From the NCBI GenBank assembly GCA_910575705.1, contig CAJTFG010000001.1, positions 619,216 to 683,215 of the forward strand: DNA of 64,000 bases, read 5' to 3'. Below are positions 1-64,000 of this stretch, in pieces (the first letter of the stretch is position 1; every line of letters begins with the position of its first letter). Under the pieces are notes generated by a model. The model was not told the origin of the DNA and made no database searches. It saw nothing but the letters and a program-made list of their open reading frames with translations. A program made the position numbers and the translations under genes. Source of the DNA: Erysipelotrichales bacterium (GTDB lineage: Bacteria > Bacillota_I > Bacilli_A > Erysipelotrichales > Erysipelotrichaceae).

Positions 1-462
1 GAAAAAGCAGGAAATCAAGTTACAGAATTCTTCCTTGGAGAAATGAATATCAATGGCTGCAAAGGATGTTTCGGCGGCGGTAAAGATTATAATAGCCCTT
101 GTGTGCAGAAGGATGATATGGAAATAATTTATCCGGTTTATCGTGAAGCGGATATTGTAATTCTTGCATCACCTTTATATTATTGGACGATTAGCGGGCA
201 ATTAAAAACTGCATTCGACAGGCTGTTTGCTGTTGCGGAATGTGATCCTAATTATCGAAATCCTAAAAAGGATATGGCTTTGATTATGGCAGCAGAAGGG
301 TATGGTTTTGAAGAAAGTGAATATTGGTATGACCGCCTTGAACGGCACCTTGGATGGAAAAACATAGGAAAGGTTCTTTGCGGTGGAGTTATGAATATTG
401 GTGATATTTCAAAAAACGAAAAATTGAATGAAGCATATCAGCTCGGTGTGTCCATTCAATAA
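1..462 (+). CDS. Flavodoxin-like / iron-sulfur flavoprotein family reductase, 5' end cut by window
   Basis: The reading frame is open from base 1 and ends at the TAA at 460-462, so the N-terminus lies outside the window. The visible part has the features of NADPH-dependent FMN reductase / flavodoxin-fold proteins: a GCKGC cysteine pair, then a CVQKDDM segment, the flavin-binding stretch SPLYYW, and a typical amphipathic C-terminal helix. Such proteins bind FMN in the cytosol and reduce quinones or other small acceptors; the substrate here cannot be told. It is followed within 10 bp by a decayed small gene typical of conjugative elements, so it may have been next to, or part of, an integrated element. 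Confidence 0.75.
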   Translation, partial: EKAGNQVTEFFLGEMNINGCKGCFGGGKDYNSPCVQKDDMEIIYPVYREADIVILASPLYYWTISGQLKTAFDRLFAVAECDPNYRNPKKDMALIMAAEGYGFEESEYWYDRLERHLGWKNIGKVLCGGVMNIGDISKNEKLNEAYQLGVSIQ

Positions 463-471
463 AATCTGAAA

Positions 472-663
472 ATGAACAAAGATACTTTTTGGCTGTTATG
501 TTCTGCTTGCAACGGGAAAACACGTGACAGAATAAGAAAAGATACAGTTTTGAAATATTATCCTCTTTACTGACCAAAGTTTAAGAAGAAAACACTGATT
601 GAAGGAAAAAATTTATATACGGCAGTCATCATAGAGCCAGACACATAGATGCGGAGCCAATGA
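472..663 (+). pseudogene. Decayed cysteine-rich KTR-type small protein gene
   Basis: Starting at the ATG at 472, a 63-codon frame reads MNKDTFWLLCSACNGKTR, followed by an arginine/lysine-rich part and an IIEPDT motif. This matches my memory of the cysteine-rich KTR family, short zinc-ribbon proteins that often sit at the edges of Tn916/Tn1549-like elements. The frame is broken by TGA at 571-573, where the family has a Cys codon, and by TAG at 646-648, where Gln is usual. A second expected Cys is Phe (TTT). Two stops plus loss of both cysteines of the second pair indicate a pseudogene. Confidence 0.55.
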
Positions 664-1011
664 ACAAGTGGGCAATCATCACAGTTCGTTGGTTCTGTTT
701 TATTTCATAAGGATTTAAGGCGAACGCCCACCGTATAAAAAGCGGTGTTTTGGTGGGCTGCTTGCCATGTCTAAAAGGAATTAACAGACACTCTCCGACC
801 TGTTTTGAAGTTTAGGGAGATTTTTAATATTCTTTTTCGGGCGGTTATGTATTTGTTTATACAAAATAATGTTTATCTGTACATAGTATATTGAGGATTG
901 GCGGGAAGTCATCTAAAAAATCCCTGCCCATGCAATACTGCTTCTCACTCATTCTTTATATATGATATCTCTTTATATGTTCTCTAATGGAATTATACAG
1001 ATATAAAAGGT
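664..1011. other. Non-coding stretch, probable scar of a conjugative element
   Basis: No gene is seen. There is an inverted repeat with arms GCCCACC (726-732) and GGTGGGC (752-758), and a possible terminator-like hairpin, CTCTCC (791-796) with GGGAGA (815-820) followed by a T run. Together with the decayed KTR gene this resembles the non-coding tail of conjugative transposons; that link is inference from memory. The stretch ends where the first cassette hairpin begins. Confidence 0.35.
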
Positions 1012-1335
1012 CCTCTGTATTTTATATAGAACTATGATGCTTACCTCAGTTATCTAATATGTACAGAGCCGGACGCTGAAGTCGTGTTACCCATGCTAGG
1101 TTTCCAGTGTTAGCAGGATAAGAAAGAACATAACCGGAACTCCCCATATTCCATGCTCCGCTTTGATTGCCCACATTTGTTGATGCAATAGGTGTAGACA
1201 TCCATATTTCTTCAAAAGGCACATTGTGTGTGATCTTCCACTCTGTAGCCGATACTTCACTTCCTGTACAAGAGAGCGGACCATCTTCACATAAGGATGG
1301 GGTTGGAATAATGTTGCTATATATAGAAATCGTGC
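1012..1335 (-). repeat. Cassette A1
   Basis: TIS motif (agaaatcgtgc on the plus strand) at 1325-1335, QRPAL motif at 1064-1078, hairpin from 1012. The minus-strand frame is open from Thr-Ile-Ser through QRPAL and ends YILDN-stop at 1046-1048. The body contains a Cys pair (LCEDGPLSCTG) and a central IWMSTPI motif similar to FWTASPI in A2. It has no start codon of its own in this frame. Confidence 0.8.
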
Positions 1336-1545
1336 TATAGCTGATCCAAGTACTTGGGTATTGATGACGCTATATCCTACCTTTTTTCTATATCATAACA
1401 GAAAACATAGATAGTATCCTTAACAATATATGAAAACTATTATATAGGAAGATCGAATATATCGTTTGATTAAATCTTGTATATAAAATAATCCTATATA
1501 AAAACATTGCAAACTACTGCATACCAAATACGTAATATTCTTTTC

Positions 1546-1845
1546 CCTCTGTATCTTATATACAACTATGATATATACCATAGTTTCCTAACATTTACAG
1601 AGCCGGACGCTGAAGAAAGGCTGTTTCCCCAACGATATAGTGACTTGTACCTCCCATATCTGCAACACCTTGATAGCTGACCATGTAGGTCACGTTCGGT
1701 AAAGATCTATTAATGGGAGATGCCGTCCAGAAACGCTCCCAAGTGTAGTCTGGGAATGTACGGTTCCAAGCAAAAGCACGATCTCTGGAACCCTTGTCCT
1801 GAGAAGATGGCAGTATGACAATGCCGTGATGAACAGAAATCGTGC
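1546..1845 (-). repeat. Cassette A2
   Basis: TIS motif 1835-1845, QRPAL 1598-1612, hairpin from 1546 with inner palindrome around AACTATGATA. The frame is open from TISVHHGIVILP to ETAFLQRPAL and stops immediately after Leu (1595-1597). Central motif FWTASPI. The linker above begins ccccaaagtgaccgaa, shared with B5. Confidence 0.8.
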
Positions 1846-1969
1846 CCCCAAAGTGACCGAACCTACCTTAGAAACGAACTCCAATCCTCACCGCTTTAAA
1901 CGAATCCCAGTCCAAGTTTTAAACAAAGTTCCCCTTATGCATAAAATTCTATCTTTTTTTCTACTTTTT

Positions 1970-2229
1970 CCTCTGTATGTTATTTGAACTATAATACCTA
2001 TCATAGTTATCCTAAATCATCAGAGCCGGACGCTGATAGCGAGGAGAGATAGCGCCAGGGAAACCACTGGTGCCATCGGGATGCACTGCAAAGATCTGAT
2101 TGTGTATATTGTCTGCAGGGGAAGAAGAAACTATTTCAAATTCGAAATCATTTCCTTTATAGGAGCCAAAACCTATTGATAGAACAGCCCCATTTTTAGG
2201 AACTACCAAACTTTTTACAGAAATCGTGC
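1970..2229 (-). repeat. Cassette A3
   Basis: TIS 2219-2229, QRPAL 2021-2035, hairpin from 1970 with inner arms AACTATAATA and TATCATAGTT, a near-perfect palindrome around CC. The open frame TISVKSLVVPKNG to SPRYQRPALMI stops at 2012-2014. This is the only unit where the frame also extends upstream through the linker to an ATG (2284), with no clear ribosome site; the extension is probably accidental because the same linker sequence recurs elsewhere. Confidence 0.8.
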
Positions 2230-2370
2230 GCACCTTATAATGGAATCCCAGTCCAATGGTTTTAGACAAGATCCTCCTATGCATAAAATTCCATCCATTA
2301 TTTCATTTTAACCTACCTCTGAAATAACGATAACAGAATTTATGAGAATATGCAGGTAAAAAAGAAAGAT

Positions 2371-2677
2371 CCTCTGTATGCTATATGAAATTATAATGCT
2401 TACTATAATTATTTATTATACCTACTATGGAATATATACAGAGCCGGACGCTGAGGATCTTCCGAATAATAAGAGTCCTGACAGTTCCAAGTAGTACCGA
2501 GATTGCCAATAGAGTAACAATGTTCGCCCATACTAGGAGAGGAAAGAGAGACAACACCATTACGAGTGAACGACAATCCTGTTACAGGATAATAGAAAGT
2601 CCTATCAAAGCTTCCCGTTGTTCCTTTGTTGCAGTCGCCTATAATAGGGACAATAAAATGCCCGGCAGAAATCGTGC
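2371..2677 (-). repeat. Cassette A4
   Basis: TIS 2667-2677, QRPAL 2439-2453, hairpin region from 2371, longer than in other units by an AT-rich insertion. The frame is open from TISAGHFIVPIIGDC to EDPQRPAL and stops at 2409-2411. The body is clearly related to A5: VTGLSFTRNGVVSLSSPS here versus LTGLSFSRNTVAALSSPS there. Three cysteines. Confidence 0.8.
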
Positions 2678-2698
2678 CCTCATTTTTCTTTTACCTTT

Positions 2699-2989
2699 CC
2701 TCTGTATCTTATATCGAATCATAATACTTATTATAATTATCGAATATGTACAGAGCCGGACGCTGCGGATCTTGCGTCCATCGAGCCTGTTCACAATCCC
2801 ATGAACTTCCGTCATTCATTAAGTTAAAGCATAACTTTCCAGAACTGGGAGAAGAAAGAGCAGCGACCGTATTTCTAGAAAATGATAAACCTGTTAAGGA
2901 ATAGAAGAAATGAGCATCTATGTTCCCCGGTGAGATCGTACTGCAATTACTTAACTTAACAGCAATAGAATGGGATACAGAAATCGTGC
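2699..2989 (-). repeat. Cassette A5
   Basis: TIS 2979-2989, QRPAL 2751-2765, hairpin from 2699. The frame is open from TISVSHSIAVKLSNC to TQDPQRPAL and continues YIFDNYNKYYDSI before TAA at 2709-2711. This hairpin-encoded tail resembles those of B2, B4, B5 and D2. Confidence 0.8.
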
Positions 2990-3031
2990 ATCTATAGAAA
3001 AGACCCCTATTTCTACCTATCTTTGTTAATC

Positions 3032-3116
3032 AAAAAGATGCACGATAAACTGTATGTTGTAAAGTGCTACATTTCTTCTTTACAAGATACCGCTTATTGT
3101 CATGCATCTTTTTTTA
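3032..3116. terminator. Long hairpin between array A and the DUF1846 gene
   Basis: AAAAAGATGCAcga at 3032-3045 pairs with tcatGCATCTTTTTTT at 3100-3116. On the minus strand this lies at the end of the DUF1846 gene and ends in a T run, so it can act as its terminator; it is near symmetric and may work both ways. Confidence 0.55.
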
Positions 3117-4598
3117 TTTATGGTAAAGCTTTTTTGTCTGATACTGCGGCTCGCATGTCAGATTGATCTTCAGTTTACGGAATGTATTGGCGTCTACCTG
3201 TGATAAGATGACAGAACTGTGCGCTTCACAGTCTTTTAATTTTTCCAACTGCTGCAATGCCAGATGAGAAACCGGATTCGTCGTTGCGGCAATTGCCAGA
3301 GCGATTAAAACTTCATCGGTATGTAAGCGAGGGTTGTGATTTCCCAAGCTGTTTACTTTCAGTCTTTGGATCGGTTCAATGATATTCGGTGAAATCAACG
3401 GAATATCATCATGGATATGTCCTAATGTTTTCAAAGCGTTTAACAATGCGGCAGAGCTGGCGCCTAATAAAGAAGATGTTTTACCTGTGACAATGGTACC
3501 GTCCGGTAATTCAATCGCCAATGCCGGAGCATTGGTCTCCTCCGCTTTGGAAATGGCAGCCTTTACGCAGACTCTGCATTCCGCCGATACATTGGCTTGT
3601 GCCATGATCACCTCTAGTTTTTCAATAACGGATGCATCTGCCGTTCCTTTTTTCTCATCGACTTTAGCCTGATAAAACCGACGGATGATTTCGTCTTGAG
3701 AAGCACAGATCGCCGCTTCGTCGTTTATAATACAGTTTCCGGCCATGTTTACCCCCATATCGGTAGGTGACTTATATGGACTTTTTCCTAAAAGGCGCTC
3801 AAAGATCGCGTTCAGAACAGGGAAGATCTCTACATCGCGATTATAGTTAACCGTTGTTTCGCCATACGCTTCCAGATGGAAGGGATCAATCATATTGATA
3901 TCGTTCAAATCAGCTGTGGCTGCTTCATATGCGAGATTGACCGGATGCTTTAAAGGGAGATTCCAGATCGGAAACGTTTCAAATTTCGCATATCCGGCTT
4001 TGATGCCGCGCTTATGATCATGATATAGCTGTGACAGACAAGTTGCCATTTTTCCGGAACCAGGACCGGGTGCTGTTACGACTACCAGTGGACGGGAAGT
4101 TTCGATATATTCATTTTTACCATAGCCTTCATCGGATACGATTAACGGTACATTGTTTGGATATCCTTTGATGACATAATGTAAATATACGTGGATACCC
4201 AAATTTTCCAAGAGTTTTTTGAAAGCGTCCGCGGCTGTCTGATTTTCATATTGAGAAATAACAACGCTTCCGACATATAAACCGCAATCGCGGAAAGCAT
4301 CGATCAAGCGCAGAACATCTACATCATAAGTAATGCCCAGATCGCTGCGCATCTTGCTTTTTTCAATATCTTGGGCACTGATGACGATTACCATTTCTGC
4401 CTGATCTTTCAGTTCCAGAAGCATTTTCAGTTTGCTGTCCGGCTGAAATCCGGGAAGTACACGGGAAGCATGATAGTCATCGAACAGTTTTCCTCCGAAC
4501 TCTAAATACAATCGGCTTCCAAAATGAGAGATACGCTCCAATATGTGTTCCGATTGCATTTTTAAATATTTATCATTGTCAAAAGCTATGTTCTTCAT
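3114..4598 (-). CDS. DUF1846 family protein
   Basis: A 494-residue cytosolic protein recognised as DUF1846 (UPF0371), usually about 500 residues, so full length. A P-loop-like glycine-rich motif APGPGSGKMATC is at about residues 175-186, and a C-terminal domain carries LPDGTIVTGKTSSLLGAS. The family function is not established; members are widespread in anaerobic Bacillota and structures show a nucleotide-binding-like N-terminal fold. The start is supported by AAAGGAGAT just upstream on the minus strand. It is monocistronic, with an AT-rich upstream region and a hairpin downstream. Confidence 0.9.
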   Translation of the reverse strand: MKNIAFDNDKYLKMQSEHILERISHFGSRLYLEFGGKLFDDYHASRVLPGFQPDSKLKMLLELKDQAEMVIVISAQDIEKSKMRSDLGITYDVDVLRLIDAFRDCGLYVGSVVISQYENQTAADAFKKLLENLGIHVYLHYVIKGYPNNVPLIVSDEGYGKNEYIETSRPLVVVTAPGPGSGKMATCLSQLYHDHKRGIKAGYAKFETFPIWNLPLKHPVNLAYEAATADLNDINMIDPFHLEAYGETTVNYNRDVEIFPVLNAIFERLLGKSPYKSPTDMGVNMAGNCIINDEAAICASQDEIIRRFYQAKVDEKKGTADASVIEKLEVIMAQANVSAECRVCVKAAISKAEETNAPALAIELPDGTIVTGKTSSLLGASSAALLNALKTLGHIHDDIPLISPNIIEPIQRLKVNSLGNHNPRLHTDEVLIALAIAATTNPVSHLALQQLEKLKDCEAHSSVILSQVDANTFRKLKINLTCEPQYQTKKLYHK

Positions 4599-4744
4599 GT
4601 TCTATCTCCTTTTACCGTTCTTAATTATAACAAAATAAATATATATTTACTAATGGATTGAACAGTTTCTTTGAAAAATTTTTGTTTTATGCATACAGGA
4701 AATATTGTGGACCGGCGATGAAAAAATGCACCGTTGCTATTGAC

Positions 4745-5038
4745 AGGAATATAATGACGTTGTAAAGTTTAAAAAACAAACTGATGACAGAGAGATAAAA
4801 CGGATTACGCACTGATAGAGAGCTGGGGAGGCTGGAAACCCGGTAGGGATGCGGATCTGACAAATGGACTCTGGAAGGCAACGTGAACGATAAAATATCT
4901 AGTAGCTGCGACGTCTGCCCACGTTATCGGGCTAGAAATGTGTTAGCATTTTGAAAGAGAGGGTATTTTATAATACCAAATCAGGTGGTACCGCAGATAA
5001 CAGCATCTGTCCTGAAGCAGGACGATGCTGTTTTTTTG
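4745..5038 (+). promoter_or_regulatory. T-box leader with tryptophan (UGG) specifier
   Basis: A full T-box architecture is visible: a long stem I region (about 4780-4900) with GAGAGCTGGGGAGGCTGG, a specifier-loop context AAATGGACTC in which the codon is TGG at 4865-4867, and the T-box proper AGGTGGTACCGC at 4983-4994. An intrinsic terminator follows directly. In this class uncharged tRNA pairs with the specifier and with the T-box bulge to stabilise the antiterminator, switching on the genes downstream when the amino acid is scarce. The TGG assignment agrees with the tryptophan-transporter type of operon that follows. A TTGACA at 4740-4745 may be the -35 element, but no good -10 sits at the right distance. 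Confidence 0.85.
5000..5037 (+). terminator. T-box intrinsic terminator
   Basis: CAGCATC at 5001-5007 pairs with GATGCTG at 5024-5030, with an extra internal stem CCTG/CAGG around a short loop, then seven Ts. Its 5' side overlaps what would pair in the antiterminator next to the T-box at 4983-4994. Confidence 0.85.
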
Positions 5039-5056
5039 TTATAGGAGGTGATCGCT

Positions 5057-5101
5057 TTGGACATGAGTGATTGGGATTGGCAGGTAAAGATAAGGTTATA
5101 G
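5057..5101 (+). CDS. Putative tryptophan-containing leader peptide
   Basis: A 14-residue frame, TTG at 5057 (or ATG at 5063) to TAG at 5099-5101, reads MDMSDWDWQVKIRL. It is preceded by an almost complete Shine-Dalgarno, AGGAGGTGATC, at 5043-5053, far stronger than chance would give. It holds two TGG codons in a row of three, and its stop codon abuts the ribosome site (AAAGGAG) of the next gene. This is the same layout as the B. subtilis rtpA leader, where a T-box is followed by a short Trp peptide whose completion blocks the downstream ribosome site. Function here is inference from layout. Confidence 0.6.
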   Translation: MDMSDWDWQVKIRL

Positions 5102-5117
5102 AAAGGAGCGATACAAT

Positions 5118-6083
5118 ATGAAAAAAATAATAGTGATGATAGGTATTGGTTTTCTGTTATTGACAGGATGTACGAAAAAAGAAGAAGGAAAACAGACGAT
5201 CGGTGTTGTGCAGATCGTGGAACATACTTCCCTGAATACGATACGAGATAGTTTTTTGGATGAGATGAACGTGTTGGGATATGATGAGGACTGTTTTGAA
5301 TTACAGAGTGCCGGTGGAGATGAGAGCACGTTGAATACGATTGTGCAGAAGTTCGTCAGCGATGATAAAGATTGTATTGTCGCGATCGCGACATCGTCTG
5401 CGCAAGTAGCGGCGAAATATGAGGATCAGCTGCCGGTCGTATTTTCCGCTGTCAGTGATCCGATCGGTGCCGGTCTTTTAAAAGATCCGAATGCTCCCGA
5501 ACGGAATATTACCGGTACAAGCGATGAGGTTCAGGTGGATCAGATCCTTGATTTGGCATTGCAGATCCAGCCGGATATGAAAACGATCGGTGTGTTGTAC
5601 AGCAGTTCGGAAGCAAATTCTGCCGTTTATGTGCAGCAGCTGGAAAAGCTTTGCGAAGAAAAGGGATTAAAGCTAGTGAAGCGTTCTATCACTGCTGTTT
5701 CTGATCTGCAAAGTGCGATGCAAAGCCTGTCAGCGGATGTAGAAGCGATATTTGTACCGAATGATAATACGATCGCCAGCAGTATGCCAATCCTCGTGAA
5801 GATAGCGAAAGAAAAAAAGATTCCGGTGTATGCCGGCGCAGATTCCATGGTACAGGATGGGGCGTTTGCGACCGTCGGTATCGATTATGAGGAATTAGGA
5901 AGAGAAACGGCACGTATGGTCGATCAGGTGCTGAAAGGAAAAGAGATTCGTGGCATTCCGGTCAAGGTTTTCAAAGATGATTTGAATATTTATATGAATA
6001 AGGATCGGCTTATCGAATTGGATATTACATTACCGAAGAGCATCACCGATAATGAGCGGCTGCACATGGTTGGAGAAAAATGA
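5118..6083 (+). CDS. trpX: ABC transporter substrate-binding lipoprotein, TrpX type
   Basis: 321 residues. The N-terminus is a lipoprotein signal with lipobox LLTGC (Cys about residue 18), so the mature protein is anchored outside the membrane. The rest matches the ABC_sub_bind family (PF04392): IGVVQIVEHTSLN, then FSAVSDPIGAGLL and a late GIDYEELGRETA motif. In streptococci these proteins belong to TrpXYZ systems behind Trp T-boxes, and the T-box here also specifies Trp, so tryptophan (or a precursor) is the likely ligand. Start set by AAAGGAG at 5102-5108. It overlaps the permease gene by 4 bp. Confidence 0.85.
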   Translation: MKKIIVMIGIGFLLLTGCTKKEEGKQTIGVVQIVEHTSLNTIRDSFLDEMNVLGYDEDCFELQSAGGDESTLNTIVQKFVSDDKDCIVAIATSSAQVAAKYEDQLPVVFSAVSDPIGAGLLKDPNAPERNITGTSDEVQVDQILDLALQIQPDMKTIGVLYSSSEANSAVYVQQLEKLCEEKGLKLVKRSITAVSDLQSAMQSLSADVEAIFVPNDNTIASSMPILVKIAKEKKIPVYAGADSMVQDGAFATVGIDYEELGRETARMVDQVLKGKEIRGIPVKVFKDDLNIYMNKDRLIELDITLPKSITDNERLHMVGEK

Positions 6084-6940
6084 TGACGGCGCTGTTAGGG
6101 GCATGTGAATTGGGATTGTTGATGGCAGTGATGTCACTTGGCGTATTTCTTTCTTTTCGCATTTTGAACGTCCCGGATTTGACGATCGACGGCAGTTTTA
6201 CGACAGGCTGTGCTGTTTCTGCCGTATGTTCCGGTATGCAGATGCATGCATTTGGATTAGGGATGGCCGTTCTTTGCGGTGCATTGGCAGGCTTGATAAC
6301 CGGGATCCTTCAAACAAAGGGAAAGATCCAGCCGATATTGGCAGGTATTTTGACTATGACGGGACTGTATTCGATCAATTTGCGTATTATGGGGTCTAAG
6401 CCAAACCTCTTTTTGGAGAATACGCTGTTTCTGCAGATAAAGGAACTGTTTCCTTCTTCCTATAGCGAATTGATTCTGATCCTTGTTTTTCTGCTTGTCG
6501 TGATCGGTATTTTGGTTTTGTTTTTTACGACGCAGCTGGGATTGGCTCTGCGGGCGACCGGAGATAATGAGGCCATGGTAAAAGCCAGCAGTATCAATTC
6601 GGATGCGATGATCATACTGGGGCTTTCTTTGGCGAATGCGATCGTTGCCTTCAGCGGTGCGCTGTTTGTCCAATATCAGGGATTCAGCGATATCAATTCC
6701 GGCACCGGGATGATGGTGATCGGGTTGGCATCCGTTATCGTAGGAGAGGTATTTCTTACATCACGCCGTCTGCCGGTCCGTTTTTTAAGTGTTGTATGCG
6801 GCGCTTTGCTGTATCGTTTCATTTTGACATTTGCTTTGCAGCTGGGATTGGAGGCTAACGATATGAAGTTACTATCAGCCGTGCTGGTCATCGCTGCCAT
6901 ATCGTTTCCGCATATGTTAAGGAGGCGTTATCATGCTTAG
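6080..6940 (+). CDS. trpY: ABC transporter permease, TrpY type
   Basis: 286 residues with about eight hydrophobic segments. It resembles the branched-chain-type permease fold that partners PF04392 binding proteins: SLGVFLSFRILNVPDLTIDG near the start, GLALRATGDNEAMVKASSI in the cytoplasmic loop before the last segments. It would form the membrane channel for the lipoprotein encoded upstream. The start overlaps the previous stop (ATGA) and the end overlaps the ATPase gene by 8 bp, indicating translational coupling. Confidence 0.85.
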   Translation: MMTALLGACELGLLMAVMSLGVFLSFRILNVPDLTIDGSFTTGCAVSAVCSGMQMHAFGLGMAVLCGALAGLITGILQTKGKIQPILAGILTMTGLYSINLRIMGSKPNLFLENTLFLQIKELFPSSYSELILILVFLLVVIGILVLFFTTQLGLALRATGDNEAMVKASSINSDAMIILGLSLANAIVAFSGALFVQYQGFSDINSGTGMMVIGLASVIVGEVFLTSRRLPVRFLSVVCGALLYRFILTFALQLGLEANDMKLLSAVLVIAAISFPHMLRRRYHA

Positions 6941-7691
6941 AATGGAGAATGCCCATGTTGTCTTTCATCCCCAGACAGATAACGAAAGAGTGGCTTTACA
7001 TGATGTGGATCTGCATTTGAAAAAGGATGATTTCCTTTGCATCGTCGGTGGCAATGGCGCCGGTAAGACGACGTTGATGAATGTGATCAGCGGTACCATA
7101 AAGGCGCAGCATGGAACTTTATTTTTGGAAGATGAAGATATCACAAATATGGCGGAGCATCGTCGTTGTGCGATGATCGGACGGATATTTCAGGATCCTT
7201 TGAAGGGAACTGCGCCGCATTTGACAGTGTTGGAAAATCTTTCTTTAGCTTATGGAAGAGGGAGGCGTTCTTACTTTCAAAAGGCGGTTCATAAACAGGA
7301 TATCGCATATTTTAAAGAACGTCTGGCGGCTTTGGGGCTGGGTCTGGAAGATCGGCTTGACAATGAGGTGGGATTGCTTTCCGGAGGGCAGCGACAAGCC
7401 CTTACGCTGATCATGGCAACGCTGATTCCGCCGAAGCTGTTGCTTTTGGATGAGCATACGGCAGCGCTAGATCCGAAAACGGCAGAACGCATCATGCAGG
7501 AAACGGAGCGTATCATCTCCGCCTATCATATTCCTGCCATGATGATTACCCATAATCTTTCACAGGCATTGCGTTATGGAAATCGTCTGCTGGTCATGAA
7601 AGACGGCAGCATCATCAAAGATATGGGGCAGCAGGAAAAAGAACGGCTTACCATAGCGGAACTGATGCACGATTATGAGATTTTTTCATGA
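6933..7691 (+). CDS. trpZ: ABC transporter ATP-binding protein, TrpZ type
   Basis: 252 residues, a complete ABC ATPase: Walker A GGNGAGKTTL (about residues 38-47), Q-loop RIFQDP, signature LLSGGQRQAL (about 150-159), Walker B LLLLDEHTAALDP, and the switch His in MITHNLSQAL. It energises uptake through the membrane partner just upstream, with which its gene overlaps. It is the last gene of the T-box-controlled operon. Confidence 0.88.
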   Translation: MLRMENAHVVFHPQTDNERVALHDVDLHLKKDDFLCIVGGNGAGKTTLMNVISGTIKAQHGTLFLEDEDITNMAEHRRCAMIGRIFQDPLKGTAPHLTVLENLSLAYGRGRRSYFQKAVHKQDIAYFKERLAALGLGLEDRLDNEVGLLSGGQRQALTLIMATLIPPKLLLLDEHTAALDPKTAERIMQETERIISAYHIPAMMITHNLSQALRYGNRLLVMKDGSIIKDMGQQEKERLTIAELMHDYEIFS

Positions 7692-7830
7692 ACGGTGCGC
7701 TTTTCTAAAATTTCGTTGTTTTGGTAGAAATGCCTTACTAAATGTTTTATAATATATCTGCTGATAGCAGTGAACTTATAATCACAAAACCTGCTCTTCT
7801 GGATACAATGGAATGTTGGAAGGAGAATAT

Positions 7831-9099
7831 ATGATGGAAGATGTTATAAAAATTGAGGGCGGATATAAGCTGCATGGAACCGTTCGTATCAGTGGTTCTA
7901 AAAATGCAACGGTCGCACTCATACCAGCGGCAATACTTGCGCAGGGACCGGTAACGATCTGCGGTGTCCCTAATATCTCCGATGTACAATCCTTATCTGT
8001 TTTATTGCGTGATCTGGGAGTGACAGTTGTTAAAAAGGATGATAATGAAACTCTGATGATCGATCCGACGAATATGGTCAACCGGCCGATGGTGCAAGAT
8101 GCCGTATCCAAACTGCGGGCTTCTTATTATTTTATGGGAGCGCTGTTAGGAAAATACGGTCATGTGGAGATGAAAATGCCGGGTGGGTGTTTTTTAGGTC
8201 CCCGACCGATCGATCTTCATTTAAAAGGTTTCGAAGCTTTGGGAGCAACGGTAGAATATAAGTATGGTACCTATTATATCCATGCGGATGAACTGATAGG
8301 TTCTAAGATCTTTTTGGATATATCCAGTGTAGGCGCTACTATCAATATCATGATGGCGGCCGTATATGCAAAAGGAAGGACCACGATCGAAAATGCCGCA
8401 AAAGAACCCGAGATCATCGATGTTGCGACACTTTTAAACAAGATGGGTGCACAGATCCGCGGTGTCGGTACGAACGTGATCACCATTGACGGTGTGGAAT
8501 CGTTATGCGGTTGTTTCCATGAGATCATTCCGGATCGCATTGAGGCGGCAACGTATATCGTATTGGCAGCGGCAGCGGCAGAGGAAGTCGTTGTGGAAAA
8601 TATTATTCCTCAGCATTTGGAATCTCTGTTATCGAAATTGCAGGAGATCGGTGTGGATCTGGATGTGGATATTGATAAAGTAACGATTCGCGGAAGTTTG
8701 GAAAAACTGAAACCGGTAGATATTAAAACATTGCCGTATCCGGGATTTGCGACGGATATTCAGCAACCGCTTACCGCATTGCTGACGCAGGCAGACGGAC
8801 AGTCCATCATTACGGAAACGATTTATACGGAACGCTTTAAGCACTGTCAGGAACTTTCCAAGATGGGGGCCAACATCAACGTCATGATTCCGAGTTCGAT
8901 GATCAACGGACCGACGCCGTTGTATGGAAGCGAAGTTACCGCAACGGATCTGCGTTGCGGTGCTTGTCTGGTCATTGCCGGCTTGATTGCGGAAGGCATT
9001 ACGACGATTCATGAGATTTACCATATCGACCGCGGTTATGACAATTTGGATAAAAAACTTACCGCATTAGGCGCTAACATATGGCGAGAGCAGATATAG
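7831..9099 (+). CDS. murA: UDP-N-acetylglucosamine 1-carboxyvinyltransferase
   Basis: 422 residues. It catalyses transfer of enolpyruvate from PEP to UDP-GlcNAc, the first committed step of peptidoglycan synthesis, in the cytosol. The N-terminal substrate loop [14 protein letters not shown] is present. The active-site loop [13 protein letters not shown] keeps the catalytic Cys (fosfomycin target), and the late motif [14 protein letters not shown] is typical. I chose the ATG at 7831 because AAGGAG lies five bases upstream; an in-frame ATG at 7813 lacks a site. A TATAAT at 7748-7753 could be its -10. A strong terminator follows. Confidence 0.93.
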
Positions 9100-9108
9100 T
9101 ATATATTT

Positions 9109-9131
9109 AAAAGCACATTCGTGCTTTTTTT
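9109..9131 (+). terminator. Terminator after murA
   Basis: AAAGCAC-attc-GTGCTTT stem followed by a run of Ts, 10 bases after the murA stop. Confidence 0.8.
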
Positions 9132-9167
9132 ATGTTCCGGGAGTATAATGAAGAAGAGGGTGGTTCT

Positions 9168-9830
9168 ATGCTGCATATCGCTGTTGTGGAAACAAAGCAG
9201 ATGGCTAAGGAGTACGTATTTGCTATCGGCAGTATACTTTATGAATATGCATGGAGTTTTCGGCATTTTACTTCTATTATGGAGTTCTTTAAGGAACAGC
9301 AGACGTGCCGGTTTGATCTTGTGATATTGCATGAGAAGTTTCAGACAGAGCGCATCCATGAAGTCTTGATCCGCGATAAGCCGTATACGGTCATTTTCAG
9401 CTGTGAGCAGCAGAAACCGGATCAGCCCTTTGATGCTCTCTTCTTTATGTTACGCAAAGAACCGGATATGGAAAGACTTGCATCTATTGTTTTGCCGATC
9501 GCAAAAAAGCAGGAGGACTTCTTCTTTTCGTACCACGATGTAAAGGTAATGATGAAGATCCATGACATTCATTACATAGAAAAACAAGATAAATATTTGA
9601 TATATCATACCGTACGGGGAGAATTTAAAGAACGCGGCAATATGAGCGACGCGGCATTGCGGTTTCGGGAATATGGATTTTTGCACATCCATGCCAGTTT
9701 TTTAGTAAACGGAAGCTTTTTGAAGAGTTTGGAAAAAGATGCGGTCGTTTTAAAAGATCAGACGATCCTTCCGATTTCGCGAAGTAAATATGCCGGTGTG
9801 AAGGGATTTTTTAATGCAAAGAGCTTATGA
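9168..9830 (+). CDS. LytTR-family regulator with degenerate receiver-like N-terminus
   Basis: About 220 residues. The C-terminal part (about 125-220) is a LytTR DNA-binding domain: DIHYIEKQDKYLIYHT, then FLHIHASFLVNGSFL and LPISRSKY. The N-terminal 110 residues have receiver-like length and pattern, but the place of the phosphorylated Asp reads VILHEKF and no acidic pair is obvious, so phosphorylation is doubtful. The ATG at 9168 is used because GAAGAGGG precedes it; an upstream ATG at 9132 lies inside the terminator. No partner kinase is nearby. Targets are unknown. Confidence 0.75.
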   Translation: MLHIAVVETKQMAKEYVFAIGSILYEYAWSFRHFTSIMEFFKEQQTCRFDLVILHEKFQTERIHEVLIRDKPYTVIFSCEQQKPDQPFDALFFMLRKEPDMERLASIVLPIAKKQEDFFFSYHDVKVMMKIHDIHYIEKQDKYLIYHTVRGEFKERGNMSDAALRFREYGFLHIHASFLVNGSFLKSLEKDAVVLKDQTILPISRSKYAGVKGFFNAKSL

Positions 9831-9884
9831 TCATGAGGATAAGTTACGATTTTTCCGTATTTTATACCGACTTTTCCATGGCTG

Positions 9885-9912
9885 TTTACAGCGCACTTGT
9901 ATTCGTTATAAT
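9885..9912 (+). promoter_or_regulatory. Promoter ahead of a decayed gene
   Basis: TTTACA at 9885-9890 and TATAAT at 9907-9912 are separated by 16 bp, a good vegetative promoter. A ribosome site and ATG follow at 9931-9946, but the frame stops after six codons. Confidence 0.55.
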
Positions 9913-9943
9913 AAAAGTGTAAAGAAAAGAGAGCGGTGAGAAG

Positions 9944-10390
9944 ATGGGACAGTTAGCTCGTTAGATCATATCGGTGACAGATAGGGAACAGCATTCGCAT
10001 CGTAAGAATGATATCTGAGAGCAATATGATCTGACATATCATTTGGACAATACGGATAACAGAAAGAACCGGAGTTTATGCCTGCGGAGATTTGGTACAG
10101 CAGAGTGAAGCAGGAAGGATGGGAAGCGATTCCCGTCACTGTCCATGAGCGGCAGGAATCTTTCAATGAGATGAAGAATTATGTAGAAGAAGTGAAAGAC
10201 TTGTGAAACATAGCACGCGGCATTCTTGAAAAAACGGCAGATAAAGATGACTGTCTTGGAGGAACTACGAAGATAAAAGGATGTTGTGGTCGTATAAGTA
10301 ATCTTAAGTGCGATGAGCAGATAAGTATGGGAGTCATGAAGGAAAGAGATTCCAAGCATAATATCAAGCATAGGATCGCGGAAAATTGAA
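9944..10390 (+). pseudogene. Decayed gene of unknown family
   Basis: After a good promoter and ATG, the first frame stops at codon 7 (9962-9964). Protein-like pieces continue in different frames: MPAEIWYSRVKQEGWEAIP starting about 10078 and, after a stop, NIARGILEKTADKDD. The run ends at a strong terminator. The pattern (promoter, start, scattered protein-like fragments, terminator) suggests an inactivated gene; I do not recognise its family. The 650 bp between the LytTR gene and the phosphoesterase hold nothing else that I can support. Confidence 0.35.
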
Positions 10391-10399
10391 TAGAACGAT

Positions 10400-10427
10400 A
10401 CTCCCGGCAGAAATGCCGGGAGTTTTA
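10400..10427 (+). terminator. Terminator after the decayed gene
   Basis: Perfect stem CTCCCGGCA / TGCCGGGAG around GAAA, followed by TTTTA. Confidence 0.8.
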
Positions 10428-10482
10428 TGATGCATAGCAAGTCCATGTATGTGATATACTTTTATGGAAAGGATGATGATGC

Positions 10483-11268
10483 ATGGGCATGTTGCTGGCA
10501 GTGTTTTTATTTGGCATATCGGTATTTTATATAGCCAGTTATCGTGAATCAAATCAGCTTTGTGTTCGGGAATATGCAGTTTGTCATAAGCATATAAAAA
10601 AGGAAAAAACCGTTGTATTTTTCAGTGATGTACACATAGGAAAATGGTATCATTCTCATCATCTGCCGGCGCTGTGCGCAAAGATCAATCACGTACATCC
10701 GGATATCGTCATTTTGGGCGGTGATTTTATCGATCATTATAAGCGTGATAAAGAGCGGTTGAATATGGAGGAAATAGCGTCTGTGATGCGGGAGATTCGT
10801 TGTTCTCATAAGTTTTGCGTTATGGGGAATCACGATGGTACTGCATATCGTCAGCTTATGAAATCGTGTGGATTTACGATGTTAGAAAACCGTCAGGTAT
10901 GTGTGGAGGATGTGGCGGTTATAGGTTTAGAGGATGCTTTGCTCGGTTATCCTTCTTTTGCGGATATGGAATTTGGAGATGATCGTTTTCGTATTGCAGT
11001 GATCCATGAGCCCGATGCTGTTGATGAATTGGATCATTCGCATATTCATCTGTTTTTATCCGGGCATACACATGGCGGGCAAGTCGGGATCCCGGTATTG
11101 AAAGATATGGTTTTACCCGATAAAGGTAAGCGTTATGTCAAGGGGAGATATATGTTAAGCAAGACATGTCAAATCATTGTTTCCAGCGGTATCGGCAGAA
11201 CATCGCTCCCACTGCGTCTTGGAAACACACCGGAAATTCTTGTTTTGCGTCTGCATCCCAAAGTATAA
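10483..11268 (+). CDS. Membrane-anchored metallophosphoesterase (YkuE/YaeI-like)
   Basis: 261 residues. One N-terminal hydrophobic segment (about 1-20) would tether it to the membrane. All metal-binding motifs of the calcineurin-like family are present: FFSDVHIGK, GGDFID, MGNHDG, and the late SGHTHGGQ. Relatives act on UDP-2,3-diacylglucosamine-like or other phosphodiester substrates; in this Gram-positive setting the substrate is unknown. It starts after GAAAGGATGATG and is single-gene, with a terminator after it. Confidence 0.85.
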   Translation: MGMLLAVFLFGISVFYIASYRESNQLCVREYAVCHKHIKKEKTVVFFSDVHIGKWYHSHHLPALCAKINHVHPDIVILGGDFIDHYKRDKERLNMEEIASVMREIRCSHKFCVMGNHDGTAYRQLMKSCGFTMLENRQVCVEDVAVIGLEDALLGYPSFADMEFGDDRFRIAVIHEPDAVDELDHSHIHLFLSGHTHGGQVGIPVLKDMVLPDKGKRYVKGRYMLSKTCQIIVSSGIGRTSLPLRLGNTPEILVLRLHPKV

Positions 11269-11280
11269 GAGATGAGGATT

Positions 11281-11330
11281 AAAAAAGTCTGTTAGAAGGA
11301 GCGTTTATATTCCTTTTGACAGATTTTTTT
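11281..11330 (+). terminator. Terminator after the metallophosphoesterase
   Basis: AAAAAAGTCTGTTAGAAGGA pairs imperfectly with TCCTTTTGACAGATTTTTTT across a 10-nt loop. Confidence 0.65.
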
Positions 11331-11430
11331 GAAAATAAACAGATTGTAAAAAGCCGGTGAATATTATTTTTTTCGATCATATCCGTGTCAAATTTAAAGC
11401 ATAGATCAGAAGACCTATCTTTATATATAT

Positions 11431-11730
11431 CCTCTGTATGTTGTATAGAATTATGATTCTTATCATAATTATCAATTATCATCAGAGCCGGACGCTGTGA
11501 TGCGGCAACGTGAGTGACATTAAGCCAAGATTCTCCATGCAATCCGATTGCATGAGAAACTAACGGATTGCCATCATAAGAACTATTAGGAGAGCTTAAA
11601 CGGAATTTGTTTGTTGATGCTAAAGACGGATCACTCGGATTTGTGTAAGAGAAAGCGGCATCTTTTGAAGGTTCTATTGTGTGAGTATCAGAAGAAAATA
11701 CCCAGATCTTATGAGCATAAGAAATCGTGC
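11431..11730 (-). repeat. Cassette B1
   Basis: TIS 11720-11730, QRPAL 11483-11497, hairpin from 11431 with perfect inner arms AATTATGAT and ATCATAATT. Open frame from TISYAHKIWVFSSDTH to NVTHVAASQRPAL, with the tail MIIDNYDKNHNSI running on through the linker to a stop at 11279. The body is almost identical to B4. Confidence 0.82.
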
Positions 11731-11825
11731 CCTCATTATGATGGAACCCCGCTCCTCTCAATTTTAAGCGAACTCCTAGCCTCACCTTTGTAAACGAACC
11801 TCATTTCTCATTTCTTTTTATCAAT

Positions 11826-12119
11826 CCTCTGTATGTTATATAGAGCTATAATTCTTATCATAGTTTCTTAATTTCATCAGAGCCGGACGCTGATATCTGG
11901 TATCGTGTACCGCAGCCATACCACAATCAATATTTCCAAGTTGGTAAATAGCCCCAACTGTCTTGAGGATGATTATATCTTCGCGAATTCCCGGAGAAGA
12001 AAGGAAAGCACCTTCGAAGGAATTTTCAGGAAGCAATGCCCATTGAAATACTGGATCTGATGTTCCTGAGAATTCGGAGCCGACAATAGGGATTATTTTA
12101 TGTCTAAGAGAAATCGTGC
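11826..12119 (-). repeat. Cassette B2
   Basis: TIS 12109-12119, QRPAL 11878-11892, hairpin from 11826. Open frame from TISLRHKIIPIVGSEF to VHDTRYQRPAL, tail MKLRNYDKNYSSI, stop at 11836-11838. The body is a near copy of D3, 17.7 kb away. Its linker begins ctatagctgatccaag. Confidence 0.82.
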
Positions 12120-12223
12120 TATAGCTGATCCAAGAAAAGAAGAAATGCATAAAAAACTTACCCTCATATAAAGGATAACAGATATCGTATGAACATTTGC
12201 TAGTAAATACTGGAAATGAAAAA

Positions 12224-12535
12224 CCTCTGTATTGCATACTCCATTATAATCTCTATTATAATGATCAGATACATTTAACAGAGCCGGACGCTGCCAGTGA
12301 TATACGAAATAAGATTGATGATCAAGAACACTATAACCGGTAAAAGAGTGTCCATATACCGTTCGGGTGTTTGAAGCAGTAGATCCTGGTGTAAATTGAG
12401 GTTTATTATTTGGAAGATTCTGTAAAGAGTAATGAAAAGAAGTGTCTCTGCTAGCACCATTTTGACAGGAACCATCTGTTATTGAGCATACACCACCTGC
12501 AATAACTTTGATTTGATGATGAACAGAAATCGTGC
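12224..12535 (-). repeat. Cassette B3
   Basis: TIS 12525-12535, QRPAL 12279-12293, hairpin from 12224 with perfect inner arms ATTATAAT and ATTATAAT. Open frame from TISVHHQIKVIAGGVC to YFVYHWQRPAL, tail LNVSDHYNRDYNGV. The hairpin is identical to that of B7 although the bodies are unrelated at this level. Confidence 0.8.
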
Positions 12536-12729
12536 CCCCAAAGGATCGAACACACCTTATAATGGAACCCTAATCCAATCAGTTTAGACAAGGCTTCTCT
12601 TATGTATAAAATCCTGCCATTCCTCACCATTTAATGGGACCCCTAATCTTATTATCATTTTTAACCTACCTTTATAAAAAGGATACCAGATAATGAATAA
12701 AAAAATCAGTAAATAAGGGAAACCCATAT

Positions 12730-13029
12730 CCTCTGTATGTTATATAAAGTCATAATACTTACTATGACCAAAGAATACCATCAGAGCCGGACGCTGCGAT
12801 GCGGCGACGTGAGTGACGTTAAGCCAAGATTCTCCATGCAATCCGATTGCATGAGAAACTAACGGATTGCCATCATAAAAACTATTAGGAGTGCTTAAAC
12901 GGAATTTATTTGTTGATGCTAAAGAAGGATCGCTCGGATTTTTATAAGAAAAAGCGACATCTTTTGAAGGCTCTATTGTGTGAGTATCAGAAGAAAATAC
13001 CCAGATCTTATGAGCGTAAGAAATCGTGC
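12730..13029 (-). repeat. Cassette B4
   Basis: TIS 13019-13029, QRPAL 12782-12796, hairpin from 12730 with inner arms GTCATAAT and ACTATGAC. Open frame; the body matches B1 with only a few substitutions (for example SKDVAFSYKNP for SKDAAFSYTNP). Tail MVFFGHSKYYDFI, stop at 12740-12742. The hairpin differs from that of B1. Confidence 0.82.
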
Positions 13030-13105
13030 GTGATAAAAAAGAACCCAAACTATAAAGCTACCCTTAACAAAAGAATACCAAATAATGTACAAATTATAAA
13101 AGCTT

Positions 13106-13389
13106 CCTCTGATTTTATATAGGATCATAATACTTACTATAATCTTCTGATTTCATCAGAGCCGGACGCTGTGGAAAAATTCCCTCGGATGCACGGTTAT
13201 CCCACCATGATTTCCCATCCATAGAGCCATCATACATTACGATAAGAGGTATTAGGGCTGTTTGAAAAGAAGATAGCCAATAAGCATTTGGATAGGGTGC
13301 AGAGGTATTGCCTCCTTTGTAAAATAAGGGAAATAATGGCTCAAGGCTGACCATCGTAGCAACTCTGTTGTTTTTTACAGAAATCGTGC
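13106..13389 (-). repeat. Cassette B5
   Basis: TIS 13379-13389, QRPAL 13157-13171, hairpin from 13106 (left arm CCTCTGATT). Open frame from TISVKNNRVATMVSLE to ASEGIFPQRPAL, tail MKSEDYSKYYDPI, stop 13115-13117. No cysteine in the body. Confidence 0.8.
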
Positions 13390-13538
13390 TCCCAAAGTGA
13401 CCGAATCACCATATTAAGCGAACTCCAATCCTCACCGCTTTAAACGAATTCCAGTCCGAGTTTAAATAAAGTTTCTCTTATGCATAAAATTCTATCCTCA
13501 TGTTTCCCTTCTCCTCACCTTTGTGACCGAACACCAAT

Positions 13539-13819
13539 CCTCTGTATGTTATTTGAACTATGATGCTTACCACAGTTATCCAATATCTACAGAGCCGGAC
13601 GCTGATAGTCTTCCCAGACCGCTTGAAAAAGAGCCCATTTAGGTTGTACTTTTGCATATTTTAATACAATATATGCGAAAATATTACCTGAATGATTAGT
13701 AGATAGGAAATAGTGCTTTGTCGTAGTGAAGGTAAAATCTTCGGAACCTGTACATGAAGTTTGCCCCAGGCAATCCTTTGACAAGACTGTTAAGATACGG
13801 TGAGAATTAGAAATCGTGC
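13539..13819 (-). repeat. Cassette B6
   Basis: TIS 13809-13819, QRPAL 13590-13604, hairpin from 13539. Open frame from TISNSHRILTVLSKDC to VWEDYQRPAL, stop immediately after Leu at 13587-13589, as in A2. One Cys pair (DCLGQTSC). The linker begins ctatagctgatccaag. Confidence 0.8.
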
Positions 13820-13923
13820 TATAGCTGATCCAAGAAGGGAAGAAGAGGATAGAAAGCCTACCCATAAGAAAAGGATACCAGATAATGTTCAAATAAATGC
13901 TAGTAAATACTGGAAATGAAAAA

Positions 13924-14223
13924 CCTCTGTATTGCATACTCCATTATAATCTCTATTATAATGATCAGATACATTTAACAGAGCCGGACGCTGAAAAATG
14001 ATAGAATTAGAGTTAGTAACCATATTCGTAGGAGCACCGGTAAACCATCCCTTATGCTCATAAACAACAGTGTAACGAGCCGAAGATCCCCAGTAATATT
14101 GTCTAGTGAAATGGGATATGGACGAAAAAGAAAACATGGGATTTAAACTGCCATCACATTGCCCAAAGTCATTACACTGCTTATTTGACTCTACAAATAT
14201 TTTTTGATGATAAGAAATCGTGC
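13924..14223 (-). repeat. Cassette B7
   Basis: TIS 14213-14223, QRPAL 13979-13993, hairpin from 13924, identical to the B3 hairpin. Open frame from TISYHQKIFVESNKQC to NSIIFQRPAL, tail LNVSDHYNRDYNGV, stop at 13889-13891. One Cys pair (QCNDFGQC). Confidence 0.8.
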
Positions 14224-14442
14224 TGCAAAACCCACAATTCTTATATTTCCATCACCTTCTTCATTATAATGGTATTATAAAAAAACAGAGAAATCTATAT
14301 TTGACAAGTTTTATTCCTATAGTGAAAAAATACATGTCATCGGTAAATGTATCATTTATAATGAAATAAAAGAAAACTTCCGCAACTGGCTATTTTGTTA
14401 GCGGGGGAAGTTTGGTATAATAGGAAAGACTGGAGGGACTGT

Positions 14443-15162
14443 ATGACGAAACCATTCCATAAAGAGGATTTTGTGAGAATATTGAAGGAAAATGGGGTGG
14501 TGCTGAATGCTGTCCAGCTTCAGCAGTTTGAAACATATATGGAAATGCTGCGAGATTGGAATCAGCGTATGAACCTTACGGCGATCACCGATCCGGATGA
14601 AATTTATCAGAAGCATTTTCTGGATTCTGTTGTACCGTCGTTTCATGTGCGTATGGAAGGTCGTTTATGTGATGTTGGGTCGGGAGCGGGATTTCCCAGC
14701 ATTCCATTGAAGATCGTCTATCCCGAGCTGCAGGTGACGATTTTGGAACCGATCGGAAAGCGTGTCACGTTTTTGAAAGCATTGTGTGATTCCTTAGGCA
14801 TTCAGGCAGATATATGCAAAGCCAGAGCAGAGGACGCCGTGAAGTCTTACAGGGGATCTTTTGATATCGTGACCGCGCGTGCAGTGGCAAATCTGACCAT
14901 GCTTTGCGAATTGTGCATTCCGTTTGTAAAAAGAGACGGCATCTTTTTGGCAATGAAGGGATCAAAGGGGTCGGAAGAATTGGATGCGGCTTCTTATGCG
15001 GTAAAAACGCTGGGCTGTGTTCTGGAACAAACGCATGAAGAAATGATATATGATGTAAAACGCATGGATTTTGTATTTCGTAAGGTAGCTGATACGCCGG
15101 GACGCTATCCCCGCAATTTTGCCCAGATGAAGAAAAATCCGTTGCAGGAGGGGATCGTATGA
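14443..15162 (+). CDS. rsmG: 16S rRNA (guanine-N7) methyltransferase RsmG
   Basis: 239 residues. It methylates N7 of G527 in 16S rRNA using S-adenosylmethionine. Seen motifs: LRDWNQRMNLTAITDPDEIY near the start, SAM-binding CDVGSGAGFPSIPLKI, and TARAVANL. The start at 14443 is preceded by CTGGAGGGA; a TATAAT at 14416-14421 gives a plausible promoter, overlapped by an inverted repeat with arms AAACTTCC and GGAAGTTT (14376-14413). It overlaps the next gene by 4 bp and heads the chromosome-segregation cluster. Confidence 0.93.
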   Translation: MTKPFHKEDFVRILKENGVVLNAVQLQQFETYMEMLRDWNQRMNLTAITDPDEIYQKHFLDSVVPSFHVRMEGRLCDVGSGAGFPSIPLKIVYPELQVTILEPIGKRVTFLKALCDSLGIQADICKARAEDAVKSYRGSFDIVTARAVANLTMLCELCIPFVKRDGIFLAMKGSKGSEELDAASYAVKTLGCVLEQTHEEMIYDVKRMDFVFRKVADTPGRYPRNFAQMKKNPLQEGIV

Positions 15163-15917
15163 AAGAAATTCAAAATATTGCCGTAGAGCAGATTCGTCCG
15201 AATCCATATCAGCCACGATTGGAGTTTGATGATGAGGCATTGATGGATCTTGCACAGTCCATACGCGAAAACGGGCTTATTCAGCCGATTACCGTGCGCG
15301 TTATAGAAGACGGATATGAAATCGTGGCAGGAGAACGGCGCTATCGAGCGATGTGTTTAAACGGCATGACAGAAGTGCCGGCTTATGTTATGGATGCAGA
15401 TGAGATGCAGATGGCAGAGCTTGCATTGGTAGAAAACATCCAGCGTGAAAATTTAAGTGCCATTGAGGAAGCGAAAGCATATGTGGAAATTATGAAAAGT
15501 TCCCATCTCAATCAGTCGCAGCTGGCTATGAAAATCGGAAAGTCACAGTCGGCGATTGCAAATAAGATCCGCTTGTTGAATTTGGATGATAATATTCAAA
15601 ATGCGGTGAATGCCAAACTGATTTCAGAGCGTCATGCGCGTGCTCTTTTGGGTGTAGAGCATGATAAGCAGCAGGATGTATTGGAAAAGATCATTAAGAG
15701 GGGACTGTCCGTTTCACAGACGGAGAAATTGATTAAGGAAGAAAAGAAAGAATTGCCGAAGAAGGCATTTGTAAAAGGAGTTACCCGTAATACGAGGATT
15801 GCGATCAATACCATTCATCAAGCGATCCGCATGGTGGAAAAAAGCGGTATTCCGATTGAGATGAAAGAAACGGAAAGCGAAGATGATTTTGTCATTTCCA
15901 TTCGCTTTGCGAAATAG
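15159..15917 (+). CDS. noc: ParB-family protein in the Noc position
   Basis: 252 residues: ParB N-terminal CTP-binding domain with NPYQPR and GERRYRA motifs (about residues 15-70), a helix-turn-helix stretch NQSQLAMKIGKSQSAIANKI, and a C-terminal dimerisation region. The gene order rsmG-this gene-soj-spo0J is that of Bacillus noc, whose product binds DNA and blocks division over the nucleoid. Noc normally has an extra amphipathic membrane helix at the N-terminus; here the protein starts directly at MKEIQNIAVEQIRPNPYQPR, so the helix is absent or the start is elsewhere. It could instead be a second ParB. Confidence 0.75.
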   Translation: MKEIQNIAVEQIRPNPYQPRLEFDDEALMDLAQSIRENGLIQPITVRVIEDGYEIVAGERRYRAMCLNGMTEVPAYVMDADEMQMAELALVENIQRENLSAIEEAKAYVEIMKSSHLNQSQLAMKIGKSQSAIANKIRLLNLDDNIQNAVNAKLISERHARALLGVEHDKQQDVLEKIIKRGLSVSQTEKLIKEEKKELPKKAFVKGVTRNTRIAINTIHQAIRMVEKSGIPIEMKETESEDDFVISIRFAK

Positions 15918-15934
15918 AAAGGCGATGCAGAAGC

Positions 15935-16705
15935 ATGGGAAAAATTATAGCTGTCTCCAATCAGAAGGGCGGCGTCGGTAAGACGACGACAGCCATCAAT
16001 CTGGCATCGGGGCTAGGTTATTTAGGGAATAAGGTTTTATTGGTGGACTTTGATCCGCAGGGAAATGCGACGCAAGGAGTCGGTGCCAATGTCAGCGGTA
16101 ATAAGCTTTCGGTGTATAATCTGATTATGGAGGATTATGAAGCGGATGCGGTCCGCAAGACGCTGTCGTCTCCGCCGATCGATATCATACCGGCGAATAT
16201 TTCACTTGCCGGGGCCGATTTGCAGATGGTAAAGTTTGAAGTGGGAAAAGAAGAACTGTTAAAAAAGAAGCTGGATAAAATACGAGATGAGTATGATTTT
16301 ATCATCATCGACTGTCCGCCTTCTTTAGGCCTTTTGAATACAAATGCGCTGACGGCTGCTGATTCTGTCATCATTCCGGTACAGTGTGAATATTACGCAT
16401 TGGAAGGTGTGACGCAGTTATTGCTTACGATCCGGCTTGTACAGCAGTTATTCAATGAGAAGCTGATGATCGAAGGCGTTGTGTTGACGATGTTTGATGC
16501 TAGAACAAAATTAAGTGTGGAAGTGCAGCAGGAAGTGCGCAAGCATTTTAAAGATCGTGTATATCGCAGTTATATACCTAGAAACATCAAATTATCGGAA
16601 GCTCCGAGCAGAGGGATGTCCATATTCGAGTATGATGTTCGCTGTGAGGGAGCGAAAGCATATGCCGGTTTGGCAAATGAGGTTGTGAAAAGCAACCGAA
16701 AATAA
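15935..16705 (+). CDS. soj: Chromosome-partitioning ATPase ParA/Soj
   Basis: 256 residues. Deviant Walker A KGGVGKTTTAINLA (about 10-23), Walker B region FIIIDCPPSLGLL, and the typical IPRNIKLSEAPS motif. It is a DNA-binding ATPase that works with ParB (next gene) in origin segregation and influences replication initiation. It lies 17 bp after the noc-like gene and 12 bp before parB, so it is co-transcribed with them. Confidence 0.93.
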   Translation: MGKIIAVSNQKGGVGKTTTAINLASGLGYLGNKVLLVDFDPQGNATQGVGANVSGNKLSVYNLIMEDYEADAVRKTLSSPPIDIIPANISLAGADLQMVKFEVGKEELLKKKLDKIRDEYDFIIIDCPPSLGLLNTNALTAADSVIIPVQCEYYALEGVTQLLLTIRLVQQLFNEKLMIEGVVLTMFDARTKLSVEVQQEVRKHFKDRVYRSYIPRNIKLSEAPSRGMSIFEYDVRCEGAKAYAGLANEVVKSNRK

Positions 16706-16717
16706 GGAGGTAGGAAT

Positions 16718-17605
16718 ATGCCGTTAAAGGATGATGGGTCAAGATTAGGAAAAGGTCTGTCGGCAATATTCGGTGAAGATATCGACGGTGTGCTGGATGA
16801 TATCCAGCAAGGCAGCAGTGAGGCCGGAAGCAAAGGTCGTCTGGAGATCGCCGTTAATGATATTAAACCGAATCCGTATCAGCCGCGCAGGGATTTTGAT
16901 GATAACCGATTGCAGGAACTGGCAGACAGTATACGCTTGCATGGTGTGTTTACGCCGATACTTGTTAAAAAAGCGGTACAAGGTTATGAACTGATTGCCG
17001 GAGAACGGCGATTAAAAGCGAGCAAATTGGCCGGGTTGTCAATGATTCCCGCTATTTTGATGGATTTTGATGATCAGCAGATGATGGAGATCGCTTTGTT
17101 AGAAAACATTCAGAGGGAAGATCTGAATGCGATCGAAGAAGCGGCTGCTTATGAGAAACTTATTCATAAATTGGAATATACACAAGATGAACTAGCGAAA
17201 CGGATCGGGAAATCCCGTGAGCACGTCGCGAATATGCTGCGTCTTTTAAAACTCCCTAAGAGAGTACAGAAATATGTAGTAGAAAAACAGCTTTCTATGG
17301 GACATGTCAGGGCTTTATTGGCATTAAAGGATGAAGAGCAGATGGAACTGGCAGCCGTTCAGGCGATCCGCGATCATCTGAGTGTACGGGCAGTAGAAGC
17401 ATTGGTAAAAAAGATGAATCAGCCTAAGGAGGAAACATCACCGAAAAAGGAGAAAGATCCTGCTTTTCGCCCGGTAGAACAGCGTTTGCAGGATAAGCTG
17501 CAGACAAAGGTAACGGTAGATGAAAAGCGTATTTCTATTTCTTATACGAATATTGATGATTTGAATCGTATATTGGAGATTTTAGGCTGTTTAGAAGAAG
17601 AGTAA
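16718..17605 (+). CDS. spo0J: Chromosome-partitioning protein ParB/Spo0J
   Basis: 295 residues. It has the GKGLSAIFGED N-terminal motif by which ParB stimulates ParA, NPYQPRRDFDD, GERRLKAS (CTP binding), helix-turn-helix TQDELAKRIGKSREHVANML, and a C-terminal dimer domain. It loads on parS sites and slides as a CTP clamp. Strong ribosome site AAGGAGG upstream. No match to the parS consensus was noticed in the window. A terminator follows. Confidence 0.93.
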   Translation: MPLKDDGSRLGKGLSAIFGEDIDGVLDDIQQGSSEAGSKGRLEIAVNDIKPNPYQPRRDFDDNRLQELADSIRLHGVFTPILVKKAVQGYELIAGERRLKASKLAGLSMIPAILMDFDDQQMMEIALLENIQREDLNAIEEAAAYEKLIHKLEYTQDELAKRIGKSREHVANMLRLLKLPKRVQKYVVEKQLSMGHVRALLALKDEEQMELAAVQAIRDHLSVRAVEALVKKMNQPKEETSPKKEKDPAFRPVEQRLQDKLQTKVTVDEKRISISYTNIDDLNRILEILGCLEEE

Positions 17606-17683
17606 ATATATTCCATAGGATTCGATTTGAGATATTGAAAAAAGAAGAAATGCTATATATAATATAGGTGATCAAGAAGAAAG

Positions 17684-17714
17684 AAAAGGACGAGGATTAG
17701 CGCCTCGTCCTTTT
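17684..17714 (+). terminator. Terminator after spo0J
   Basis: AAAAGGACGAGG and CCTCGTCCTTTT form a perfect stem around ATTAGCG. Confidence 0.85.
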
Positions 17715-17774
17715 CACATGGAAGGTCGGATCAAGAAGTACCGGTACAGACAGACTATGTAAATGAAAAAAGTC

Positions 17775-17837
17775 TTACATAAGACGATACCGTCCTAATA
17801 CGAGAAGTATTAAGAACAGCAGAACCAGTGCAGCCAC
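17775..17837 (-). CDS. Possible 20-residue hydrophobic peptide
   Basis: On the minus strand GTG at 17837 follows a very strong ribosome site (AAAGGAGGTCAA) and encodes VAALVLLFLILLVLGRYRLM before TAA. The peptide is a single membrane-spanning stretch with a basic end, as in small type I toxin or membrane peptides. A second tiny frame, ATG at about 17873 with its own GGAGG, encodes a basic peptide MIQERHWRKEVKWLHW ending in FCCS and overlaps this ribosome site, so the two could be coupled. Nothing else is found between 17,715 and 18,040. Real expression is unproven. Confidence 0.35.
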   Translation of the reverse strand: MAALVLLFLILLVLGRYRLM

Positions 17838-18040
17838 TTGACCTCCTTTCTCCAATGACGTTCCTGTATCATGCGACACCTCCATATATGTATACACATA
17901 GATGAAAAAGATTCCTAAAAATTATAAATATTTTTTTCGGCAATGGCATTCATGATTAAATCGTAACGAAGTGACAAATATACAAGACTGTGCTAAAATG
18001 AAAAAACATTATGCAGCCTTTTAGGTTGAGAGGAAATCAT

Positions 18041-18403
18041 ATGAGATATATCATTCAGTTTTGCCGTATACTTTTATTTTGCTTGCTTGGGGAATTGCTT
18101 CACTATTTTTTGCCGTTTCCCATTCCTTCCAGCATTTATGGAATGGTGCTTCTTTTATGTGCATTGAGGAGCAATCTTTTAAAGCCGGAACAAGTGCGTG
18201 ATACCGCTCTTTTCTTGGTCGGTATTTTTCCTTTTCTTTTTATTCCTGCGGCAGCGGGAGTGATGGAAGTGCAAGATGAGCTTTTCGATATGCTGCTTCC
18301 TGTTTTTCTTGCATTGTTTGTTGTAACGGCGTTGGTAATGGCAATATCCGGATATGTAACGCAATATATCATGGATCGCCAAAGGAGGACTCCTCATGAT
18401 TAA
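18041..18403 (+). CDS. lrgA: Holin-like protein LrgA/CidA
   Basis: About 120 residues with four hydrophobic segments and the family motif PFPIPSSIYGMVLLL. LrgA/CidA proteins are small membrane proteins tied to murein hydrolase control, lysis and export of metabolites such as pyruvate. Start at the ATG at 18041 after GAGAGGAAA. It overlaps lrgB by 8 bp. LrgAB is often controlled by a LytSR (LytTR) system; LytTR genes at 9.2 and 36.0 kb are candidates only. Confidence 0.85.
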   Translation: MRYIIQFCRILLFCLLGELLHYFLPFPIPSSIYGMVLLLCALRSNLLKPEQVRDTALFLVGIFPFLFIPAAAGVMEVQDELFDMLLPVFLALFVVTALVMAISGYVTQYIMDRQRRTPHD

Positions 18404-19091
18404 GGAATTGGTTGCCTCTTCTGCGGTATGGGGCGTTTTGTTAACGATTTCTGCTTTTTCCCTTGGCAGCTGGCTTCATCGCCGATTAAAAAAAGCATGG
18501 TGTAATCCATTGCTTTTCGGGTGTATCTTTGTGGTGTCTTTTTTAAGTATATTCGATATTTCTTATACGGAATATAAAGCGAGCGCATCGCCTGTGAGTT
18601 ATCTTCTTTTGCCTGCGACCATCAGTTTGGCGATCCCGTTGTATGAAAAGTGGGAGCTTTTAAAAAGGCATGCTGCAGCGATCATCATAGGAATCTTTTC
18701 CGGTGTGCTTACCAGCTTAGGAAGTATATGGCTGCTGGCAGTTCTTTTAAAGCTGTCCCGGCAGCAGTATGCGACGCTTTTACCGAAATCCGTGACGACG
18801 GCTATCGGGATGGATGTTGCGGCTGAGCTGGGTGGTATTGCCGCTTTGGCAAGCGCTTTGATCATATTGACAGGAATTATCGGTGGCTTGATCGCGGAGC
18901 GCATTTGTAAGATCGCACATATAAAAAATGCGGTTGCGAAAGGTGTGGCGATCGGCACTTCTTCTCATGCTATCGGAACGGCAAAAGCGATCGAAATGGG
19001 AGAAACGGAAGGGGCAATGAGCAGTTTGGCGATCGTTGTATCCGGCATTTTAACCGCCCTGCTGGCTCCTTTATTTGCGGCTCTGCTATAA
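18396..19091 (+). CDS. lrgB: LrgB-family membrane protein
   Basis: 231 residues with multiple transmembrane segments and the LrgB signatures LLPATISLAIPLYEKW and KSVTTAIGMDVA, plus the late GTSSHAIGTAKAIEMGE. It forms a functional pair with LrgA, with which it overlaps. It ends 32 bp before the stop of the convergent DUF5662 gene. Confidence 0.9.
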   Translation: MIKELVASSAVWGVLLTISAFSLGSWLHRRLKKAWCNPLLFGCIFVVSFLSIFDISYTEYKASASPVSYLLLPATISLAIPLYEKWELLKRHAAAIIIGIFSGVLTSLGSIWLLAVLLKLSRQQYATLLPKSVTTAIGMDVAAELGGIAALASALIILTGIIGGLIAERICKIAHIKNAVAKGVAIGTSSHAIGTAKAIEMGETEGAMSSLAIVVSGILTALLAPLFAALL

Positions 19092-19122
19092 GAATGATAG
19101 AGAAGAACAGGGTATTTTCTTG

Positions 19123-19665
19123 TTAGGATAGGATCGCATATCCTTCTTTTAACACACGATCTTTTATATAGCGGATCGTTTCGTCAAGTCCGTTTTGGGA
19201 GAGATATGTTAACAGATGCTGTATGAGATCTTTGGATGCTTGTTCCATGATGACATAATCATAGCCATTCATAAAATATTGCAACGGAATATCATCACTG
19301 TAAGCTTCTTTGTAATAAATTTTCGATGCGGCGACACGATCACAGAACATCTCTATAATAAAGCATATCGGCATGCGGATAGGCTTTATACCATCTTTGG
19401 AATTATCCAGCCAGTATTCCCAGTGATGACGGTTTCTTCCTTTGTGATGCAGCCATCCAAGCGAATAACCGAGCACTTCTTTTTCTTTGTCGATAGGGCT
19501 TCTATTTCCTTGGAAATATTTCACACCGGCATGAAACTCGACCCAAGAATACTTTGATAAGTCATGCAGGATCCCTTGTTTGTACAACCCACAGCGCATA
19601 CATAAGCGGGTAACTAAAAGTTTATGTTTGGTAATCGTTTTGAAATGACCGTATAATTTATTCAT
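19123..19665 (-). CDS. DUF5662 family protein
   Basis: About 180 residues, recognised from conserved stretches: HFKTITKHKLLVTRLC, LHDLSKYSWVEF, SLGWLHHKGRNRHHWEYW and MFCDRVAASKIYY. The several His/Asp motifs suggest a metal-dependent HD-like helical protein, but no function is established. I prefer the ATG at 19665 because AGAAAGGA lies eight bases ahead; an ATG at 19674 sits directly on that site. Single gene. Confidence 0.8.
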   Translation of the reverse strand: MNKLYGHFKTITKHKLLVTRLCMRCGLYKQGILHDLSKYSWVEFHAGVKYFQGNRSPIDKEKEVLGYSLGWLHHKGRNRHHWEYWLDNSKDGIKPIRMPICFIIEMFCDRVAASKIYYKEAYSDDIPLQYFMNGYDYVIMEQASKDLIQHLLTYLSQNGLDETIRYIKDRVLKEGYAILS

Positions 19666-19886
19666 ATGCAGCATCCTTTCTGTTCTATTTTAGCATGTCC
19701 GCTTTTATATGGCGAATGCTGTTTTTACTTATATCTATGATATACCGAAAAGGATCCATGCGTATGGATATATGCTGTATTTGCAATTGATCGAAAGAAA
19801 AAATCAGAGGACTCTAAAAGTCATTTTATAGAAACGATAGAAGAGTATCCTTTAAAAAGAGGAACTTTGAAAATTTATTTAAGGTT

Positions 19887-19927
19887 TAAAAACAACGGTA
19901 TAGTTTTTAACTTACCGTTGTTTTATA
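19887..19927 (-). terminator. Terminator after the FAD oxidoreductase
   Basis: AAACAACGGTA and TACCGTTGTTTTA arms around a 14-nt loop, with T runs on both strands; it lies just past the stop of the minus-strand gene at 19937. Confidence 0.7.
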
Positions 19928-19936
19928 TACCGCTCC

Positions 19937-21331
19937 TTATTGTGTGATCTTCATAGTCTGTTTTGTTTCTTTGCCGAATAAATATCTTGCGACATGTACG
20001 CCGCTGGCACTGGCATGCGACAGAGAGTGGGTAACACCGCTGCAATCGCCGATGACAAACAATCCTTTTTGGGAAGTTTCCAGATGTTCATCTACTTCGA
20101 CATCCAGATTATAGAATTTTACTTCCACACCATACAACAAAGTAGAATCGTTTGCAGTTCCGGGGGCGACCTTATCCAGAGCATAAATCATCTCAATGAT
20201 CCCGTCGAGCTGGCGTTTAGGGATGACCAGGCTTAAATCCCCCGGTGTAGCGCTTAACGTCGGTTCTACGAAACTGTCTTCGATCCTGGATTGTGTACTG
20301 CGCTGTCCGCGGATGAGATCACCGAAACGCTGTACGATAACACCGCCTCCCAGCATATTGGAAAGGCGTGCGATAGATTCACCATACGCGTTGGAGTCGT
20401 TGAATGGTTCTGAGAAATGATTGGATACCAGCAGTGCGAAATTGGTATTCTCACTATAGCGGCTCGGATCTTCATAGCTGTGTCCGTTTACCGTTACGAT
20501 GCCGTTTGTATTTTCGCTGACGACGACTCCTCTTGGATTCATACAAAAGGTCCGGACGAGATCCTGAAACTTTTCTGTGCGATAGACGATCTTGCTTTCA
20601 TACAGTTCATCGGTTAGATGAGAAAATACCTCTGCCGGCAATTCTACACGCACACCGATATCGACACGATTACTGCGTGTTTGGATATGCAGTGATCGGC
20701 ATATGTCACCCATCCACTTGGAACCGCTTCTGCCGGTAGATATGATGCATGTCCTTCCGTTGAAACTCTCTTTTTGAGAATGGATCCGAAAACCGTCTTC
20801 TGTTTTCTCTACGCGTTCTATGCGTGTCAAAAAGTGAAAATCCACCTTGTCTTTTAATTCATTGTATAAATTTTGCAGGACGATATAATTGATATCCGTA
20901 CCTAAGTGACGAACGGAAGCATCTAGCAGATGCAGATCATTTTGCAGGCACAGCTTTTTGAGATGCGTATTTTCCGTAGAATACAGCTTGGTATCTTGTC
21001 CTCCGTATTTTACATTGATCGTATCGACATACTGCATCAATTCGATCGCTTCTTGTTTGCCTACATATTCATATAACGTACCGCCGAATTGATTTGTAAT
21101 GTTATATTTTCCGTCGGAGAAAGCGCCGGCACCGCCAAACCCGTTCATAATACCGCATGTCGGACAATTGACACAAGATTTTATATTCTTTCCGTCAATC
21201 GGGCATTTGCGTTTTTCCAAAGGATTTCCTGCTTCGAAAACACCGATTTTTACCCCCGGATTCAATTTTACCGCTTCATAAGCAGAGAAGATGCCGCCGG
21301 GACCGGCGCCGATAATCAAAACATCATAATT
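19937..21331 (-). CDS. FAD-dependent oxidoreductase (COG2509-like)
   Basis: 464 residues. N-terminal dinucleotide fold VLIIGAGPGGIFSAYEA, a cluster of cysteines (KRKCPIDG, SCVNCPTCG) followed by GFGGAGAFSDGKYN, and the C-terminal FAD motif GLFVIGDCSGVTHSLSHA. These mark the uncharacterised FAD-dependent dehydrogenases of the YhfW/COG2509 kind. The four cysteines may bind a metal or cluster. Start at the ATG at 21331 preceded by GTGAGG; the longer frame lacks a site. Single gene transcribed against its neighbours. Confidence 0.85.
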   Translation of the reverse strand, partial: NYDVLIIGAGPGGIFSAYEAVKLNPGVKIGVFEAGNPLEKRKCPIDGKNIKSCVNCPTCGIMNGFGGAGAFSDGKYNITNQFGGTLYEYVGKQEAIELMQYVDTINVKYGGQDTKLYSTENTHLKKLCLQNDLHLLDASVRHLGTDINYIVLQNLYNELKDKVDFHFLTRIERVEKTEDGFRIHSQKESFNGRTCIISTGRSGSKWMGDICRSLHIQTRSNRVDIGVRVELPAEVFSHLTDELYESKIVYRTEKFQDLVRTFCMNPRGVVVSENTNGIVTVNGHSYEDPSRYSENTNFALLVSNHFSEPFNDSNAYGESIARLSNMLGGGVIVQRFGDLIRGQRSTQSRIEDSFVEPTLSATPGDLSLVIPKRQLDGIIEMIYALDKVAPGTANDSTLLYGVEVKFYNLDVEVDEHLETSQKGLFVIGDCSGVTHSLSHASASGVHVARYLFGKETKQTMKITQ

Positions 21332-21500
21332 CATAGATAACCTCACTTTAGGGAAATTATTCCCACAGTATTCTATCATACTTCGCTGAAAATGCTATAG
21401 GACTTAGAGAAATAATAAAATTAATGTGATTCCGCAGATAAAATGAATGATCGATGTTTAAAACGGAAAGGATAGAACATACTGTAGCTGAGGTGAACAA

Positions 21501-21878
21501 ATGAAAAAGTATGCAATTGTGGCAATCATATGGTTTTGCTTTTTGTGTTCAAAAGTATGTTCGACAAGTGAAGCGATCCCTTATACATTATATATGGATA
21601 GTGAGAGAAACGATCTTTATGAGGTAAAAGAAGAAGTGCTTATCACATATGAAAATCTGATGCGCGGAGTAAGCGATGAAAGCGATGTGATGATGCTCGT
21701 TCATAGTTTGGAAGAGTTTGAATTTGATGATACGATGAAAGCGAAGTTTCAAAATAATGAATTGGAAATTATAGTAGGTGATGGAGAAGGCGCTTTTATA
21801 AGCGGCGAACTAAAACGAGATTTGCTTTGTGTTCCGGAAGTGAAGCCAAAATCATGGCTGTTAGAGATGATGAGATAA
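21501..21878 (+). CDS. Small exported protein, faintly SpoIIR-like
   Basis: 125 residues with an N-terminal hydrophobic segment (about 4-20), so probably exported. The remainder is acidic (many Glu/Asp). The order of a short strand YTLYMDSERNDLYEVKEEV, a central helix region and a late VGDGEG plus LLCVPE recalls stage II sporulation protein R, but the match is weak and the protein is shorter than usual SpoIIR. I cannot assign a function. A terminator follows. Confidence 0.45.
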   Translation: MKKYAIVAIIWFCFLCSKVCSTSEAIPYTLYMDSERNDLYEVKEEVLITYENLMRGVSDESDVMMLVHSLEEFEFDDTMKAKFQNNELEIIVGDGEGAFISGELKRDLLCVPEVKPKSWLLEMMR

Positions 21879-21886
21879 TAGGTTGA

Positions 21887-21914
21887 GAAACGGTATGACG
21901 AATACCGTTTTTTT
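21887..21914 (+). terminator. Terminator before rnmV
   Basis: AACGGTAT-gacg-AATACCGTT stem followed by seven Ts. Confidence 0.75.
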
Positions 21915-21967
21915 ACGGAAAAGCTGTAAAGGGAGTATTTACAAACATAGGAAAACAGCAGCGGGTA

Positions 21968-21976
21968 TGATATAAT
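21968..21976 (+). promoter_or_regulatory. Extended -10 promoter for rnmV operon
   Basis: TGATATAAT is a perfect extended -10 about 26 bases ahead of the rnmV start. The same TGATATAAT is found ahead of the YitT gene (61792-61800) and the ftsE fragment (62792-62800), so extended -10 promoters seem common here. Confidence 0.5.
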
Positions 21977-22002
21977 GATGACGATTTGTCAGGAGGAACT
22001 GC

Positions 22003-22536
22003 ATGAAAATCAGTGAAGTGATCGTCGTAGAAGGAAAAAATGACAGCAATGTGCTGAAGAGCTATATCGATTGTGATACGATCGAAACTTTCGGAAGCAA
22101 TATCAGTACGGAAACACTTGCATATATTCAGGAAACACAAAAGAAGCGCGGGGTCATCATTTTTACGGATCCGGATGCACCGGGTGAGCGTATACGAACG
22201 ATCATCAATCAGCATGTAAAGGGATGTAAGAATGCCTTTATTGAGAAGAACAAGGCGAAAACAACAAAAAAAGTAGGCATTGAACATGCGTCTAAAGAAG
22301 ATATACTGGAATCTTTGGCACATTTGATGACCTATCGGGAAACGGAAGAAACATTATCTTATGAAGAGTTTATCGAACTTGGTTTTACCGGAAGAAGCAA
22401 CAGCGGTTCTTTGCGGGAAGCCGTCAGTTCTAGATTGCATATCGGAAGACCGAATGCGAAGACGCTGTTTAAACGTCTGAATATGTTACAGATGCAGAAA
22501 GAGGATATAGAAAAACTGATGAGGGAAATCATATGA
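22003..22536 (+). CDS. rnmV: Ribonuclease M5
   Basis: 177 residues. TOPRIM domain with the catalytic Glu in VVEGKNDSNVL and the Asp pair in FTDPDAPGERI. It matures the 5' and 3' ends of 5S rRNA. Ribosome site AGGAGG at about 21991. It overlaps rsmA by 4 bp, the conserved Gram-positive rnmV-rsmA arrangement. Confidence 0.92.
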   Translation: MKISEVIVVEGKNDSNVLKSYIDCDTIETFGSNISTETLAYIQETQKKRGVIIFTDPDAPGERIRTIINQHVKGCKNAFIEKNKAKTTKKVGIEHASKEDILESLAHLMTYRETEETLSYEEFIELGFTGRSNSGSLREAVSSRLHIGRPNAKTLFKRLNMLQMQKEDIEKLMREII

Positions 22537-23402
22537 GACCGATTGCAACACCATCTTATACGAAAGAGATATTGGAACGCTATGATTTGTATGCCAAGAA
22601 AGGCTTTGGTCAAAATTTTCTCATAGAACCCGGCATCGTTGATAAAATTGCGAGAAATGCGGTTGTCTCCGATCATACATTAGCGATCGAGATCGGACCG
22701 GGAATCGGCGCTTTGACGCAGTATCTTTGTGAATATGCCAAAAAGGTCATCGCTTTTGAAATAGATGAGCGTCTTCCGGAAGTGTTGAAAGATACCTTAC
22801 AGGCATATGATCATGTGGAGATCATTCAGAAGGATTTTCTGCAAATTGATATACAGGAGCTTGTGGAGCGCTATAAGAAGGAAGGCTATGATGTCGTGGT
22901 AGCGGCGAATCTTCCTTATTATATAACAACGCCTATTTTATTTAAGCTGTTTTCCTCTAAGGCCGCTGTCGATTCCATTACCGTTATGATGCAGAAGGAA
23001 GTGGCGGATCGTTTTTCAGCACAGAAAAATACGAAAGATTATAATGCATTAACCGTGATCACACAGTATTTATGCGATGTCAGAACGGTTGCCAAAGTGC
23101 CGAAAAATGTATTTCTTCCTAAACCGAAGGTCGACAGTACTGTTCTTCAGTTTCATATAAAAGAAGTAAATAGCAAAGTAGATGAACAGGCTTTTTTTGA
23201 GATGGTAAAGGCATGCTTCCGTCAGCGCAGAAAGACGCTTTTAAATAATTATGGGGAGTATTTAAAGGATAAGGAGAAAGCGCGTATCATATTAGAGAAG
23301 GGGAATATTGATGCAGGACTTCGGGCAGAGTCTCTTTCCTTGGATGAATTTCTGCATGTATATGAGATACAGACGACATATGAAAAGGAGAACATACTGT
23401 GA
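22533..23402 (+). CDS. rsmA: 16S rRNA dimethyladenosine transferase RsmA
   Basis: 289 residues. SAM-binding motif AIEIGPGIGALTQ, catalytic NLPYYITTPIL, preceded by the typical KKGFGQNFLIEPGI. It dimethylates A1518 and A1519 of 16S rRNA. It overlaps both neighbours by 4 bp, so rnmV-rsmA-ispE form one operon. Confidence 0.94.
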   Translation: MRPIATPSYTKEILERYDLYAKKGFGQNFLIEPGIVDKIARNAVVSDHTLAIEIGPGIGALTQYLCEYAKKVIAFEIDERLPEVLKDTLQAYDHVEIIQKDFLQIDIQELVERYKKEGYDVVVAANLPYYITTPILFKLFSSKAAVDSITVMMQKEVADRFSAQKNTKDYNALTVITQYLCDVRTVAKVPKNVFLPKPKVDSTVLQFHIKEVNSKVDEQAFFEMVKACFRQRRKTLLNNYGEYLKDKEKARIILEKGNIDAGLRAESLSLDEFLHVYEIQTTYEKENIL

Positions 23403-24253
23403 AAAGCTCCATTGAGGTAAAGGCGCATGCGAAGATCAATTTGTGTTTGAATGTCAAGGGCAGAAGGGAAGACGGGTATCATGATTTGGAAATGGTTATG
23501 GTTCCTTTGCTGCTTCACGATGATATCGTCATTCGTCTGGCAGATGCCGACTGGCTGTGCTGTGATGATAAGACATTATTGCTGGATGATACGAATACGA
23601 TCACAAAAGCGGTCACGTTGATGCGTGATACTTATCATATAAAAGAACATTTTGTTGTGGAGTTAAAAAAAAGGATCCCTATGCAGGCAGGGCTTGCCGG
23701 TGGCAGCAGTGATGCCGCAGCGGTTATGAGGGGGATTAATGATCTTCTTGGACTGCATATTCCTTTGACAGAACTGGCACACCGTTCTAAGGAGATCGGA
23801 GCGGATGTTCCTTTTTGCGTTATGGATACATGTGCGGTAGTAGAGGGGATCGGAGAATATATAACACCGTTTGATATGAATTGTGATGCTCATATTCTTT
23901 TGGTAAAACCTTCTGCCGGTGTACCGACGGGAACGGCATTTAAAATGCTGGATATTGATAAGTGCGAACATCCTTCTTGTTTTCAGATGCGCGATGCTTG
24001 CAGAAAGGGTCGTTTTTATGACATGTGTGCGGCATTAGGCAATTCATTGGAGTACAGTGCTTTTCAGATCGTTCCAGAGATCGCAAAGATCAAACAAAGC
24101 TTGCAGTTGGCAGGTTTTGATGGCGTTTTGATGTCAGGGAGCGGCAGTACGGTATTTGCGCTTACCCGTGATGAATGTCTGCTGCAAAGAACGATTAAGG
24201 AATGGGAGAAACGATATCCGTTTGTTTTGGCGACGCGGATTTATAAAAAATGA
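23399..24253 (+). CDS. ispE: 4-diphosphocytidyl-2-C-methyl-D-erythritol kinase
   Basis: 284 residues. GHMP kinase with AHAKINLCLNVKGRREDGYH at the start and the ATP loop GLAGGSSDAAAVM. It phosphorylates CDP-methylerythritol in the MEP isoprenoid pathway. The start is GTG at 23399, with AAAAGGAG nine bases upstream and a GTGA overlap with rsmA. The stop lies only 4 bp before the first hairpin of cassette array C. Confidence 0.92.
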   Translation: MKSSIEVKAHAKINLCLNVKGRREDGYHDLEMVMVPLLLHDDIVIRLADADWLCCDDKTLLLDDTNTITKAVTLMRDTYHIKEHFVVELKKRIPMQAGLAGGSSDAAAVMRGINDLLGLHIPLTELAHRSKEIGADVPFCVMDTCAVVEGIGEYITPFDMNCDAHILLVKPSAGVPTGTAFKMLDIDKCEHPSCFQMRDACRKGRFYDMCAALGNSLEYSAFQIVPEIAKIKQSLQLAGFDGVLMSGSGSTVFALTRDECLLQRTIKEWEKRYPFVLATRIYKK

Positions 24254-24257
24254 TAAA

Positions 24258-24563
24258 CCTCTGTATTGCATATGAAATCATAGTACCTGCTATGATTTTT
24301 TAATATCAACAGAGCCGGACGCTGCCACCATGTAGAAACCCCATCACTGATTTCTTTTGCGGTGAATTGCGAATATGCCGGAGCACCGTTATACCATTGG
24401 GCATATACGTGTATTGCATCTTGTGACGTCGACATCCACATCCACTCGCTGTTCTTAGGAACAGGCCATGCCATTCCTTGATTCCAAATACCTTCACAGC
24501 TATGTTCGCCCCAAATGCATGTAGTGGGAAGAGAAAGGATATTGTAACCATAAGAAATCGTGC
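24258..24563 (-). repeat. Cassette C1
   Basis: TIS 24553-24563, QRPAL 24310-24324, hairpin from 24258 with perfect inner arms AAATCATAG and CTATGATTT. Open frame from TISYGYNILSLPTTC to GVSTWWQRPAL, tail LILKNHSRYYDFI, then a stop at 24241-24243 inside the end of ispE on the other strand. One Cys pair; central MWMSTSQ. Confidence 0.8.
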
Positions 24564-24669
24564 ACCATAGAAACGAACACCCTAACTTCATTATCATTTT
24601 TTACCTACCTTTATAAAAAGGATACCAGATAATATTCAAATCGTTATTAGTAAATACTAAAAATGAAAA

Positions 24670-24942
24670 CCTCTATATCTTGTATACGATCATAATGCTT
24701 ATCATGATCTTCTTGCATTAACAGAGCCGGATGCTGAACGATGGTTGCGTCACGCTTATAGCTCTCGGAAGTTATGATTCTGGAACTTCCCGCATACACA
24801 AATGTCCTGTTCAGGTAAGGGTGGGGAGTAGAGCTGATATGTAATCCATTCCCCTTGAAAATGAAACTATAGTCTCGGCTTCCTGCACTAAGATTATCAA
24901 TCCCGGGTTTCGGTAAAATACGGTGACTGCCGGAAATCGTGC
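24670..24942 (-). repeat. Cassette C2 (diverged)
   Basis: TIS motif changed to GGAAATCGTGC (24932-24942; still Thr-Ile-Ser), QRPAL changed to QHPAL by one base (24722-24736), hairpin arm CCTCTATAT. The frame is nevertheless open from TISGSHRILPKPG to DATIVQHPAL and on to a stop at 24647-24649, tail LMQEDHDKHYDRI. Confidence 0.72.
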
Positions 24943-25096
24943 TCTATATAAGTGAGGAAGAAACTACACGTATCATTATATCATGCGAGGAAGTTTGAAA
25001 GACTGTATAGTGATAAAAAAGGGTTGTGTTATGGGAATTTATGGAAGCGGTTTAAAAAAGCTTTGTAAAAACTAAAAAAAACAAATAAATTCTTTA

Positions 25097-25125
25097 TTTA
25101 CACAAGAATTTTGATAGAATATAAA
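25097..25125 (+). promoter_or_regulatory. Promoter of glmU
   Basis: TTTACA at 25097-25102, 17-bp spacer, TATAAA at 25120-25125. Confidence 0.55.
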
Positions 25126-25143
25126 GTGGAGGTATATTTACAG

Positions 25144-26499
25144 ATGAAATCAGCAATTGTGTTAGCTGCCGGAAAAGGCACGAGAATGAAATCGGCTTTG
25201 AATAAGGTAATGCATCCTGTCTGTAATAAACCGATGATCGGGCATATCGTTTCTGCATTAAAAAAATGTGATGTTGAAAAGATCGTCGTCGTTGTCGGAC
25301 ATGGTGCTGAAGACGTAAAGGAATACTTAAAGGATGATGTGATGTATGCATTGCAGTCACCGCAGCTTGGTACAGGTCATGCGGTTATGCAGGCAAGTCA
25401 GCTGGAAGGATCGGACGGCGATACGATCATTTTGTGTGGAGATGGTCCGCTCATTCAGCCGGAAACCATCCAGAAAGCGTTTGAAGAGAATAAGGAGTAT
25501 TCTTTGACGGTACTGACATCTGTTTTGCCGGATGGAGAGCGTTATGGGCGGATCGTTCGTGATGCCGCTGGCAATGTGGAGAAAATCGTAGAAGCAAAAG
25601 ATTGTACGCCGGAAGAACTGGAGATCAAAGAGATCAATACCGGTATCTTCTGCTTTAAGACAAAAGAGCTGTTTGAAGGATTAAAAGAGATTCGCAATGA
25701 TAATGCACAAAGCGAATACTATATCACGGATCTGGTAGAAATCTTTAATAAAAAAGGATTAAAAGGACATGCGATGATCGTTGACGATCCTGAAGAAACC
25801 ATGGGTGTCAATGACCGTGTCGATCTTGCCAAAGCACAGAAATGGATGAAGCGTCGCATCAATGAGCGTCATATGTACAACGGAGTAACGATCATAGATC
25901 CGGAGCATACATATATTGATGCCGATGTGGAGATCGGACAGGATACGGTAATCTATCCGAATGTATTTTTGCAGGAACATACAAGGATCGGGAATAATGT
26001 GACTATTTTGCCGAATTCTTTTTTACGTAATGCAGAGATTGCTGATGATGTGACGATCGACAGTTCAAAGATCGTAGAAAGCAAGGTTGGTAAAGGAAGT
26101 ACGGTTGGACCGATGAGTCATCTTCGCAATCAAACGGAAATATGTGAGAACTGCCGTATCGGGAACTTTGTGGAGTTTAAAAACAGTCATTTTGGAAATG
26201 GCAGTAAATGTGCACATCTGACATATATTGGAGACAGTGATTTCGGAGAAAGGATCAATGTCGGCTGTGGTGTCGTAACAGTGAATTATGATGGCAAGCA
26301 TAAATTCCGTACGACGGTAAAAGACGGTGCATTTATCGGCAGTAACTGTAACCTGATCGCGCCGGTCACGATCGGTGAAAACGCATTGCTGGCGGCCGGA
26401 TCTACGATTACGGACAGTGTGCAGGATGGCGATATGGGGATTGCCCGATCTCGACAGAGCATAAAACCGGGTTTCGGTACAAAATACAAGAACAAATAG
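25144..26499 (+). CDS. glmU: Bifunctional GlmU (UDP-GlcNAc synthesis)
   Basis: 451 residues. The N-terminal uridylyltransferase domain has LAAGKGTRMKSALNKVMHPV and LCGDGPLI; the C-terminal left-handed beta-helix acetyltransferase has hexapeptide repeats and NYDGKHKFRTTVKDGAFIG. It makes UDP-GlcNAc, the precursor for MurA (7.8 kb) and for the capsule sugars. The start at 25144 follows GTGGAGG. It is 16 bp before prs, a common Gram-positive pair. Confidence 0.94.
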   Translation: MKSAIVLAAGKGTRMKSALNKVMHPVCNKPMIGHIVSALKKCDVEKIVVVVGHGAEDVKEYLKDDVMYALQSPQLGTGHAVMQASQLEGSDGDTIILCGDGPLIQPETIQKAFEENKEYSLTVLTSVLPDGERYGRIVRDAAGNVEKIVEAKDCTPEELEIKEINTGIFCFKTKELFEGLKEIRNDNAQSEYYITDLVEIFNKKGLKGHAMIVDDPEETMGVNDRVDLAKAQKWMKRRINERHMYNGVTIIDPEHTYIDADVEIGQDTVIYPNVFLQEHTRIGNNVTILPNSFLRNAEIADDVTIDSSKIVESKVGKGSTVGPMSHLRNQTEICENCRIGNFVEFKNSHFGNGSKCAHLTYIGDSDFGERINVGCGVVTVNYDGKHKFRTTVKDGAFIGSNCNLIAPVTIGENALLAAGSTITDSVQDGDMGIARSRQSIKPGFGTKYKNK

Positions 26500-26515
26500 G
26501 AAAGAGGACGTAAAC

Positions 26516-27469
26516 ATGAATAAGAACACAGTTGTATTCGCTTTGACATCCAGTGTTGATCTGGCAAACGAGATCGCGGCAACACTGGGAATTCCATTGG
26601 GATTATGTGAGGTTAAACATTTTGCCGATGGAGAAATCATGGTAGAGCTTGGTGAATCTGTTCGTAATAAACATGTATATATCGTACAGTCTACATGTAA
26701 CCCGGTTTCCAGCAATCTGATGGAAGTCTTGATTGCGATTGATGCCTGCAAACGTGCCAGTGCGGCACATATTACCGTGGTAATGCCTTATTTCGGGTAT
26801 GCCCGTCAGGATCGCAAGGCAAAACCAAGACAGCCGATCACTTCTAAACTGGTAGCGGATCTGTTGGAAAAAGCAGGGGCTCATCGTGTGATTACTATGG
26901 AGCTGCATGCTACACAGATTCAGGGATTTTTCAATATTCCGGCGGATGATATTTCTGCGATCGGATTGCTTGGTGACTATTTCAAGCATAAGGATCTGAA
27001 AGATGTGGTCGTCGTATCTCCGGATCATGGAGGAACGACGCGTGCCAGAAAATTAGCAGAAGCGCTTCATGCGCCTCTTGCGATCATAGATAAACGTCGT
27101 CCGAAGCCGAATGTTGCGGAAGCGATGCATCTGATCGGTGATGTTGAAGGGAAAGTTGCTATTATGGTAGATGATATCGTAGATACGGCCGGTACCTTGA
27201 TGACAGGTATTCAGATGCTGTATGATAAAGGAGCTACGGAAGTATATGCTTCTTGTATCCATGGCGTTTTATCCGGCCCTGCTATCGAGCGTTTGAGAGA
27301 AAGCAAGGTCAAAGGCTTCGTTTGTACGAATACGATTTCACAAGATCAGAAGAAAGAGAATTTCCCGGAAATGACCGTGCTGTCTGTGGGAAAGATTTTG
27401 GGTGAAACGATCAAAGCAATGGAAGAGAGCCGTTCTGTAGGGAATGTATTGAAGGAGTTATTTAACTAA
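26516..27469 (+). CDS. prs: Ribose-phosphate pyrophosphokinase
   Basis: 317 residues. It makes PRPP from ribose 5-phosphate and ATP. Seen: RKAKPRQPITSKLVADLL, metal-binding ELHATQIQGFF, and the PRPP-binding IMVDDIVDTAGTL. RBS GAAAGAGG upstream. Co-transcribed with glmU. Confidence 0.94.
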   Translation: MNKNTVVFALTSSVDLANEIAATLGIPLGLCEVKHFADGEIMVELGESVRNKHVYIVQSTCNPVSSNLMEVLIAIDACKRASAAHITVVMPYFGYARQDRKAKPRQPITSKLVADLLEKAGAHRVITMELHATQIQGFFNIPADDISAIGLLGDYFKHKDLKDVVVVSPDHGGTTRARKLAEALHAPLAIIDKRRPKPNVAEAMHLIGDVEGKVAIMVDDIVDTAGTLMTGIQMLYDKGATEVYASCIHGVLSGPAIERLRESKVKGFVCTNTISQDQKKENFPEMTVLSVGKILGETIKAMEESRSVGNVLKELFN

Positions 27470-27483
27470 GAGAGGATTTTGAT

Positions 27484-27840
27484 ATGCTGGAACACTTTAT
27501 TGTTACATGGCTGCCGGAGGCTGTATCCATATTGGAGATCATCGGTATTATCGTAATCTTTGTAGGATCTATTAAAGCTTTTGTACATTATGTGATCAGC
27601 ATATGTACGCAGCGTCGCTTTTCCATTAAGATAGAACTTGCCAATGCCTTGGCTTTAGGGTTGGAATTTAAGATGGGAGCGGAGATATTAAAGACGGTTT
27701 TAATTCGAGAGATGTCGGAAATTTATATTTTGGGTGCTATTATCCTTCTGCGTGCTTTTCTGACGGTGTTGATTCATTTTGAGGTAAAAGCGGAAATGCA
27801 GCATGGAGATAGTAGCGAAGCTTCTTTGAATAATTATTAG
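27484..27840 (+). CDS. DUF1622 family membrane protein
   Basis: 118 residues with two to three hydrophobic segments, recognised by the pattern RFSIKIELANALALGLEFKM and a late LRAFLTVLIHFEV. The function is unknown. It is 14 bp after prs and is closed by a perfect terminator, so it is the last gene of the glmU-prs transcription unit. Confidence 0.8.
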   Translation: MLEHFIVTWLPEAVSILEIIGIIVIFVGSIKAFVHYVISICTQRRFSIKIELANALALGLEFKMGAEILKTVLIREMSEIYILGAIILLRAFLTVLIHFEVKAEMQHGDSSEASLNNY

Positions 27841-27879
27841 GAAATAAAAAGAAATGAGTTTATCATTTCTTTTTATTTG
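27841..27879 (+). terminator. Terminator after DUF1622 gene
   Basis: AAATAAAAAGAAATG and CATTTCTTTTTATTT are perfect complements around AGTTTAT. Confidence 0.85.
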
Positions 27880-27940
27880 ACTTTATTGTTATTGAAATGG
27901 AATTCCCGTATAATAAAGATGAAAGCGGGAGGTGTTCTTC

Positions 27941-28558
27941 ATGTCAGAGAAACGGATCGTTACAATCAGCCGCCAGTTCGGCAGCGGCGGAAGAGAAGTC
28001 GGAAAGAAATTGGCGGATCATCTTCATATTCCTTTTTACGATAAAGAATTGATCGAATTAGCCGCAAAGGAAAGCGGTATTGATCCGGAATTATTTGAAG
28101 AAGACCAGGGAAAGATCGGAAAAGGATTTCAGCTGTTGAATACAATAGGGTTTTCGTTAGGAAGTCCGATCACCGGTATCAGTGAAATGTCCCTTAGTGA
28201 TCGCATGTTTTTGATTCAGACGGAGATCATGGAACAGCTTGCGGAAAAAGGGTCATGTATCCTTGTCGGACGTTGTGCGGATTACATACTTGCGGATCGT
28301 GATGATGTTATTAATATATTTATACATGCCGATATGACAGATCGCATCCATCGTGCGGAAACGGATTATGCGATCAAAGAAAGAAATATGGAAGCTTACG
28401 TGAATAAGATCGATAAACGCAGAGCGAATTACTATAACTATTATACCGATCGCAGATGGGGTGCGGCGGATAATTACGATGCTTGTCTGAATACAAGTAC
28501 ATTTGGCATTGACGGAACTGCGAATATCATTGAGGTTTTATTAAAAAGTAATCATTAG
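27941..28558 (+). CDS. Cytidylate kinase-like family protein
   Basis: 205 residues. N-terminal P-loop SRQFGSGGREVGKKLAD, then FYDKELIELAAKESG and CILVGRCADYIL, as in the AAA_26 / cytidylate kinase-like family. It is not the canonical Cmk, lacking its usual N-terminal IDGPAGSGKS motif; the substrate is unknown. The start at 27941 follows GGGAGGTG. A hairpin ATATGTCC/GGGACATAT with Ts (28587-28623) terminates it next to array D. Confidence 0.82.
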   Translation: MSEKRIVTISRQFGSGGREVGKKLADHLHIPFYDKELIELAAKESGIDPELFEEDQGKIGKGFQLLNTIGFSLGSPITGISEMSLSDRMFLIQTEIMEQLAEKGSCILVGRCADYILADRDDVINIFIHADMTDRIHRAETDYAIKERNMEAYVNKIDKRRANYYNYYTDRRWGAADNYDACLNTSTFGIDGTANIIEVLLKSNH

Positions 28559-28586
28559 TATAATAGTGGAATATTGATAAAGTTAT

Positions 28587-28623
28587 GATATGTCCTTGTA
28601 TGATCAGCAGGGACATATTTTTA
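28587..28623 (+). terminator. Terminator before array D
   Basis: ATATGTCC pairs with GGGACATAT, followed by TTTTT. Confidence 0.65.
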
Positions 28624-28629
28624 TGTTAT

Positions 28630-28922
28630 CTCTGTATGGTATGTAGAACTGTAATACGTATTATAGCTATCTAATTCATGCAGAGCCGGACGCTGATAAG
28701 GATACACATTAGATGTTGTCGGATTTGCCCAGACAGAATCCAGATGACCGCCGGAATATATTGCGGTAGCTTGCTTTCTTGTATCTCTGGTAAAGAGAGA
28801 GGACGTCACAAAGAATATTTTAATATTTGTATTTGGCTGATCCCATACAAAACTGATATCCTTAGAACCTTTTAAACTCGTATCCTGTATAGCCTTGATT
28901 TTATGATAAACAGAAATCGTGC
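28630..28922 (-). repeat. Cassette D1
   Basis: TIS 28912-28922, QRPAL 28681-28695, hairpin from 28630 with inner arms AACTGTAATAC and GTATTATAGCT. Open frame from TISVYHKIKAIQDTS to SNVYPYQRPAL, tail HELDSYNTYYSST, stop at 28621-28623. It is the only body here with IKIFFVTSSLFT in the central position. Confidence 0.8.
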
Positions 28923-29013
28923 GGTTATAAAGAGACTGCAAGTAATAGTGTCATCTACCTTATAAGGATAACAGATACTATATAAAAATGTATTCATAAA
29001 AGGTAAAAACATC

Positions 29014-29331
29014 CCTTTGTACTCTATATAGAACCATAATGCTTATCATGATTGTCGAATGTATACAAAGCCGGACGCTGATAGGATTCATAGCTGGATT
29101 GGGGTAAAGATCCCATATATGTATCCCAACGTAAAAGAGAACCGTAAGATTGAGAGCCTAATGCCCTTGTGGGGATATATGCCGTAGCCAACCAAAACGG
29201 TTCATGTTGATATTTGGTCGTATGCTGAAACCAAAATGCCAGGTCGCGAGAACCATCCGGGCAATTCCACCCATCCGGACATTCCTTTAAAACGACTGCG
29301 GTCACAATACCGCGTATGGCAGAAATCGTGC
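29014..29331 (-). repeat. Cassette D2 (compensated hairpin)
   Basis: TIS 29321-29331, QRPAL 29066-29080, hairpin from 29014. The outer stem reads CTTTGTA with TACAAAG instead of the usual CTCTGTA with TACAGAG: both partners changed together. QRPAL is kept since the change falls in the third base of Ala-Leu (CTT-TGT). Open frame from TISAIRGIVTAVVLK to YESYQRPAL, tail YTFDNHDKHYGSI, stop 29024-29026. Cys pair CPDGWNC. Confidence 0.8.
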
Positions 29332-29553
29332 TATAGCTGATCCGAGAAGGGAAAAAGAGAATGAAAAGCCTACCTTTATAAAAAGGATATCAAATAATAT
29401 ATAAAAAATTATTAGTAAATATTGGAAATGTATATCCTCTCCATGGTAAACGAATCCCACCTTACAAAGGAATCCTTAGCCTCATTTTTCTTTTACCTTC
29501 TCCTCACCATTTTGACCGAATCCCTTTCCTCACCTTTGTGACCGAACACCAAT

Positions 29554-29845
29554 CCTCTGTATGTTGTTTGAACCATGAACCCATCATAGTTATCCAATTT
29601 GTACAGAGCCGGACGCTGATATCTGGTATCGAATATACTGGCCATACCGCAATCAATATTCCCAAGTTGGTAGATAGCACCAACTGTCTTGAGGATGATC
29701 TCATCCTTGCGAATTCCCGGAGAAGAAAGGAAAGCGCCTTCGAAGGGATTTTCGGGAAGCAATGCCCATTGAAACAGCGGATCTGATGTTCCCGAGAAAC
29801 TGGCTCCGACAATAGGGATTATTTTATGTTTAAGAGAAATCGTGC
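29554..29845 (-). repeat. Cassette D3
   Basis: TIS 29835-29845, QRPAL 29604-29618, hairpin from 29554 with a slightly shortened inner loop. Open frame from TISLKHKIIPIVGASF to IFDTRYQRPAL, tail YKLDNYDGFMVQ, stop at 29493-29495. The body differs from B2 at only a few positions, but the hairpin and tail differ. Confidence 0.82.
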
Positions 29846-29967
29846 GGATACTGTAAATGGATATATCTACCTTCTTTTATATTCTAACAGATCATGGTCG
29901 TTATGGAATGCTAATATAGGATATTGCTCTTGTTATATGGTAAAAAAATGCTGCTTACACAGCATTT

Positions 29968-32900
29968 TTAATGAATCGGTATCATTTGATGTAAATGAAG
30001 AGAATAGATATAGGAACGGATCGTATGATCCGGATACAGCAACTGTATCGCATGTGTATATGTTTTCAATTGCTGCTGATACATATTGATAAACTGATCG
30101 GGCTGTTCCATCCGATCGGTCTTGAAGTCGAGAATATAGACCATATCCTTTGAAATGGCGATAAAGTCGATAAACCCATGGAGAATCTCTTCTTTGTCCT
30201 GTACCATATAAGGAAGCTCGTGATAATGCTCTAATTGCATGATCGTTTCGTAAAGCGCATCATGAGCAAGCATACGCAGACTCTCTATATCTTGTTTAGT
30301 GACAGGATATTGTTTTTGTTGTGCGTATCGTATGATATCCGCCTCATTGTATGGGAACGGAACTTGTGCGATCAATTCATGGATCCATGTCCCATGCTGC
30401 ATTTCCGTATGTTCCCAAAGATCCAGTTTCGGCAATTCCCTAGGTTCTTTGGTATTGCTGGCAGTAGAGAAAGAGATCGTATGGATCGGCTTTTGATAAA
30501 CCGATATCGGCTGTGGGGATGATATTTCTTTCTTCGCTGTACGAAAAGGCCAGCGTCTGAGATAGCGTTTGATTTCCAACAGCGGTGAATGCTGTTCATA
30601 AAAGGATTGGAGGATCCATGAAGTGTATCCGTTTCGTTCATATACGGAAGCGGTTGTACAGCTTTCTTCGTAATCTTCCATACTTTTAATGCAGTCGACA
30701 ATATGCATCTGTTGCTGCGCTCTGGTGAGAGCGACATATAAGATGCGCATTTCTTCCTCTAGTTCTTCTTTGTTTTTCTTATGTTCAACGGCAATGCGAA
30801 ACGGTGTGGTACGTATATAGCGGTTAGGAAGGTCAACTTGTTTCATGGCGATGCCGAGATCGCTGTCACTGATGCAGAGATCTTTGCATTCGATCGCTGT
30901 CTGTTCCGTACTGGACCATAGGAAGACGACCGGAAATTGCAGCCCTTTGGATTGATGAATGCTCATTACTCTTACGACGTTCTCATCACTGCCGATGGGA
31001 ATTGCTTCCGCACTCTGAGCATCCTTTATATTTTCAATCATATGAAGAAAGGAAGAAATAGAGCCTGTCTGTTCTTCTTCAAAACGCAGTGCTTTTTCCA
31101 GAAGCAGATCGAGGTTTGTCTTTTCCTGCATAGTCGTGTAGGAGGCATAAAAACCATTGTGCTCGTAAATTGCATATAACGCTTCGCTTAGCGTTGCTTC
31201 TTTCACTTGGGTACGCAATTCATCAAGTTGGACGAATCCGGGGAATGGATGTTCCTTATAATAATGATAAAAGCTTTCTTCTTTTTCCATGCGCAGGCGG
31301 GCATCGGTAATCTGTATCGTATCCATCATGGCAAGCGGAGAAAGAAGAACGGCTAAACAAGATATATCATCATGTGGAGAAAGACTGAATTTTAAAAACG
31401 ATAATACAGTCTGCACGGCATTCGATTGATAAAAACCGTATTTGATATCGACAAAGCAAGGGATGTTTCGTTCATCAAAAGCGGCTTTCATATCGTTTTT
31501 GCGGGCATTGCTGCGTACGAGAACAGCGAAGTCTTTCCATGAACGATGTTCTTTTTCTTTTATTTCGAGGATGGTATCGGCGATAAAGGCAGCTTTGAAA
31601 TCATGTTTTGAATAGATGGTGTGATCATACTCATTGATGGTATTATGATCGATCGAATGAAAGACGACAGGCACATTTTTTTGCAGTTGGTCTTCTGTGC
31701 CGGTTTCTACATGATCTTCCTTGCGGTAACTGCCTTCAAATCCTTTTAGGTTCATCAGATGATCAAATAAGGTATTGCTGAAGTCTACGATCGTTTTTTT
31801 GGATCGGTAATTATTACTTAAATAGATCACTTCGTCGTGTTCCGTGCGATGATCGATCAACCCTTGCATCAATCGGGGACGGGCATGACGAAACCCGTAG
31901 ATAGACTGCTTGATATCACCGACGCGGAAGACGTTGTTTTTGCGGCTGATCAGGCGAACGAGGGTATCTTGCACATCATTGCTGTCCTGGAATTCATCTA
32001 CCATGATCTCCGCAAACAGCTCTTGATATTTACGGGCGATGCTTCCGTTTTCCGCTTTCAGTATCGCAAGAGCATAATGCTCCATATCGTTGAAGTCGAT
32101 GACTTTCTGCTGTTTCTTGATACTGCTGTATGTTTGGCGGTAATCTTGACAAAGCTCGATCAGTTTCCAGATGGATGGCTGTAGTTTTCGGATATCGGAG
32201 AGGAAAGTATGCTCGTCAAATAAAAGAGCGAGCAGATCATCTTCCAATTGCTGAATGTACTTTCTTGTTTTTGTATAAAAGGCATCGTCCTTATCCGGAG
32301 GAGTAGGAACGATCGCATGACAGACGGCGATGAAATTCTGGCGGAAAAGCGGATAGTCGCGTGTGCGCAAGGCATCGTTACATGGAGATATCGCTGTTAG
32401 CTTATGAAACATCTGCTCCTGTTTTTTTGTTTCTTGTGGGTAGAGGTGTAAAAGCCGCTGATGGATCTTTTGCAGTTTTTCTTCATACAGCAGGATCTGT
32501 GTTTTTAAATAATCGTAGAAAACATATAGGATGTCTTCTTCCAAGTCGTTAAGCTGAGAATATGTACGATAACGGTTTTTGCATTGTGTCAGCCATGCTT
32601 CTGGTTCTGCCTTGGCGGCAGCTGTTTCTGCCAGAGAACGAATAAAAGAAGTGAGCTGTTCATCATTTTCGGGGCGTGCCGAAAACTGTATGCATAGCTG
32701 TAAAAAAGCATCATCATGAAATGCATATTGTTTTTTCATAACTGTTTCCATCGCTTGCTGTTGATAGAACGTCATTGCCGCGTTATCCATGATATGGCGG
32801 ATGCGTTCTCCGTCTAATCCGATGATGTAATAATATTTTTGAACGATGGAGAGACAAAAGGAATGAATCGTAGAAATATGTGCATTTTGCAGTTCGCTGA

Positions 32901-33174
32901 GTTGTCTGCGAATGTAGTTTTTTTCCTCTTCGCATTCCGCGTGTTGCAGAAGCGCATGCAGTTCTTTTGCCAGTCGTTTTTTCATTTCGCTGGCTGCCGC
33001 TTCCGTAAACGTCATGGCCAGAATAGAGGAAACGGGAATGCGATCACGGATGACGAGATCGATCAAGCGAGCAATCAAAACAGTCGTCTTTCCGCTTCCC
33101 GCAGAAGCGGAAACGAGGATATTCTTATGCTTGGTCGTGATTGCTTTTTGCTGCTGTGTGTTCCATTGGGGCAT
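29968..33174 (-). CDS. addA: ATP-dependent helicase/nuclease subunit AddA
   Basis: About 1068 residues. UvrD-type helicase with Walker A VSASAGSGKTTVL, motif II VDEFQDSND, later MSIHQSKGLQFPVVF, and a C-terminal RecB-type nuclease with HGFIDFIAI and YILDFKTDR. With AddB it processes double-strand ends for RecA-dependent repair. I prefer the ATG at 33174: AAAGGAGG lies seven bases before it, whereas the in-frame GTG at 33183 sits on that site. It is shorter than the B. subtilis protein (about 1230 residues). Encoded right after addB. Confidence 0.93.
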   Translation of the reverse strand: MPQWNTQQQKAITTKHKNILVSASAGSGKTTVLIARLIDLVIRDRIPVSSILAMTFTEAAASEMKKRLAKELHALLQHAECEEEKNYIRRQLSELQNAHISTIHSFCLSIVQKYYYIIGLDGERIRHIMDNAAMTFYQQQAMETVMKKQYAFHDDAFLQLCIQFSARPENDEQLTSFIRSLAETAAAKAEPEAWLTQCKNRYRTYSQLNDLEEDILYVFYDYLKTQILLYEEKLQKIHQRLLHLYPQETKKQEQMFHKLTAISPCNDALRTRDYPLFRQNFIAVCHAIVPTPPDKDDAFYTKTRKYIQQLEDDLLALLFDEHTFLSDIRKLQPSIWKLIELCQDYRQTYSSIKKQQKVIDFNDMEHYALAILKAENGSIARKYQELFAEIMVDEFQDSNDVQDTLVRLISRKNNVFRVGDIKQSIYGFRHARPRLMQGLIDHRTEHDEVIYLSNNYRSKKTIVDFSNTLFDHLMNLKGFEGSYRKEDHVETGTEDQLQKNVPVVFHSIDHNTINEYDHTIYSKHDFKAAFIADTILEIKEKEHRSWKDFAVLVRSNARKNDMKAAFDERNIPCFVDIKYGFYQSNAVQTVLSFLKFSLSPHDDISCLAVLLSPLAMMDTIQITDARLRMEKEESFYHYYKEHPFPGFVQLDELRTQVKEATLSEALYAIYEHNGFYASYTTMQEKTNLDLLLEKALRFEEEQTGSISSFLHMIENIKDAQSAEAIPIGSDENVVRVMSIHQSKGLQFPVVFLWSSTEQTAIECKDLCISDSDLGIAMKQVDLPNRYIRTTPFRIAVEHKKNKEELEEEMRILYVALTRAQQQMHIVDCIKSMEDYEESCTTASVYERNGYTSWILQSFYEQHSPLLEIKRYLRRWPFRTAKKEISSPQPISVYQKPIHTISFSTASNTKEPRELPKLDLWEHTEMQHGTWIHELIAQVPFPYNEADIIRYAQQKQYPVTKQDIESLRMLAHDALYETIMQLEHYHELPYMVQDKEEILHGFIDFIAISKDMVYILDFKTDRMEQPDQFINMYQQQLKTYTHAIQLLYPDHTIRSYIYSLHLHQMIPIH

Positions 33175-33188
33175 TCCTGTCACCTCCT

Positions 33189-35807
33189 TTACGGTTTATA
33201 TATAGAGTCATCGGGTTCTACCAATGCCTCTTTTTTTGCAGGGAAGCCTTTAAAGCGGCATATGTCGTGGTACTTGCAGTATTGACAAGCGCTGTCATCT
33301 GGAGCGATGCTGATATCGCCGTTTAGGATCATAGAGCCGATGGTCTGATACATCGTTTGAAAATGCTCGGCAAGCACATGGATATCATATTGCTTGCGTG
33401 CTTTTATCTCATTGTTGCGGTTCATTGATAAGCCGATGATATGCGTACCGTTATCGTCCATGATATCCGCATGTTCGTCCATATGCCATCCTTGCATGCG
33501 GTGAGCTGTATAGAAGGCGGCTTCATGATCTTCTTTTTGCAGAGGGATATATGTGGCCGGTCTTCGTTTCATCTTACCTGCGATGCATGGGATGTTTTCG
33601 TTTTTTAAGGAGACATAATAGGTACCGAGCAGCGTTTTACGGAATGTTTGGCTGCTGATGATGCCGTAAGTGATCAGCTGTAGCTGAAGGGCGGCAAATA
33701 CCTGTGCTTCCTGTAAAGATTTCGGGCTGCTTTTATAATCCAAAATGCGAATATATTCGTTTTTGCAGTCAATGCGGTCGATGAAACCATGCAAACGCAG
33801 TATGGCGTTGTCCAACGGATAATCACTGCTGAACTCATATTCGCTTTGGAAAACGGACATTCCGCTATGGGCCTCCATATCGCTCAGTATTTTGAGATTT
33901 TGTTGGATGCTCGTTAATAGACGCTGCTTCAGTAAATCGATCCAATCTGCATGGTTTTTAAAAAGATCCGCCAGCGGATTTAATTCCTGTTCCAGCAGTT
34001 GTTCGATAATTTGCTTGGAAGCATTGGCATATTCCTTTCCATATGTTTTGGTAAGGACTTCCAATATATGATGGGAAAGCGTACCTATTCTCGATGCATC
34101 GAAAGAGAATGAAAATGGTTCTTTTACATGCAGACCGTAGCGAAGATAGTAAGAGAAGGGGCATCGGCGATAGCGTTCCAATGAGGAAATGGAACCATGC
34201 AGCAGCCCTTTGCCTGCATATAAAGCATGTGCCTGTTTCGGGGGCAGCTGTTTATATGCTTCATGAGAAAGGTATTGATAACGTACGAGCCACGGGGATG
34301 AAGGCTTTGCGGTAAATGTTTCTATTTCCAAAGCAGCCTCTTTGCCTTTTCCTTCATAGTCACCGAGAGGATAACTGATGATCAGATGCTTGCTGTTGCT
34401 CAGCTGTTTTTGCTTTTCGCACAAGAAGTGATCGTAGCGCTCCTGCATGGAAGGAAGGGGTGTTTTCGCATAATATGCTTCATCGAAGATACCGTTTTTT
34501 AACGGAAATGCCGGATAGTCGGATTGACATGCACCGAGGATAAAAGAATAGGTATGTTCGACGGGAAGGATGCTTTGATCATATACGACGGCGCCGGATA
34601 GTGCCGCTTGCGGTTTTGCGGACGGCAGTTTTTGTATGCAGCTGCATAAGATAGAAAGATCTTCTTTTTCTTTTATATAAGGTACTGCATGACGGATATA
34701 TGCTTGCAGCTGAAGAAAGCTGCGATGATGAATAGCGGGCAGCTGTTGTGCTGTCATCGCGCTTATCTCTATCAAAGCGTCTTTCCATGACATAGCGGAT
34801 AATGGGCGGATGATCTTTCGTATGCGATCCTGTGCTTGTTTTGCCTTTTGACAGAGCTGCTGCAGCTTTTCCATTTCATAAGAAGATAAAAGTGTTGTGG
34901 TTACTGATGGGATTTCTGTGACATCCTCATCATATGTTTTTTGAAAGAGACGGCGGTATTCTTTATATTCATAAATTGGAATATCTGTATCGAAAATACC
35001 GGTTTCCAGCAATGCTGAAAAATGTTCTTCATCTGGCTGCAGATAATGTGTTAAGATCGTATGGAAACGTAAGGCGGGAAGGTTTTTTATCGTATGGGAT
35101 GTGAGTGTAAACGGTATATGATAATGCGTAAAGATCTGTCGTATGAGATCATGATAGCGGTGATGGCAGCAGAGGATGGATATATCCTGTGCATCGATGT
35201 TTTGGTGAATGATATACTGTGCCATACCTTCTACTTCTTCCCGCATGTTTATGGCATGATAAAAGGAAACAATCGGCTCGTGATCGTTTTGTTTCCATAG
35301 CACGGCTCCTTGTTCTTTCAGCTTTTCGCATAGCATGGCTTGCTGGTGCGTATATATGGCAGGGTAGATGTAGATCTGTTTATCGCTGCGTGGCAGCATA
35401 TGAGCCGCTTCCATGATGTACTGCATTCGTGTCGGTATTTCATAAAGCGCATTTATGATAGCGGTAAGTTCTTTTTCTTCCGCATTGTCTTGTGGCAGCG
35501 CACCCGGCAGCACGGCATATGTTTTCATGTCGTCGATAAACTGCATGCATGCATGCAGAAAATGATCTTGCAGGCATATATTTCGATAGATGTGCAGGGA
35601 CGGCTGTAATGTTTTCAGTTTCTGATAATACTGAAATATGATATCATCAAAGCTGTCGGGATGTGATGTTAACGATAGGAAGTAGTTTTCTATGGTTTGC
35701 AGTGTAATACCGATCCATCCTTGTTTTTTTTGCAGCAGCTCTTTTCGTATGGCTGTATGAAGAACGGAAGGGGCCAGAATGATGCTGTTGTTTTTTATTT
35801 CCTGCAT
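33189..35807 (-). CDS. addB: ATP-dependent nuclease subunit AddB, short form
   Basis: 872 residues, compared with about 1160 in B. subtilis. The C-terminal nuclease domain has LHGFIDRIDCKN and IRILDYKSS. Iron-sulfur cysteines are present: one in RYRRCPFSYYLRYG and three in CQYCKYHDIC. The N-terminus begins SIILAPSVLHTAIRKELL with no Walker A motif visible, unlike the Bacillus form, so it probably acts as nuclease and scaffold rather than ATPase. Ribosome site AAAGGAGG six bases before the ATG. First gene of the addB-addA operon. Confidence 0.88.
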   Translation of the reverse strand: MQEIKNNSIILAPSVLHTAIRKELLQKKQGWIGITLQTIENYFLSLTSHPDSFDDIIFQYYQKLKTLQPSLHIYRNICLQDHFLHACMQFIDDMKTYAVLPGALPQDNAEEKELTAIINALYEIPTRMQYIMEAAHMLPRSDKQIYIYPAIYTHQQAMLCEKLKEQGAVLWKQNDHEPIVSFYHAINMREEVEGMAQYIIHQNIDAQDISILCCHHRYHDLIRQIFTHYHIPFTLTSHTIKNLPALRFHTILTHYLQPDEEHFSALLETGIFDTDIPIYEYKEYRRLFQKTYDEDVTEIPSVTTTLLSSYEMEKLQQLCQKAKQAQDRIRKIIRPLSAMSWKDALIEISAMTAQQLPAIHHRSFLQLQAYIRHAVPYIKEKEDLSILCSCIQKLPSAKPQAALSGAVVYDQSILPVEHTYSFILGACQSDYPAFPLKNGIFDEAYYAKTPLPSMQERYDHFLCEKQKQLSNSKHLIISYPLGDYEGKGKEAALEIETFTAKPSSPWLVRYQYLSHEAYKQLPPKQAHALYAGKGLLHGSISSLERYRRCPFSYYLRYGLHVKEPFSFSFDASRIGTLSHHILEVLTKTYGKEYANASKQIIEQLLEQELNPLADLFKNHADWIDLLKQRLLTSIQQNLKILSDMEAHSGMSVFQSEYEFSSDYPLDNAILRLHGFIDRIDCKNEYIRILDYKSSPKSLQEAQVFAALQLQLITYGIISSQTFRKTLLGTYYVSLKNENIPCIAGKMKRRPATYIPLQKEDHEAAFYTAHRMQGWHMDEHADIMDDNGTHIIGLSMNRNNEIKARKQYDIHVLAEHFQTMYQTIGSMILNGDISIAPDDSACQYCKYHDICRFKGFPAKKEALVEPDDSIYKP

Positions 35808-35999
35808 GCCACGCCTCCTTTATAGTGAATATTATATCGTTGAAGATGGTTTTGTGCAATTTTTAACATAGGATTTCTTGTTTCTGGAAGCTGCGTTGTG
35901 AATCGAATTAACAAATGAGGAAATCGAAGATATCCGGACGATATATTGATGGAGGGATCAATTTTTGTTTAAGTAATGTTGAAGGAGCGGGGATACGGC

Positions 36000-36449
36000 A
36001 TGGAAGTACGATATTCGAAAGATAATACAATCAGGGGGATATTCATTACATATAATGAAAAGGAAAGGGATTCTATCATGAAATTAAAAAGTTTTTTCAA
36101 CTATCATCTGCAGCAGATCAAAGTACGTACGACTGATGGCCGGTACTGCTATGTGAATATCATGGATATCTATTACATAGAATCTCTGGACGGCCGCTGT
36201 CTGATCTATGATAAAACCAAGATCTATTTTGCGCTTGACCGCTTTCAGAATTATAAGACGGGATTGAGGCGACAGGGATTCGTACAGTGCAATAAAACAC
36301 AGATCGTGAATACATATCACATGAGAGATATTGAGATATATAAGGATTGTCAGAGGATCATTACCTTGGATAATGAGGAAATCCTCTTGGTAAGCAGACG
36401 ATATAAGCAGGATATCGATCAGTACAAACAGAAGCTTCGTTTGTTTTAA
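36000..36449 (+). CDS. LytTR DNA-binding domain protein
   Basis: About 149 residues, essentially one LytTR domain: IKVRTTDGRYCYVNIMDIYY, IESLDGRCLIYD, then RRQGFVQCNKTQIVN and LVSRRYKQDI. There is no receiver domain. Start at 36000 after GGAGCGG; an alternative ATG at 36078 with AAAGGAAAGG would give a pure domain. It sits directly before the capsule locus and could regulate it, which is inference. A terminator follows. Confidence 0.8.
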   Translation: MEVRYSKDNTIRGIFITYNEKERDSIMKLKSFFNYHLQQIKVRTTDGRYCYVNIMDIYYIESLDGRCLIYDKTKIYFALDRFQNYKTGLRRQGFVQCNKTQIVNTYHMRDIEIYKDCQRIITLDNEEILLVSRRYKQDIDQYKQKLRLF

Positions 36450-36460
36450 ATAGGTATAGT

Positions 36461-36488
36461 AAAAAAGCGATAGAGTCGCTTTTTTTTG
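36461..36488 (+). terminator. Terminator after the LytTR gene
   Basis: AAAAAAGCGA-tagag-TCGCTTTTTTTT stem and T run. Confidence 0.8.
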
Positions 36489-37017
36489 TTGCGGGAAAGG
36501 GATCCGCTATGTGTTTTGGCGGTTAATAACTATCGCTGTGTTTTCCACATAGTTCCGAAGAAAAACTATTCAAAAAAGTATGTATATATTTACGCTTTTT
36601 GAAACGATATGTATATTTGTGAAAATTACGTTTTGTATGCATATAAGACAACTTTTTTTATTGTCTATAAAGGTGTACATTGCAATACGATAAGCCCATA
36701 TAAAAGCTTCCATTTTAAGTATAATAGCATTCGCAAAGCAAGTCAATATTTGTAAATTCACATATATCAATATAAATATTCGTTACCTATTTTCATCTAT
36801 CTATAAAATTGTACGTTTGTAAACATATAGCGGTTAGGAAATCTATTCCATGGATATTTCTGGATTATGCTTAAAATACGGTGGACTTTTAAATTTTCAA
36901 TCAGTATACTTGGGTAGAATTTTTAAATGGATGCAATATGGACAGGATGTGTTACAAGAGCAATAGAGGTTTCTGATGGTCAGAAACGATGGAACAAGGG
37001 GTTAGAGAGGTGTCTGT
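36489..37017. other. AT-rich leader region of the capsule locus
   Basis: About 530 bp without a gene. It is very AT-rich and holds direct-repeat-like TACGTTTT (about 36628) and TACGTTTG (about 36810), reminiscent of LytTR binding boxes but not properly spaced, and one DnaA-box-like TTTTCCACA at 36541. The capsule promoter must lie here, but no clear -35/-10 pair stands out. Confidence 0.4.
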
Positions 37018-38904
37018 ATGTTAAATTACGTATTTAGTAATCCATTATATTTAAGATTCAGAGAAGTGTTGCTCTGTATGATCGATATGGGCATGGTTTT
37101 TATGTCCTTCTTGTTGGCATATTGGGTAAGAAACGATTTTTTGATACCGAATTTGACAAATGTAAATTTAGGAAGTCTGCTGCTTTATATTCTGACGATC
37201 TTTGTCGTTTATTTAGTCAGCTTTTTTGCATTTAAGATACATAAGAGTTTATGGAAGTATATCGGGCCTGTGGAAGTTATTCGAATAAGTGCATCCGTCG
37301 GTGTATCCACACTTACTTTATTGGCTTTTAATATTATATTTCATCATTCCATGCGATTTTCCAGTGTTATTTTTACAGCCGGGATTTTAACGGTTCTGTT
37401 AATGCTAAATGTCCGTCTCGGATATCGTTTATTGCGGAGAAAAGAGATCCAGGATTCTGCGAATATAAAAAATGCGATCATTATCGGAGCGGGAGACGGC
37501 GGTTATATTCTATCGAAAGAGCTGCAGCAAAATAAACAGTATAAGCAGATCAAGATGATCGGATTTGTCGATGATAAGCGCGTTCATAAGATGGTCTCCG
37601 GCTATGAGGTGCTCGGAGATACGTATGATCTGCCGCAGATCGCTCAGCAGCATAAGATACAAGTGGCTTTTATCGCCATTCCCAGTGCAACGAAGGCGGA
37701 ACTGCGCAGGATCGCGGATCTATGTCAGTCGTTGAAGCTGGAAACCAAAATCATGAAGGAAGGAAATGACTTCTTTGAAAACGGCATTCCTCGAAATTAT
37801 CCGATCGAGGATATTTCCATTGAGGATCTCTTAGGCAGAGGAGAGATCAAATTAGATCAGGATGAAGTGAGGTCCTATATTACAAATAAGATCATTGCGG
37901 TTACGGGAGCCGGTGGGTCTATCGGATCGGAACTATGCCGGCAGATCATTCGCTTTAAGCCGAAACAGCTGATCATGATCGATATCAATGAGAATGCGCT
38001 GTATATGCTGGAACAGGAGTTTAACCGCAATAAAGTGCATGGAAAGATGGATGGCAGTATCGATGTATTATCTTTTATCGCGTCTATCCGTGATTTTTCG
38101 GCGATCCATCAGATCTTTAAGGAACAAAAGCCGGATGTTGTTTATCATGCGGCTGCACATAAGCATGTACCGCTCATGGAAACCAGACCGCAGGAAGCGA
38201 TCAAGAATAATGTATTCGGTACGAATAACGTCATAAATGCGTGTATTAAGAATGAGGTATCCCGTTTTATCATGATCAGTACGGATAAGGCGGTCAATCC
38301 GACCAATGTCATGGGTGCTACCAAACGTATGACGGAGATGATCTTACAGGTGAACGGCAATAACGGCGTTACGAAGATGGCGGCGGTACGCTTCGGTAAT
38401 GTATTGGGTTCTAACGGATCGGTCATTCCTATTTTCAAGAAGCAGATCGAAGAAGGCGGACCGGTCACGATTACGGATAAGAATATCATTCGTTATTTCA
38501 TGACGATACCGGAAGCTGCGCAGCTCGTATTACAGGCCGGTTATTATGCGGATAAAGGAGAGATCTTCGTTTTGGATATGGGAGAACCGGTAAAGATTCT
38601 CGATCTGGCAGAAAAGATGATCCGTCTTTCCGGTTATAAACCATATGAAGATATCGATATCGTGGAGATCGGTCTGCGTCCCGGTGAAAAGATGTTTGAG
38701 GAACTGCACTTACGTGGAGAAATAACCAGTAAGACAAAAAATGATCTGATCTTTGTGAATCAGGCTATTGATATCCGAAAAGATTCGATCAATGAATATC
38801 TGGCTGCGTTGAGTGATGCTTTATATAAAGAAATGCCGGCAGAACAATGGCGGCAGATGCTGCTGGAGTTTATTCATGGTAAAGGAGTGGAAAAGCATGG
38901 ATAG
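37018..38904 (+). CDS. Membrane NDP-sugar 4,6-dehydratase (CapD/EpsC/PglF-like)
   Basis: 628 residues. Four or five N-terminal membrane segments (about 1-130), a first nucleotide-binding region with IIGAGDGGYILSKEL, and a C-terminal dehydratase domain with AVTGAGGSIGSELC, YHAAAHKHVPLME and MISTDKAVNPTNVMGATKR. Such enzymes convert UDP-GlcNAc to a 4-keto-6-deoxy sugar. The next gene encodes the aminotransferase that would act on that product. Ribosome site AGAGAGGTG. First gene of the capsule operon; its stop overlaps the next start. Confidence 0.9.
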   Translation: MLNYVFSNPLYLRFREVLLCMIDMGMVFMSFLLAYWVRNDFLIPNLTNVNLGSLLLYILTIFVVYLVSFFAFKIHKSLWKYIGPVEVIRISASVGVSTLTLLAFNIIFHHSMRFSSVIFTAGILTVLLMLNVRLGYRLLRRKEIQDSANIKNAIIIGAGDGGYILSKELQQNKQYKQIKMIGFVDDKRVHKMVSGYEVLGDTYDLPQIAQQHKIQVAFIAIPSATKAELRRIADLCQSLKLETKIMKEGNDFFENGIPRNYPIEDISIEDLLGRGEIKLDQDEVRSYITNKIIAVTGAGGSIGSELCRQIIRFKPKQLIMIDINENALYMLEQEFNRNKVHGKMDGSIDVLSFIASIRDFSAIHQIFKEQKPDVVYHAAAHKHVPLMETRPQEAIKNNVFGTNNVINACIKNEVSRFIMISTDKAVNPTNVMGATKRMTEMILQVNGNNGVTKMAAVRFGNVLGSNGSVIPIFKKQIEEGGPVTITDKNIIRYFMTIPEAAQLVLQAGYYADKGEIFVLDMGEPVKILDLAEKMIRLSGYKPYEDIDIVEIGLRPGEKMFEELHLRGEITSKTKNDLIFVNQAIDIRKDSINEYLAALSDALYKEMPAEQWRQMLLEFIHGKGVEKHG

Positions 38905-40114
38905 GATGAATATACCGTTTTCTCCGCCGGATATAACGGATGAAGAAATTGCCGAAGTGATTGAAGTATTGAGATCAGGCTGGATAACGACCGGCCCTAA
39001 GACAAAATTATTTGAAAAAGAGTTGGCGGAATACTGTCATACGAATAAAGTGGTAGCTTTGAATTCCGCTACGGCAGCTATGGAAATGACGCTGCGTGTG
39101 TTAGGGATCGGTCCCGGTGATGAGGTGATCGTACCGGCATACACATATACGGCATCTTGCAGTGTCATCTGTCATGTCGGAGCGGTGCCTGTCATGGTCG
39201 ATGTCGCTAAAGACTCTTTTGAGCTTGCTTATGAAGAAGTGGAAAAAGCGATCACGGATAAAACGAAGGCGATCATTCCCGTTGATATTGCCGGTGTTCT
39301 TTGCGATTATGATCGGATCTATGAAATTTTAGATGGGAAAAAAGCCTTTTTTCATCCGCAGAACGATATGCAGGCACTGTTTGGCCGCGTCATTGTTATC
39401 GCGGATTGCGCCCATGGTTTCGGGGCTGTTCAAAAAGGAAAATGTGCCGGACAGCTGGCTGATTTTACATGTTTTTCCTTTCATGCGGTTAAAAATTTGA
39501 CAACGGCGGAAGGGGGCGCTGTAACATGGCTTTCAAGAGAAGGTATGGATGATGAGGCGCTCTATAAGCAGTATCAGCTTTTATCTCTGCATGGACAGAC
39601 AAAGGATGCATTGCATAAAAATAAAGCAGGAGCTTGGGAATATGATATTGTATATCCTGCTTATAAATGCAATATGACGGATATACAGGCAAGCATTGGA
39701 CTTGCACAGCTTGAACGCTATGACGAAATGCTGAAGCGGCGTTTTGAGATCATTGCAATGTATGACGAGGCATTTAAAGATTATCCGTTGCAAGGCTTGC
39801 TGCATATGTCAAAAACGTATCGTTCAAGCGGACATTTATATTTGACAAGAGTAAATGGGATGAATGAAGTACAAAGAAATGAATTGATTGAAAAAATGGC
39901 AGCACGGGGAGTAGCGTGCAATGTGCACTATAAGCCATTACCCATGTTGACAGCATATAAGAAGCTTGGCTTTGATATAAAAGATTATCCAAATGCGTAT
40001 AAACAATATGAAAATGAAATTACTTTGCCGTTGTACAGCACATTAAGCGATGAGGATGTAAAGAGAGTGATACTGGCATATCAAGGATGTTTAGAGGAAA
40101 TGCGATGCGAATAA
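38897..40114 (+). CDS. DegT/DnrJ/EryC1/StrS sugar aminotransferase
   Basis: 405 residues. PLP enzyme with FSPPDITDEEIAEVIEVLRS, ALNSATAAMEM, VIVPAYTYTAS and the PLP lysine in CFSFHAVKNLTTAEGG. It likely aminates the 4-keto sugar from the preceding dehydratase to give a 4-amino-4,6-dideoxy sugar (PglE-like). The ATG at 38897 has AAAGGAG nine bases upstream and overlaps the previous stop. Confidence 0.9.
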   Translation: MDRMNIPFSPPDITDEEIAEVIEVLRSGWITTGPKTKLFEKELAEYCHTNKVVALNSATAAMEMTLRVLGIGPGDEVIVPAYTYTASCSVICHVGAVPVMVDVAKDSFELAYEEVEKAITDKTKAIIPVDIAGVLCDYDRIYEILDGKKAFFHPQNDMQALFGRVIVIADCAHGFGAVQKGKCAGQLADFTCFSFHAVKNLTTAEGGAVTWLSREGMDDEALYKQYQLLSLHGQTKDALHKNKAGAWEYDIVYPAYKCNMTDIQASIGLAQLERYDEMLKRRFEIIAMYDEAFKDYPLQGLLHMSKTYRSSGHLYLTRVNGMNEVQRNELIEKMAARGVACNVHYKPLPMLTAYKKLGFDIKDYPNAYKQYENEITLPLYSTLSDEDVKRVILAYQGCLEEMRCE

Positions 40115-40791
40115 GGGTATGGAATGAACTGCCGGAATGGATGCGTAATGAAGAAGTCAGAAAATATTATGAGATATTGAAAAAGAAACAATTTAGTTTA
40201 ATGTTAAAGCGTTTTTTTGACATAGTGTTGTCGCTGTGCCTATTGCTTATTTTGTCACCTTTGTTTTTGATCATTGCGTTGTGGATCAAAGCAGACAGCA
40301 CGGGAAGTGTATTTTATCGTCAGGAGCGGATCACACAATACGGGGAGCAGTTTCGCATCTATAAGTTTCGGACAATGGTAAGCGACGCTGATAAAATCGG
40401 AGCATTGGTAACAACGGCGAATGATGCAAGAATCACTAAGGTAGGGGCAAGGATAAGAAAGTGCCGTCTTGATGAGATACCGCAACTGATCAATGTGTTG
40501 AAGGGTGAGATGAGCTTTGTGGGGACAAGACCTGAAGTAGAGAAGTATGTCAAAGAGTACAGTGCGGAGATGAAAGCAACGTTGCTTCTGCCAGCGGGAG
40601 TGACGTCTTATGCAAGCATTTGCTTTAAGGATGAGGATGATCTCATAGCGAAATATTCACAAGATATGGGTGTAGATGAAGCATATATCAAAAAGGTACT
40701 GCCTGAGAAAATGGCAATCAATCTTGCGTATATGGAAGAGGTAAGCCTTTGGAATGATATGAAGATTTGTATTAGAACCTTGAGGAAATGA
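40105..40791 (+). CDS. Initiating sugar-phosphate transferase (PglC/WcaJ-like)
   Basis: 228 residues. One N-terminal membrane helix after KRFFDIVLSLCLLLILSP, then FYRQERITQYGEQFRIYKFRTM and DEIPQLINVLKGEMSFVGTRPE. It moves a sugar phosphate onto undecaprenyl phosphate, starting repeat-unit assembly at the inner face of the membrane. The ATG at 40105 follows TAGAGGAA. Overlaps at both ends show translational coupling. Confidence 0.92.
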   Translation: MRIRVWNELPEWMRNEEVRKYYEILKKKQFSLMLKRFFDIVLSLCLLLILSPLFLIIALWIKADSTGSVFYRQERITQYGEQFRIYKFRTMVSDADKIGALVTTANDARITKVGARIRKCRLDEIPQLINVLKGEMSFVGTRPEVEKYVKEYSAEMKATLLLPAGVTSYASICFKDEDDLIAKYSQDMGVDEAYIKKVLPEKMAINLAYMEEVSLWNDMKICIRTLRK

Positions 40792-41804
40792 GGCTTTTTA
40801 TGGAAGAGAAACCAACTATGGAAACCAGTATTATTATTCCGATACTGAATGAGGAAGCTACGATAAAGCAGTTGCTTGATTCGATACATCAACAAACTTA
40901 TCCTAAGGAACGATTTGAGATAATTTTTGTTGATGGAGGATCCGTTGATCAAACCTTGCCGTTACTTGAGGAGTATTTGAAAGTATCTCCACGCATGATC
41001 AGAATCATACATAATTCCAGAAAAACTGCACAACATGCAATGAACCTGGCAATTCCCCAGTCAAGGGGAATTTATATCATTCGTTTAGATGCCCATAGTA
41101 TTTATCCAAGTAATTATTTTGAAATTTTAATTTCAGCATTAAAAAAAGATGCTATGCTTGGCAATGTCGGTGGCAGATGTGAAGTAATCGGGAAAGGGTT
41201 AATAGGGGAATCTTATGAGACAGTATTATCAACAGTATTCGGTGTAGGAAGTTCTAAATTCAGAACATCGAATACGGAGGAATATGTAAATACCGTTCCA
41301 TTTGGTGCCTATAGAAAAGATGTATTAATAAATATAGGTATGTATAATGAACGTCTACAGCGCAATGAAGATTATGAACTAAATATACGATTAAAGAAAA
41401 AGGGATACAAAATCTTGCTGAAACCCGATCTTGTGATTAAATATCAATGCCGCAATACATGGTTCTCTATAATAAAACATGAGATCTCTGATGGTATATG
41501 GAATACTTTGTCCTTTATTATAGCACCTTACACATTTTCATTATCGCATTTTATACCACTATTCTTTGTCATATCAATTTTATTGTTTATAATTTTGCAA
41601 ATAACTGGAGTTTTTTTTCTACATTTTATTTTTTTGATAGAAGCAATTTGTTACTTGGGACTTGATGTTTATTATTCTCTGCGATATGCGCATAACCGCT
41701 TAAGAAATATTTTAGTTACTTTTTTGCTGTATCCGCTTCATCATATTGGCTGCGGTATTGGCGAAATAGCAGGAATATTTTGCATAAAGAGAATTAGAAA
41801 ATGA
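40788..41804 (+). CDS. Family 2 glycosyltransferase with C-terminal membrane segments
   Basis: 338 residues. GT2 N-terminus SIIIPILNEEATIKQLLDSI, FVDGGSVDQTL, and RLDAHSIYP as the DxD-like site, with two or three hydrophobic segments from about residue 245, like ExoA-type succinoglycan transferases. It adds one sugar of the repeat unit. It overlaps the previous gene by 4 bp. Confidence 0.85.
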   Translation: MRLFMEEKPTMETSIIIPILNEEATIKQLLDSIHQQTYPKERFEIIFVDGGSVDQTLPLLEEYLKVSPRMIRIIHNSRKTAQHAMNLAIPQSRGIYIIRLDAHSIYPSNYFEILISALKKDAMLGNVGGRCEVIGKGLIGESYETVLSTVFGVGSSKFRTSNTEEYVNTVPFGAYRKDVLINIGMYNERLQRNEDYELNIRLKKKGYKILLKPDLVIKYQCRNTWFSIIKHEISDGIWNTLSFIIAPYTFSLSHFIPLFFVISILLFIILQITGVFFLHFIFLIEAICYLGLDVYYSLRYAHNRLRNILVTFLLYPLHHIGCGIGEIAGIFCIKRIRK

Positions 41805-41813
41805 GGGAAAACA

Positions 41814-42854
41814 ATGATAAAAGCAGGATTATGTGGATATTATGGAGATGAGAAAACTCCCGCAAACGGTCAGACAATACGTACCACTATGGTTACGGAA
41901 GCATTGAAAAAATATGGTACAGATATACAGCTTACCACATTGTCATATCATAATTGGAAACGAAAGCCAATACGAACTGCAATGAATTATATTCATCTAT
42001 TTCGGCAGTCCGATATTATGATCTTGTTTCCTGATGAGAATGCGGTAAAAGTTCTTATACCTCTTTCCAATATATTAAATTTTAAACATAAAAAGCGAAT
42101 GTATTATGTTGTGATTGGCGGATGGCTTCCGGTAGTCTTAAATAAACATTCGTATTTATGCAAAGCAATGAAACGTTTAGATGCATTATTTGTACAAACG
42201 AATGTATTAAAACAATCATTAAAAGAATTGGGTATTACAAAAGTCAAAATATTCCCTAATTTTAAAGAAATGGAATTGCCGGAATTAAAGGAATTTTTTT
42301 CAAAAGCTCCGTATCCTATTTGCTTTGCATCTCGAGTTACACTGCAAAAAGGAATTTTTGAATTAATAGAAGTCATACGAGAAATAAATAAAAAGGAGTG
42401 TCGTTATATATTGGATATATATGGACCCATTGATATAGAGTGCGAAAGTGAGTTCTATCAAAAAATAAACGATATCCCTTATATTAGTTATAAAGGAATA
42501 TTTGATGCGCATGAAGCAGCGGCAATCATACGTTCCTATTATTTACACGTATTTCCGACCAAATATGCAACGGAAGGATTTCCAGGATCGATTTTAGATT
42601 CTTTTATTGCGGGAGTACCGGTAATTGCTTCCAGATGGAATTCATTTAACGATGTTTTAATTGAAGGGGTTAATGCTCTCACATATCCGTTTAATGATAC
42701 GGAAGCACTTAAGCAGACATTGCTGTATGCATTTGATAATTCAGATGAGATGATAAAATTACGTAAATCATGCCAAGAGAGTGCTGAAAAGTACAAAAGT
42801 AAAAATGTTATTTCCATATTGATTGATGAAATTCACAGAGGTATTCATAAATGA
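41814..42854 (+). CDS. Family 4 glycosyltransferase
   Basis: 346 residues. Rossmann-type N-half (GDEKTPANGQTIRTTMVTEA) and a GT4 C-half with SRVTLQKGIFELIEVI and the donor-binding HVFPTKYATEGFPGSILDSF. It retains the E-x7-E like spacing around EGFPGSILD. Substrates are unknown. RBS GAGGGAAA. Confidence 0.85.
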   Translation: MIKAGLCGYYGDEKTPANGQTIRTTMVTEALKKYGTDIQLTTLSYHNWKRKPIRTAMNYIHLFRQSDIMILFPDENAVKVLIPLSNILNFKHKKRMYYVVIGGWLPVVLNKHSYLCKAMKRLDALFVQTNVLKQSLKELGITKVKIFPNFKEMELPELKEFFSKAPYPICFASRVTLQKGIFELIEVIREINKKECRYILDIYGPIDIECESEFYQKINDIPYISYKGIFDAHEAAAIIRSYYLHVFPTKYATEGFPGSILDSFIAGVPVIASRWNSFNDVLIEGVNALTYPFNDTEALKQTLLYAFDNSDEMIKLRKSCQESAEKYKSKNVISILIDEIHRGIHK

Positions 42855-44002
42855 AAAAACTTGCCCTTTTAATACCGGATTTACGTGGCGGTGGCAGCGA
42901 AAGAATGGTTAGCCGTTTATCCTATATGCTATCAGATGTGTATGATTTAACAATTATTCTTTTTGATGAAAAAAATCAAAAATATCCTGTCGGTTGTGAT
43001 GTGATTTGTCTTGCATGTCCTGCTAAAAAAGGTTTGCTTCACAAGATGAAAAATGTATTCCTACGAAGATCGAGAATACAGAAACTTTGCATAGAAAAAG
43101 ACTTTGATATGGTTATAAGTTTTACAAGAACTGGTAATTTAAGTCTTGGCATCAGCAATATCAATGCGGTAAAGGTGATATCCTGTAGAAATTATTATGA
43201 TTATAAGCAACACAGCCGTTTATATCGATTTTTATTGAAGCATTCAGATTATTTGCTTTGCAATTCCCAGGAGATGTTTAATGATATAAAAATTAATATT
43301 GGTGACATACAAAAACTTGAAGTATTGCAGAACTGTTTTGATATAAATGAAATTGTAAAACAATCGCATTTACCTATGAATAAAGAGATGAGAGACTTTT
43401 ATTTCGATCATCAGGTTATTGTTAACATGGGGCGTTTTATTAAAGGAAAAGGACATGATTCACTCATCAGAGCGTTTGATATTATAAAAGAAAGCTGTCC
43501 TAGAGCAAAGCTATTATTAATTGGCGAAGGGGGAGCAAAAGAAAAAGAGATTTTTAAAATGATCACACAAAGTGATTATTCAAAGGATATTAAAGTTATC
43601 CCTTTTCAAAAAAATCCTTTTATTTACATACATTATGCAGCTGTATATGCATTCTCGTCATCGATTGAAGGTTTTCCTAATTCCTTAGTTGAAGCAATGG
43701 CGTGTGAGACAGCCATTGTCGCAAGTGAATGTAAGACTGGAGTAAAAGAGATCTTATGTGATAATGACGAAATATATGGTCTTTTGTGTCCGCGCCTGTC
43801 GTTGGAATTTGGTGAAAGCGTGTCGGAATTAGAAACTGTTCAAATCTATGCTGATGCGGTTGTGAAAGTTTTGCTTGACTCCGAGTTACAGCAGGATTTA
43901 GCAAAAAAGGCTTATGAACGCGCTAAGCATTTTTCAGACGCACGGATGAAAAAAATATACGTAACAAAACTTGATAAAATGATGGAGGTAAAGAAATGTT
44001 AA
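42851..44002 (+). CDS. Family 4 glycosyltransferase
   Basis: 383 residues. N-terminal LALLIPDLRGGGSERMVSRL, typical of capsule GT4 enzymes; C-half with NMGRFIKGKGHDSLIRAF, LLLIGEGGAKE and SSIEGFPNSLVEAMACETAIV. It overlaps the preceding and following genes by a few bases. Role: adds one sugar to the lipid-linked repeat unit. Confidence 0.88.
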   Translation: MKKLALLIPDLRGGGSERMVSRLSYMLSDVYDLTIILFDEKNQKYPVGCDVICLACPAKKGLLHKMKNVFLRRSRIQKLCIEKDFDMVISFTRTGNLSLGISNINAVKVISCRNYYDYKQHSRLYRFLLKHSDYLLCNSQEMFNDIKINIGDIQKLEVLQNCFDINEIVKQSHLPMNKEMRDFYFDHQVIVNMGRFIKGKGHDSLIRAFDIIKESCPRAKLLLIGEGGAKEKEIFKMITQSDYSKDIKVIPFQKNPFIYIHYAAVYAFSSSIEGFPNSLVEAMACETAIVASECKTGVKEILCDNDEIYGLLCPRLSLEFGESVSELETVQIYADAVVKVLLDSELQQDLAKKAYERAKHFSDARMKKIYVTKLDKMMEVKKC

Positions 44003-45306
44003 AATTTGACGATTTAGTAAATAAAGAGGAAAGTATTTCATTGATAGGATTGGGTTATGTCGGCATGCCGATCGCAGTTGCGTTTTCAAAAAAAGTAAAT
44101 GTTATCGGTTTCGATAACAACGCAAATAAAATTGCATTATACCAGTCAGGTATCGATCCTACCAATGAAGTAGGAAATGATGCGATCGAGAATTGCAGCG
44201 TGCATTTTACTGCGGATGCAAGTGAATTGAAAAAGGCGAAGTTTCATATTGTGGCAGTTCCGACGCCAGTTAATGCTGATCATACGCCGGATTTGACACC
44301 GGTTGAGGGAGCAAGCCGCATTCTTGGGAAATATCTAACGAAGGGATCGATCGTTGTTTATGAAAGTACGGTTTATCCGGGTGTTACTGAAGATGTTTGT
44401 ATTCCGATATTAGAAAAGGAATCAGGATTAAAGTGCGGTGTTGACTTTAAGGTTGGTTATTCCCCTGAGCGTATCAATCCGGGGGATAAGATCCATCGCT
44501 TAGAAACGATCACAAAAATTGTGTCCGGTATGGATGAGGAAAGCCTAGATATCATTGCGAAGGTTTATGAATTAGTTGTAGAGGCAGGCGTGCATCGTGC
44601 TGAATCTATTAAGGTTGCAGAAGCTGCCAAGGTGATTGAGAACAGTCAGCGTGATATCAACATCGCTTTTATGAATGAGCTGTCAATTATTTTCAATAAG
44701 ATGGGGATTGATACAAAAGCGGTACTTGAGGCAGCCGGTACAAAATGGAATTTTTTGAAATTTACTCCAGGACTTGTCGGGGGGCATTGCATCGGTGTTG
44801 ACCCTTATTATTTAACTTATAAAGCGGAACAGATGGGATATCATTCACAAATTATTTTGTCTGGCAGACGAATCAATGATGATATGGGAAAATATGTTGC
44901 TGAAAATCTAGTGAAAAAGCTAATTCATGTCGATAAGAGCATTAAAAATGCAAAAGTGGGTATTTTAGGTTTTACTTTTAAAGAGGATTGTCCGGATACA
45001 AGAAATACGAAAATTATTGATATTGTGAACGAATTAAAGGAGTATGGTATTGAACCGATCATCGCAGATCCGATTGCGGATGCGCAGGAAGCCAAACAGC
45101 TGTATCATGTGACGTTGGCTGATATAAATACTTTAAATGATTTGGACGCACTTATTATTGCGACTTGTCATACGGAATTTAAAACGATGACTATCGAACA
45201 AATCAGCAGCATGTTTAAGGATAACAACAGAGTGCTGTTAGATATAAAAGGAATCTTTGATAGAAAGGTTTATACAGAAGCCGGATATACATACTGGAGG
45301 TTATAA
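43996..45306 (+). CDS. UDP-HexNAc 6-dehydrogenase (TviB/WbpO-like)
   Basis: 436 residues. NAD-binding GLGYVGMPIAVAFSK, then VAVPTPVNADHTPDLTPVEG, catalytic region GLVGGHCIGVDPYYL, and the C-terminal domain GFTFKEDCPDTRN. The sequence is closest in style to TviB/WbpO, which oxidise UDP-GlcNAc or UDP-GalNAc to the uronic acid. Paired with the epimerase that follows, it would supply an acidic amino sugar, making the capsule negatively charged. Confidence 0.87.
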   Translation: MLKFDDLVNKEESISLIGLGYVGMPIAVAFSKKVNVIGFDNNANKIALYQSGIDPTNEVGNDAIENCSVHFTADASELKKAKFHIVAVPTPVNADHTPDLTPVEGASRILGKYLTKGSIVVYESTVYPGVTEDVCIPILEKESGLKCGVDFKVGYSPERINPGDKIHRLETITKIVSGMDEESLDIIAKVYELVVEAGVHRAESIKVAEAAKVIENSQRDINIAFMNELSIIFNKMGIDTKAVLEAAGTKWNFLKFTPGLVGGHCIGVDPYYLTYKAEQMGYHSQIILSGRRINDDMGKYVAENLVKKLIHVDKSIKNAKVGILGFTFKEDCPDTRNTKIIDIVNELKEYGIEPIIADPIADAQEAKQLYHVTLADINTLNDLDALIIATCHTEFKTMTIEQISSMFKDNNRVLLDIKGIFDRKVYTEAGYTYWRL

Positions 45307-45307
45307 T

Positions 45308-46282
45308 ATGAGCTATAAAGATTTAACATTTGCACCGGATAGTGTATTTTTAGTAACGGGTGGAGCTGGCTTTATCGGGTCTAACTTATGTGAAGCATTA
45401 TTGAATATGGGATATAAGGTCAGATGTCTTGATAATCTGTCAATTGGCAGGCAGGAAAATGTCGATCTCTTTATTCATCATTCTAATTATGAGTTTATAA
45501 AAGGTGATATTTGTGATTTGGATACTTGTCTGAAAGCCTGCGATGATGTTGACTATGTACTTCATCAGGCAGCTTGGGGTTCTGTTCCAAGAAGCATTGA
45601 AATGCCTTTATATTATGAAAAGGTGAATATTGGCGGAACCTTAAATATGATGGAGGCCGCAAGACAGAATCATGTTAAGAAGTTTGTATATGCATCAAGC
45701 TCCTCTGTTTATGGCGATCATCCGGTATTGCCTAAGGTAGAAGGGCAGGAAGGGAATGTGTTGTCACCTTATGCATTGACAAAGCATGTCGATGAGGAAT
45801 ACGGAAAATTGTATAAAAAGTTGTATAATTTGGATACCTATGGTATGCGTTATTTCAATGTTTTTGGCAGAAGACAAGATCCTAACGGGGCTTATGCGGC
45901 AGTCATACCAAAGTTTTTAATTCAGTTGATGAATGATGAGCAGCCGACAATCAATGGCGATGGTAAGCAGTCTCGTGATTTTACTTATATCGAAAATGTA
46001 ATCGAAGCGAATTTAAAAGCCTGTAAAGCACCGTCAGAAGCTGCAGGCGAGGCGTTTAATATTGCTTATGGCGGTAGAGAATATCTGATCGATATTTATT
46101 ATGATCTATGCAAAGCATTAGGAAAGGATATAGAACCGAAATTCGGACCGGATCGTGCTGGTGATATCAAACATTCTAACGCATGTATCGACAAAGCAAA
46201 AAATCTGCTGGGATATGATCCAGAATATAGTTTTGAGAGAGGTTTGAGTGAAGCCATCGAGTGGTATAAGGAAAATTTATGA
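45308..46282 (+). CDS. UDP-HexNAc(A) 4-epimerase (TviC/WbpP-like)
   Basis: 324 residues. Extended SDR with VTGGAGFIGSNLCEALL, HQAAWGSVPRSIE (a WbpP/TviC hallmark), SSSVYG, and the YxxxK of SPYALTKHVDEEY. It interconverts gluco and galacto forms of UDP-GlcNAc(A). The ATG at 45308 has GGAGG seven bases upstream. Together with the dehydrogenase it forms the Vi-antigen type pair leading to UDP-GalNAcA; this specificity is inferred. Confidence 0.88.
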   Translation: MSYKDLTFAPDSVFLVTGGAGFIGSNLCEALLNMGYKVRCLDNLSIGRQENVDLFIHHSNYEFIKGDICDLDTCLKACDDVDYVLHQAAWGSVPRSIEMPLYYEKVNIGGTLNMMEAARQNHVKKFVYASSSSVYGDHPVLPKVEGQEGNVLSPYALTKHVDEEYGKLYKKLYNLDTYGMRYFNVFGRRQDPNGAYAAVIPKFLIQLMNDEQPTINGDGKQSRDFTYIENVIEANLKACKAPSEAAGEAFNIAYGGREYLIDIYYDLCKALGKDIEPKFGPDRAGDIKHSNACIDKAKNLLGYDPEYSFERGLSEAIEWYKENL

Positions 46283-47478
46283 CAGAATATCATGCTTATT
46301 GGGATTGGACAAGCTATTTTTTATATTTACTGATAGGAATTGTGGTTCTTTTATTAGTTAATTTTGCGGAACGACAAGCTCAGCAGGAAAATGAAAAAAA
46401 GATATATCCCAAAAAAAGTTGGTATGCATATGGTAGTGCCTTTATACTACTTGTTTTTATAGCATCTACTCGGTTGGTAAGCAAGTCGGTTGGTGGAACT
46501 GATGCATGGAATTATTATGTTGGGAATTTTCAGAATCCTGTTGATTTCCATTTTAATCTTTTGGATATTCTTACTTTAAATAAGCGAGAGCCCTTATATG
46601 ATTTATTGGTTCATGCGGTTCGCTTATTTACAAATAATTATCACATATTTTTTATTGTAATATATTCTATTATCTCGTATAGTTTATTAGTCTATATCAG
46701 TAAGAATTATACAAAACAGAGTTTCTTATTCATATGTTTACCTTTTATAACATTATATTTATATAGTTTTTCAGCAATCCGTTGGAGTTTATGTCTTGCT
46801 TTTTCTCTTTTAGCCATGTGCCAGATGCAAGAGGATAAGTGGTATCATGCAATTGGGTTATCGATAGTTGCATTTTTGTTTCATTATACTGGGATTTTGA
46901 TATTAGGATTTGAACTTTATGTTTGGGGAATGAAAAATATTGTTGAAAAACGATTCCGTAATGAACAGTACTATAAGCTGTTTCTATTGATCTGTTTTGT
47001 ACTTGTTTTGCTTTTTATACCATTGATTCGTTTGATTGTTATTGGCACAAAATATGATTCTTATTTGCGACGTGTGGCCCAAGGAATATCTTTATGGGGA
47101 ACTCTTCCGCTTATATTGCTGATCCTTGTGTTATTTCTCTTTTTTAAAGAAATGAAAGCGAAAGATAAAGAACATCTTAATTTTTACGGAGTTTGTTTTA
47201 ACTTTATAATTACTCCTGTTGTTATTTTTTGTGGAGCATATCGTTTTGATTATTTCTTTCTGCTTGCTCGTTTATTTATGTGGAGTTATGTTCCTTCAAT
47301 TATCGCATCCGGGAAGTATAAGAAATTTAATTCTCATAAGGACAAAAATGCAATTTTATGGAAGAAGATATTTTATATGGGGGTAATTGCCGGTATTATT
47401 GTTTGGTTTACTTTTCGTTTATACCAAATGCACATTTCTAATAGCTTAATGCCTTATATAAATATTTTTTGGAGGTAA
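46279..47478 (+). CDS. EpsG-family polysaccharide polymerase
   Basis: 399 residues, very hydrophobic, with about ten membrane segments and the EpsG/Wzy pattern STRLVSKSVGGTDAWNYYVG and FSAIRWSLCLAFSLLAM. It would polymerise repeat units on the outer face of the membrane. It overlaps the epimerase by 4 bp. The base composition becomes strongly AT-rich here, unlike the housekeeping genes. Confidence 0.82.
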   Translation: MTEYHAYWDWTSYFLYLLIGIVVLLLVNFAERQAQQENEKKIYPKKSWYAYGSAFILLVFIASTRLVSKSVGGTDAWNYYVGNFQNPVDFHFNLLDILTLNKREPLYDLLVHAVRLFTNNYHIFFIVIYSIISYSLLVYISKNYTKQSFLFICLPFITLYLYSFSAIRWSLCLAFSLLAMCQMQEDKWYHAIGLSIVAFLFHYTGILILGFELYVWGMKNIVEKRFRNEQYYKLFLLICFVLVLLFIPLIRLIVIGTKYDSYLRRVAQGISLWGTLPLILLILVLFLFFKEMKAKDKEHLNFYGVCFNFIITPVVIFCGAYRFDYFFLLARLFMWSYVPSIIASGKYKKFNSHKDKNAILWKKIFYMGVIAGIIVWFTFRLYQMHISNSLMPYINIFWR

Positions 47479-47480
47479 GT

Positions 47481-48017
47481 ATGTATCGTTTTAAGGACTA
47501 TTTAAAAGAAGAAATCATCCCTGATGCTGAACATCCTATCTTGAGCTTTTTGAAATGTATTTTGAAAAAAGGACCTTCTAATGCGATGTTTTTGTTTCGT
47601 ATGATGTACGTTACTAACACTAAACACAATTTGCTTGCGAAAATTATCTGCTTTATCTGCGAAAATAAGTTAATTAAAAATTATAATACTTATATATCAA
47701 GGGAAGCTGAAATAGATATTGGTTTTCGCATGGGGCATCCTAATGGTATCGTTATTGGGAAAGGTGTTAAGATTGGAAAAAATTGCATTATTTATCACCA
47801 AGTGACTTTTGGATCAAAAAAATTTACAGATGATATAAAATCCGATACCTATCCAACGATTCAAGATAATTGTATTTTTTATCCCGGCAGTAAGGTTATC
47901 GGCAATCTTACCGTAGCTTCAAAAACAGTTTTAGCAGCGAATGCCGTTTTATTAGAAAGTACGTATCCCAATGGGGTGTATGTCGGTATTCCGGCAAGGA
48001 GGATTGTCTATGAATAA
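47481..48017 (+). CDS. Hexapeptide-repeat serine/sugar O-acetyltransferase
   Basis: 178 residues. Left-handed beta-helix acetyltransferase resembling CysE-like enzymes of capsule loci: DIGFRMGHPNGIVIGKGVKIGKNC style repeats beginning about residue 75, the catalytic His in IIYHQVTFGSK, and a final PNGVYVGIPARRI. It would use acetyl-CoA to modify a capsule precursor. The ATG at 47481 has GGAGG six bases ahead. Confidence 0.82.
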   Translation: MYRFKDYLKEEIIPDAEHPILSFLKCILKKGPSNAMFLFRMMYVTNTKHNLLAKIICFICENKLIKNYNTYISREAEIDIGFRMGHPNGIVIGKGVKIGKNCIIYHQVTFGSKKFTDDIKSDTYPTIQDNCIFYPGSKVIGNLTVASKTVLAANAVLLESTYPNGVYVGIPARRIVYE

Positions 48018-48987
48018 AGATTTATGTTTTGCTACTTATGTTTTTGGAAACAAGTACCATTCTTTTATCCCATTATATATATATTCGATATTAAAAGCTT
48101 ATCCAAATTATGATATACGAATTTATACAGATGGTGATCTTTCAAAGGAAATCTGGGATAATTTAAAAAAACTAGAACATTTAGGCAATTTTTCGATTAT
48201 TACAAGTACACTTAGCTTTCTTTCCTTAATGCCAAAGGCTTTGTCTTTTGAACAGATTTCTAAAAGCATTCGTTGGTTATATGTTGATGAAGCGTTTTAT
48301 CACTATAAAGCCATTTATATAGGAGATATTGATATCTTTATTCTTAAAGAAGCCATGCCGATATTTGAGCAGCATATACTTCATTGTGAAACGATGCAGA
48401 CTTGTTACAGCAATTTTGCAAGAAATAAATATTTGGAAAAAAATATCAATAGTTTTTCTCGTTCTGCAATAAAATATGGCGTAAAAGAAACGATGAAATT
48501 TTTTAACGGAGTTTCTACTGTTAAAAAATTATCAGGTCTTCATTTTTTTCAAACAACTCCTTATTTATCACAAATAGAGAAACTATCGATAGATTATATA
48601 CAAGATTTAAATCTGTTGGCAGAAAAAAAATCAAAAAAATGGAATCTGTACAGTTTTAATAATGAGTGTTTATTATATGATATGGTTGATAAAGCAGGAT
48701 TTGCACTTCCGCCGATAAAGCAGATTCATGCAGCTGATGTATTAAGTCAGCAAAATCCTGAAAATATTATTTTTCGGCCATTTCATGGATTACATCTTGG
48801 ATTATGGCGTAAAGATCATAATGGTAAGATCAACGGGGATTCATCTATTATGAACCATGTATTATACCAAGAGTACATACGAGATTTTAGGATTTTGATG
48901 CAAGAAGATGAATTGTTAAGAGATTTGTTACAGCAAAAAAATTATGCTAATGAACTCGTTCAAAATATGTTGAGTTATTATGGATGA
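48010..48987 (+). CDS. Putative GT-A type glycosyltransferase
   Basis: 325 residues. An N-terminal strand-helix pattern (CFATYVFGNKYHSFIPLYIY) and IYIGDIDIFILKE, which has a DxD metal-binding motif, suggest a glycogenin/GT8-like fold. The family is not one I can name firmly. It starts after AGGAGG at 48010, overlapping the acetyltransferase by 8 bp, so it is part of the operon and probably adds or trims a sugar in the repeat unit. Confidence 0.65.
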   Translation: MNKDLCFATYVFGNKYHSFIPLYIYSILKAYPNYDIRIYTDGDLSKEIWDNLKKLEHLGNFSIITSTLSFLSLMPKALSFEQISKSIRWLYVDEAFYHYKAIYIGDIDIFILKEAMPIFEQHILHCETMQTCYSNFARNKYLEKNINSFSRSAIKYGVKETMKFFNGVSTVKKLSGLHFFQTTPYLSQIEKLSIDYIQDLNLLAEKKSKKWNLYSFNNECLLYDMVDKAGFALPPIKQIHAADVLSQQNPENIIFRPFHGLHLGLWRKDHNGKINGDSSIMNHVLYQEYIRDFRILMQEDELLRDLLQQKNYANELVQNMLSYYG

Positions 48988-49030
48988 TAATTTTTTCAGT
49001 CCGTTTTAGTGAAATAAAGGAGTGGATAGA

Positions 49031-50296
49031 ATGCATCTATTTCGTAAACTATTAAATAATGATTACTCTTTATCAATGATAAAAAAATTTACAATGATGA
49101 TGTTAGGTCTTTTAACTTCGTCCTTAACAGTAAGAGCGTTAGGATTAAATTTGAGAGGGCAGCAAACATATATCTTAAATATAGAAAATATGCTCATGTT
49201 ATTTTTAGGATTAGGAGTTCATAATTCCTATTTGATTCTACGAAAAAAAGGCTATGATCTATTCCTATTGAAACAAAAATACTTTAATTTTTGTTCTGCT
49301 TTATTTCTGCTTTATTTAATTATCAGCGTTATTGCGATGTTTTTCTTTCCAGAAGATTTATTTCCAATCGTTTTGATGATTACTTCTTTTAATATATTTG
49401 CAGGCCAATTAGGTAATATCTATCTGATCGAAAATTTTAAAGGACATGCTTTGTTATATACATTAAATACAGTATTTAACCTTATACTTATTATAATCGT
49501 ATTTTTCTTGTTTCCTCGAAACCTAACTGCAGTATTGGCTACTTATGTTTTATGCTATCTGTTTATCATTATTGGTTGTATGTTCTTAATGAAAATAAAA
49601 CCAAACCCTTTCTTTTTAGATTTTCGTTTTATCAAAAAAATGCTTCTTTTAGGCTTCTATCCAATGTTGATCGGATTATTAAATGTGATAAACTATAATT
49701 TTGATACTTTAATGTTAAAAGAAATGAATGTCTCTTATGACCAAATTGCACTTTACTCGATAGGAACGACATTAGCAGGATATTTATGGCTATTTCCGGA
49801 CATGTTTAAAAATATCAGTTTCTCACGTAGTGCAAAGGGTAATGCTGTAGAATCTATATGTTTTTCCTTGCGGGTATCAAACAGTATAACAATTTTACTT
49901 ATGTTGATTATATTAATATTTGGTAAATTTATTATATTTATTTTATATGGAGGAGAATTTGTGCCAGCCTATCAGGTAAGTCTGTTGATACTTTTAGGAG
50001 TTCCTGCATTAGGAATATATAAAATTATCAGTCCTATATATATTTCGGATTCACACTCTCAAATTGTATTTTTTTCATTATTAGTTAGTGTAATAACAAA
50101 TATTATATTAAATTTTATATTTATATCATATTATTCTATTATAGGAGCCGCTGTCGCCTCTTTAATTTCATATAGTATTTGTGGATTATATATTTTATTT
50201 GATTTTAAGCAACGGTATCAACTTCAATATAGAGATTTATTTATTTTACATAAAGCCGATATAAAGCAAATCAGTCATTTTATATTTAAGGTATGA
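49031..50296 (+). CDS. Polysaccharide flippase (Wzx/MATE-like)
   Basis: 421 residues with about twelve membrane segments. N-terminal MMLGLLTSSLTVRALGLNLRG and a later MLLLGFYPMLIGLLNVINY fit the oligosaccharide flippase family that moves lipid-linked repeat units across the membrane. The ATG at 49031 has AAAGGAG eight bases upstream. Very AT-rich, suggesting recent acquisition of the capsule core. Confidence 0.85.
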   Translation: MHLFRKLLNNDYSLSMIKKFTMMMLGLLTSSLTVRALGLNLRGQQTYILNIENMLMLFLGLGVHNSYLILRKKGYDLFLLKQKYFNFCSALFLLYLIISVIAMFFFPEDLFPIVLMITSFNIFAGQLGNIYLIENFKGHALLYTLNTVFNLILIIIVFFLFPRNLTAVLATYVLCYLFIIIGCMFLMKIKPNPFFLDFRFIKKMLLLGFYPMLIGLLNVINYNFDTLMLKEMNVSYDQIALYSIGTTLAGYLWLFPDMFKNISFSRSAKGNAVESICFSLRVSNSITILLMLIILIFGKFIIFILYGGEFVPAYQVSLLILLGVPALGIYKIISPIYISDSHSQIVFFSLLVSVITNIILNFIFISYYSIIGAAVASLISYSICGLYILFDFKQRYQLQYRDLFILHKADIKQISHFIFKV

Positions 50297-50609
50297 TTGT
50301 ATTTATCCATGCTTTTGAGCATAGCAGAGTACTGGAAAGTCTATAGCTCAATACATGGCAATATATATCAAGTGGAAAGATACCAGGGATTAGTGGTAAC
50401 ATCGATGTCAATGTTTGGATGAAGTAAATATAGGCTATTAAGCATGGAAGCATTTTGCATACAAAAATCAGGCTGCAATGACTGATTTCGAATATTTTTT
50501 CATGTGTATAAAAGCCTAACTATTAGAAACAGCTAAATGTGTTGTTTTAAATGTATATAACAGTGAATTAACTAATGATTGTGTCAGAACTAGATGAGAG
50601 GAGAAATTG
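50297..50609. other. Gap between flippase and acyltransferase genes
   Basis: About 310 bp without a gene. It contains an inverted repeat AAATCAG-gctgcaatga-CTGATTT (about 50467-50490) without a long T run. Otherwise nothing recognised; possibly the residue of a lost gene. Confidence 0.3.
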
Positions 50610-52057
50610 ATGTTATTTAACTCTTATATATTTATTTTTGTATATTTGCCAATTACTTTATTGGGATATTATTTTTTGACTCACTTTGCAAAATATCGCT
50701 TATCCAAATTATTTTTAATCGGTATGTCCTTATGGTTTTATGGCTATTTTAATATTGAATACTTATTTATTATCATATTCAGTATTCTATTAAACTATTC
50801 ACTTGCTTCCTTTCTGCATACAACAAAACATAGAAAGCTTTGTTTATGGCTTGGAATTATAATGAATATCAGTATTTTGTTTTATTTTAAATATATGGAT
50901 TTCTTTATTGAAAACGTCAATGCATGCTGTCGACCAATATGCCGTTATTGAATCTGCTTTTACCTTTGGGTATTAGTTTCTTTACCTTTCAACAGCTTAG
51001 CTACATTATTGACAGCTATAGGAATCCTGCCCTTCATTATTCAATGATTGACTATGTGTTATTTGTCGTATTCTTTCCACAACTGATCGCAGGACCGATC
51101 GTTACTCATGACGAAATGATCCCTCAGTTTAATGATGATAATAAAAAAAGATGGAGTGCTGATGACTTTGCGCTTGGTATTACTGCTTTTGCCTATGGTT
51201 TAGCCAAAAAGGTATTGATTGCCGATACTTTTGGCAATTTCGTTAATTATGGATTTGATAATATATCTTCCTTAGGGTCCTTAAATGCGATCTTTGTAGT
51301 GGTAGCCTATACGATACAAATTTATTTTGATTTCAGCGGTTATTGCGATATGGCAACAGGTATTGCCAAAATGCTCCATTTTGATTTACCGATGAATTTC
51401 AACTCACCGTATAAGTCTTTCAGTGTTACGGAATTTTGGAAGCGTTGGCATATGACCTTGACCAGATTTTTGCGCAATTATGTTTATATACCGTTAGGCG
51501 GAAATCGCAAAGGAAAGGCTAAAACCTATCTGAATTTGTGGCTTGTCTTTTTAATCAGCGGTATATGGCATGGAGCCAATTATACGTTTATTGTATGGGG
51601 TATTTTACACGGCAGCGTTATGGTAATAGAGCGTATGAATAAGGAACGAATGAAGGGATTGCATCCTGCACTGTCTTGGATCTTGACGTTCGTATTTATC
51701 AATATCGCATGGATCTTTTTTAGGGCGGATTCATTAGGTGATGCCTTTGCAATGATAAAACAGATTGCGATGTTGCAGTTTACACCGATATCTGCCGATA
51801 TGCTTGCGGCGGCAAGATGTGTAGGCATAGAGAAACTCATATCGTACAGTTCAGAATTTTATTCAATATTGCAAACGGCTTATCCGATCATTATGCAGCT
51901 GGCGGTATTATTTATGGTGCTTTTCTGTAAAAATACAAATGAGCGGATCAATGAGTTTAAACCCGGTTTTAAAAATGCAGTGATTGTAATAGTACTACTT
52001 TCTTATTCGATCATGTCTTTGTCGCAGATAAGTACATTTTTGTACTTTAATTTTTAG
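50610..52057 (+). pseudogene. MBOAT O-acyltransferase gene split by a frameshift
   Basis: Two frames together make one DltB/AlgI-type membrane-bound O-acyltransferase. The first (50610-50951) gives the N-terminal membrane segments up to FKYMDFFIENVNA. The second (from about 50924) continues STNMPLLNLLLPLGISFFTF and holds the catalytic His region LISGIWHGANYTFIVWGILHG. The frame changes within about 50920-50940, equivalent to one lost or two extra bases; no homopolymer run is there. The second part also has an ATG at 50924 but no good ribosome site. If real, the acyl-transfer function is off or phase-variable; a sequencing error is the other option. Confidence 0.75.
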
Positions 52058-52068
52058 GGGTAGCTGAT

Positions 52069-53136
52069 ATGAAAAATACAAGATATAATCTGATAGTTGT
52101 TTTTGGAACTATGACGATATTATCATTGATTGCAATATTGACAATCGTTATCGATCCGTATTTTCATTATCACAAACCACTTCCTGATTTTCATTATAGA
52201 ATCAGTAATCAGCGTTATCAAAATGATGGTGTTTTAAGAAATTTTGATTATGATGCGATCATCATAGGAACCTCAATGATAGAGAATTTTAAAACGACGC
52301 AGCTTGATGAATTATTTCATGTAAAATCGGTATTAACCCCATTTTCAGGTGCTTCGTATAAGGAAATCAATGATAATATGCAAAGAGCGATAGGTTATAA
52401 TAAAAGTATTAAAATGATCGTCCGTAGCATTGATGTTAATCATTATTTCGATAAAGTAAATGACATGCGCTATGATGATTCCTTTTATCCGAAATATTTG
52501 ACAAATGATAATTTTTTTGATGATGTTTCTTATTTTTGGAATAAATCTGTTTTGTTTAATTACACAACGGAAGTTCTATGTACTTATTCAAAAGGGAACG
52601 GATCGGTTACGGAATTTGATGAGGCTTTTAATTGGAATGATCGTCATGAATTCGGAAAAGAGGCAGTATTAGCGAGCTATGAGCGAACGGGTATGAAAGC
52701 AGAGAAAATCATGATTCCGACAAGTAAGCAGATCATTGATTTTAAAGAAAATATTGATGTTAACTTGGTGAAAGCAGTGAAGGAAAATCCTGAAATTCAA
52801 TTCTATTATTTTATAACGCCGTATAGCGTTGTATATTGGGATAGTATGGATAGAGATGGAAAACTCGATATGGTTTTGCAAGCAGAAAAAATGGTTATTG
52901 AAAGCTTGCTAGAATATGAAAACGTTCATTTATTTTCTTTTAGTGCTGACTTATTGATTACCGCTGATTTAAATAATTATAAGGATTCTATACACTATAG
53001 TGAGGATATTAATTCTTATATATTACAGAGTATGAAAAAAAATGAACATCGATTGACCAAAGATAACTACGAGGAGTACTTAAAGAATGTGTACTATATT
53101 TATAGTACCTATGATTATGATTCTTTATTTCAGTAA
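52069..53136 (+). CDS. Membrane-anchored SGNH-like partner of MBOAT
   Basis: 355 residues. One N-terminal membrane segment (about 8-28), then an extracytoplasmic SGNH-like domain: IIIGTSMIENF carries the Ser in the GxS block and KDSIHYSED the late Asp-x-x-His. DltD/AlgX/AlgJ-like proteins accept acyl groups passed through the MBOAT protein and load them on a polymer. It lies 11 bp after the split MBOAT gene, so the pair would O-acetylate the capsule if the MBOAT were intact. Confidence 0.72.
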   Translation: MKNTRYNLIVVFGTMTILSLIAILTIVIDPYFHYHKPLPDFHYRISNQRYQNDGVLRNFDYDAIIIGTSMIENFKTTQLDELFHVKSVLTPFSGASYKEINDNMQRAIGYNKSIKMIVRSIDVNHYFDKVNDMRYDDSFYPKYLTNDNFFDDVSYFWNKSVLFNYTTEVLCTYSKGNGSVTEFDEAFNWNDRHEFGKEAVLASYERTGMKAEKIMIPTSKQIIDFKENIDVNLVKAVKENPEIQFYYFITPYSVVYWDSMDRDGKLDMVLQAEKMVIESLLEYENVHLFSFSADLLITADLNNYKDSIHYSEDINSYILQSMKKNEHRLTKDNYEEYLKNVYYIYSTYDYDSLFQ

Positions 53137-53263
53137 TAGTTTGCCCATTATATTGTAACTTTTCATGTATGTATTATAGATTATGTCATTTTGTGTGATA
53201 TGTAGAAATTGTGTAAAAAAAAGTGTATAATAGCAAAGAATTTATATGTGAGGTGTTTTGCAT

Positions 53264-54730
53264 ATGCAAAAGGTAAATAAACAAAAAAATATAAATAGAA
53301 AAAAGCAATGGTATAAGGATCCACGTACTTATTTTGTAGGCTTTCTGTTCCTTTTGATGCTTATACTCGTGGTTCAGCTTTTTATTATTAAAATTATTCC
53401 GACCAAATATATCCTGATTGCGGTAGTAGCGATGCTTCCGCTGGCTTACGCATTATGGTGGCTGCAGTACGGTAAGCGTGTAAATAAAATGAATCACATT
53501 TTGGGTAAGATATTGATCGTATTCTTTTGCGCTCTGCTTATTGTGGGTAACTTATACTTGTATAAGGCAAGTAACACGATCGGAGAGATCACCGGAAGCA
53601 ATACAGAAACCGATAGTATGTCGATCATTGTAATGAAGGATAGCAATTTTAATGAGTTGTCTGATCTGACAAATGCTCGCTTCGGTGCGAATGAAACGAC
53701 CGATAAACTAAATGTTGAGGAAACCAAAAAAGATATTTCAAAACAGATCGGTAATAATCACAGTTATCAGAGTTTTGACAGTTATGAAGCGCAGGCATCC
53801 GCCTTATATGAAGGAAGTATAGATGCTATAATTTTAAATGAAGCATATCGAGGATTAATGGAAAATAGCCATCCGAAATTTGATAGTGAAACAAAGGTCA
53901 TTTATACGTTTGATATTACAAAAACAGTTGAAGATATCAGTAAAAATGTGGATGTTACCAATACATCGTTTAATGTATATATTTCGGGTATAGATACATA
54001 TGGTTCGGTTACAACGAAGTCAAGATCCGATGTGAATATGATTGCGACCATTAATCCCAATACACACCAAATCGTATTGACAAGTATTCCGCGTGATTTT
54101 TATATCCCGCAAACATGTCAAGCGGGAGCAGAAGATAAGCTGACGCATACCGGTATTTTTGGGGTAGATTGCACGGTTAGTTCAGTGGAGCAGTTTTTAG
54201 GCATTGATATTAATTATTACGCAAGGGTGAACTTTACCTCTTTAATTGATATCGTAGATGCATTAGGTGGTATAACTGTAGAAAACCCGGTTGCTTTTAA
54301 AGCAAGTGATGAAACGTATTTTTTTGAAGCAGGCAACGTTTATATGGATGGTGCTAAGGCACTGCGTTTTGCTAGAGAGCGTTATAATTTAGCCGGTGGA
54401 GATAGAGACCGTGGGAAAAATCAAATGCGGGTATTGACTGCGATGATCAATAAAGCTATATCGCCTGCGATCATTACAAATTATACAAGTATCATGAATG
54501 CGGTTGGCGGAAGTTTCCAAACGAATATGAGTGCAGGGGAAATATCTTCGTTAATTAATATGCAGTTGAGTGAGATGAGTGGTTGGAGTATTGAGCAGCA
54601 AGCATTGAATGGTAGCGGTGCTACGCTTTATTCACCGGCTAACGGTTTTTACTCTTATATGATGGTTCCGGATATGGAAAGTGTAAATGCAGCAGTCAGT
54701 CAAATTAATATGGTATTAAATGCACAATAA
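53264..54730 (+). CDS. LCP family (LytR-CpsA-Psr) wall-polymer ligase
   Basis: 488 residues. Three N-terminal membrane segments, an accessory domain (about 115-230), then the LCP domain with GIDTYGSVTTKSRSDVNM, SIPRDFYIPQ, and FARERYNLAGGDRDRGKNQ (Arg/Asp residues that bind the polyprenyl pyrophosphate). It would attach the finished capsule to peptidoglycan. It has its own likely -10 (TATAAT at 53226-53231) and a GTGAGGTG ribosome site. Terminator follows. Confidence 0.9.
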   Translation: MQKVNKQKNINRKKQWYKDPRTYFVGFLFLLMLILVVQLFIIKIIPTKYILIAVVAMLPLAYALWWLQYGKRVNKMNHILGKILIVFFCALLIVGNLYLYKASNTIGEITGSNTETDSMSIIVMKDSNFNELSDLTNARFGANETTDKLNVEETKKDISKQIGNNHSYQSFDSYEAQASALYEGSIDAIILNEAYRGLMENSHPKFDSETKVIYTFDITKTVEDISKNVDVTNTSFNVYISGIDTYGSVTTKSRSDVNMIATINPNTHQIVLTSIPRDFYIPQTCQAGAEDKLTHTGIFGVDCTVSSVEQFLGIDINYYARVNFTSLIDIVDALGGITVENPVAFKASDETYFFEAGNVYMDGAKALRFARERYNLAGGDRDRGKNQMRVLTAMINKAISPAIITNYTSIMNAVGGSFQTNMSAGEISSLINMQLSEMSGWSIEQQALNGSGATLYSPANGFYSYMMVPDMESVNAAVSQINMVLNAQ

Positions 54731-54740
54731 ATTATTAGTA

Positions 54741-54771
54741 AGCAGTGATTCTAGTGGAGTCCTGCTTTTTT
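54741..54771 (+). terminator. Terminator at the end of the capsule locus
   Basis: AGCAGTGATTC pairs imperfectly with GAGTCCTGCT, then six Ts. Confidence 0.6.
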
Positions 54772-54919
54772 ATATGAGAAAACCCTAGATGATGATATGT
54801 GTCTAGTTTTCTGGATACATATCATTAGCTAGCGGATAATCGTTGCTTGATGCGCTTTAATTTTTAGGAATTCTTTCTTTTTTAGCGTATAAGGTTATGA
54901 AAAGAAAGGAGATCTCTTC

Positions 54920-56080
54920 ATGGAAAAACGATGTCTGCGGTGTGGGAATACAGAGGAGCGTTATTTTTATCAAGATGGCGGTACGTGGTATTGCCGCCGC
55001 TGTGTCAATTTCGGACGGCTGGATGTCGGTGAATATCCATCGCAAAAAGCTTATACGCATCGACGATGTCATTGTGACTATCATCTTACATATCCGCTCA
55101 CCCAACAGCAGCTGCGCTGTCAGAAAGAAATTTTATATCATCTTTTTAATCATCGGGATGTGCTCGTATATGCGGCCTGCGGCGCGGGGAAAACAGAACT
55201 GGTCATGGAATGTATCAAACAGTATCTCAACAACGGTAGGAAAGTAGGGTTTGCGATTTCCCGAAGACAGGTGGTGTTGGAAATACGAGAACGAATGCAG
55301 GAAGCATTTCCCATGCTTTGTGTGATTGCCGTATGTGAAGGATCTACCGATGTTACCGACGGAGATCTGATCATATGCACGATGCATCAGCTGTATCGTT
55401 ACTATCATACGTTTGATTTACTGATCATGGATGAAGTGGACGCATTTCCTTACCGCGGCAATGATATGTTGCGGCATATCGCGGAAGATGCGTGCATCGG
55501 ACAGAAGGTGTATCTGACGGCAACGCCGGATGCGGATATGCGAGAACAAGCTGCCAAGGGAAAATTACCGATCGTGAAGCTGTTTCAAAGACCGCATGGA
55601 TACCCTTTGATCGTACCCGAGGTCGTATGCGGTTTTTCTTGGTATCAGCACCTTCGCCTATATCGATTTTTAAAACAGAATGTCCGAGATCAAAAGCAGG
55701 TATTGCTCTTTATGCCGACGATTGCAGCTGCACGATGCTATCAAAGATGGTTATCAGTTTTCTTTCCATGTGCCTGTATAACTTCGCAAACTGCGGATAA
55801 AGATACCGTTATCGATGCTTTTCATCAGCATCGTTATGATGTCCTTCTATGTACGACCGTATTGGAACGAGGGATTACCATACGCGGTGTGAATGTTGTG
55901 GTGTTCCATGCCGATCACAAGGTGTTTCAGGAAGCCAGCTTGATCCAGATGATTGGAAGGGTGGGGCGCAGTATCGAGATACCGAGCGGAGACGGGTTGT
56001 TTTTATGTAAAAGAAAGACAGAAGATATCCGAAACTGCATTGCGGCGATTCAGAAGATGAATGCAGAGGAGACGGTATGA
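54920..56080 (+). CDS. comFA: Competence helicase ComFA
   Basis: 386 residues. N-terminal zinc finger CLRCGNTEE and CRRCVNFGR, helicase Walker A YAACGAGKTELVM, DEVD box LLIMDEVDAFPY, then YLTATP and the C-terminal IGRVGRS. It is the cytoplasmic DNA-uptake motor for transformation. RBS AAAGGAGATC. It overlaps comFC by 4 bp. Confidence 0.93.
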   Translation: MEKRCLRCGNTEERYFYQDGGTWYCRRCVNFGRLDVGEYPSQKAYTHRRCHCDYHLTYPLTQQQLRCQKEILYHLFNHRDVLVYAACGAGKTELVMECIKQYLNNGRKVGFAISRRQVVLEIRERMQEAFPMLCVIAVCEGSTDVTDGDLIICTMHQLYRYYHTFDLLIMDEVDAFPYRGNDMLRHIAEDACIGQKVYLTATPDADMREQAAKGKLPIVKLFQRPHGYPLIVPEVVCGFSWYQHLRLYRFLKQNVRDQKQVLLFMPTIAAARCYQRWLSVFFPCACITSQTADKDTVIDAFHQHRYDVLLCTTVLERGITIRGVNVVVFHADHKVFQEASLIQMIGRVGRSIEIPSGDGLFLCKRKTEDIRNCIAAIQKMNAEETV

Positions 56081-56712
56081 AGCAGGAGTATTGTCTGTTG
56101 TGCTTTCAGGATATAGAAGAAGAGCTTTGCTTTACCGACTGGCTGCGTCAGGATGCGCTCTTATGCGGGAACTGTCAGCGGCAGCTGGAACTGCTGGATA
56201 TACGAACACGGATAGATGGGCTTCCCGTACGCATCTTGTACAAATACAATGATTTTTTGGAAAACATGCTGTATCGCTATAAAGAAAACCGCGATATTGC
56301 TTTGCGCGATGTATTTTTTCATACACACATAAAAGAAATAAACGACAAATATCGACATTGGCAGATCATCATCATGCCGTCGTCTGTTGAAAAGATCCAA
56401 GAGCGAGGTTTTCACCATCTGAAAGAGATGCTTCGTTTATGTAAGGTTCCCATAGCGGATCCCTTTATCAAGAAAGGCAACCGCAAACAATCGATGCAAT
56501 GTCCGAAAGAGCGTCTGAAAATCTCACAGTACATATCGCTTGAGGAAGCTTTTCATGCGAATGGAAAATCGCTTTTGCTGATCGATGATGTCCTTACGAC
56601 AGGTTCTACCATAAAACATGCATATCATCTGTTGCGGGCGCATACTTCTAAAATAGAAGCATTGGTTCTGTGCGCACATCCGCTGTTTGTCGAATTTTGC
56701 GATAAAAATTGA
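56077..56712 (+). CDS. comFC: ComF family phosphoribosyltransferase-like protein ComFC
   Basis: 211 residues. Two cysteine pairs near the N-terminus (CLLCFQDIEE and LLCGNCQRQL), then the phosphoribosyltransferase motif LLIDDVLTTGSTIKHA at about 165-180. It partners ComFA in DNA uptake. It overlaps comFA. Confidence 0.9.
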   Translation: MKQEYCLLCFQDIEEELCFTDWLRQDALLCGNCQRQLELLDIRTRIDGLPVRILYKYNDFLENMLYRYKENRDIALRDVFFHTHIKEINDKYRHWQIIIMPSSVEKIQERGFHHLKEMLRLCKVPIADPFIKKGNRKQSMQCPKERLKISQYISLEEAFHANGKSLLLIDDVLTTGSTIKHAYHLLRAHTSKIEALVLCAHPLFVEFCDKN

Positions 56713-56778
56713 TTGCTATTGGAAGCATTGTTTTTTATACTTTACTCGTATTCATTATTTAAAGGAAGGTGTCGTAAA

Positions 56779-56979
56779 ATGAAAGGCAAAGTAAAATGGT
56801 TTAACACAGAGAAAGGGTATGGATTCATATGCGGTGAAGACGGAAAAGATATTTTCGTTCATTACTCCCATATCAATCAGGAAGGCTATAAAACGCTGGA
56901 AGAAGGTCAGGAAGTACAATTTAATGTAGTGGAGATTGATAAAGGCCTTCAAGCCAGAGATGTAGAGAAGCTGTCTTAA
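56779..56979 (+). CDS. Cold-shock protein
   Basis: 66 residues. One cold-shock domain with [16 protein letters not shown] (RNP1) and DIFVHYSHI (RNP2). Single-stranded RNA/DNA chaperone. Start at 56779 after AAGGAAGGTG. Confidence 0.93.
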
Positions 56980-57044
56980 GTTTGAGCGGATCGCCGGATA
57001 TATTGAGAGAGTGTTTCGGGAAATCGAAATTTATGATGTTTTAT

Positions 57045-57073
57045 TTGCTTTTATGGGATAAAACGTCTATAAT
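57045..57073 (+). promoter_or_regulatory. Promoter of the second cold-shock gene
   Basis: TTGCTT (57045-57050), 17-bp spacer, TATAAT (57068-57073), with a short leader before the start at 57125. Confidence 0.6.
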
Positions 57074-57124
57074 GTACCTATGCGTAGAGTTTACTAGCAT
57101 AGAAAGGTATAGGATTTTAAGAAC

Positions 57125-57328
57125 ATGCAAGGAAAAGTTAAAATGTTTAACCAGGAGAAAGGATACGGGTTCATCACTCTTGAAGATGGTAAGGATGTAT
57201 TCTTTCACTACTCTCAATTAGTGATGGAAGGCTTCAAGACAATCGAAAACGACGCTGAAGTTGAATTCGAAGTTGTAGAGACTGACCGTGGCTTACAGGC
57301 TCATAATATCGTTAAACTAGAGAAATAA
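57125..57328 (+). CDS. Cold-shock protein (second copy)
   Basis: 67 residues. QGKVKMFNQEKGYGFI and DVFFHYSQL motifs. It is about 60% like the neighbouring copy by eye, so a tandem duplication, each with its own promoter region. Confidence 0.93.
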   Translation: MQGKVKMFNQEKGYGFITLEDGKDVFFHYSQLVMEGFKTIENDAEVEFEVVETDRGLQAHNIVKLEK

Positions 57329-57329
57329 A

Positions 57330-57360
57330 AAGTGAGCGTAGCTCGCTTTTTTATTTTTTT
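57330..57360 (+). terminator. Terminator after the second cold-shock gene
   Basis: AAGTGAGC-gta-GCTCGCTT stem followed by T-rich sequence. Confidence 0.8.
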
Positions 57361-57412
57361 AATGCATGCCTTATGATACAATATACATATTGCAGATGAT
57401 GGAGGAATGACC

Positions 57413-59770
57413 ATGGCAAATTTCTTGGAGCGATTATTAAACGGAGAAAAGAAGATTTTATCCAAACTTGAGAAAACGGCCGATCAGGTACTGGCATTGG
57501 CAGATGAGATGCAGGCGCTGAGTGATGATCAGCTGCGACATAAGACAGAGGAATTCAAAGAGCGCTATACGAATGGGGAAACTTTGGACGACTTGAAAAT
57601 AGAAGCGTTTGCGGTAGCCCGTGAGGCTTCCCGCCGCGTTATCGGAGAATACCCGTATAAAGTGCAGATCATGGGTGCTGCTGTCATGCATGACGGGGAT
57701 ATTGCGGAGATGAAAACCGGTGAAGGTAAGACGCTGACATCCGTGATGTGCGTATATTTGAATGCTTTGGCACAAAAAGGCGTGCATGTGGTAACGGTCA
57801 ATGATTATCTAGCCGGACGTGATGCTTCCTGGATGGGGCAGATCTATGCGTTTTTAGGATTGAGCGTAGGGGTAAATTCCCGTGAGCTGACACCGGCCAG
57901 CAAGCGTGCCGCATATGCTTGCGATATTACCTATACGACCAATTCCGAATTGGGGTTTGATTATCTGCGCGACAATATGGTGACGGAAGTGAGTCAAAGA
58001 GTGCTTAGAGGCTTGCATATGGCAGTTGTCGATGAGGTCGATTCTATCTTAATCGATGAATCCCGTACACCGTTGATCATATCCGGAGGTAAAAAGCAAA
58101 CAGCCAATCTGTACATTCAGGCGGATGTATTTGCGAAAAAGTTACATGCGGATGATTATGAGATCGATGAAAAGACGAGACAGGTGCAGTTAACGGAAAA
58201 AGGCGTTGCGACTGCCGAACGTAAATTCAAGATTAAAAATCTTTACGATATTGAACATACGCAGTTAGTGCATCACATACAGCAGGCATTGAAAGCGAAT
58301 TACGTCATGATGAAGGACGTGGAATATGTCGTTGATGATGAGCAGGAGATCGTGATCGTCGATCAGTTTACCGGTCGTTTGATGAAAGGCCGTGCATATT
58401 CTGATGGTCTGCACCAGGCTATTGAAGCCAAAGAAGGCGTGCCGATCAAAGAAGAGACGAGCACATTGGCGACGATCACCTATCAGAATTTCTTCCGTTT
58501 GTATGGGAAACTGGCCGGTATGACCGGTACGGCAAAAACGGAAGAGGAGGAATTCTTATCTATTTATAATATGCGTGTCATCGAGATCCCGACAAATCGT
58601 CCGGTTGCCCGCATCGATCATCCGGATAGGATCTATGCGACAGAGGCGTTGAAGTTCAATGCATTGGTGAATGAGGTAAAGGAGCTGTATGACCGCGGAC
58701 AGCCGGTGCTGGTCGGTACGATCTCTGTAGAAACGAGTGAACTCGTATCTAAGATGCTGCATAAGATGAAAATTCCGCATGAGGTATTGAATGCGAAGAA
58801 CCATGCGCGAGAGGCGGATATCATCGCGAAGGCGGGTCGTCCGAAATCCGTAACGATCGCAACGAACATGGCCGGCCGTGGTACCGATATCAAGCTGACG
58901 GAAGAATCCCGTGCTTTAGGCGGTTTGGCCGTTTTAGGAAGCGAACGGCATGAATCCCGCCGTATCGATAATCAGCTGCGCGGACGAAGCGGCCGTCAGG
59001 GCGATCCTGGCTATTCCCGTTTTTACGTATCTATGAAGGATTCTTTGATGGTTCGTTTTGGACAGAGCAAGTTTATCGAAAAAGAGTTTGCGAAACTCGG
59101 AGAAGAAGCGATCGAGTTAAAAATAATAACCAAATCCATCGGTCAGGCACAGCGGCGTGTAGAAGGATATAACTTCGATATGCGCAAGCAGCTGTTGGAT
59201 TATGATGACGTATTGCGCAAACAGCGTGAGATCATGTACGAACAAAGGGATTATGTCTTGGAAAATGATGACGTGCACGCGATCGTTCATGATATGTTTG
59301 ACCGTGTGATCGCATCGATCGTCAATACCAATGTGGGTGAATCCCGCCATGAGGCAAATGTAAATTATGAATCGATCATCAATGGGTTGAATATGCTGGG
59401 ACTGGAAGAGGAGAACATCGTTAAAGAAGAGGATCTCAAAGGGAAATCCAAAGAGGAGATGCAGACGTATTGCGGCGATGTGTATTTTAAGATCTACGAT
59501 GATAAGATCGAGGAGTTCCGCGAGCAGTTCCTGCCGGTTGAAAAAATGATCGTTTTGCGTACGATGGATCGTAACTGGATCGAGCATATCGACATGATGT
59601 CCAAGCTGCGAGAAGGTATTCATTTGCGTTCTTATGCGCAGAACAATCCATTGCAGGCATATGTATCCGAGGGATATGAGATGTTTGAAGAGATGATGGA
59701 GCGCATTGCAAGAGAAGTCGTATTCTTTGCTTTGAAGCTGCAAATACAGAAGAAAGAAGGAAAAGCATAA
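57413..59770 (+). CDS. secA: Protein translocase ATPase SecA
   Basis: 785 residues. Walker A MKTGEGKTLTSVM, LDYLRDNMV, Walker B VDEVDSILIDESRTPLIISG, and NMAGRGTDIKL with QLRGRSGRQGDPG. It drives protein export through SecYEG. The C-terminal metal-binding CPCGSGKKY tail of many SecA proteins is missing; the protein ends LQIQKKEGKA, as in several short Gram-positive SecAs. Start 57413 after GGAGGAATGACC. Its stop overlaps prfB by one base. Confidence 0.95.
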   Translation: MANFLERLLNGEKKILSKLEKTADQVLALADEMQALSDDQLRHKTEEFKERYTNGETLDDLKIEAFAVAREASRRVIGEYPYKVQIMGAAVMHDGDIAEMKTGEGKTLTSVMCVYLNALAQKGVHVVTVNDYLAGRDASWMGQIYAFLGLSVGVNSRELTPASKRAAYACDITYTTNSELGFDYLRDNMVTEVSQRVLRGLHMAVVDEVDSILIDESRTPLIISGGKKQTANLYIQADVFAKKLHADDYEIDEKTRQVQLTEKGVATAERKFKIKNLYDIEHTQLVHHIQQALKANYVMMKDVEYVVDDEQEIVIVDQFTGRLMKGRAYSDGLHQAIEAKEGVPIKEETSTLATITYQNFFRLYGKLAGMTGTAKTEEEEFLSIYNMRVIEIPTNRPVARIDHPDRIYATEALKFNALVNEVKELYDRGQPVLVGTISVETSELVSKMLHKMKIPHEVLNAKNHAREADIIAKAGRPKSVTIATNMAGRGTDIKLTEESRALGGLAVLGSERHESRRIDNQLRGRSGRQGDPGYSRFYVSMKDSLMVRFGQSKFIEKEFAKLGEEAIELKIITKSIGQAQRRVEGYNFDMRKQLLDYDDVLRKQREIMYEQRDYVLENDDVHAIVHDMFDRVIASIVNTNVGESRHEANVNYESIINGLNMLGLEEENIVKEEDLKGKSKEEMQTYCGDVYFKIYDDKIEEFREQFLPVEKMIVLRTMDRNWIEHIDMMSKLREGIHLRSYAQNNPLQAYVSEGYEMFEEMMERIAREVVFFALKLQIQKKEGKA

Positions 59771-60871
59771 TGGAATTATATGAAATAAAACAAGGAATGG
59801 AGTCTCACTCAACAAAGCTTCGGCAGTTGGGTGAGTCACTTTGACTTAGCTGCAAGAAGACATAAGATCGAAGAGCTGACAAGCCGGACATTGGCAGAGG
59901 ATTTCTGGAATGATCCCACAGCTGCGCAAACCGTAATATCGAAGCTGAATGCGGAAAAGGAAATCGTCGATGCCTATGAGGGTATTCAAACGGCATTAGA
60001 TTCTCTGGAAGAGACGTATGGCTTGTTGAAAGAGGAATATGATGAAGATATTTTCATGATCTTTGAAGAGGAATATCAAGACATGGAAAAGAACTTTGAA
60101 GATTTTGAGATCAAGGTATTGCTTTCTCATGAGTATGATCATTCCCATGCGATCGTAGAAGTCCATCCGGGAGCCGGCGGTACCGAAGCGCATGACTGGG
60201 CGGAAATGCTATATCGCATGTATTCCCGTTGGGCTGCGGCTAAGGGATACAAAGTTACGGCACTCGACTATTTGGCTGGTGAGGAAGCAGGTATCAAGTC
60301 GGTCACGTTTTTGGTAGAAGGCGATATGGCATACGGCTATTTGAAATGTGAGAAAGGCGTGCATCGTCTGGTGCGTATTTCTCCGTTTGATTCCGGGGCG
60401 AGGAGACATACGTCATTTGCGTCTTTGGATGTCATGCCGCAGTTTAACAATGAGATCGAGATCGAGATCAAGCCCGATGAACTCCTCGTGGAAACCAAAC
60501 GTGCCAGCGGTGCCGGAGGACAGCATATCAATAAGACGGATTCCGCTGTTCGTATGGTGCATAAACCGACAGGATTGGTGGCAACATGCCAGAACGGCCG
60601 TTCGCAGCATGAAAACCGTGAAGAATGTCTGCGTATTTTGAAGAGCAGGATCTATCAGAAGATGATCGAAGAACAGGAAGCGAAGCTTGCCGAGATCAAG
60701 GGTGAACAGAAGTTGATCGAATGGGGATCACAGATCCGTTCTTATGTATTCCATCCGTATTCCATGGTAAAAGATCATCGAACCGATTATGAAACCGGTA
60801 ATACGCAGGCGGTCATGGATGGCGAATTGGATGGGTTTATTTATGCGTATTTGAAAAAAATGGTAAAATAA
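59770..60871 (+). CDS. prfB: Peptide chain release factor 2 with programmed +1 frameshift
   Basis: About 366 residues. The first frame starts at ATG 59770 (MELYEIKQGMESHSTKLRQL) and meets TGA at 59842-59844 within CTT-TGA-C, the classic RF2 autoregulatory slip site; a GGGTGAG a few bases ahead acts as internal Shine-Dalgarno. After a +1 shift the product continues DLAARRHKIEELTSR. It has the RF2 anticodon tripeptide SPF and the catalytic GGQ in SGAGGQHINKTDSA. Directly after secA, as in many Bacillota. Confidence 0.93.
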
Positions 60872-60960
60872 AGGTTGAAAATTTCCGTGTTTTTTACTAT
60901 ACTGATTGCAGTATCTGTTTGTATAAAAAAGTAGACTTTTATACACAAGAGAAAATATCC

Positions 60961-60988
60961 GAAATCAGGCTGGAATGCCTGATTTTTT
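60961..60988 (+). terminator. Terminator after prfB
   Basis: AAATCAGGC-tggaat-GCCTGATTT stem followed by Ts. Confidence 0.85.
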
Positions 60989-61057
60989 GTATGTAAAATG
61001 CTTCCAAATCTCCTAATATACAAAAGCCTACTATATGAGAAATTAGGAGGTAGAACA

Positions 61058-61393
61058 ATGGATGCACAAAAAGTAGATTTATTTATTGCCGCAAACAACA
61101 AGTATTTCCCAGGAGATAAGATCGTTCTTATTAAAGAAAAGATGAGTGCTTTGGATGATGACCGCTATCTGACGGTTACGAGTCTTGAGTATAAGGATCC
61201 GACAACGATGCTGCTGATATCGGTTTTCTTGGGCTCTTTAGGCGTTGATCGTTTCATGATGGGAGAAACAGGAATGGGAATTCTGAAGCTGCTTACGTGT
61301 GGCTTATGCGGTATATTGACGATCGTAGACTGGTTTACCATCAGTAAAAAATGCCGCGAAAAGAATTTCGAGAAACTGATGATGTCGATTTAA
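61058..61393 (+). CDS. TM2 domain-containing protein
   Basis: 111 residues. A short soluble N-terminal part, then a TM2 domain with two membrane helices: SVFLGSLGVDRFMMGETGMG, then LLTCGLCGILTIVDWFTI. Function unknown in bacteria. RBS TTAGGAGG. A DUF2752 gene follows, a common pairing. Confidence 0.88.
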   Translation: MDAQKVDLFIAANNKYFPGDKIVLIKEKMSALDDDRYLTVTSLEYKDPTTMLLISVFLGSLGVDRFMMGETGMGILKLLTCGLCGILTIVDWFTISKKCREKNFEKLMMSI

Positions 61394-61416
61394 AAGTGAT
61401 GAAAGTCACTTTTTTT
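61393..61416 (+). terminator. Hairpin between TM2 and DUF2752 genes
   Basis: AAAGTGA-tgaaag-TCACTTT with seven Ts; may attenuate rather than fully stop transcription since the next start follows at once. Confidence 0.6.
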
Positions 61417-61731
61417 ATGAAATACCTATGTAAGGTATTGCTTTTGGTCATCTGCTTCACACTGATCGATATCCGTTGCCCGATCCGTTCTCTTTTTCAT
61501 ATTCCTTGTCCTGCCTGCGGTATGACAAGAGCTTGCCTTTCTGCCTTGCGTTTTGATTTTGTAGCGGCTTTTGCGTATCATCCGCTTTTTTTTCTTGCGC
61601 CATGTATATTGTTGTATGCGGCTTTTTATGATCATGTGAATATGAAGAAGTACGATCGCTGTATATATGTGATCGCAGTATTGTTTTTCATCACCTACAT
61701 CGTTCGGATGTATTATCATATCATTCCGTAA
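61417..61731 (+). CDS. DUF2752 family membrane protein
   Basis: About 104 residues. Three membrane segments and the family motif CPIRSLFHIPCPACGMTRAC, followed by AFAYHPLFFLAP. Function unknown. The start is uncertain: ATG at 61417 follows the hairpin T run with no ribosome site; ATG at 61399 in the same frame is an alternative. Likely translated after TM2. Confidence 0.78.
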   Translation: MKYLCKVLLLVICFTLIDIRCPIRSLFHIPCPACGMTRACLSALRFDFVAAFAYHPLFFLAPCILLYAAFYDHVNMKKYDRCIYVIAVLFFITYIVRMYYHIIP

Positions 61732-61824
61732 AGGAGTTTTTGATCAATAAAGAGAGGATTTATCATAGGGGTAACGAAACAGGGTATCTTATGATATAAT
61801 GAGTATCGTTTTAGAGGTGATCCT

Positions 61825-62688
61825 ATGATATTAAACAAAAGAGAGATCTTTATGGAATATATGTATGTGGTAGTGGGAAATTTGGTGCTCGCTGCCGGTG
61901 TCGGCTTGTTCATATTACCGAATCATATCCTTTCCGGTGGTGTGGCCGGTATTGCGGTCGCATTGGAACCGCTGCTTCATATTGATCCGAATACGCTTAT
62001 CAATGTGCTGACCTTATTGTTGTTTTTTGCCGGCAGTCTCGTGTTAGGCAAGCGGTTTGCGCTGAAGACATTTTTAAGCTCTGTTTTATATCCGACCTTT
62101 TTGACAATCATCTCACAGTTTGCCGAGGCTGTTTATATAACGGAGGATCCAATCCTTTCATCCTTATACGGCGGTATCATGGTCGGTCTCGGCGTCGGTC
62201 TTGTGTTTCGCACCGGAGCGAGTACCGGCGGCATGGATATCCCACCGCTCATTATCAATAAATATACGGGGATAGCACTTCCTACGCTCGTATTGATCAC
62301 GGATGGATTGACGGTGGTTCTCGGCGCTCTTGTATATGGCGTTGAGGCAGCGCTGATCGGTATCATCTCGGTATGGGTTTCCAGCTACATGATCAATAAA
62401 GCGATTACGTTTGGCGGTCATGATGCGAAAAATGTCATGATCATATCGGAAAAATATCCGGAGATCATGGATCAGATCACAAAATCCATGAATCGTGGCG
62501 CTACTCTTTTAGAAGCGGTTGGCGGTTATACCGGAAATCGCCGTCCGGTGTTGATGATCGTCATTGTGAAAAAGCAATTTGCGGAATTGAATCGTATCGT
62601 TTCGCATATTGACCCATCTGCTTTTATGATTGTTACCGATGCCCGAGAAGTACAGGGAGAAGGCTTTACATATGAAGAGGAAATATAA
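61825..62688 (+). CDS. YitT family membrane protein (DUF2179 C-terminus)
   Basis: 287 residues. Five or six membrane segments with NHILSGGVAGIAVAL and FRTGASTGGMDIPPLIINKY, then a soluble DUF2179 domain with GATLLEAVGGYTGNRRPVLM and DPSAFMIVTDAREVQGEGF. Function unsettled. Extended -10 TGATATAAT at 61792-61800, RBS TAGAGGTG. Terminator follows. Confidence 0.9.
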   Translation: MILNKREIFMEYMYVVVGNLVLAAGVGLFILPNHILSGGVAGIAVALEPLLHIDPNTLINVLTLLLFFAGSLVLGKRFALKTFLSSVLYPTFLTIISQFAEAVYITEDPILSSLYGGIMVGLGVGLVFRTGASTGGMDIPPLIINKYTGIALPTLVLITDGLTVVLGALVYGVEAALIGIISVWVSSYMINKAITFGGHDAKNVMIISEKYPEIMDQITKSMNRGATLLEAVGGYTGNRRPVLMIVIVKKQFAELNRIVSHIDPSAFMIVTDAREVQGEGFTYEEEI

Positions 62689-62716
62689 AAAATATCCGAA
62701 AGAGGATATTTTTTTA
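62689..62716 (+). terminator. Terminator after the YitT gene
   Basis: AAATATCC-gaaag-AGGATATTT stem followed by Ts. Confidence 0.75.
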
Positions 62717-62827
62717 AAAGAAAACCTTTTCGATAAGGAAAAGAAAGGTAAGGAAAGGGGGGATAATGGAGTAGAAAAAAGAAGTGTTACATGATATAAT
62801 GAGGCGGAAGAAGGCAGGAGTGATGAG

Positions 62828-63139
62828 ATGATCCGGATGGAGAACGTATCGAAGTCATATAAGAACGGAGTACACGCGTTGAGAGACGTGAATCTATATA
62901 TAGGAGAAGGAGAATTCGTGTATATCATCGGGCCGACAGGGAGCGGGAAATCGACGCTGATCGGTTATGGTACATTGTATGATGCATTGGATGGGTATTT
63001 CTTTTCCAACATGTTTGTCATGCAGCCGATGTCGCCGTTTATTTATTATATTTGTGGAATATTGCTGGTTAGCGGCGTGATCGTCGGTATTATCGGAAGC
63101 TTTCTGGCAGTATCAAAATATTTGAGGTGGAAGCGATGA
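62828..63139 (+). CDS. FtsE-FtsX internal-deletion fusion
   Basis: 103 residues. Residues 1-45 are the N-terminus of FtsE (MIRMENVSKSYKNGVHALRD up to the Walker A GPTGSGKSTL). From about residue 46 the protein is the C-terminus of FtsX: GYGTLYDALDGYFFSNMF, the last membrane helix YYICGILLVSGVIVGIIGSF, and AVSKYLRWKR. The rest of ftsE (signature, Walker B) and most of ftsX are absent, yet the frame is continuous. The gene keeps its promoter (TGATATAAT 62792-62800), RBS and the 4-bp overlap with the next gene. Either a real deletion or an assembly artefact; not an active ATPase. Confidence 0.8.
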   Translation: MIRMENVSKSYKNGVHALRDVNLYIGEGEFVYIIGPTGSGKSTLIGYGTLYDALDGYFFSNMFVMQPMSPFIYYICGILLVSGVIVGIIGSFLAVSKYLRWKR

Positions 63140-64000
63140 GAAAATTAAAAAAGATAGGAATATGCGCGGCGCTTATCGCATGTGCGATGGTGCCGCAGTC
63201 CGTACGTGCCGTGAACTTTGCGGAAAACGAGGATTATTACCGGAACTTCTGTTCAGGGGCGCTGACATCCAGTGCCGATATCCAAGTGTGCAAGGAATTC
63301 AAGGAATATTATCGTCAGAAGACGGATGCCATGCAGTCGCAGATCAATAACATCAACAGCGACTTGAATTCCATTAAATCGGATATGGATTCTTTAACGG
63401 CAACGATCAATACGCAGCAGCAGCTGATCGATGAATATACCGATAAGATCGCAGAGAACGATCAGCTGATCGAAAAGATTCAGGCGGAAGTTACCAAGCT
63501 GGAAGAACAGGTAGCCGAAACACAGAAGGATATCGATGCCCGTGATGAATTGATCCGTAACCGTATGCGTTCTGAACAGGCTTCTGTAGGAACGAATATG
63601 TATGTGGATTTTATCATGGGAGCGAGCGATTTGATCGATTTGATCCGTATCATAGAAGGAATGGAGCGAATCACAATCAGCGATCAGGAACAGATCGAAG
63701 CTTTGGAAGAAGATCGCAGTAAGCTGGAACGCGATAAGAGCGAACAAGAGCGTCTGCGTACGGAACAGGAAGACCGCCGTCGTGAAAATGAGATCGCGCG
63801 GCAATCCGCTGAGGTAGCGAAAAAGAATCAGGAAGATCTGTTGGCGGCTTATCATCAGAAAGAGGCCGAGCTTTTGGAACAAAAGCGTGCGGTGCAGGTA
63901 GATATCGATACATTGAAGGATAATATGGCAAATATCAATCTGGGTGTAGATGGTGTTACGGGCAACTCCCATTGGATGATGCCGGTAGCCGGTTATATTT
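63136..64000 (+). CDS. PcsB-like coiled-coil cell-wall protein, 3' end cut by window
   Basis: At least 288 residues, open to the window end. Signal peptide (about 1-26, ending in VRA), then a long coiled coil (about 60-265) rich in Glu, Gln, Lys and Asp, with the pattern SQINNINSDLNSIKSDMDSL and RSEQASVGTNMYVDFIMGAS, as in PcsB/CwlO-type proteins; HWMMPVAGYI at the end suggests an M23-type peptidase domain is starting. These hydrolases are activated by FtsEX, which here is the truncated gene just upstream. Confidence 0.8.
   Translation, partial: MRKLKKIGICAALIACAMVPQSVRAVNFAENEDYYRNFCSGALTSSADIQVCKEFKEYYRQKTDAMQSQINNINSDLNSIKSDMDSLTATINTQQQLIDEYTDKIAENDQLIEKIQAEVTKLEEQVAETQKDIDARDELIRNRMRSEQASVGTNMYVDFIMGASDLIDLIRIIEGMERITISDQEQIEALEEDRSKLERDKSEQERLRTEQEDRRRENEIARQSAEVAKKNQEDLLAAYHQKEAELLEQKRAVQVDIDTLKDNMANINLGVDGVTGNSHWMMPVAGYI

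Follow-up and report, generated by a model that had tools for sequence, protein, structure and literature searches.

The window (the whole stretch of 64,000 nucleotides analysed here) carries four arrays of cassette units, all on the minus strand: five at 1.0-3.0 kb, seven at 11.4-14.2 kb, two at 24.3-24.9 kb and three at 28.6-29.8 kb. Each unit runs from a start motif coding Thr-Ile-Ser (TIS) to an end motif coding QRPAL and has a spacer beyond its 3' end. The units are designated donors in the following list, which also gives the upstream promoter motifs.

1012..1335, minus strand: donor; cassette 1064-1335, spacer hairpin 1012-1063; extended -10 TGTTATGAT at 1400, AGGTAG at 1382
1546..1845, minus strand: donor; cassette 1598-1845, spacer 1546-1597; AGGTAG at 1868
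1970..2229, minus strand: donor; cassette 2021-2229, spacer 1970-2020; TGTTATCGT at 2335, AGGTAG at 2318
2371..2677, minus strand: donor; cassette 2439-2677, spacer 2371-2438; promoter motif not found
2699..2989, minus strand: donor; cassette 2751-2989, spacer 2699-2750; AGGTAG at 3018
11431..11730, minus strand: donor; cassette 11483-11730, spacer 11431-11482; promoter motif not found
11826..12119, minus strand: donor; cassette 11878-12119, spacer 11826-11877; TGTTATCCT at 12180
12224..12535, minus strand: donor; cassette 12279-12535, spacer 12224-12278; TGGTATCCT at 12688, AGGTAG at 12671
12730..13029, minus strand: donor; cassette 12782-13029, spacer 12730-12781; TGGTATTCT at 13080
13106..13389, minus strand: donor; cassette 13157-13389, spacer 13106-13156; promoter motif not found
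13539..13819, minus strand: donor, its body identical over 247 bp to the present active-gene cassette; cassette 13590-13819, spacer 13539-13589; TGGTATCCT at 13880
13924..14223, minus strand: donor; cassette 13979-14223, spacer 13924-13978; TGATACATT at 14354
24258..24563, minus strand: donor; cassette 24310-24563, spacer 24258-24309; TGGTATCCT at 24627, AGGTAG at 24610
24670..24942, minus strand: donor; cassette 24722-24942, spacer 24670-24721; TGATATAAT at 24983
28630..28922, minus strand: donor; cassette 28681-28922, spacer about 28630-28680; TGTTATCCT at 28973, AGGTAG at 28960
29014..29331, minus strand: donor; cassette 29066-29331, spacer 29014-29065; TGATATCCT at 29392, AGGTAG at 29375
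29554..29845, minus strand: donor; cassette 29604-29845, spacer 29554-29603; TGTTAGAAT at 29889, AGGTAG at 29872

The start motif with at most one mismatch occurs at 18 sites in the window against a shuffled mean of 1.47, 17 of them on the minus strand (16 exact) together with one stray plus-strand site at 1776, and the end motif at 17 sites (15 exact, two with one mismatch) against a shuffled mean of 0.03. These counts and translation bear out the 17 open units in four arrays that an earlier note had described, the frame from TIS to QRPAL being open in 17 of 17. Several mechanically called ORFs with ATG, GTG or TTG starts overlap cassettes, e.g. 11836-12237 and 24241-24597. The spacer at about 28630-28680 ends in CAGAGA (end read by eye) and was hence missed by the motif scan. 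Rfam gave nothing on the window at gathering scores, and Pfam nothing above cut-off on four cassettes.

The window holds only part of a larger library, known from one genome, of at least 129 (about 130) silent donors, mostly different, that are scattered over about 60 loci and have highly divergent bodies between a common 11-nt 5' motif and 15-nt 3' motif. The end motif, at up to two mismatches, is found 141 times genome-wide (66 forward, 75 reverse; reversed-pattern control 0), so that the single orientation previously claimed holds inside the window and not beyond it. Among 135 end motifs examined in fetched stretches, 132 have an in-frame TIS, and 130 of these 132 units are open and two carry a stop; of the remaining three motifs, two are out of frame and one lacks the 5' motif. 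In the other five frames just 0.8-6% of these 130 bodies are open. Ten close pairs, picked by similarity as were those of the adenine and tract-boundary tests below, differ by 61 synonymous and 58 nonsynonymous changes, a ratio of 0.95 versus 2.53 expected without selection. The donor frames are thus kept open under purifying selection, in agreement with the coding constraint that had been proposed. Among window donors, 2699..2989 has 239 bp of body identical to the L046 donor, with a spacer common to both, and the body of 13106..13389 is 2 differences away from that of the L042 donor.

Promoter-like motifs precede many donors: TGnTAnnnT (extended -10) is found upstream of 55.8% versus 21.9% in shuffled sequence, AGGTAG upstream of 49.6% versus 5.6%, and 34 of their 47 co-occurrences have a spacing of 17 nt; such motifs are missing from about half of the donors. 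Nearly every donor has on its 3' side a spacer that, at its base, forms covarying pairs with the last part of the QRPAL motif. In an alignment of 60 spacers (set A2), 96.7% of cells are paired and 12 of 16 pairs are changed on both sides, a percentage biased upward because the set was pre-selected by a strict stem test (83 of 129 donors passed and 46 failed; 78 were distinct, 60 used). When all 129 donors are taken unselected, support for the stem covers the motif and one more pair; it is lacking at the two positions that follow, where pairing of 69.9% and 33.3% stays below the 70.7% and 44.7% of the largest shuffles. ARAGG is present in 123 of 129 donors, at +47 to +49 in 100 of the 123, and 118 of the 123 have a Watson-Crick combination at the Y-R pair. 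YARAGG is followed by A in just 77 of 129, so that a fixed priming adenine is not established. A covariance model of the spacer returned 131 donor-strand matches at E<2e-6 and 4 weak opposite-strand matches; it found none in 271 other genomes of the family or 314 of the order (overlapping sets, stricter filters). In 59 other sampled relatives, end-motif matches at up to two mismatches reached a maximum of 35 (G035; control 3), and all of the matches listed for them had one or two mismatches.

One gene found elsewhere in the genome, G000:C3:197065-176531(-), encodes 6,844 aa and holds a TIS-QRPAL module in frame at residues 311-386. This active module and the window unit 13590-13819 have 247 bp in common without a difference, their flanks being unrelated, and the module shares with this donor 26 nt of 5' homology, motif included. 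The proposal of silent donor units that each copy a portion of a single protein is supported; that they are 3' gene ends, or copies of a C-terminal part, is wrong, since the active frame continues for more than 6,400 residues beyond QRPAL. A signal-like sequence precedes the module and a hydrophobic C-terminal stretch follows it (both read by eye), and the giant protein is probably surface-exposed. A second record of the active gene (P0121) differs at 3 positions over residues 1-313, an N-terminus that occurs once in the genome, and carries a cassette that matches another silent donor (C1:263949-264215) at 99%; it continues into that donor's own spacer and a stop, and this 3' junction may have arisen in assembly, across a repeat that exceeds the read length. 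Neither viral contigs nor longer fragments yielded a relative of the target N-terminus. The searches did not confirm a C-type lectin fold for the target: AlphaFold models were of low confidence (pLDDT 41.5 and 59.6) and gave no structural match in fold searches, a C-type lectin profile match was weak (31% probability, 2.6% with a longer alignment), and a profile search of solved structures returned nothing under E 0.4.

A likely candidate for the enzyme that the earlier note had placed elsewhere in the genome, with a reverse transcriptase (RT) among its suggested searches, is the genome's sole RT, which is of diversity-generating retroelement (DGR) type and nests inside the DGR clade next to P0005 (99/95), in a tree with long branches among the outgroup rows. 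A single-copy bAvd partner adjoins it (PF22296, 45.6 bits, cut-off 40; NCBIfam Avd model 41 bits, short of the 80 that it requires), and no A-biased repeat pair that could represent a template lies within its 16 kb. RT motif 4 reads QGNLVSQ, which keeps GxxxSQ and has Q as the first residue, so that (I/V/L)GxxxSQ is not matched; in the available text of one study the latter is conserved in RT domain 4 of 90% of the DGRs treated there (PMC3521204). The position concerned, Q208 (H in P0004), is L/I/M in 47 of 48 mutagenic relatives and S in one, and I181 in BPP-1. Between active module and donor there are 0 changes over 66 adenines, and adenine bias is absent from 11 close donor pairs (57 of 132 differences involve A). 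The RT would thus seem to have lost adenine mutagenesis.

The RTs P0002, P0003 and P0004 are 88, 82 and 65% identical. The 80 nearest RT relatives in named genomes are 34-52% identical and mostly from Bacillota; in viral contigs identity reaches 40% among the best 80. An A-biased repeat pair accompanies 49 of the 80 (48 after L157 was dropped as a palindrome), the pairs having been picked with a 75% minimum for A bias, which makes their bias one by construction. In these 48 canonical relatives YARAGGA follows the template at +25 to +85 in 23, versus 2.6% of random windows, and a [VAC]R[PA]A-type end in a long frame is present in 22, RPAL in 18 of them (18 of the 22 target ends were used in set A4). 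Canonical relatives and donors therefore have spacer layout and RPAL end in common, a likeness of architecture and not proven homology in the case of the spacer, since the covariance model gave no significant match on the canonical loci or templates.

The following route would account for these features. RNA would start at the extended -10 site of a donor; the spacer would bind RT and Avd and prime cDNA at the cassette end, as in phage BPP-1; the cDNA would replace the active module between the two motifs while the donor stays in place; and donors would overwrite one another in the same way. With adenine mutagenesis lost, diversity would be a choice among stored templates and not random change. 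Support for this route comes from two pairs of donors at distant loci, with identical tracts of 233 and 230 bp between flanks only 25-52% alike; the identity extends 0/0 and 2/0 nt past the 11- and 15-bp motifs, and if the overwritten body was different, just about 11 and 15 nt would have been common to each pair. As far as the available texts go, 8 bp on the 5' side can be enough for BPP-1 homing (PMC3240598), a process that does not need RecA (PMC12875486). It is quite probable that the donors are transcribed as structured template RNAs and that the DGR-type RT with Avd copies them faithfully into one site of the giant protein. With somewhat less assurance, an ex-mutating DGR is favoured as the reader of a library, in which one RT would serve about 130 dispersed RNA templates by error-free writing at a single site and by template-over-template copying; since templates would then overwrite templates, the library itself would evolve by retrohoming.

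Segmental gene conversion by host recombination (RecA or RuvAB), in the style of Borrelia vlsE or Neisseria pilE and with an RT unrelated to the cassettes, is an unlikely alternative that nonetheless shares several features with the data: donors are kept, transfer looks one-way, short direct repeats flank donor and active module, the 26 nt of 5' homology are available, and some donors carry extra upstream gene sequence, e.g. TYGSYQYPSTWISYSTIS in L041 and L048. The long donor-module homology of the vlsE/pilE systems was not found in these divergent bodies, where the identical tracts of the two distant donor pairs run from the 11-nt to the 15-nt motif between unrelated flanks. Gene conversion moreover leaves the promoter motifs, the covarying spacer and the canonical-DGR spacer layout unexplained. 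An ordinary mutagenic DGR, with relics making up its numerous template copies, is less probable still, in spite of the DGR-like RT, Avd, spacer and RPAL end, in view of the unchanged adenines, the close donors free of adenine bias, the open frames under purifying selection, and Q/H at the selectivity position clade-wide. Integron-like or invertase-like site-specific recombination, with the spacer hairpin as a folded attachment site, is very improbable and the earlier suggestion of it unsupported: the spacer is structured and covaries much as attC sites do, and of the three proteins found in a search for tyrosine recombinases, namely XerC (335.8 bits, cut-off 335.15), an XerD-like protein and a third below every cut-off, the XerC protein passes the generic model NF040815 (XerA; title also 'integron integrase'; 232.9 versus 220), but two of the three are Xer-type, dedicated integron-integrase models reach at best 130 bits versus a cut-off of 265, the spacer model scores 18.1 bits (E 0.25) at the active gene versus 41-90 at donors, and the donor is kept.

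On the preferred reading, DGR machinery appears to have become a cassette switch that works faithfully and from many templates. What DGRs are known for is mutagenesis at adenines, in most cases with a single local template. The available text of a 2021 survey treats adenine bias as intrinsic, true exceptions below 75% amounting to just 7 clusters, and describes its own method as blind to remote targets (PMC8144416). A search of the open-licence literature gave no paper on such a system among the matches listed. If true, the coat would be switched from a stored library and not via random mutation, and this would be the first reverse-transcription-driven archive for antigenic variation in a bacterium, joining retroelement diversification with silent-cassette variation; it would also offer a natural test case for the determinants of RT fidelity in motif 4 and, by its naturally trans-acting RNA templates, a rewriting system usable as a tool.

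Like vlsE and pilS-pilE, as far as the available sources describe these, the system has silent donors, one active site, a donor that is kept and a module with short conserved repeats at either end; unlike them, its donors occupy about 60 dispersed loci instead of contiguous arrays, the bodies are very divergent versus about 90% alike in vls cassettes, the donors resemble RNA genes and a dedicated RT is present. In integrons and shufflons partial reading frames gain expression when joined to a constant part. The same holds for the partial frames here, whereas here the donor is kept, a dedicated integron integrase was not found and the recipient is without a well-scoring folded site. DGR-like calls in Pseudomonas costantinii comprise, in the available text, 6 templates and 91 pairs with few A changes and an average identity of 97.6% between template and variable repeats (PMC6642488); more than one template and few A-to-N changes are thus shared, unlike the highly divergent bodies and single recipient found here. 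DGRs themselves, unlike this system, have one template adjoining the RT versus about 130 dispersed ones, I/L/V/M versus Q/H in motif 4, and adenine mutagenesis, which was not found here; in this system, templates would also be copied among themselves. The likeness to BPP-1 and the canonical relatives lies in the RT clade, bAvd, the structured spacer after the template, the GC-rich 3' motif, the short 5' homology, the target module ending in RPAL and, with none beside the RT here, a donor and active module that correspond over 247 bp of identity to template and variable repeat.

The genome carries at least 129 silent cassettes and a single active gene, with exact copies of modules at other sites, together with a structured spacer and one reverse transcriptase of the diversity-generating retroelement (DGR) clade with its accessory protein Avd. 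In the window, four minus-strand arrays together contain 17 units, each unit running from a start motif, GCACGATTTCT (Thr-Ile-Ser), to an end motif, CAGCGTCCGGCTCTG (Gln-Arg-Pro-Ala-Leu); counts of both motifs far exceed chance and all 17 frames are open, as an earlier note had read them. The genome-wide search it proposed extends the family well beyond the window, with 141 end motifs (at most 2 mismatches) and 128 exact start motifs in 1.845 Mb on 11 contigs. The features outside the 17 units, with contigs C1-C3 of the source genome (G000) and fetched stretches numbered L, are as follows:

G000:C3:197065 to 176531, minus strand: active gene, 6,844 residues
C2:179012-180247: reverse transcriptase, 412 residues, the sole one of the genome
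G000:C1:713062, 720684 and 723643, minus strand: further donors, covariance-model matches outside the fetched set
L037:2217, plus strand (G000:C1:260202): truncated donor, end motif and full spacer (model match) with no body or start motif upstream
Window 13400-13590 and 29331-29560: examples of cassette leaders

The stretches fetched around sites among the matches listed contain 135 end motifs, 132 with an in-frame start motif (130 open, 2 with a stop), 2 out of frame and 1 without a start motif. Bodies are open in the other five frames in just 0.8-6%. Across ten close pairs, 61 differences are synonymous and 58 nonsynonymous, and the resulting ratio of 0.95 (expectation 2.53) upholds the suggestion that the coding sequence is under selection. 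By a 600-nt gap rule the 130 open cassettes form 61 groups, of which the active gene is one, leaving 129 donors in 60 groups; 107 of these donors remain after an 80% similarity filter. Donors in L033 and L036 are out of frame and shortened and others in L036 and L037 have an internal stop; donors can thus decay. The truncated donor is perhaps a 5'-truncated copy event. By eye, many arrays seem to start just past a host terminator's T-run and to stop ahead of a further terminator, a hint of preferential insertion.

Among the frames examined only that at G000:C3:197065 continues into a real gene, so the intact gene with an in-frame module that the earlier note looked for elsewhere in the genome does exist. 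Its product has, as read by eye, a signal-like N-terminal sequence and a C-terminal hydrophobic stretch with a charged tail, and would lie on the surface. The module occupies residues 311-386 and the frame continues beyond QRPAL; the cassettes are therefore internal modules and not, as had been supposed, 3' ends coding a C-terminal part. The active module is identical to window unit 13590-13819 over 247 bp, outside which the flanks differ. An ECF-type sigma factor gene (L069:11182-12258, minus strand) lies directly upstream of this giant gene and may control it.

A second record of the active-gene N-terminus (P0121; four member sequences, contig of 3,108 bp) has three substitutions over residues 1-313 and a different cassette, which is present as a silent donor at C1:263949-264215 (99% over residues 309-397); the N-terminus itself occurs once in the source genome, in the active gene. 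Since the active gene and this donor share only ~12 nt at the 5' junction, a mistaken assembler join is not expected there. The record continues past the cassette into the donor's own spacer and then a stop; this truncation may be real, or the assembly may have been joined through a ~220-bp repeat. Copying was examined in 14 pairs of equal length that differ at no more than 20 positions, a set that includes the active module paired with its donor. In two of the donor pairs, whose members lie in distant loci, 233 and 230 bp are identical, and identity extends 0/0 and 2/0 nt past the motifs into flanks that are 25-52% alike; a third pair, of 239 bp and including window unit 2751-2989, starts exactly at the start motif and has the spacer in common too. 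These limits indicate that the unit of exchange runs from motif to motif. If the replaced body differed, as most do, homology at the overwrite would be 11 and 15 nt, hardly enough for ordinary homologous recombination.

Nearly every cassette is followed by a spacer in which a CARAGG ~48 nt on base-pairs with the final bases of the QRPAL motif, enclosing an inner hairpin. In 60 selected spacers 96.7% of cells are paired (slid controls, 26-52%) and 12 of 16 pairs vary on both sides. A CARAGG-type motif is found in 123 of the 129 donors, at +47 to +49 in 100; of these 123, 118 have a Watson-Crick match at the variable Y-R pair, and 97.6% pair there once G-U is counted (shuffled mean 89.9%, maximum 92.7%). 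Every shuffle is likewise exceeded at the pair beneath and at the first one outside the motif, though not at the two stem positions further out, so the common stem is short. A covariance model gives 135 matches in the genome, a lower bound with 150 of 1,778 candidates scored; 131 are on the donor strand and 4 are weak opposite-strand matches at the same places. Upstream, 55.8% of donors have TGnTAnnnT (21.9% in shuffled sequence) and 49.6% have AGGTAG (5.6% in shuffled sequence). The two co-occur 47 times, 34 of them at a spacing of 17 nt, a pattern that fits an extended -10 site with a transcript start at AAGGTAG. Short repeated leader modules, for example TTTTATGCATAAG (12 of 130 leaders, 13 sites) and TTCGGTC[AG]CTTTGG (7 of 130, 7 sites), also lie upstream of cassettes, as counted in fetched DNA selected around cassettes.

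The earlier note's check for a reverse transcriptase finds the one on C2, and the adjoining protein passes the Pfam bAvd model (45.6, cut-off 40), scoring 41 on the NCBIfam Avd model, under its cut-off of 80. The enzyme falls inside the DGR clade, grouping with P0001-P0004 (100/100) next to P0005 (99/95), in a tree with a long-branch warning for outgroup rows. Among the matches listed, the 80 best relatives from named genomes are 34-52% identical, and 49 (48 once a palindrome is dropped) have a nearby adenine-difference repeat pair; the source locus has none nearby. In the phage BPP-1, I181 and R74 set adenine selectivity. Its brt, at 31% aligned identity, places them opposite Q208 and R91. 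At the Q208 position 47 of the 48 adenine-biased relatives have L, I or M and one has S; among 120 aligned proteins Q or H occurs only in P0001-P0004, with a gap in 21 others and P in 5. A separate group, P0042-P0105, has GSQVSQ or GSQISQ as motif 4 and aligns with a gap where the hydrophobic residue usually stands. Motif 4 and HIV Q151 are described as bearing on fidelity (PMC3521204). The enzyme would copy cassettes from RNA, and would do so faithfully.

Under stricter filters the covariance model has no match in 271 other family genomes or in an overlapping set of 314 other order genomes, and the next best reverse transcriptase across 272 family genomes is 41% identical. Metagenome proteins at 98, 88, 82 and 65% identity extend the clade beyond the source genome.

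Adenine mutagenesis, the DGR hallmark, is absent from the active module (0 changes at 66 adenines) and from 11 close pairs, where A is involved in 57 of 132 differences, fewer than the one half that equal frequencies of the six kinds would give, and C/T is most frequent (55). With this hallmark failing, the cassette system is not assigned to the DGR family. The target here has no DUF6273 match, the domain of all three canonical targets scanned; the covariance model has no significant match at canonical templates, and cassettes match the canonical profile weakly (P 5e-4, probability 31%; longer alignment 2.6%). In many canonical relatives, loci with an adenine-biased template/variable repeat pair, the template 3' end likewise pairs with a spacer closing in CAAAGGA at ~+50: YARAGGA lies at +25 to +85 in 23 of 48 (2.6% of random same-locus windows), and the donors have YARAGG in 120 of 129 and YARAGGA in 77. 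A [VAC]R[PA]A-type end within a long frame occurs in 22 of the 48, 18 being RPAL, and the variable repeat of L161 closes with CGTCCGGCTCTG, identical to the final 12 bases of the end motif here. For BPP-1, a spacer adenine is reported to prime cDNA at the 3' junction of the template, with RecA unnecessary for homing (PMC12875486) and 8 bp of 5' identity enough (PMC3240598); the layout here would suit these requirements. Judged from its reverse transcriptase, Avd, spacer layout and RPAL end, the cassette system probably works like a DGR and derives from one.
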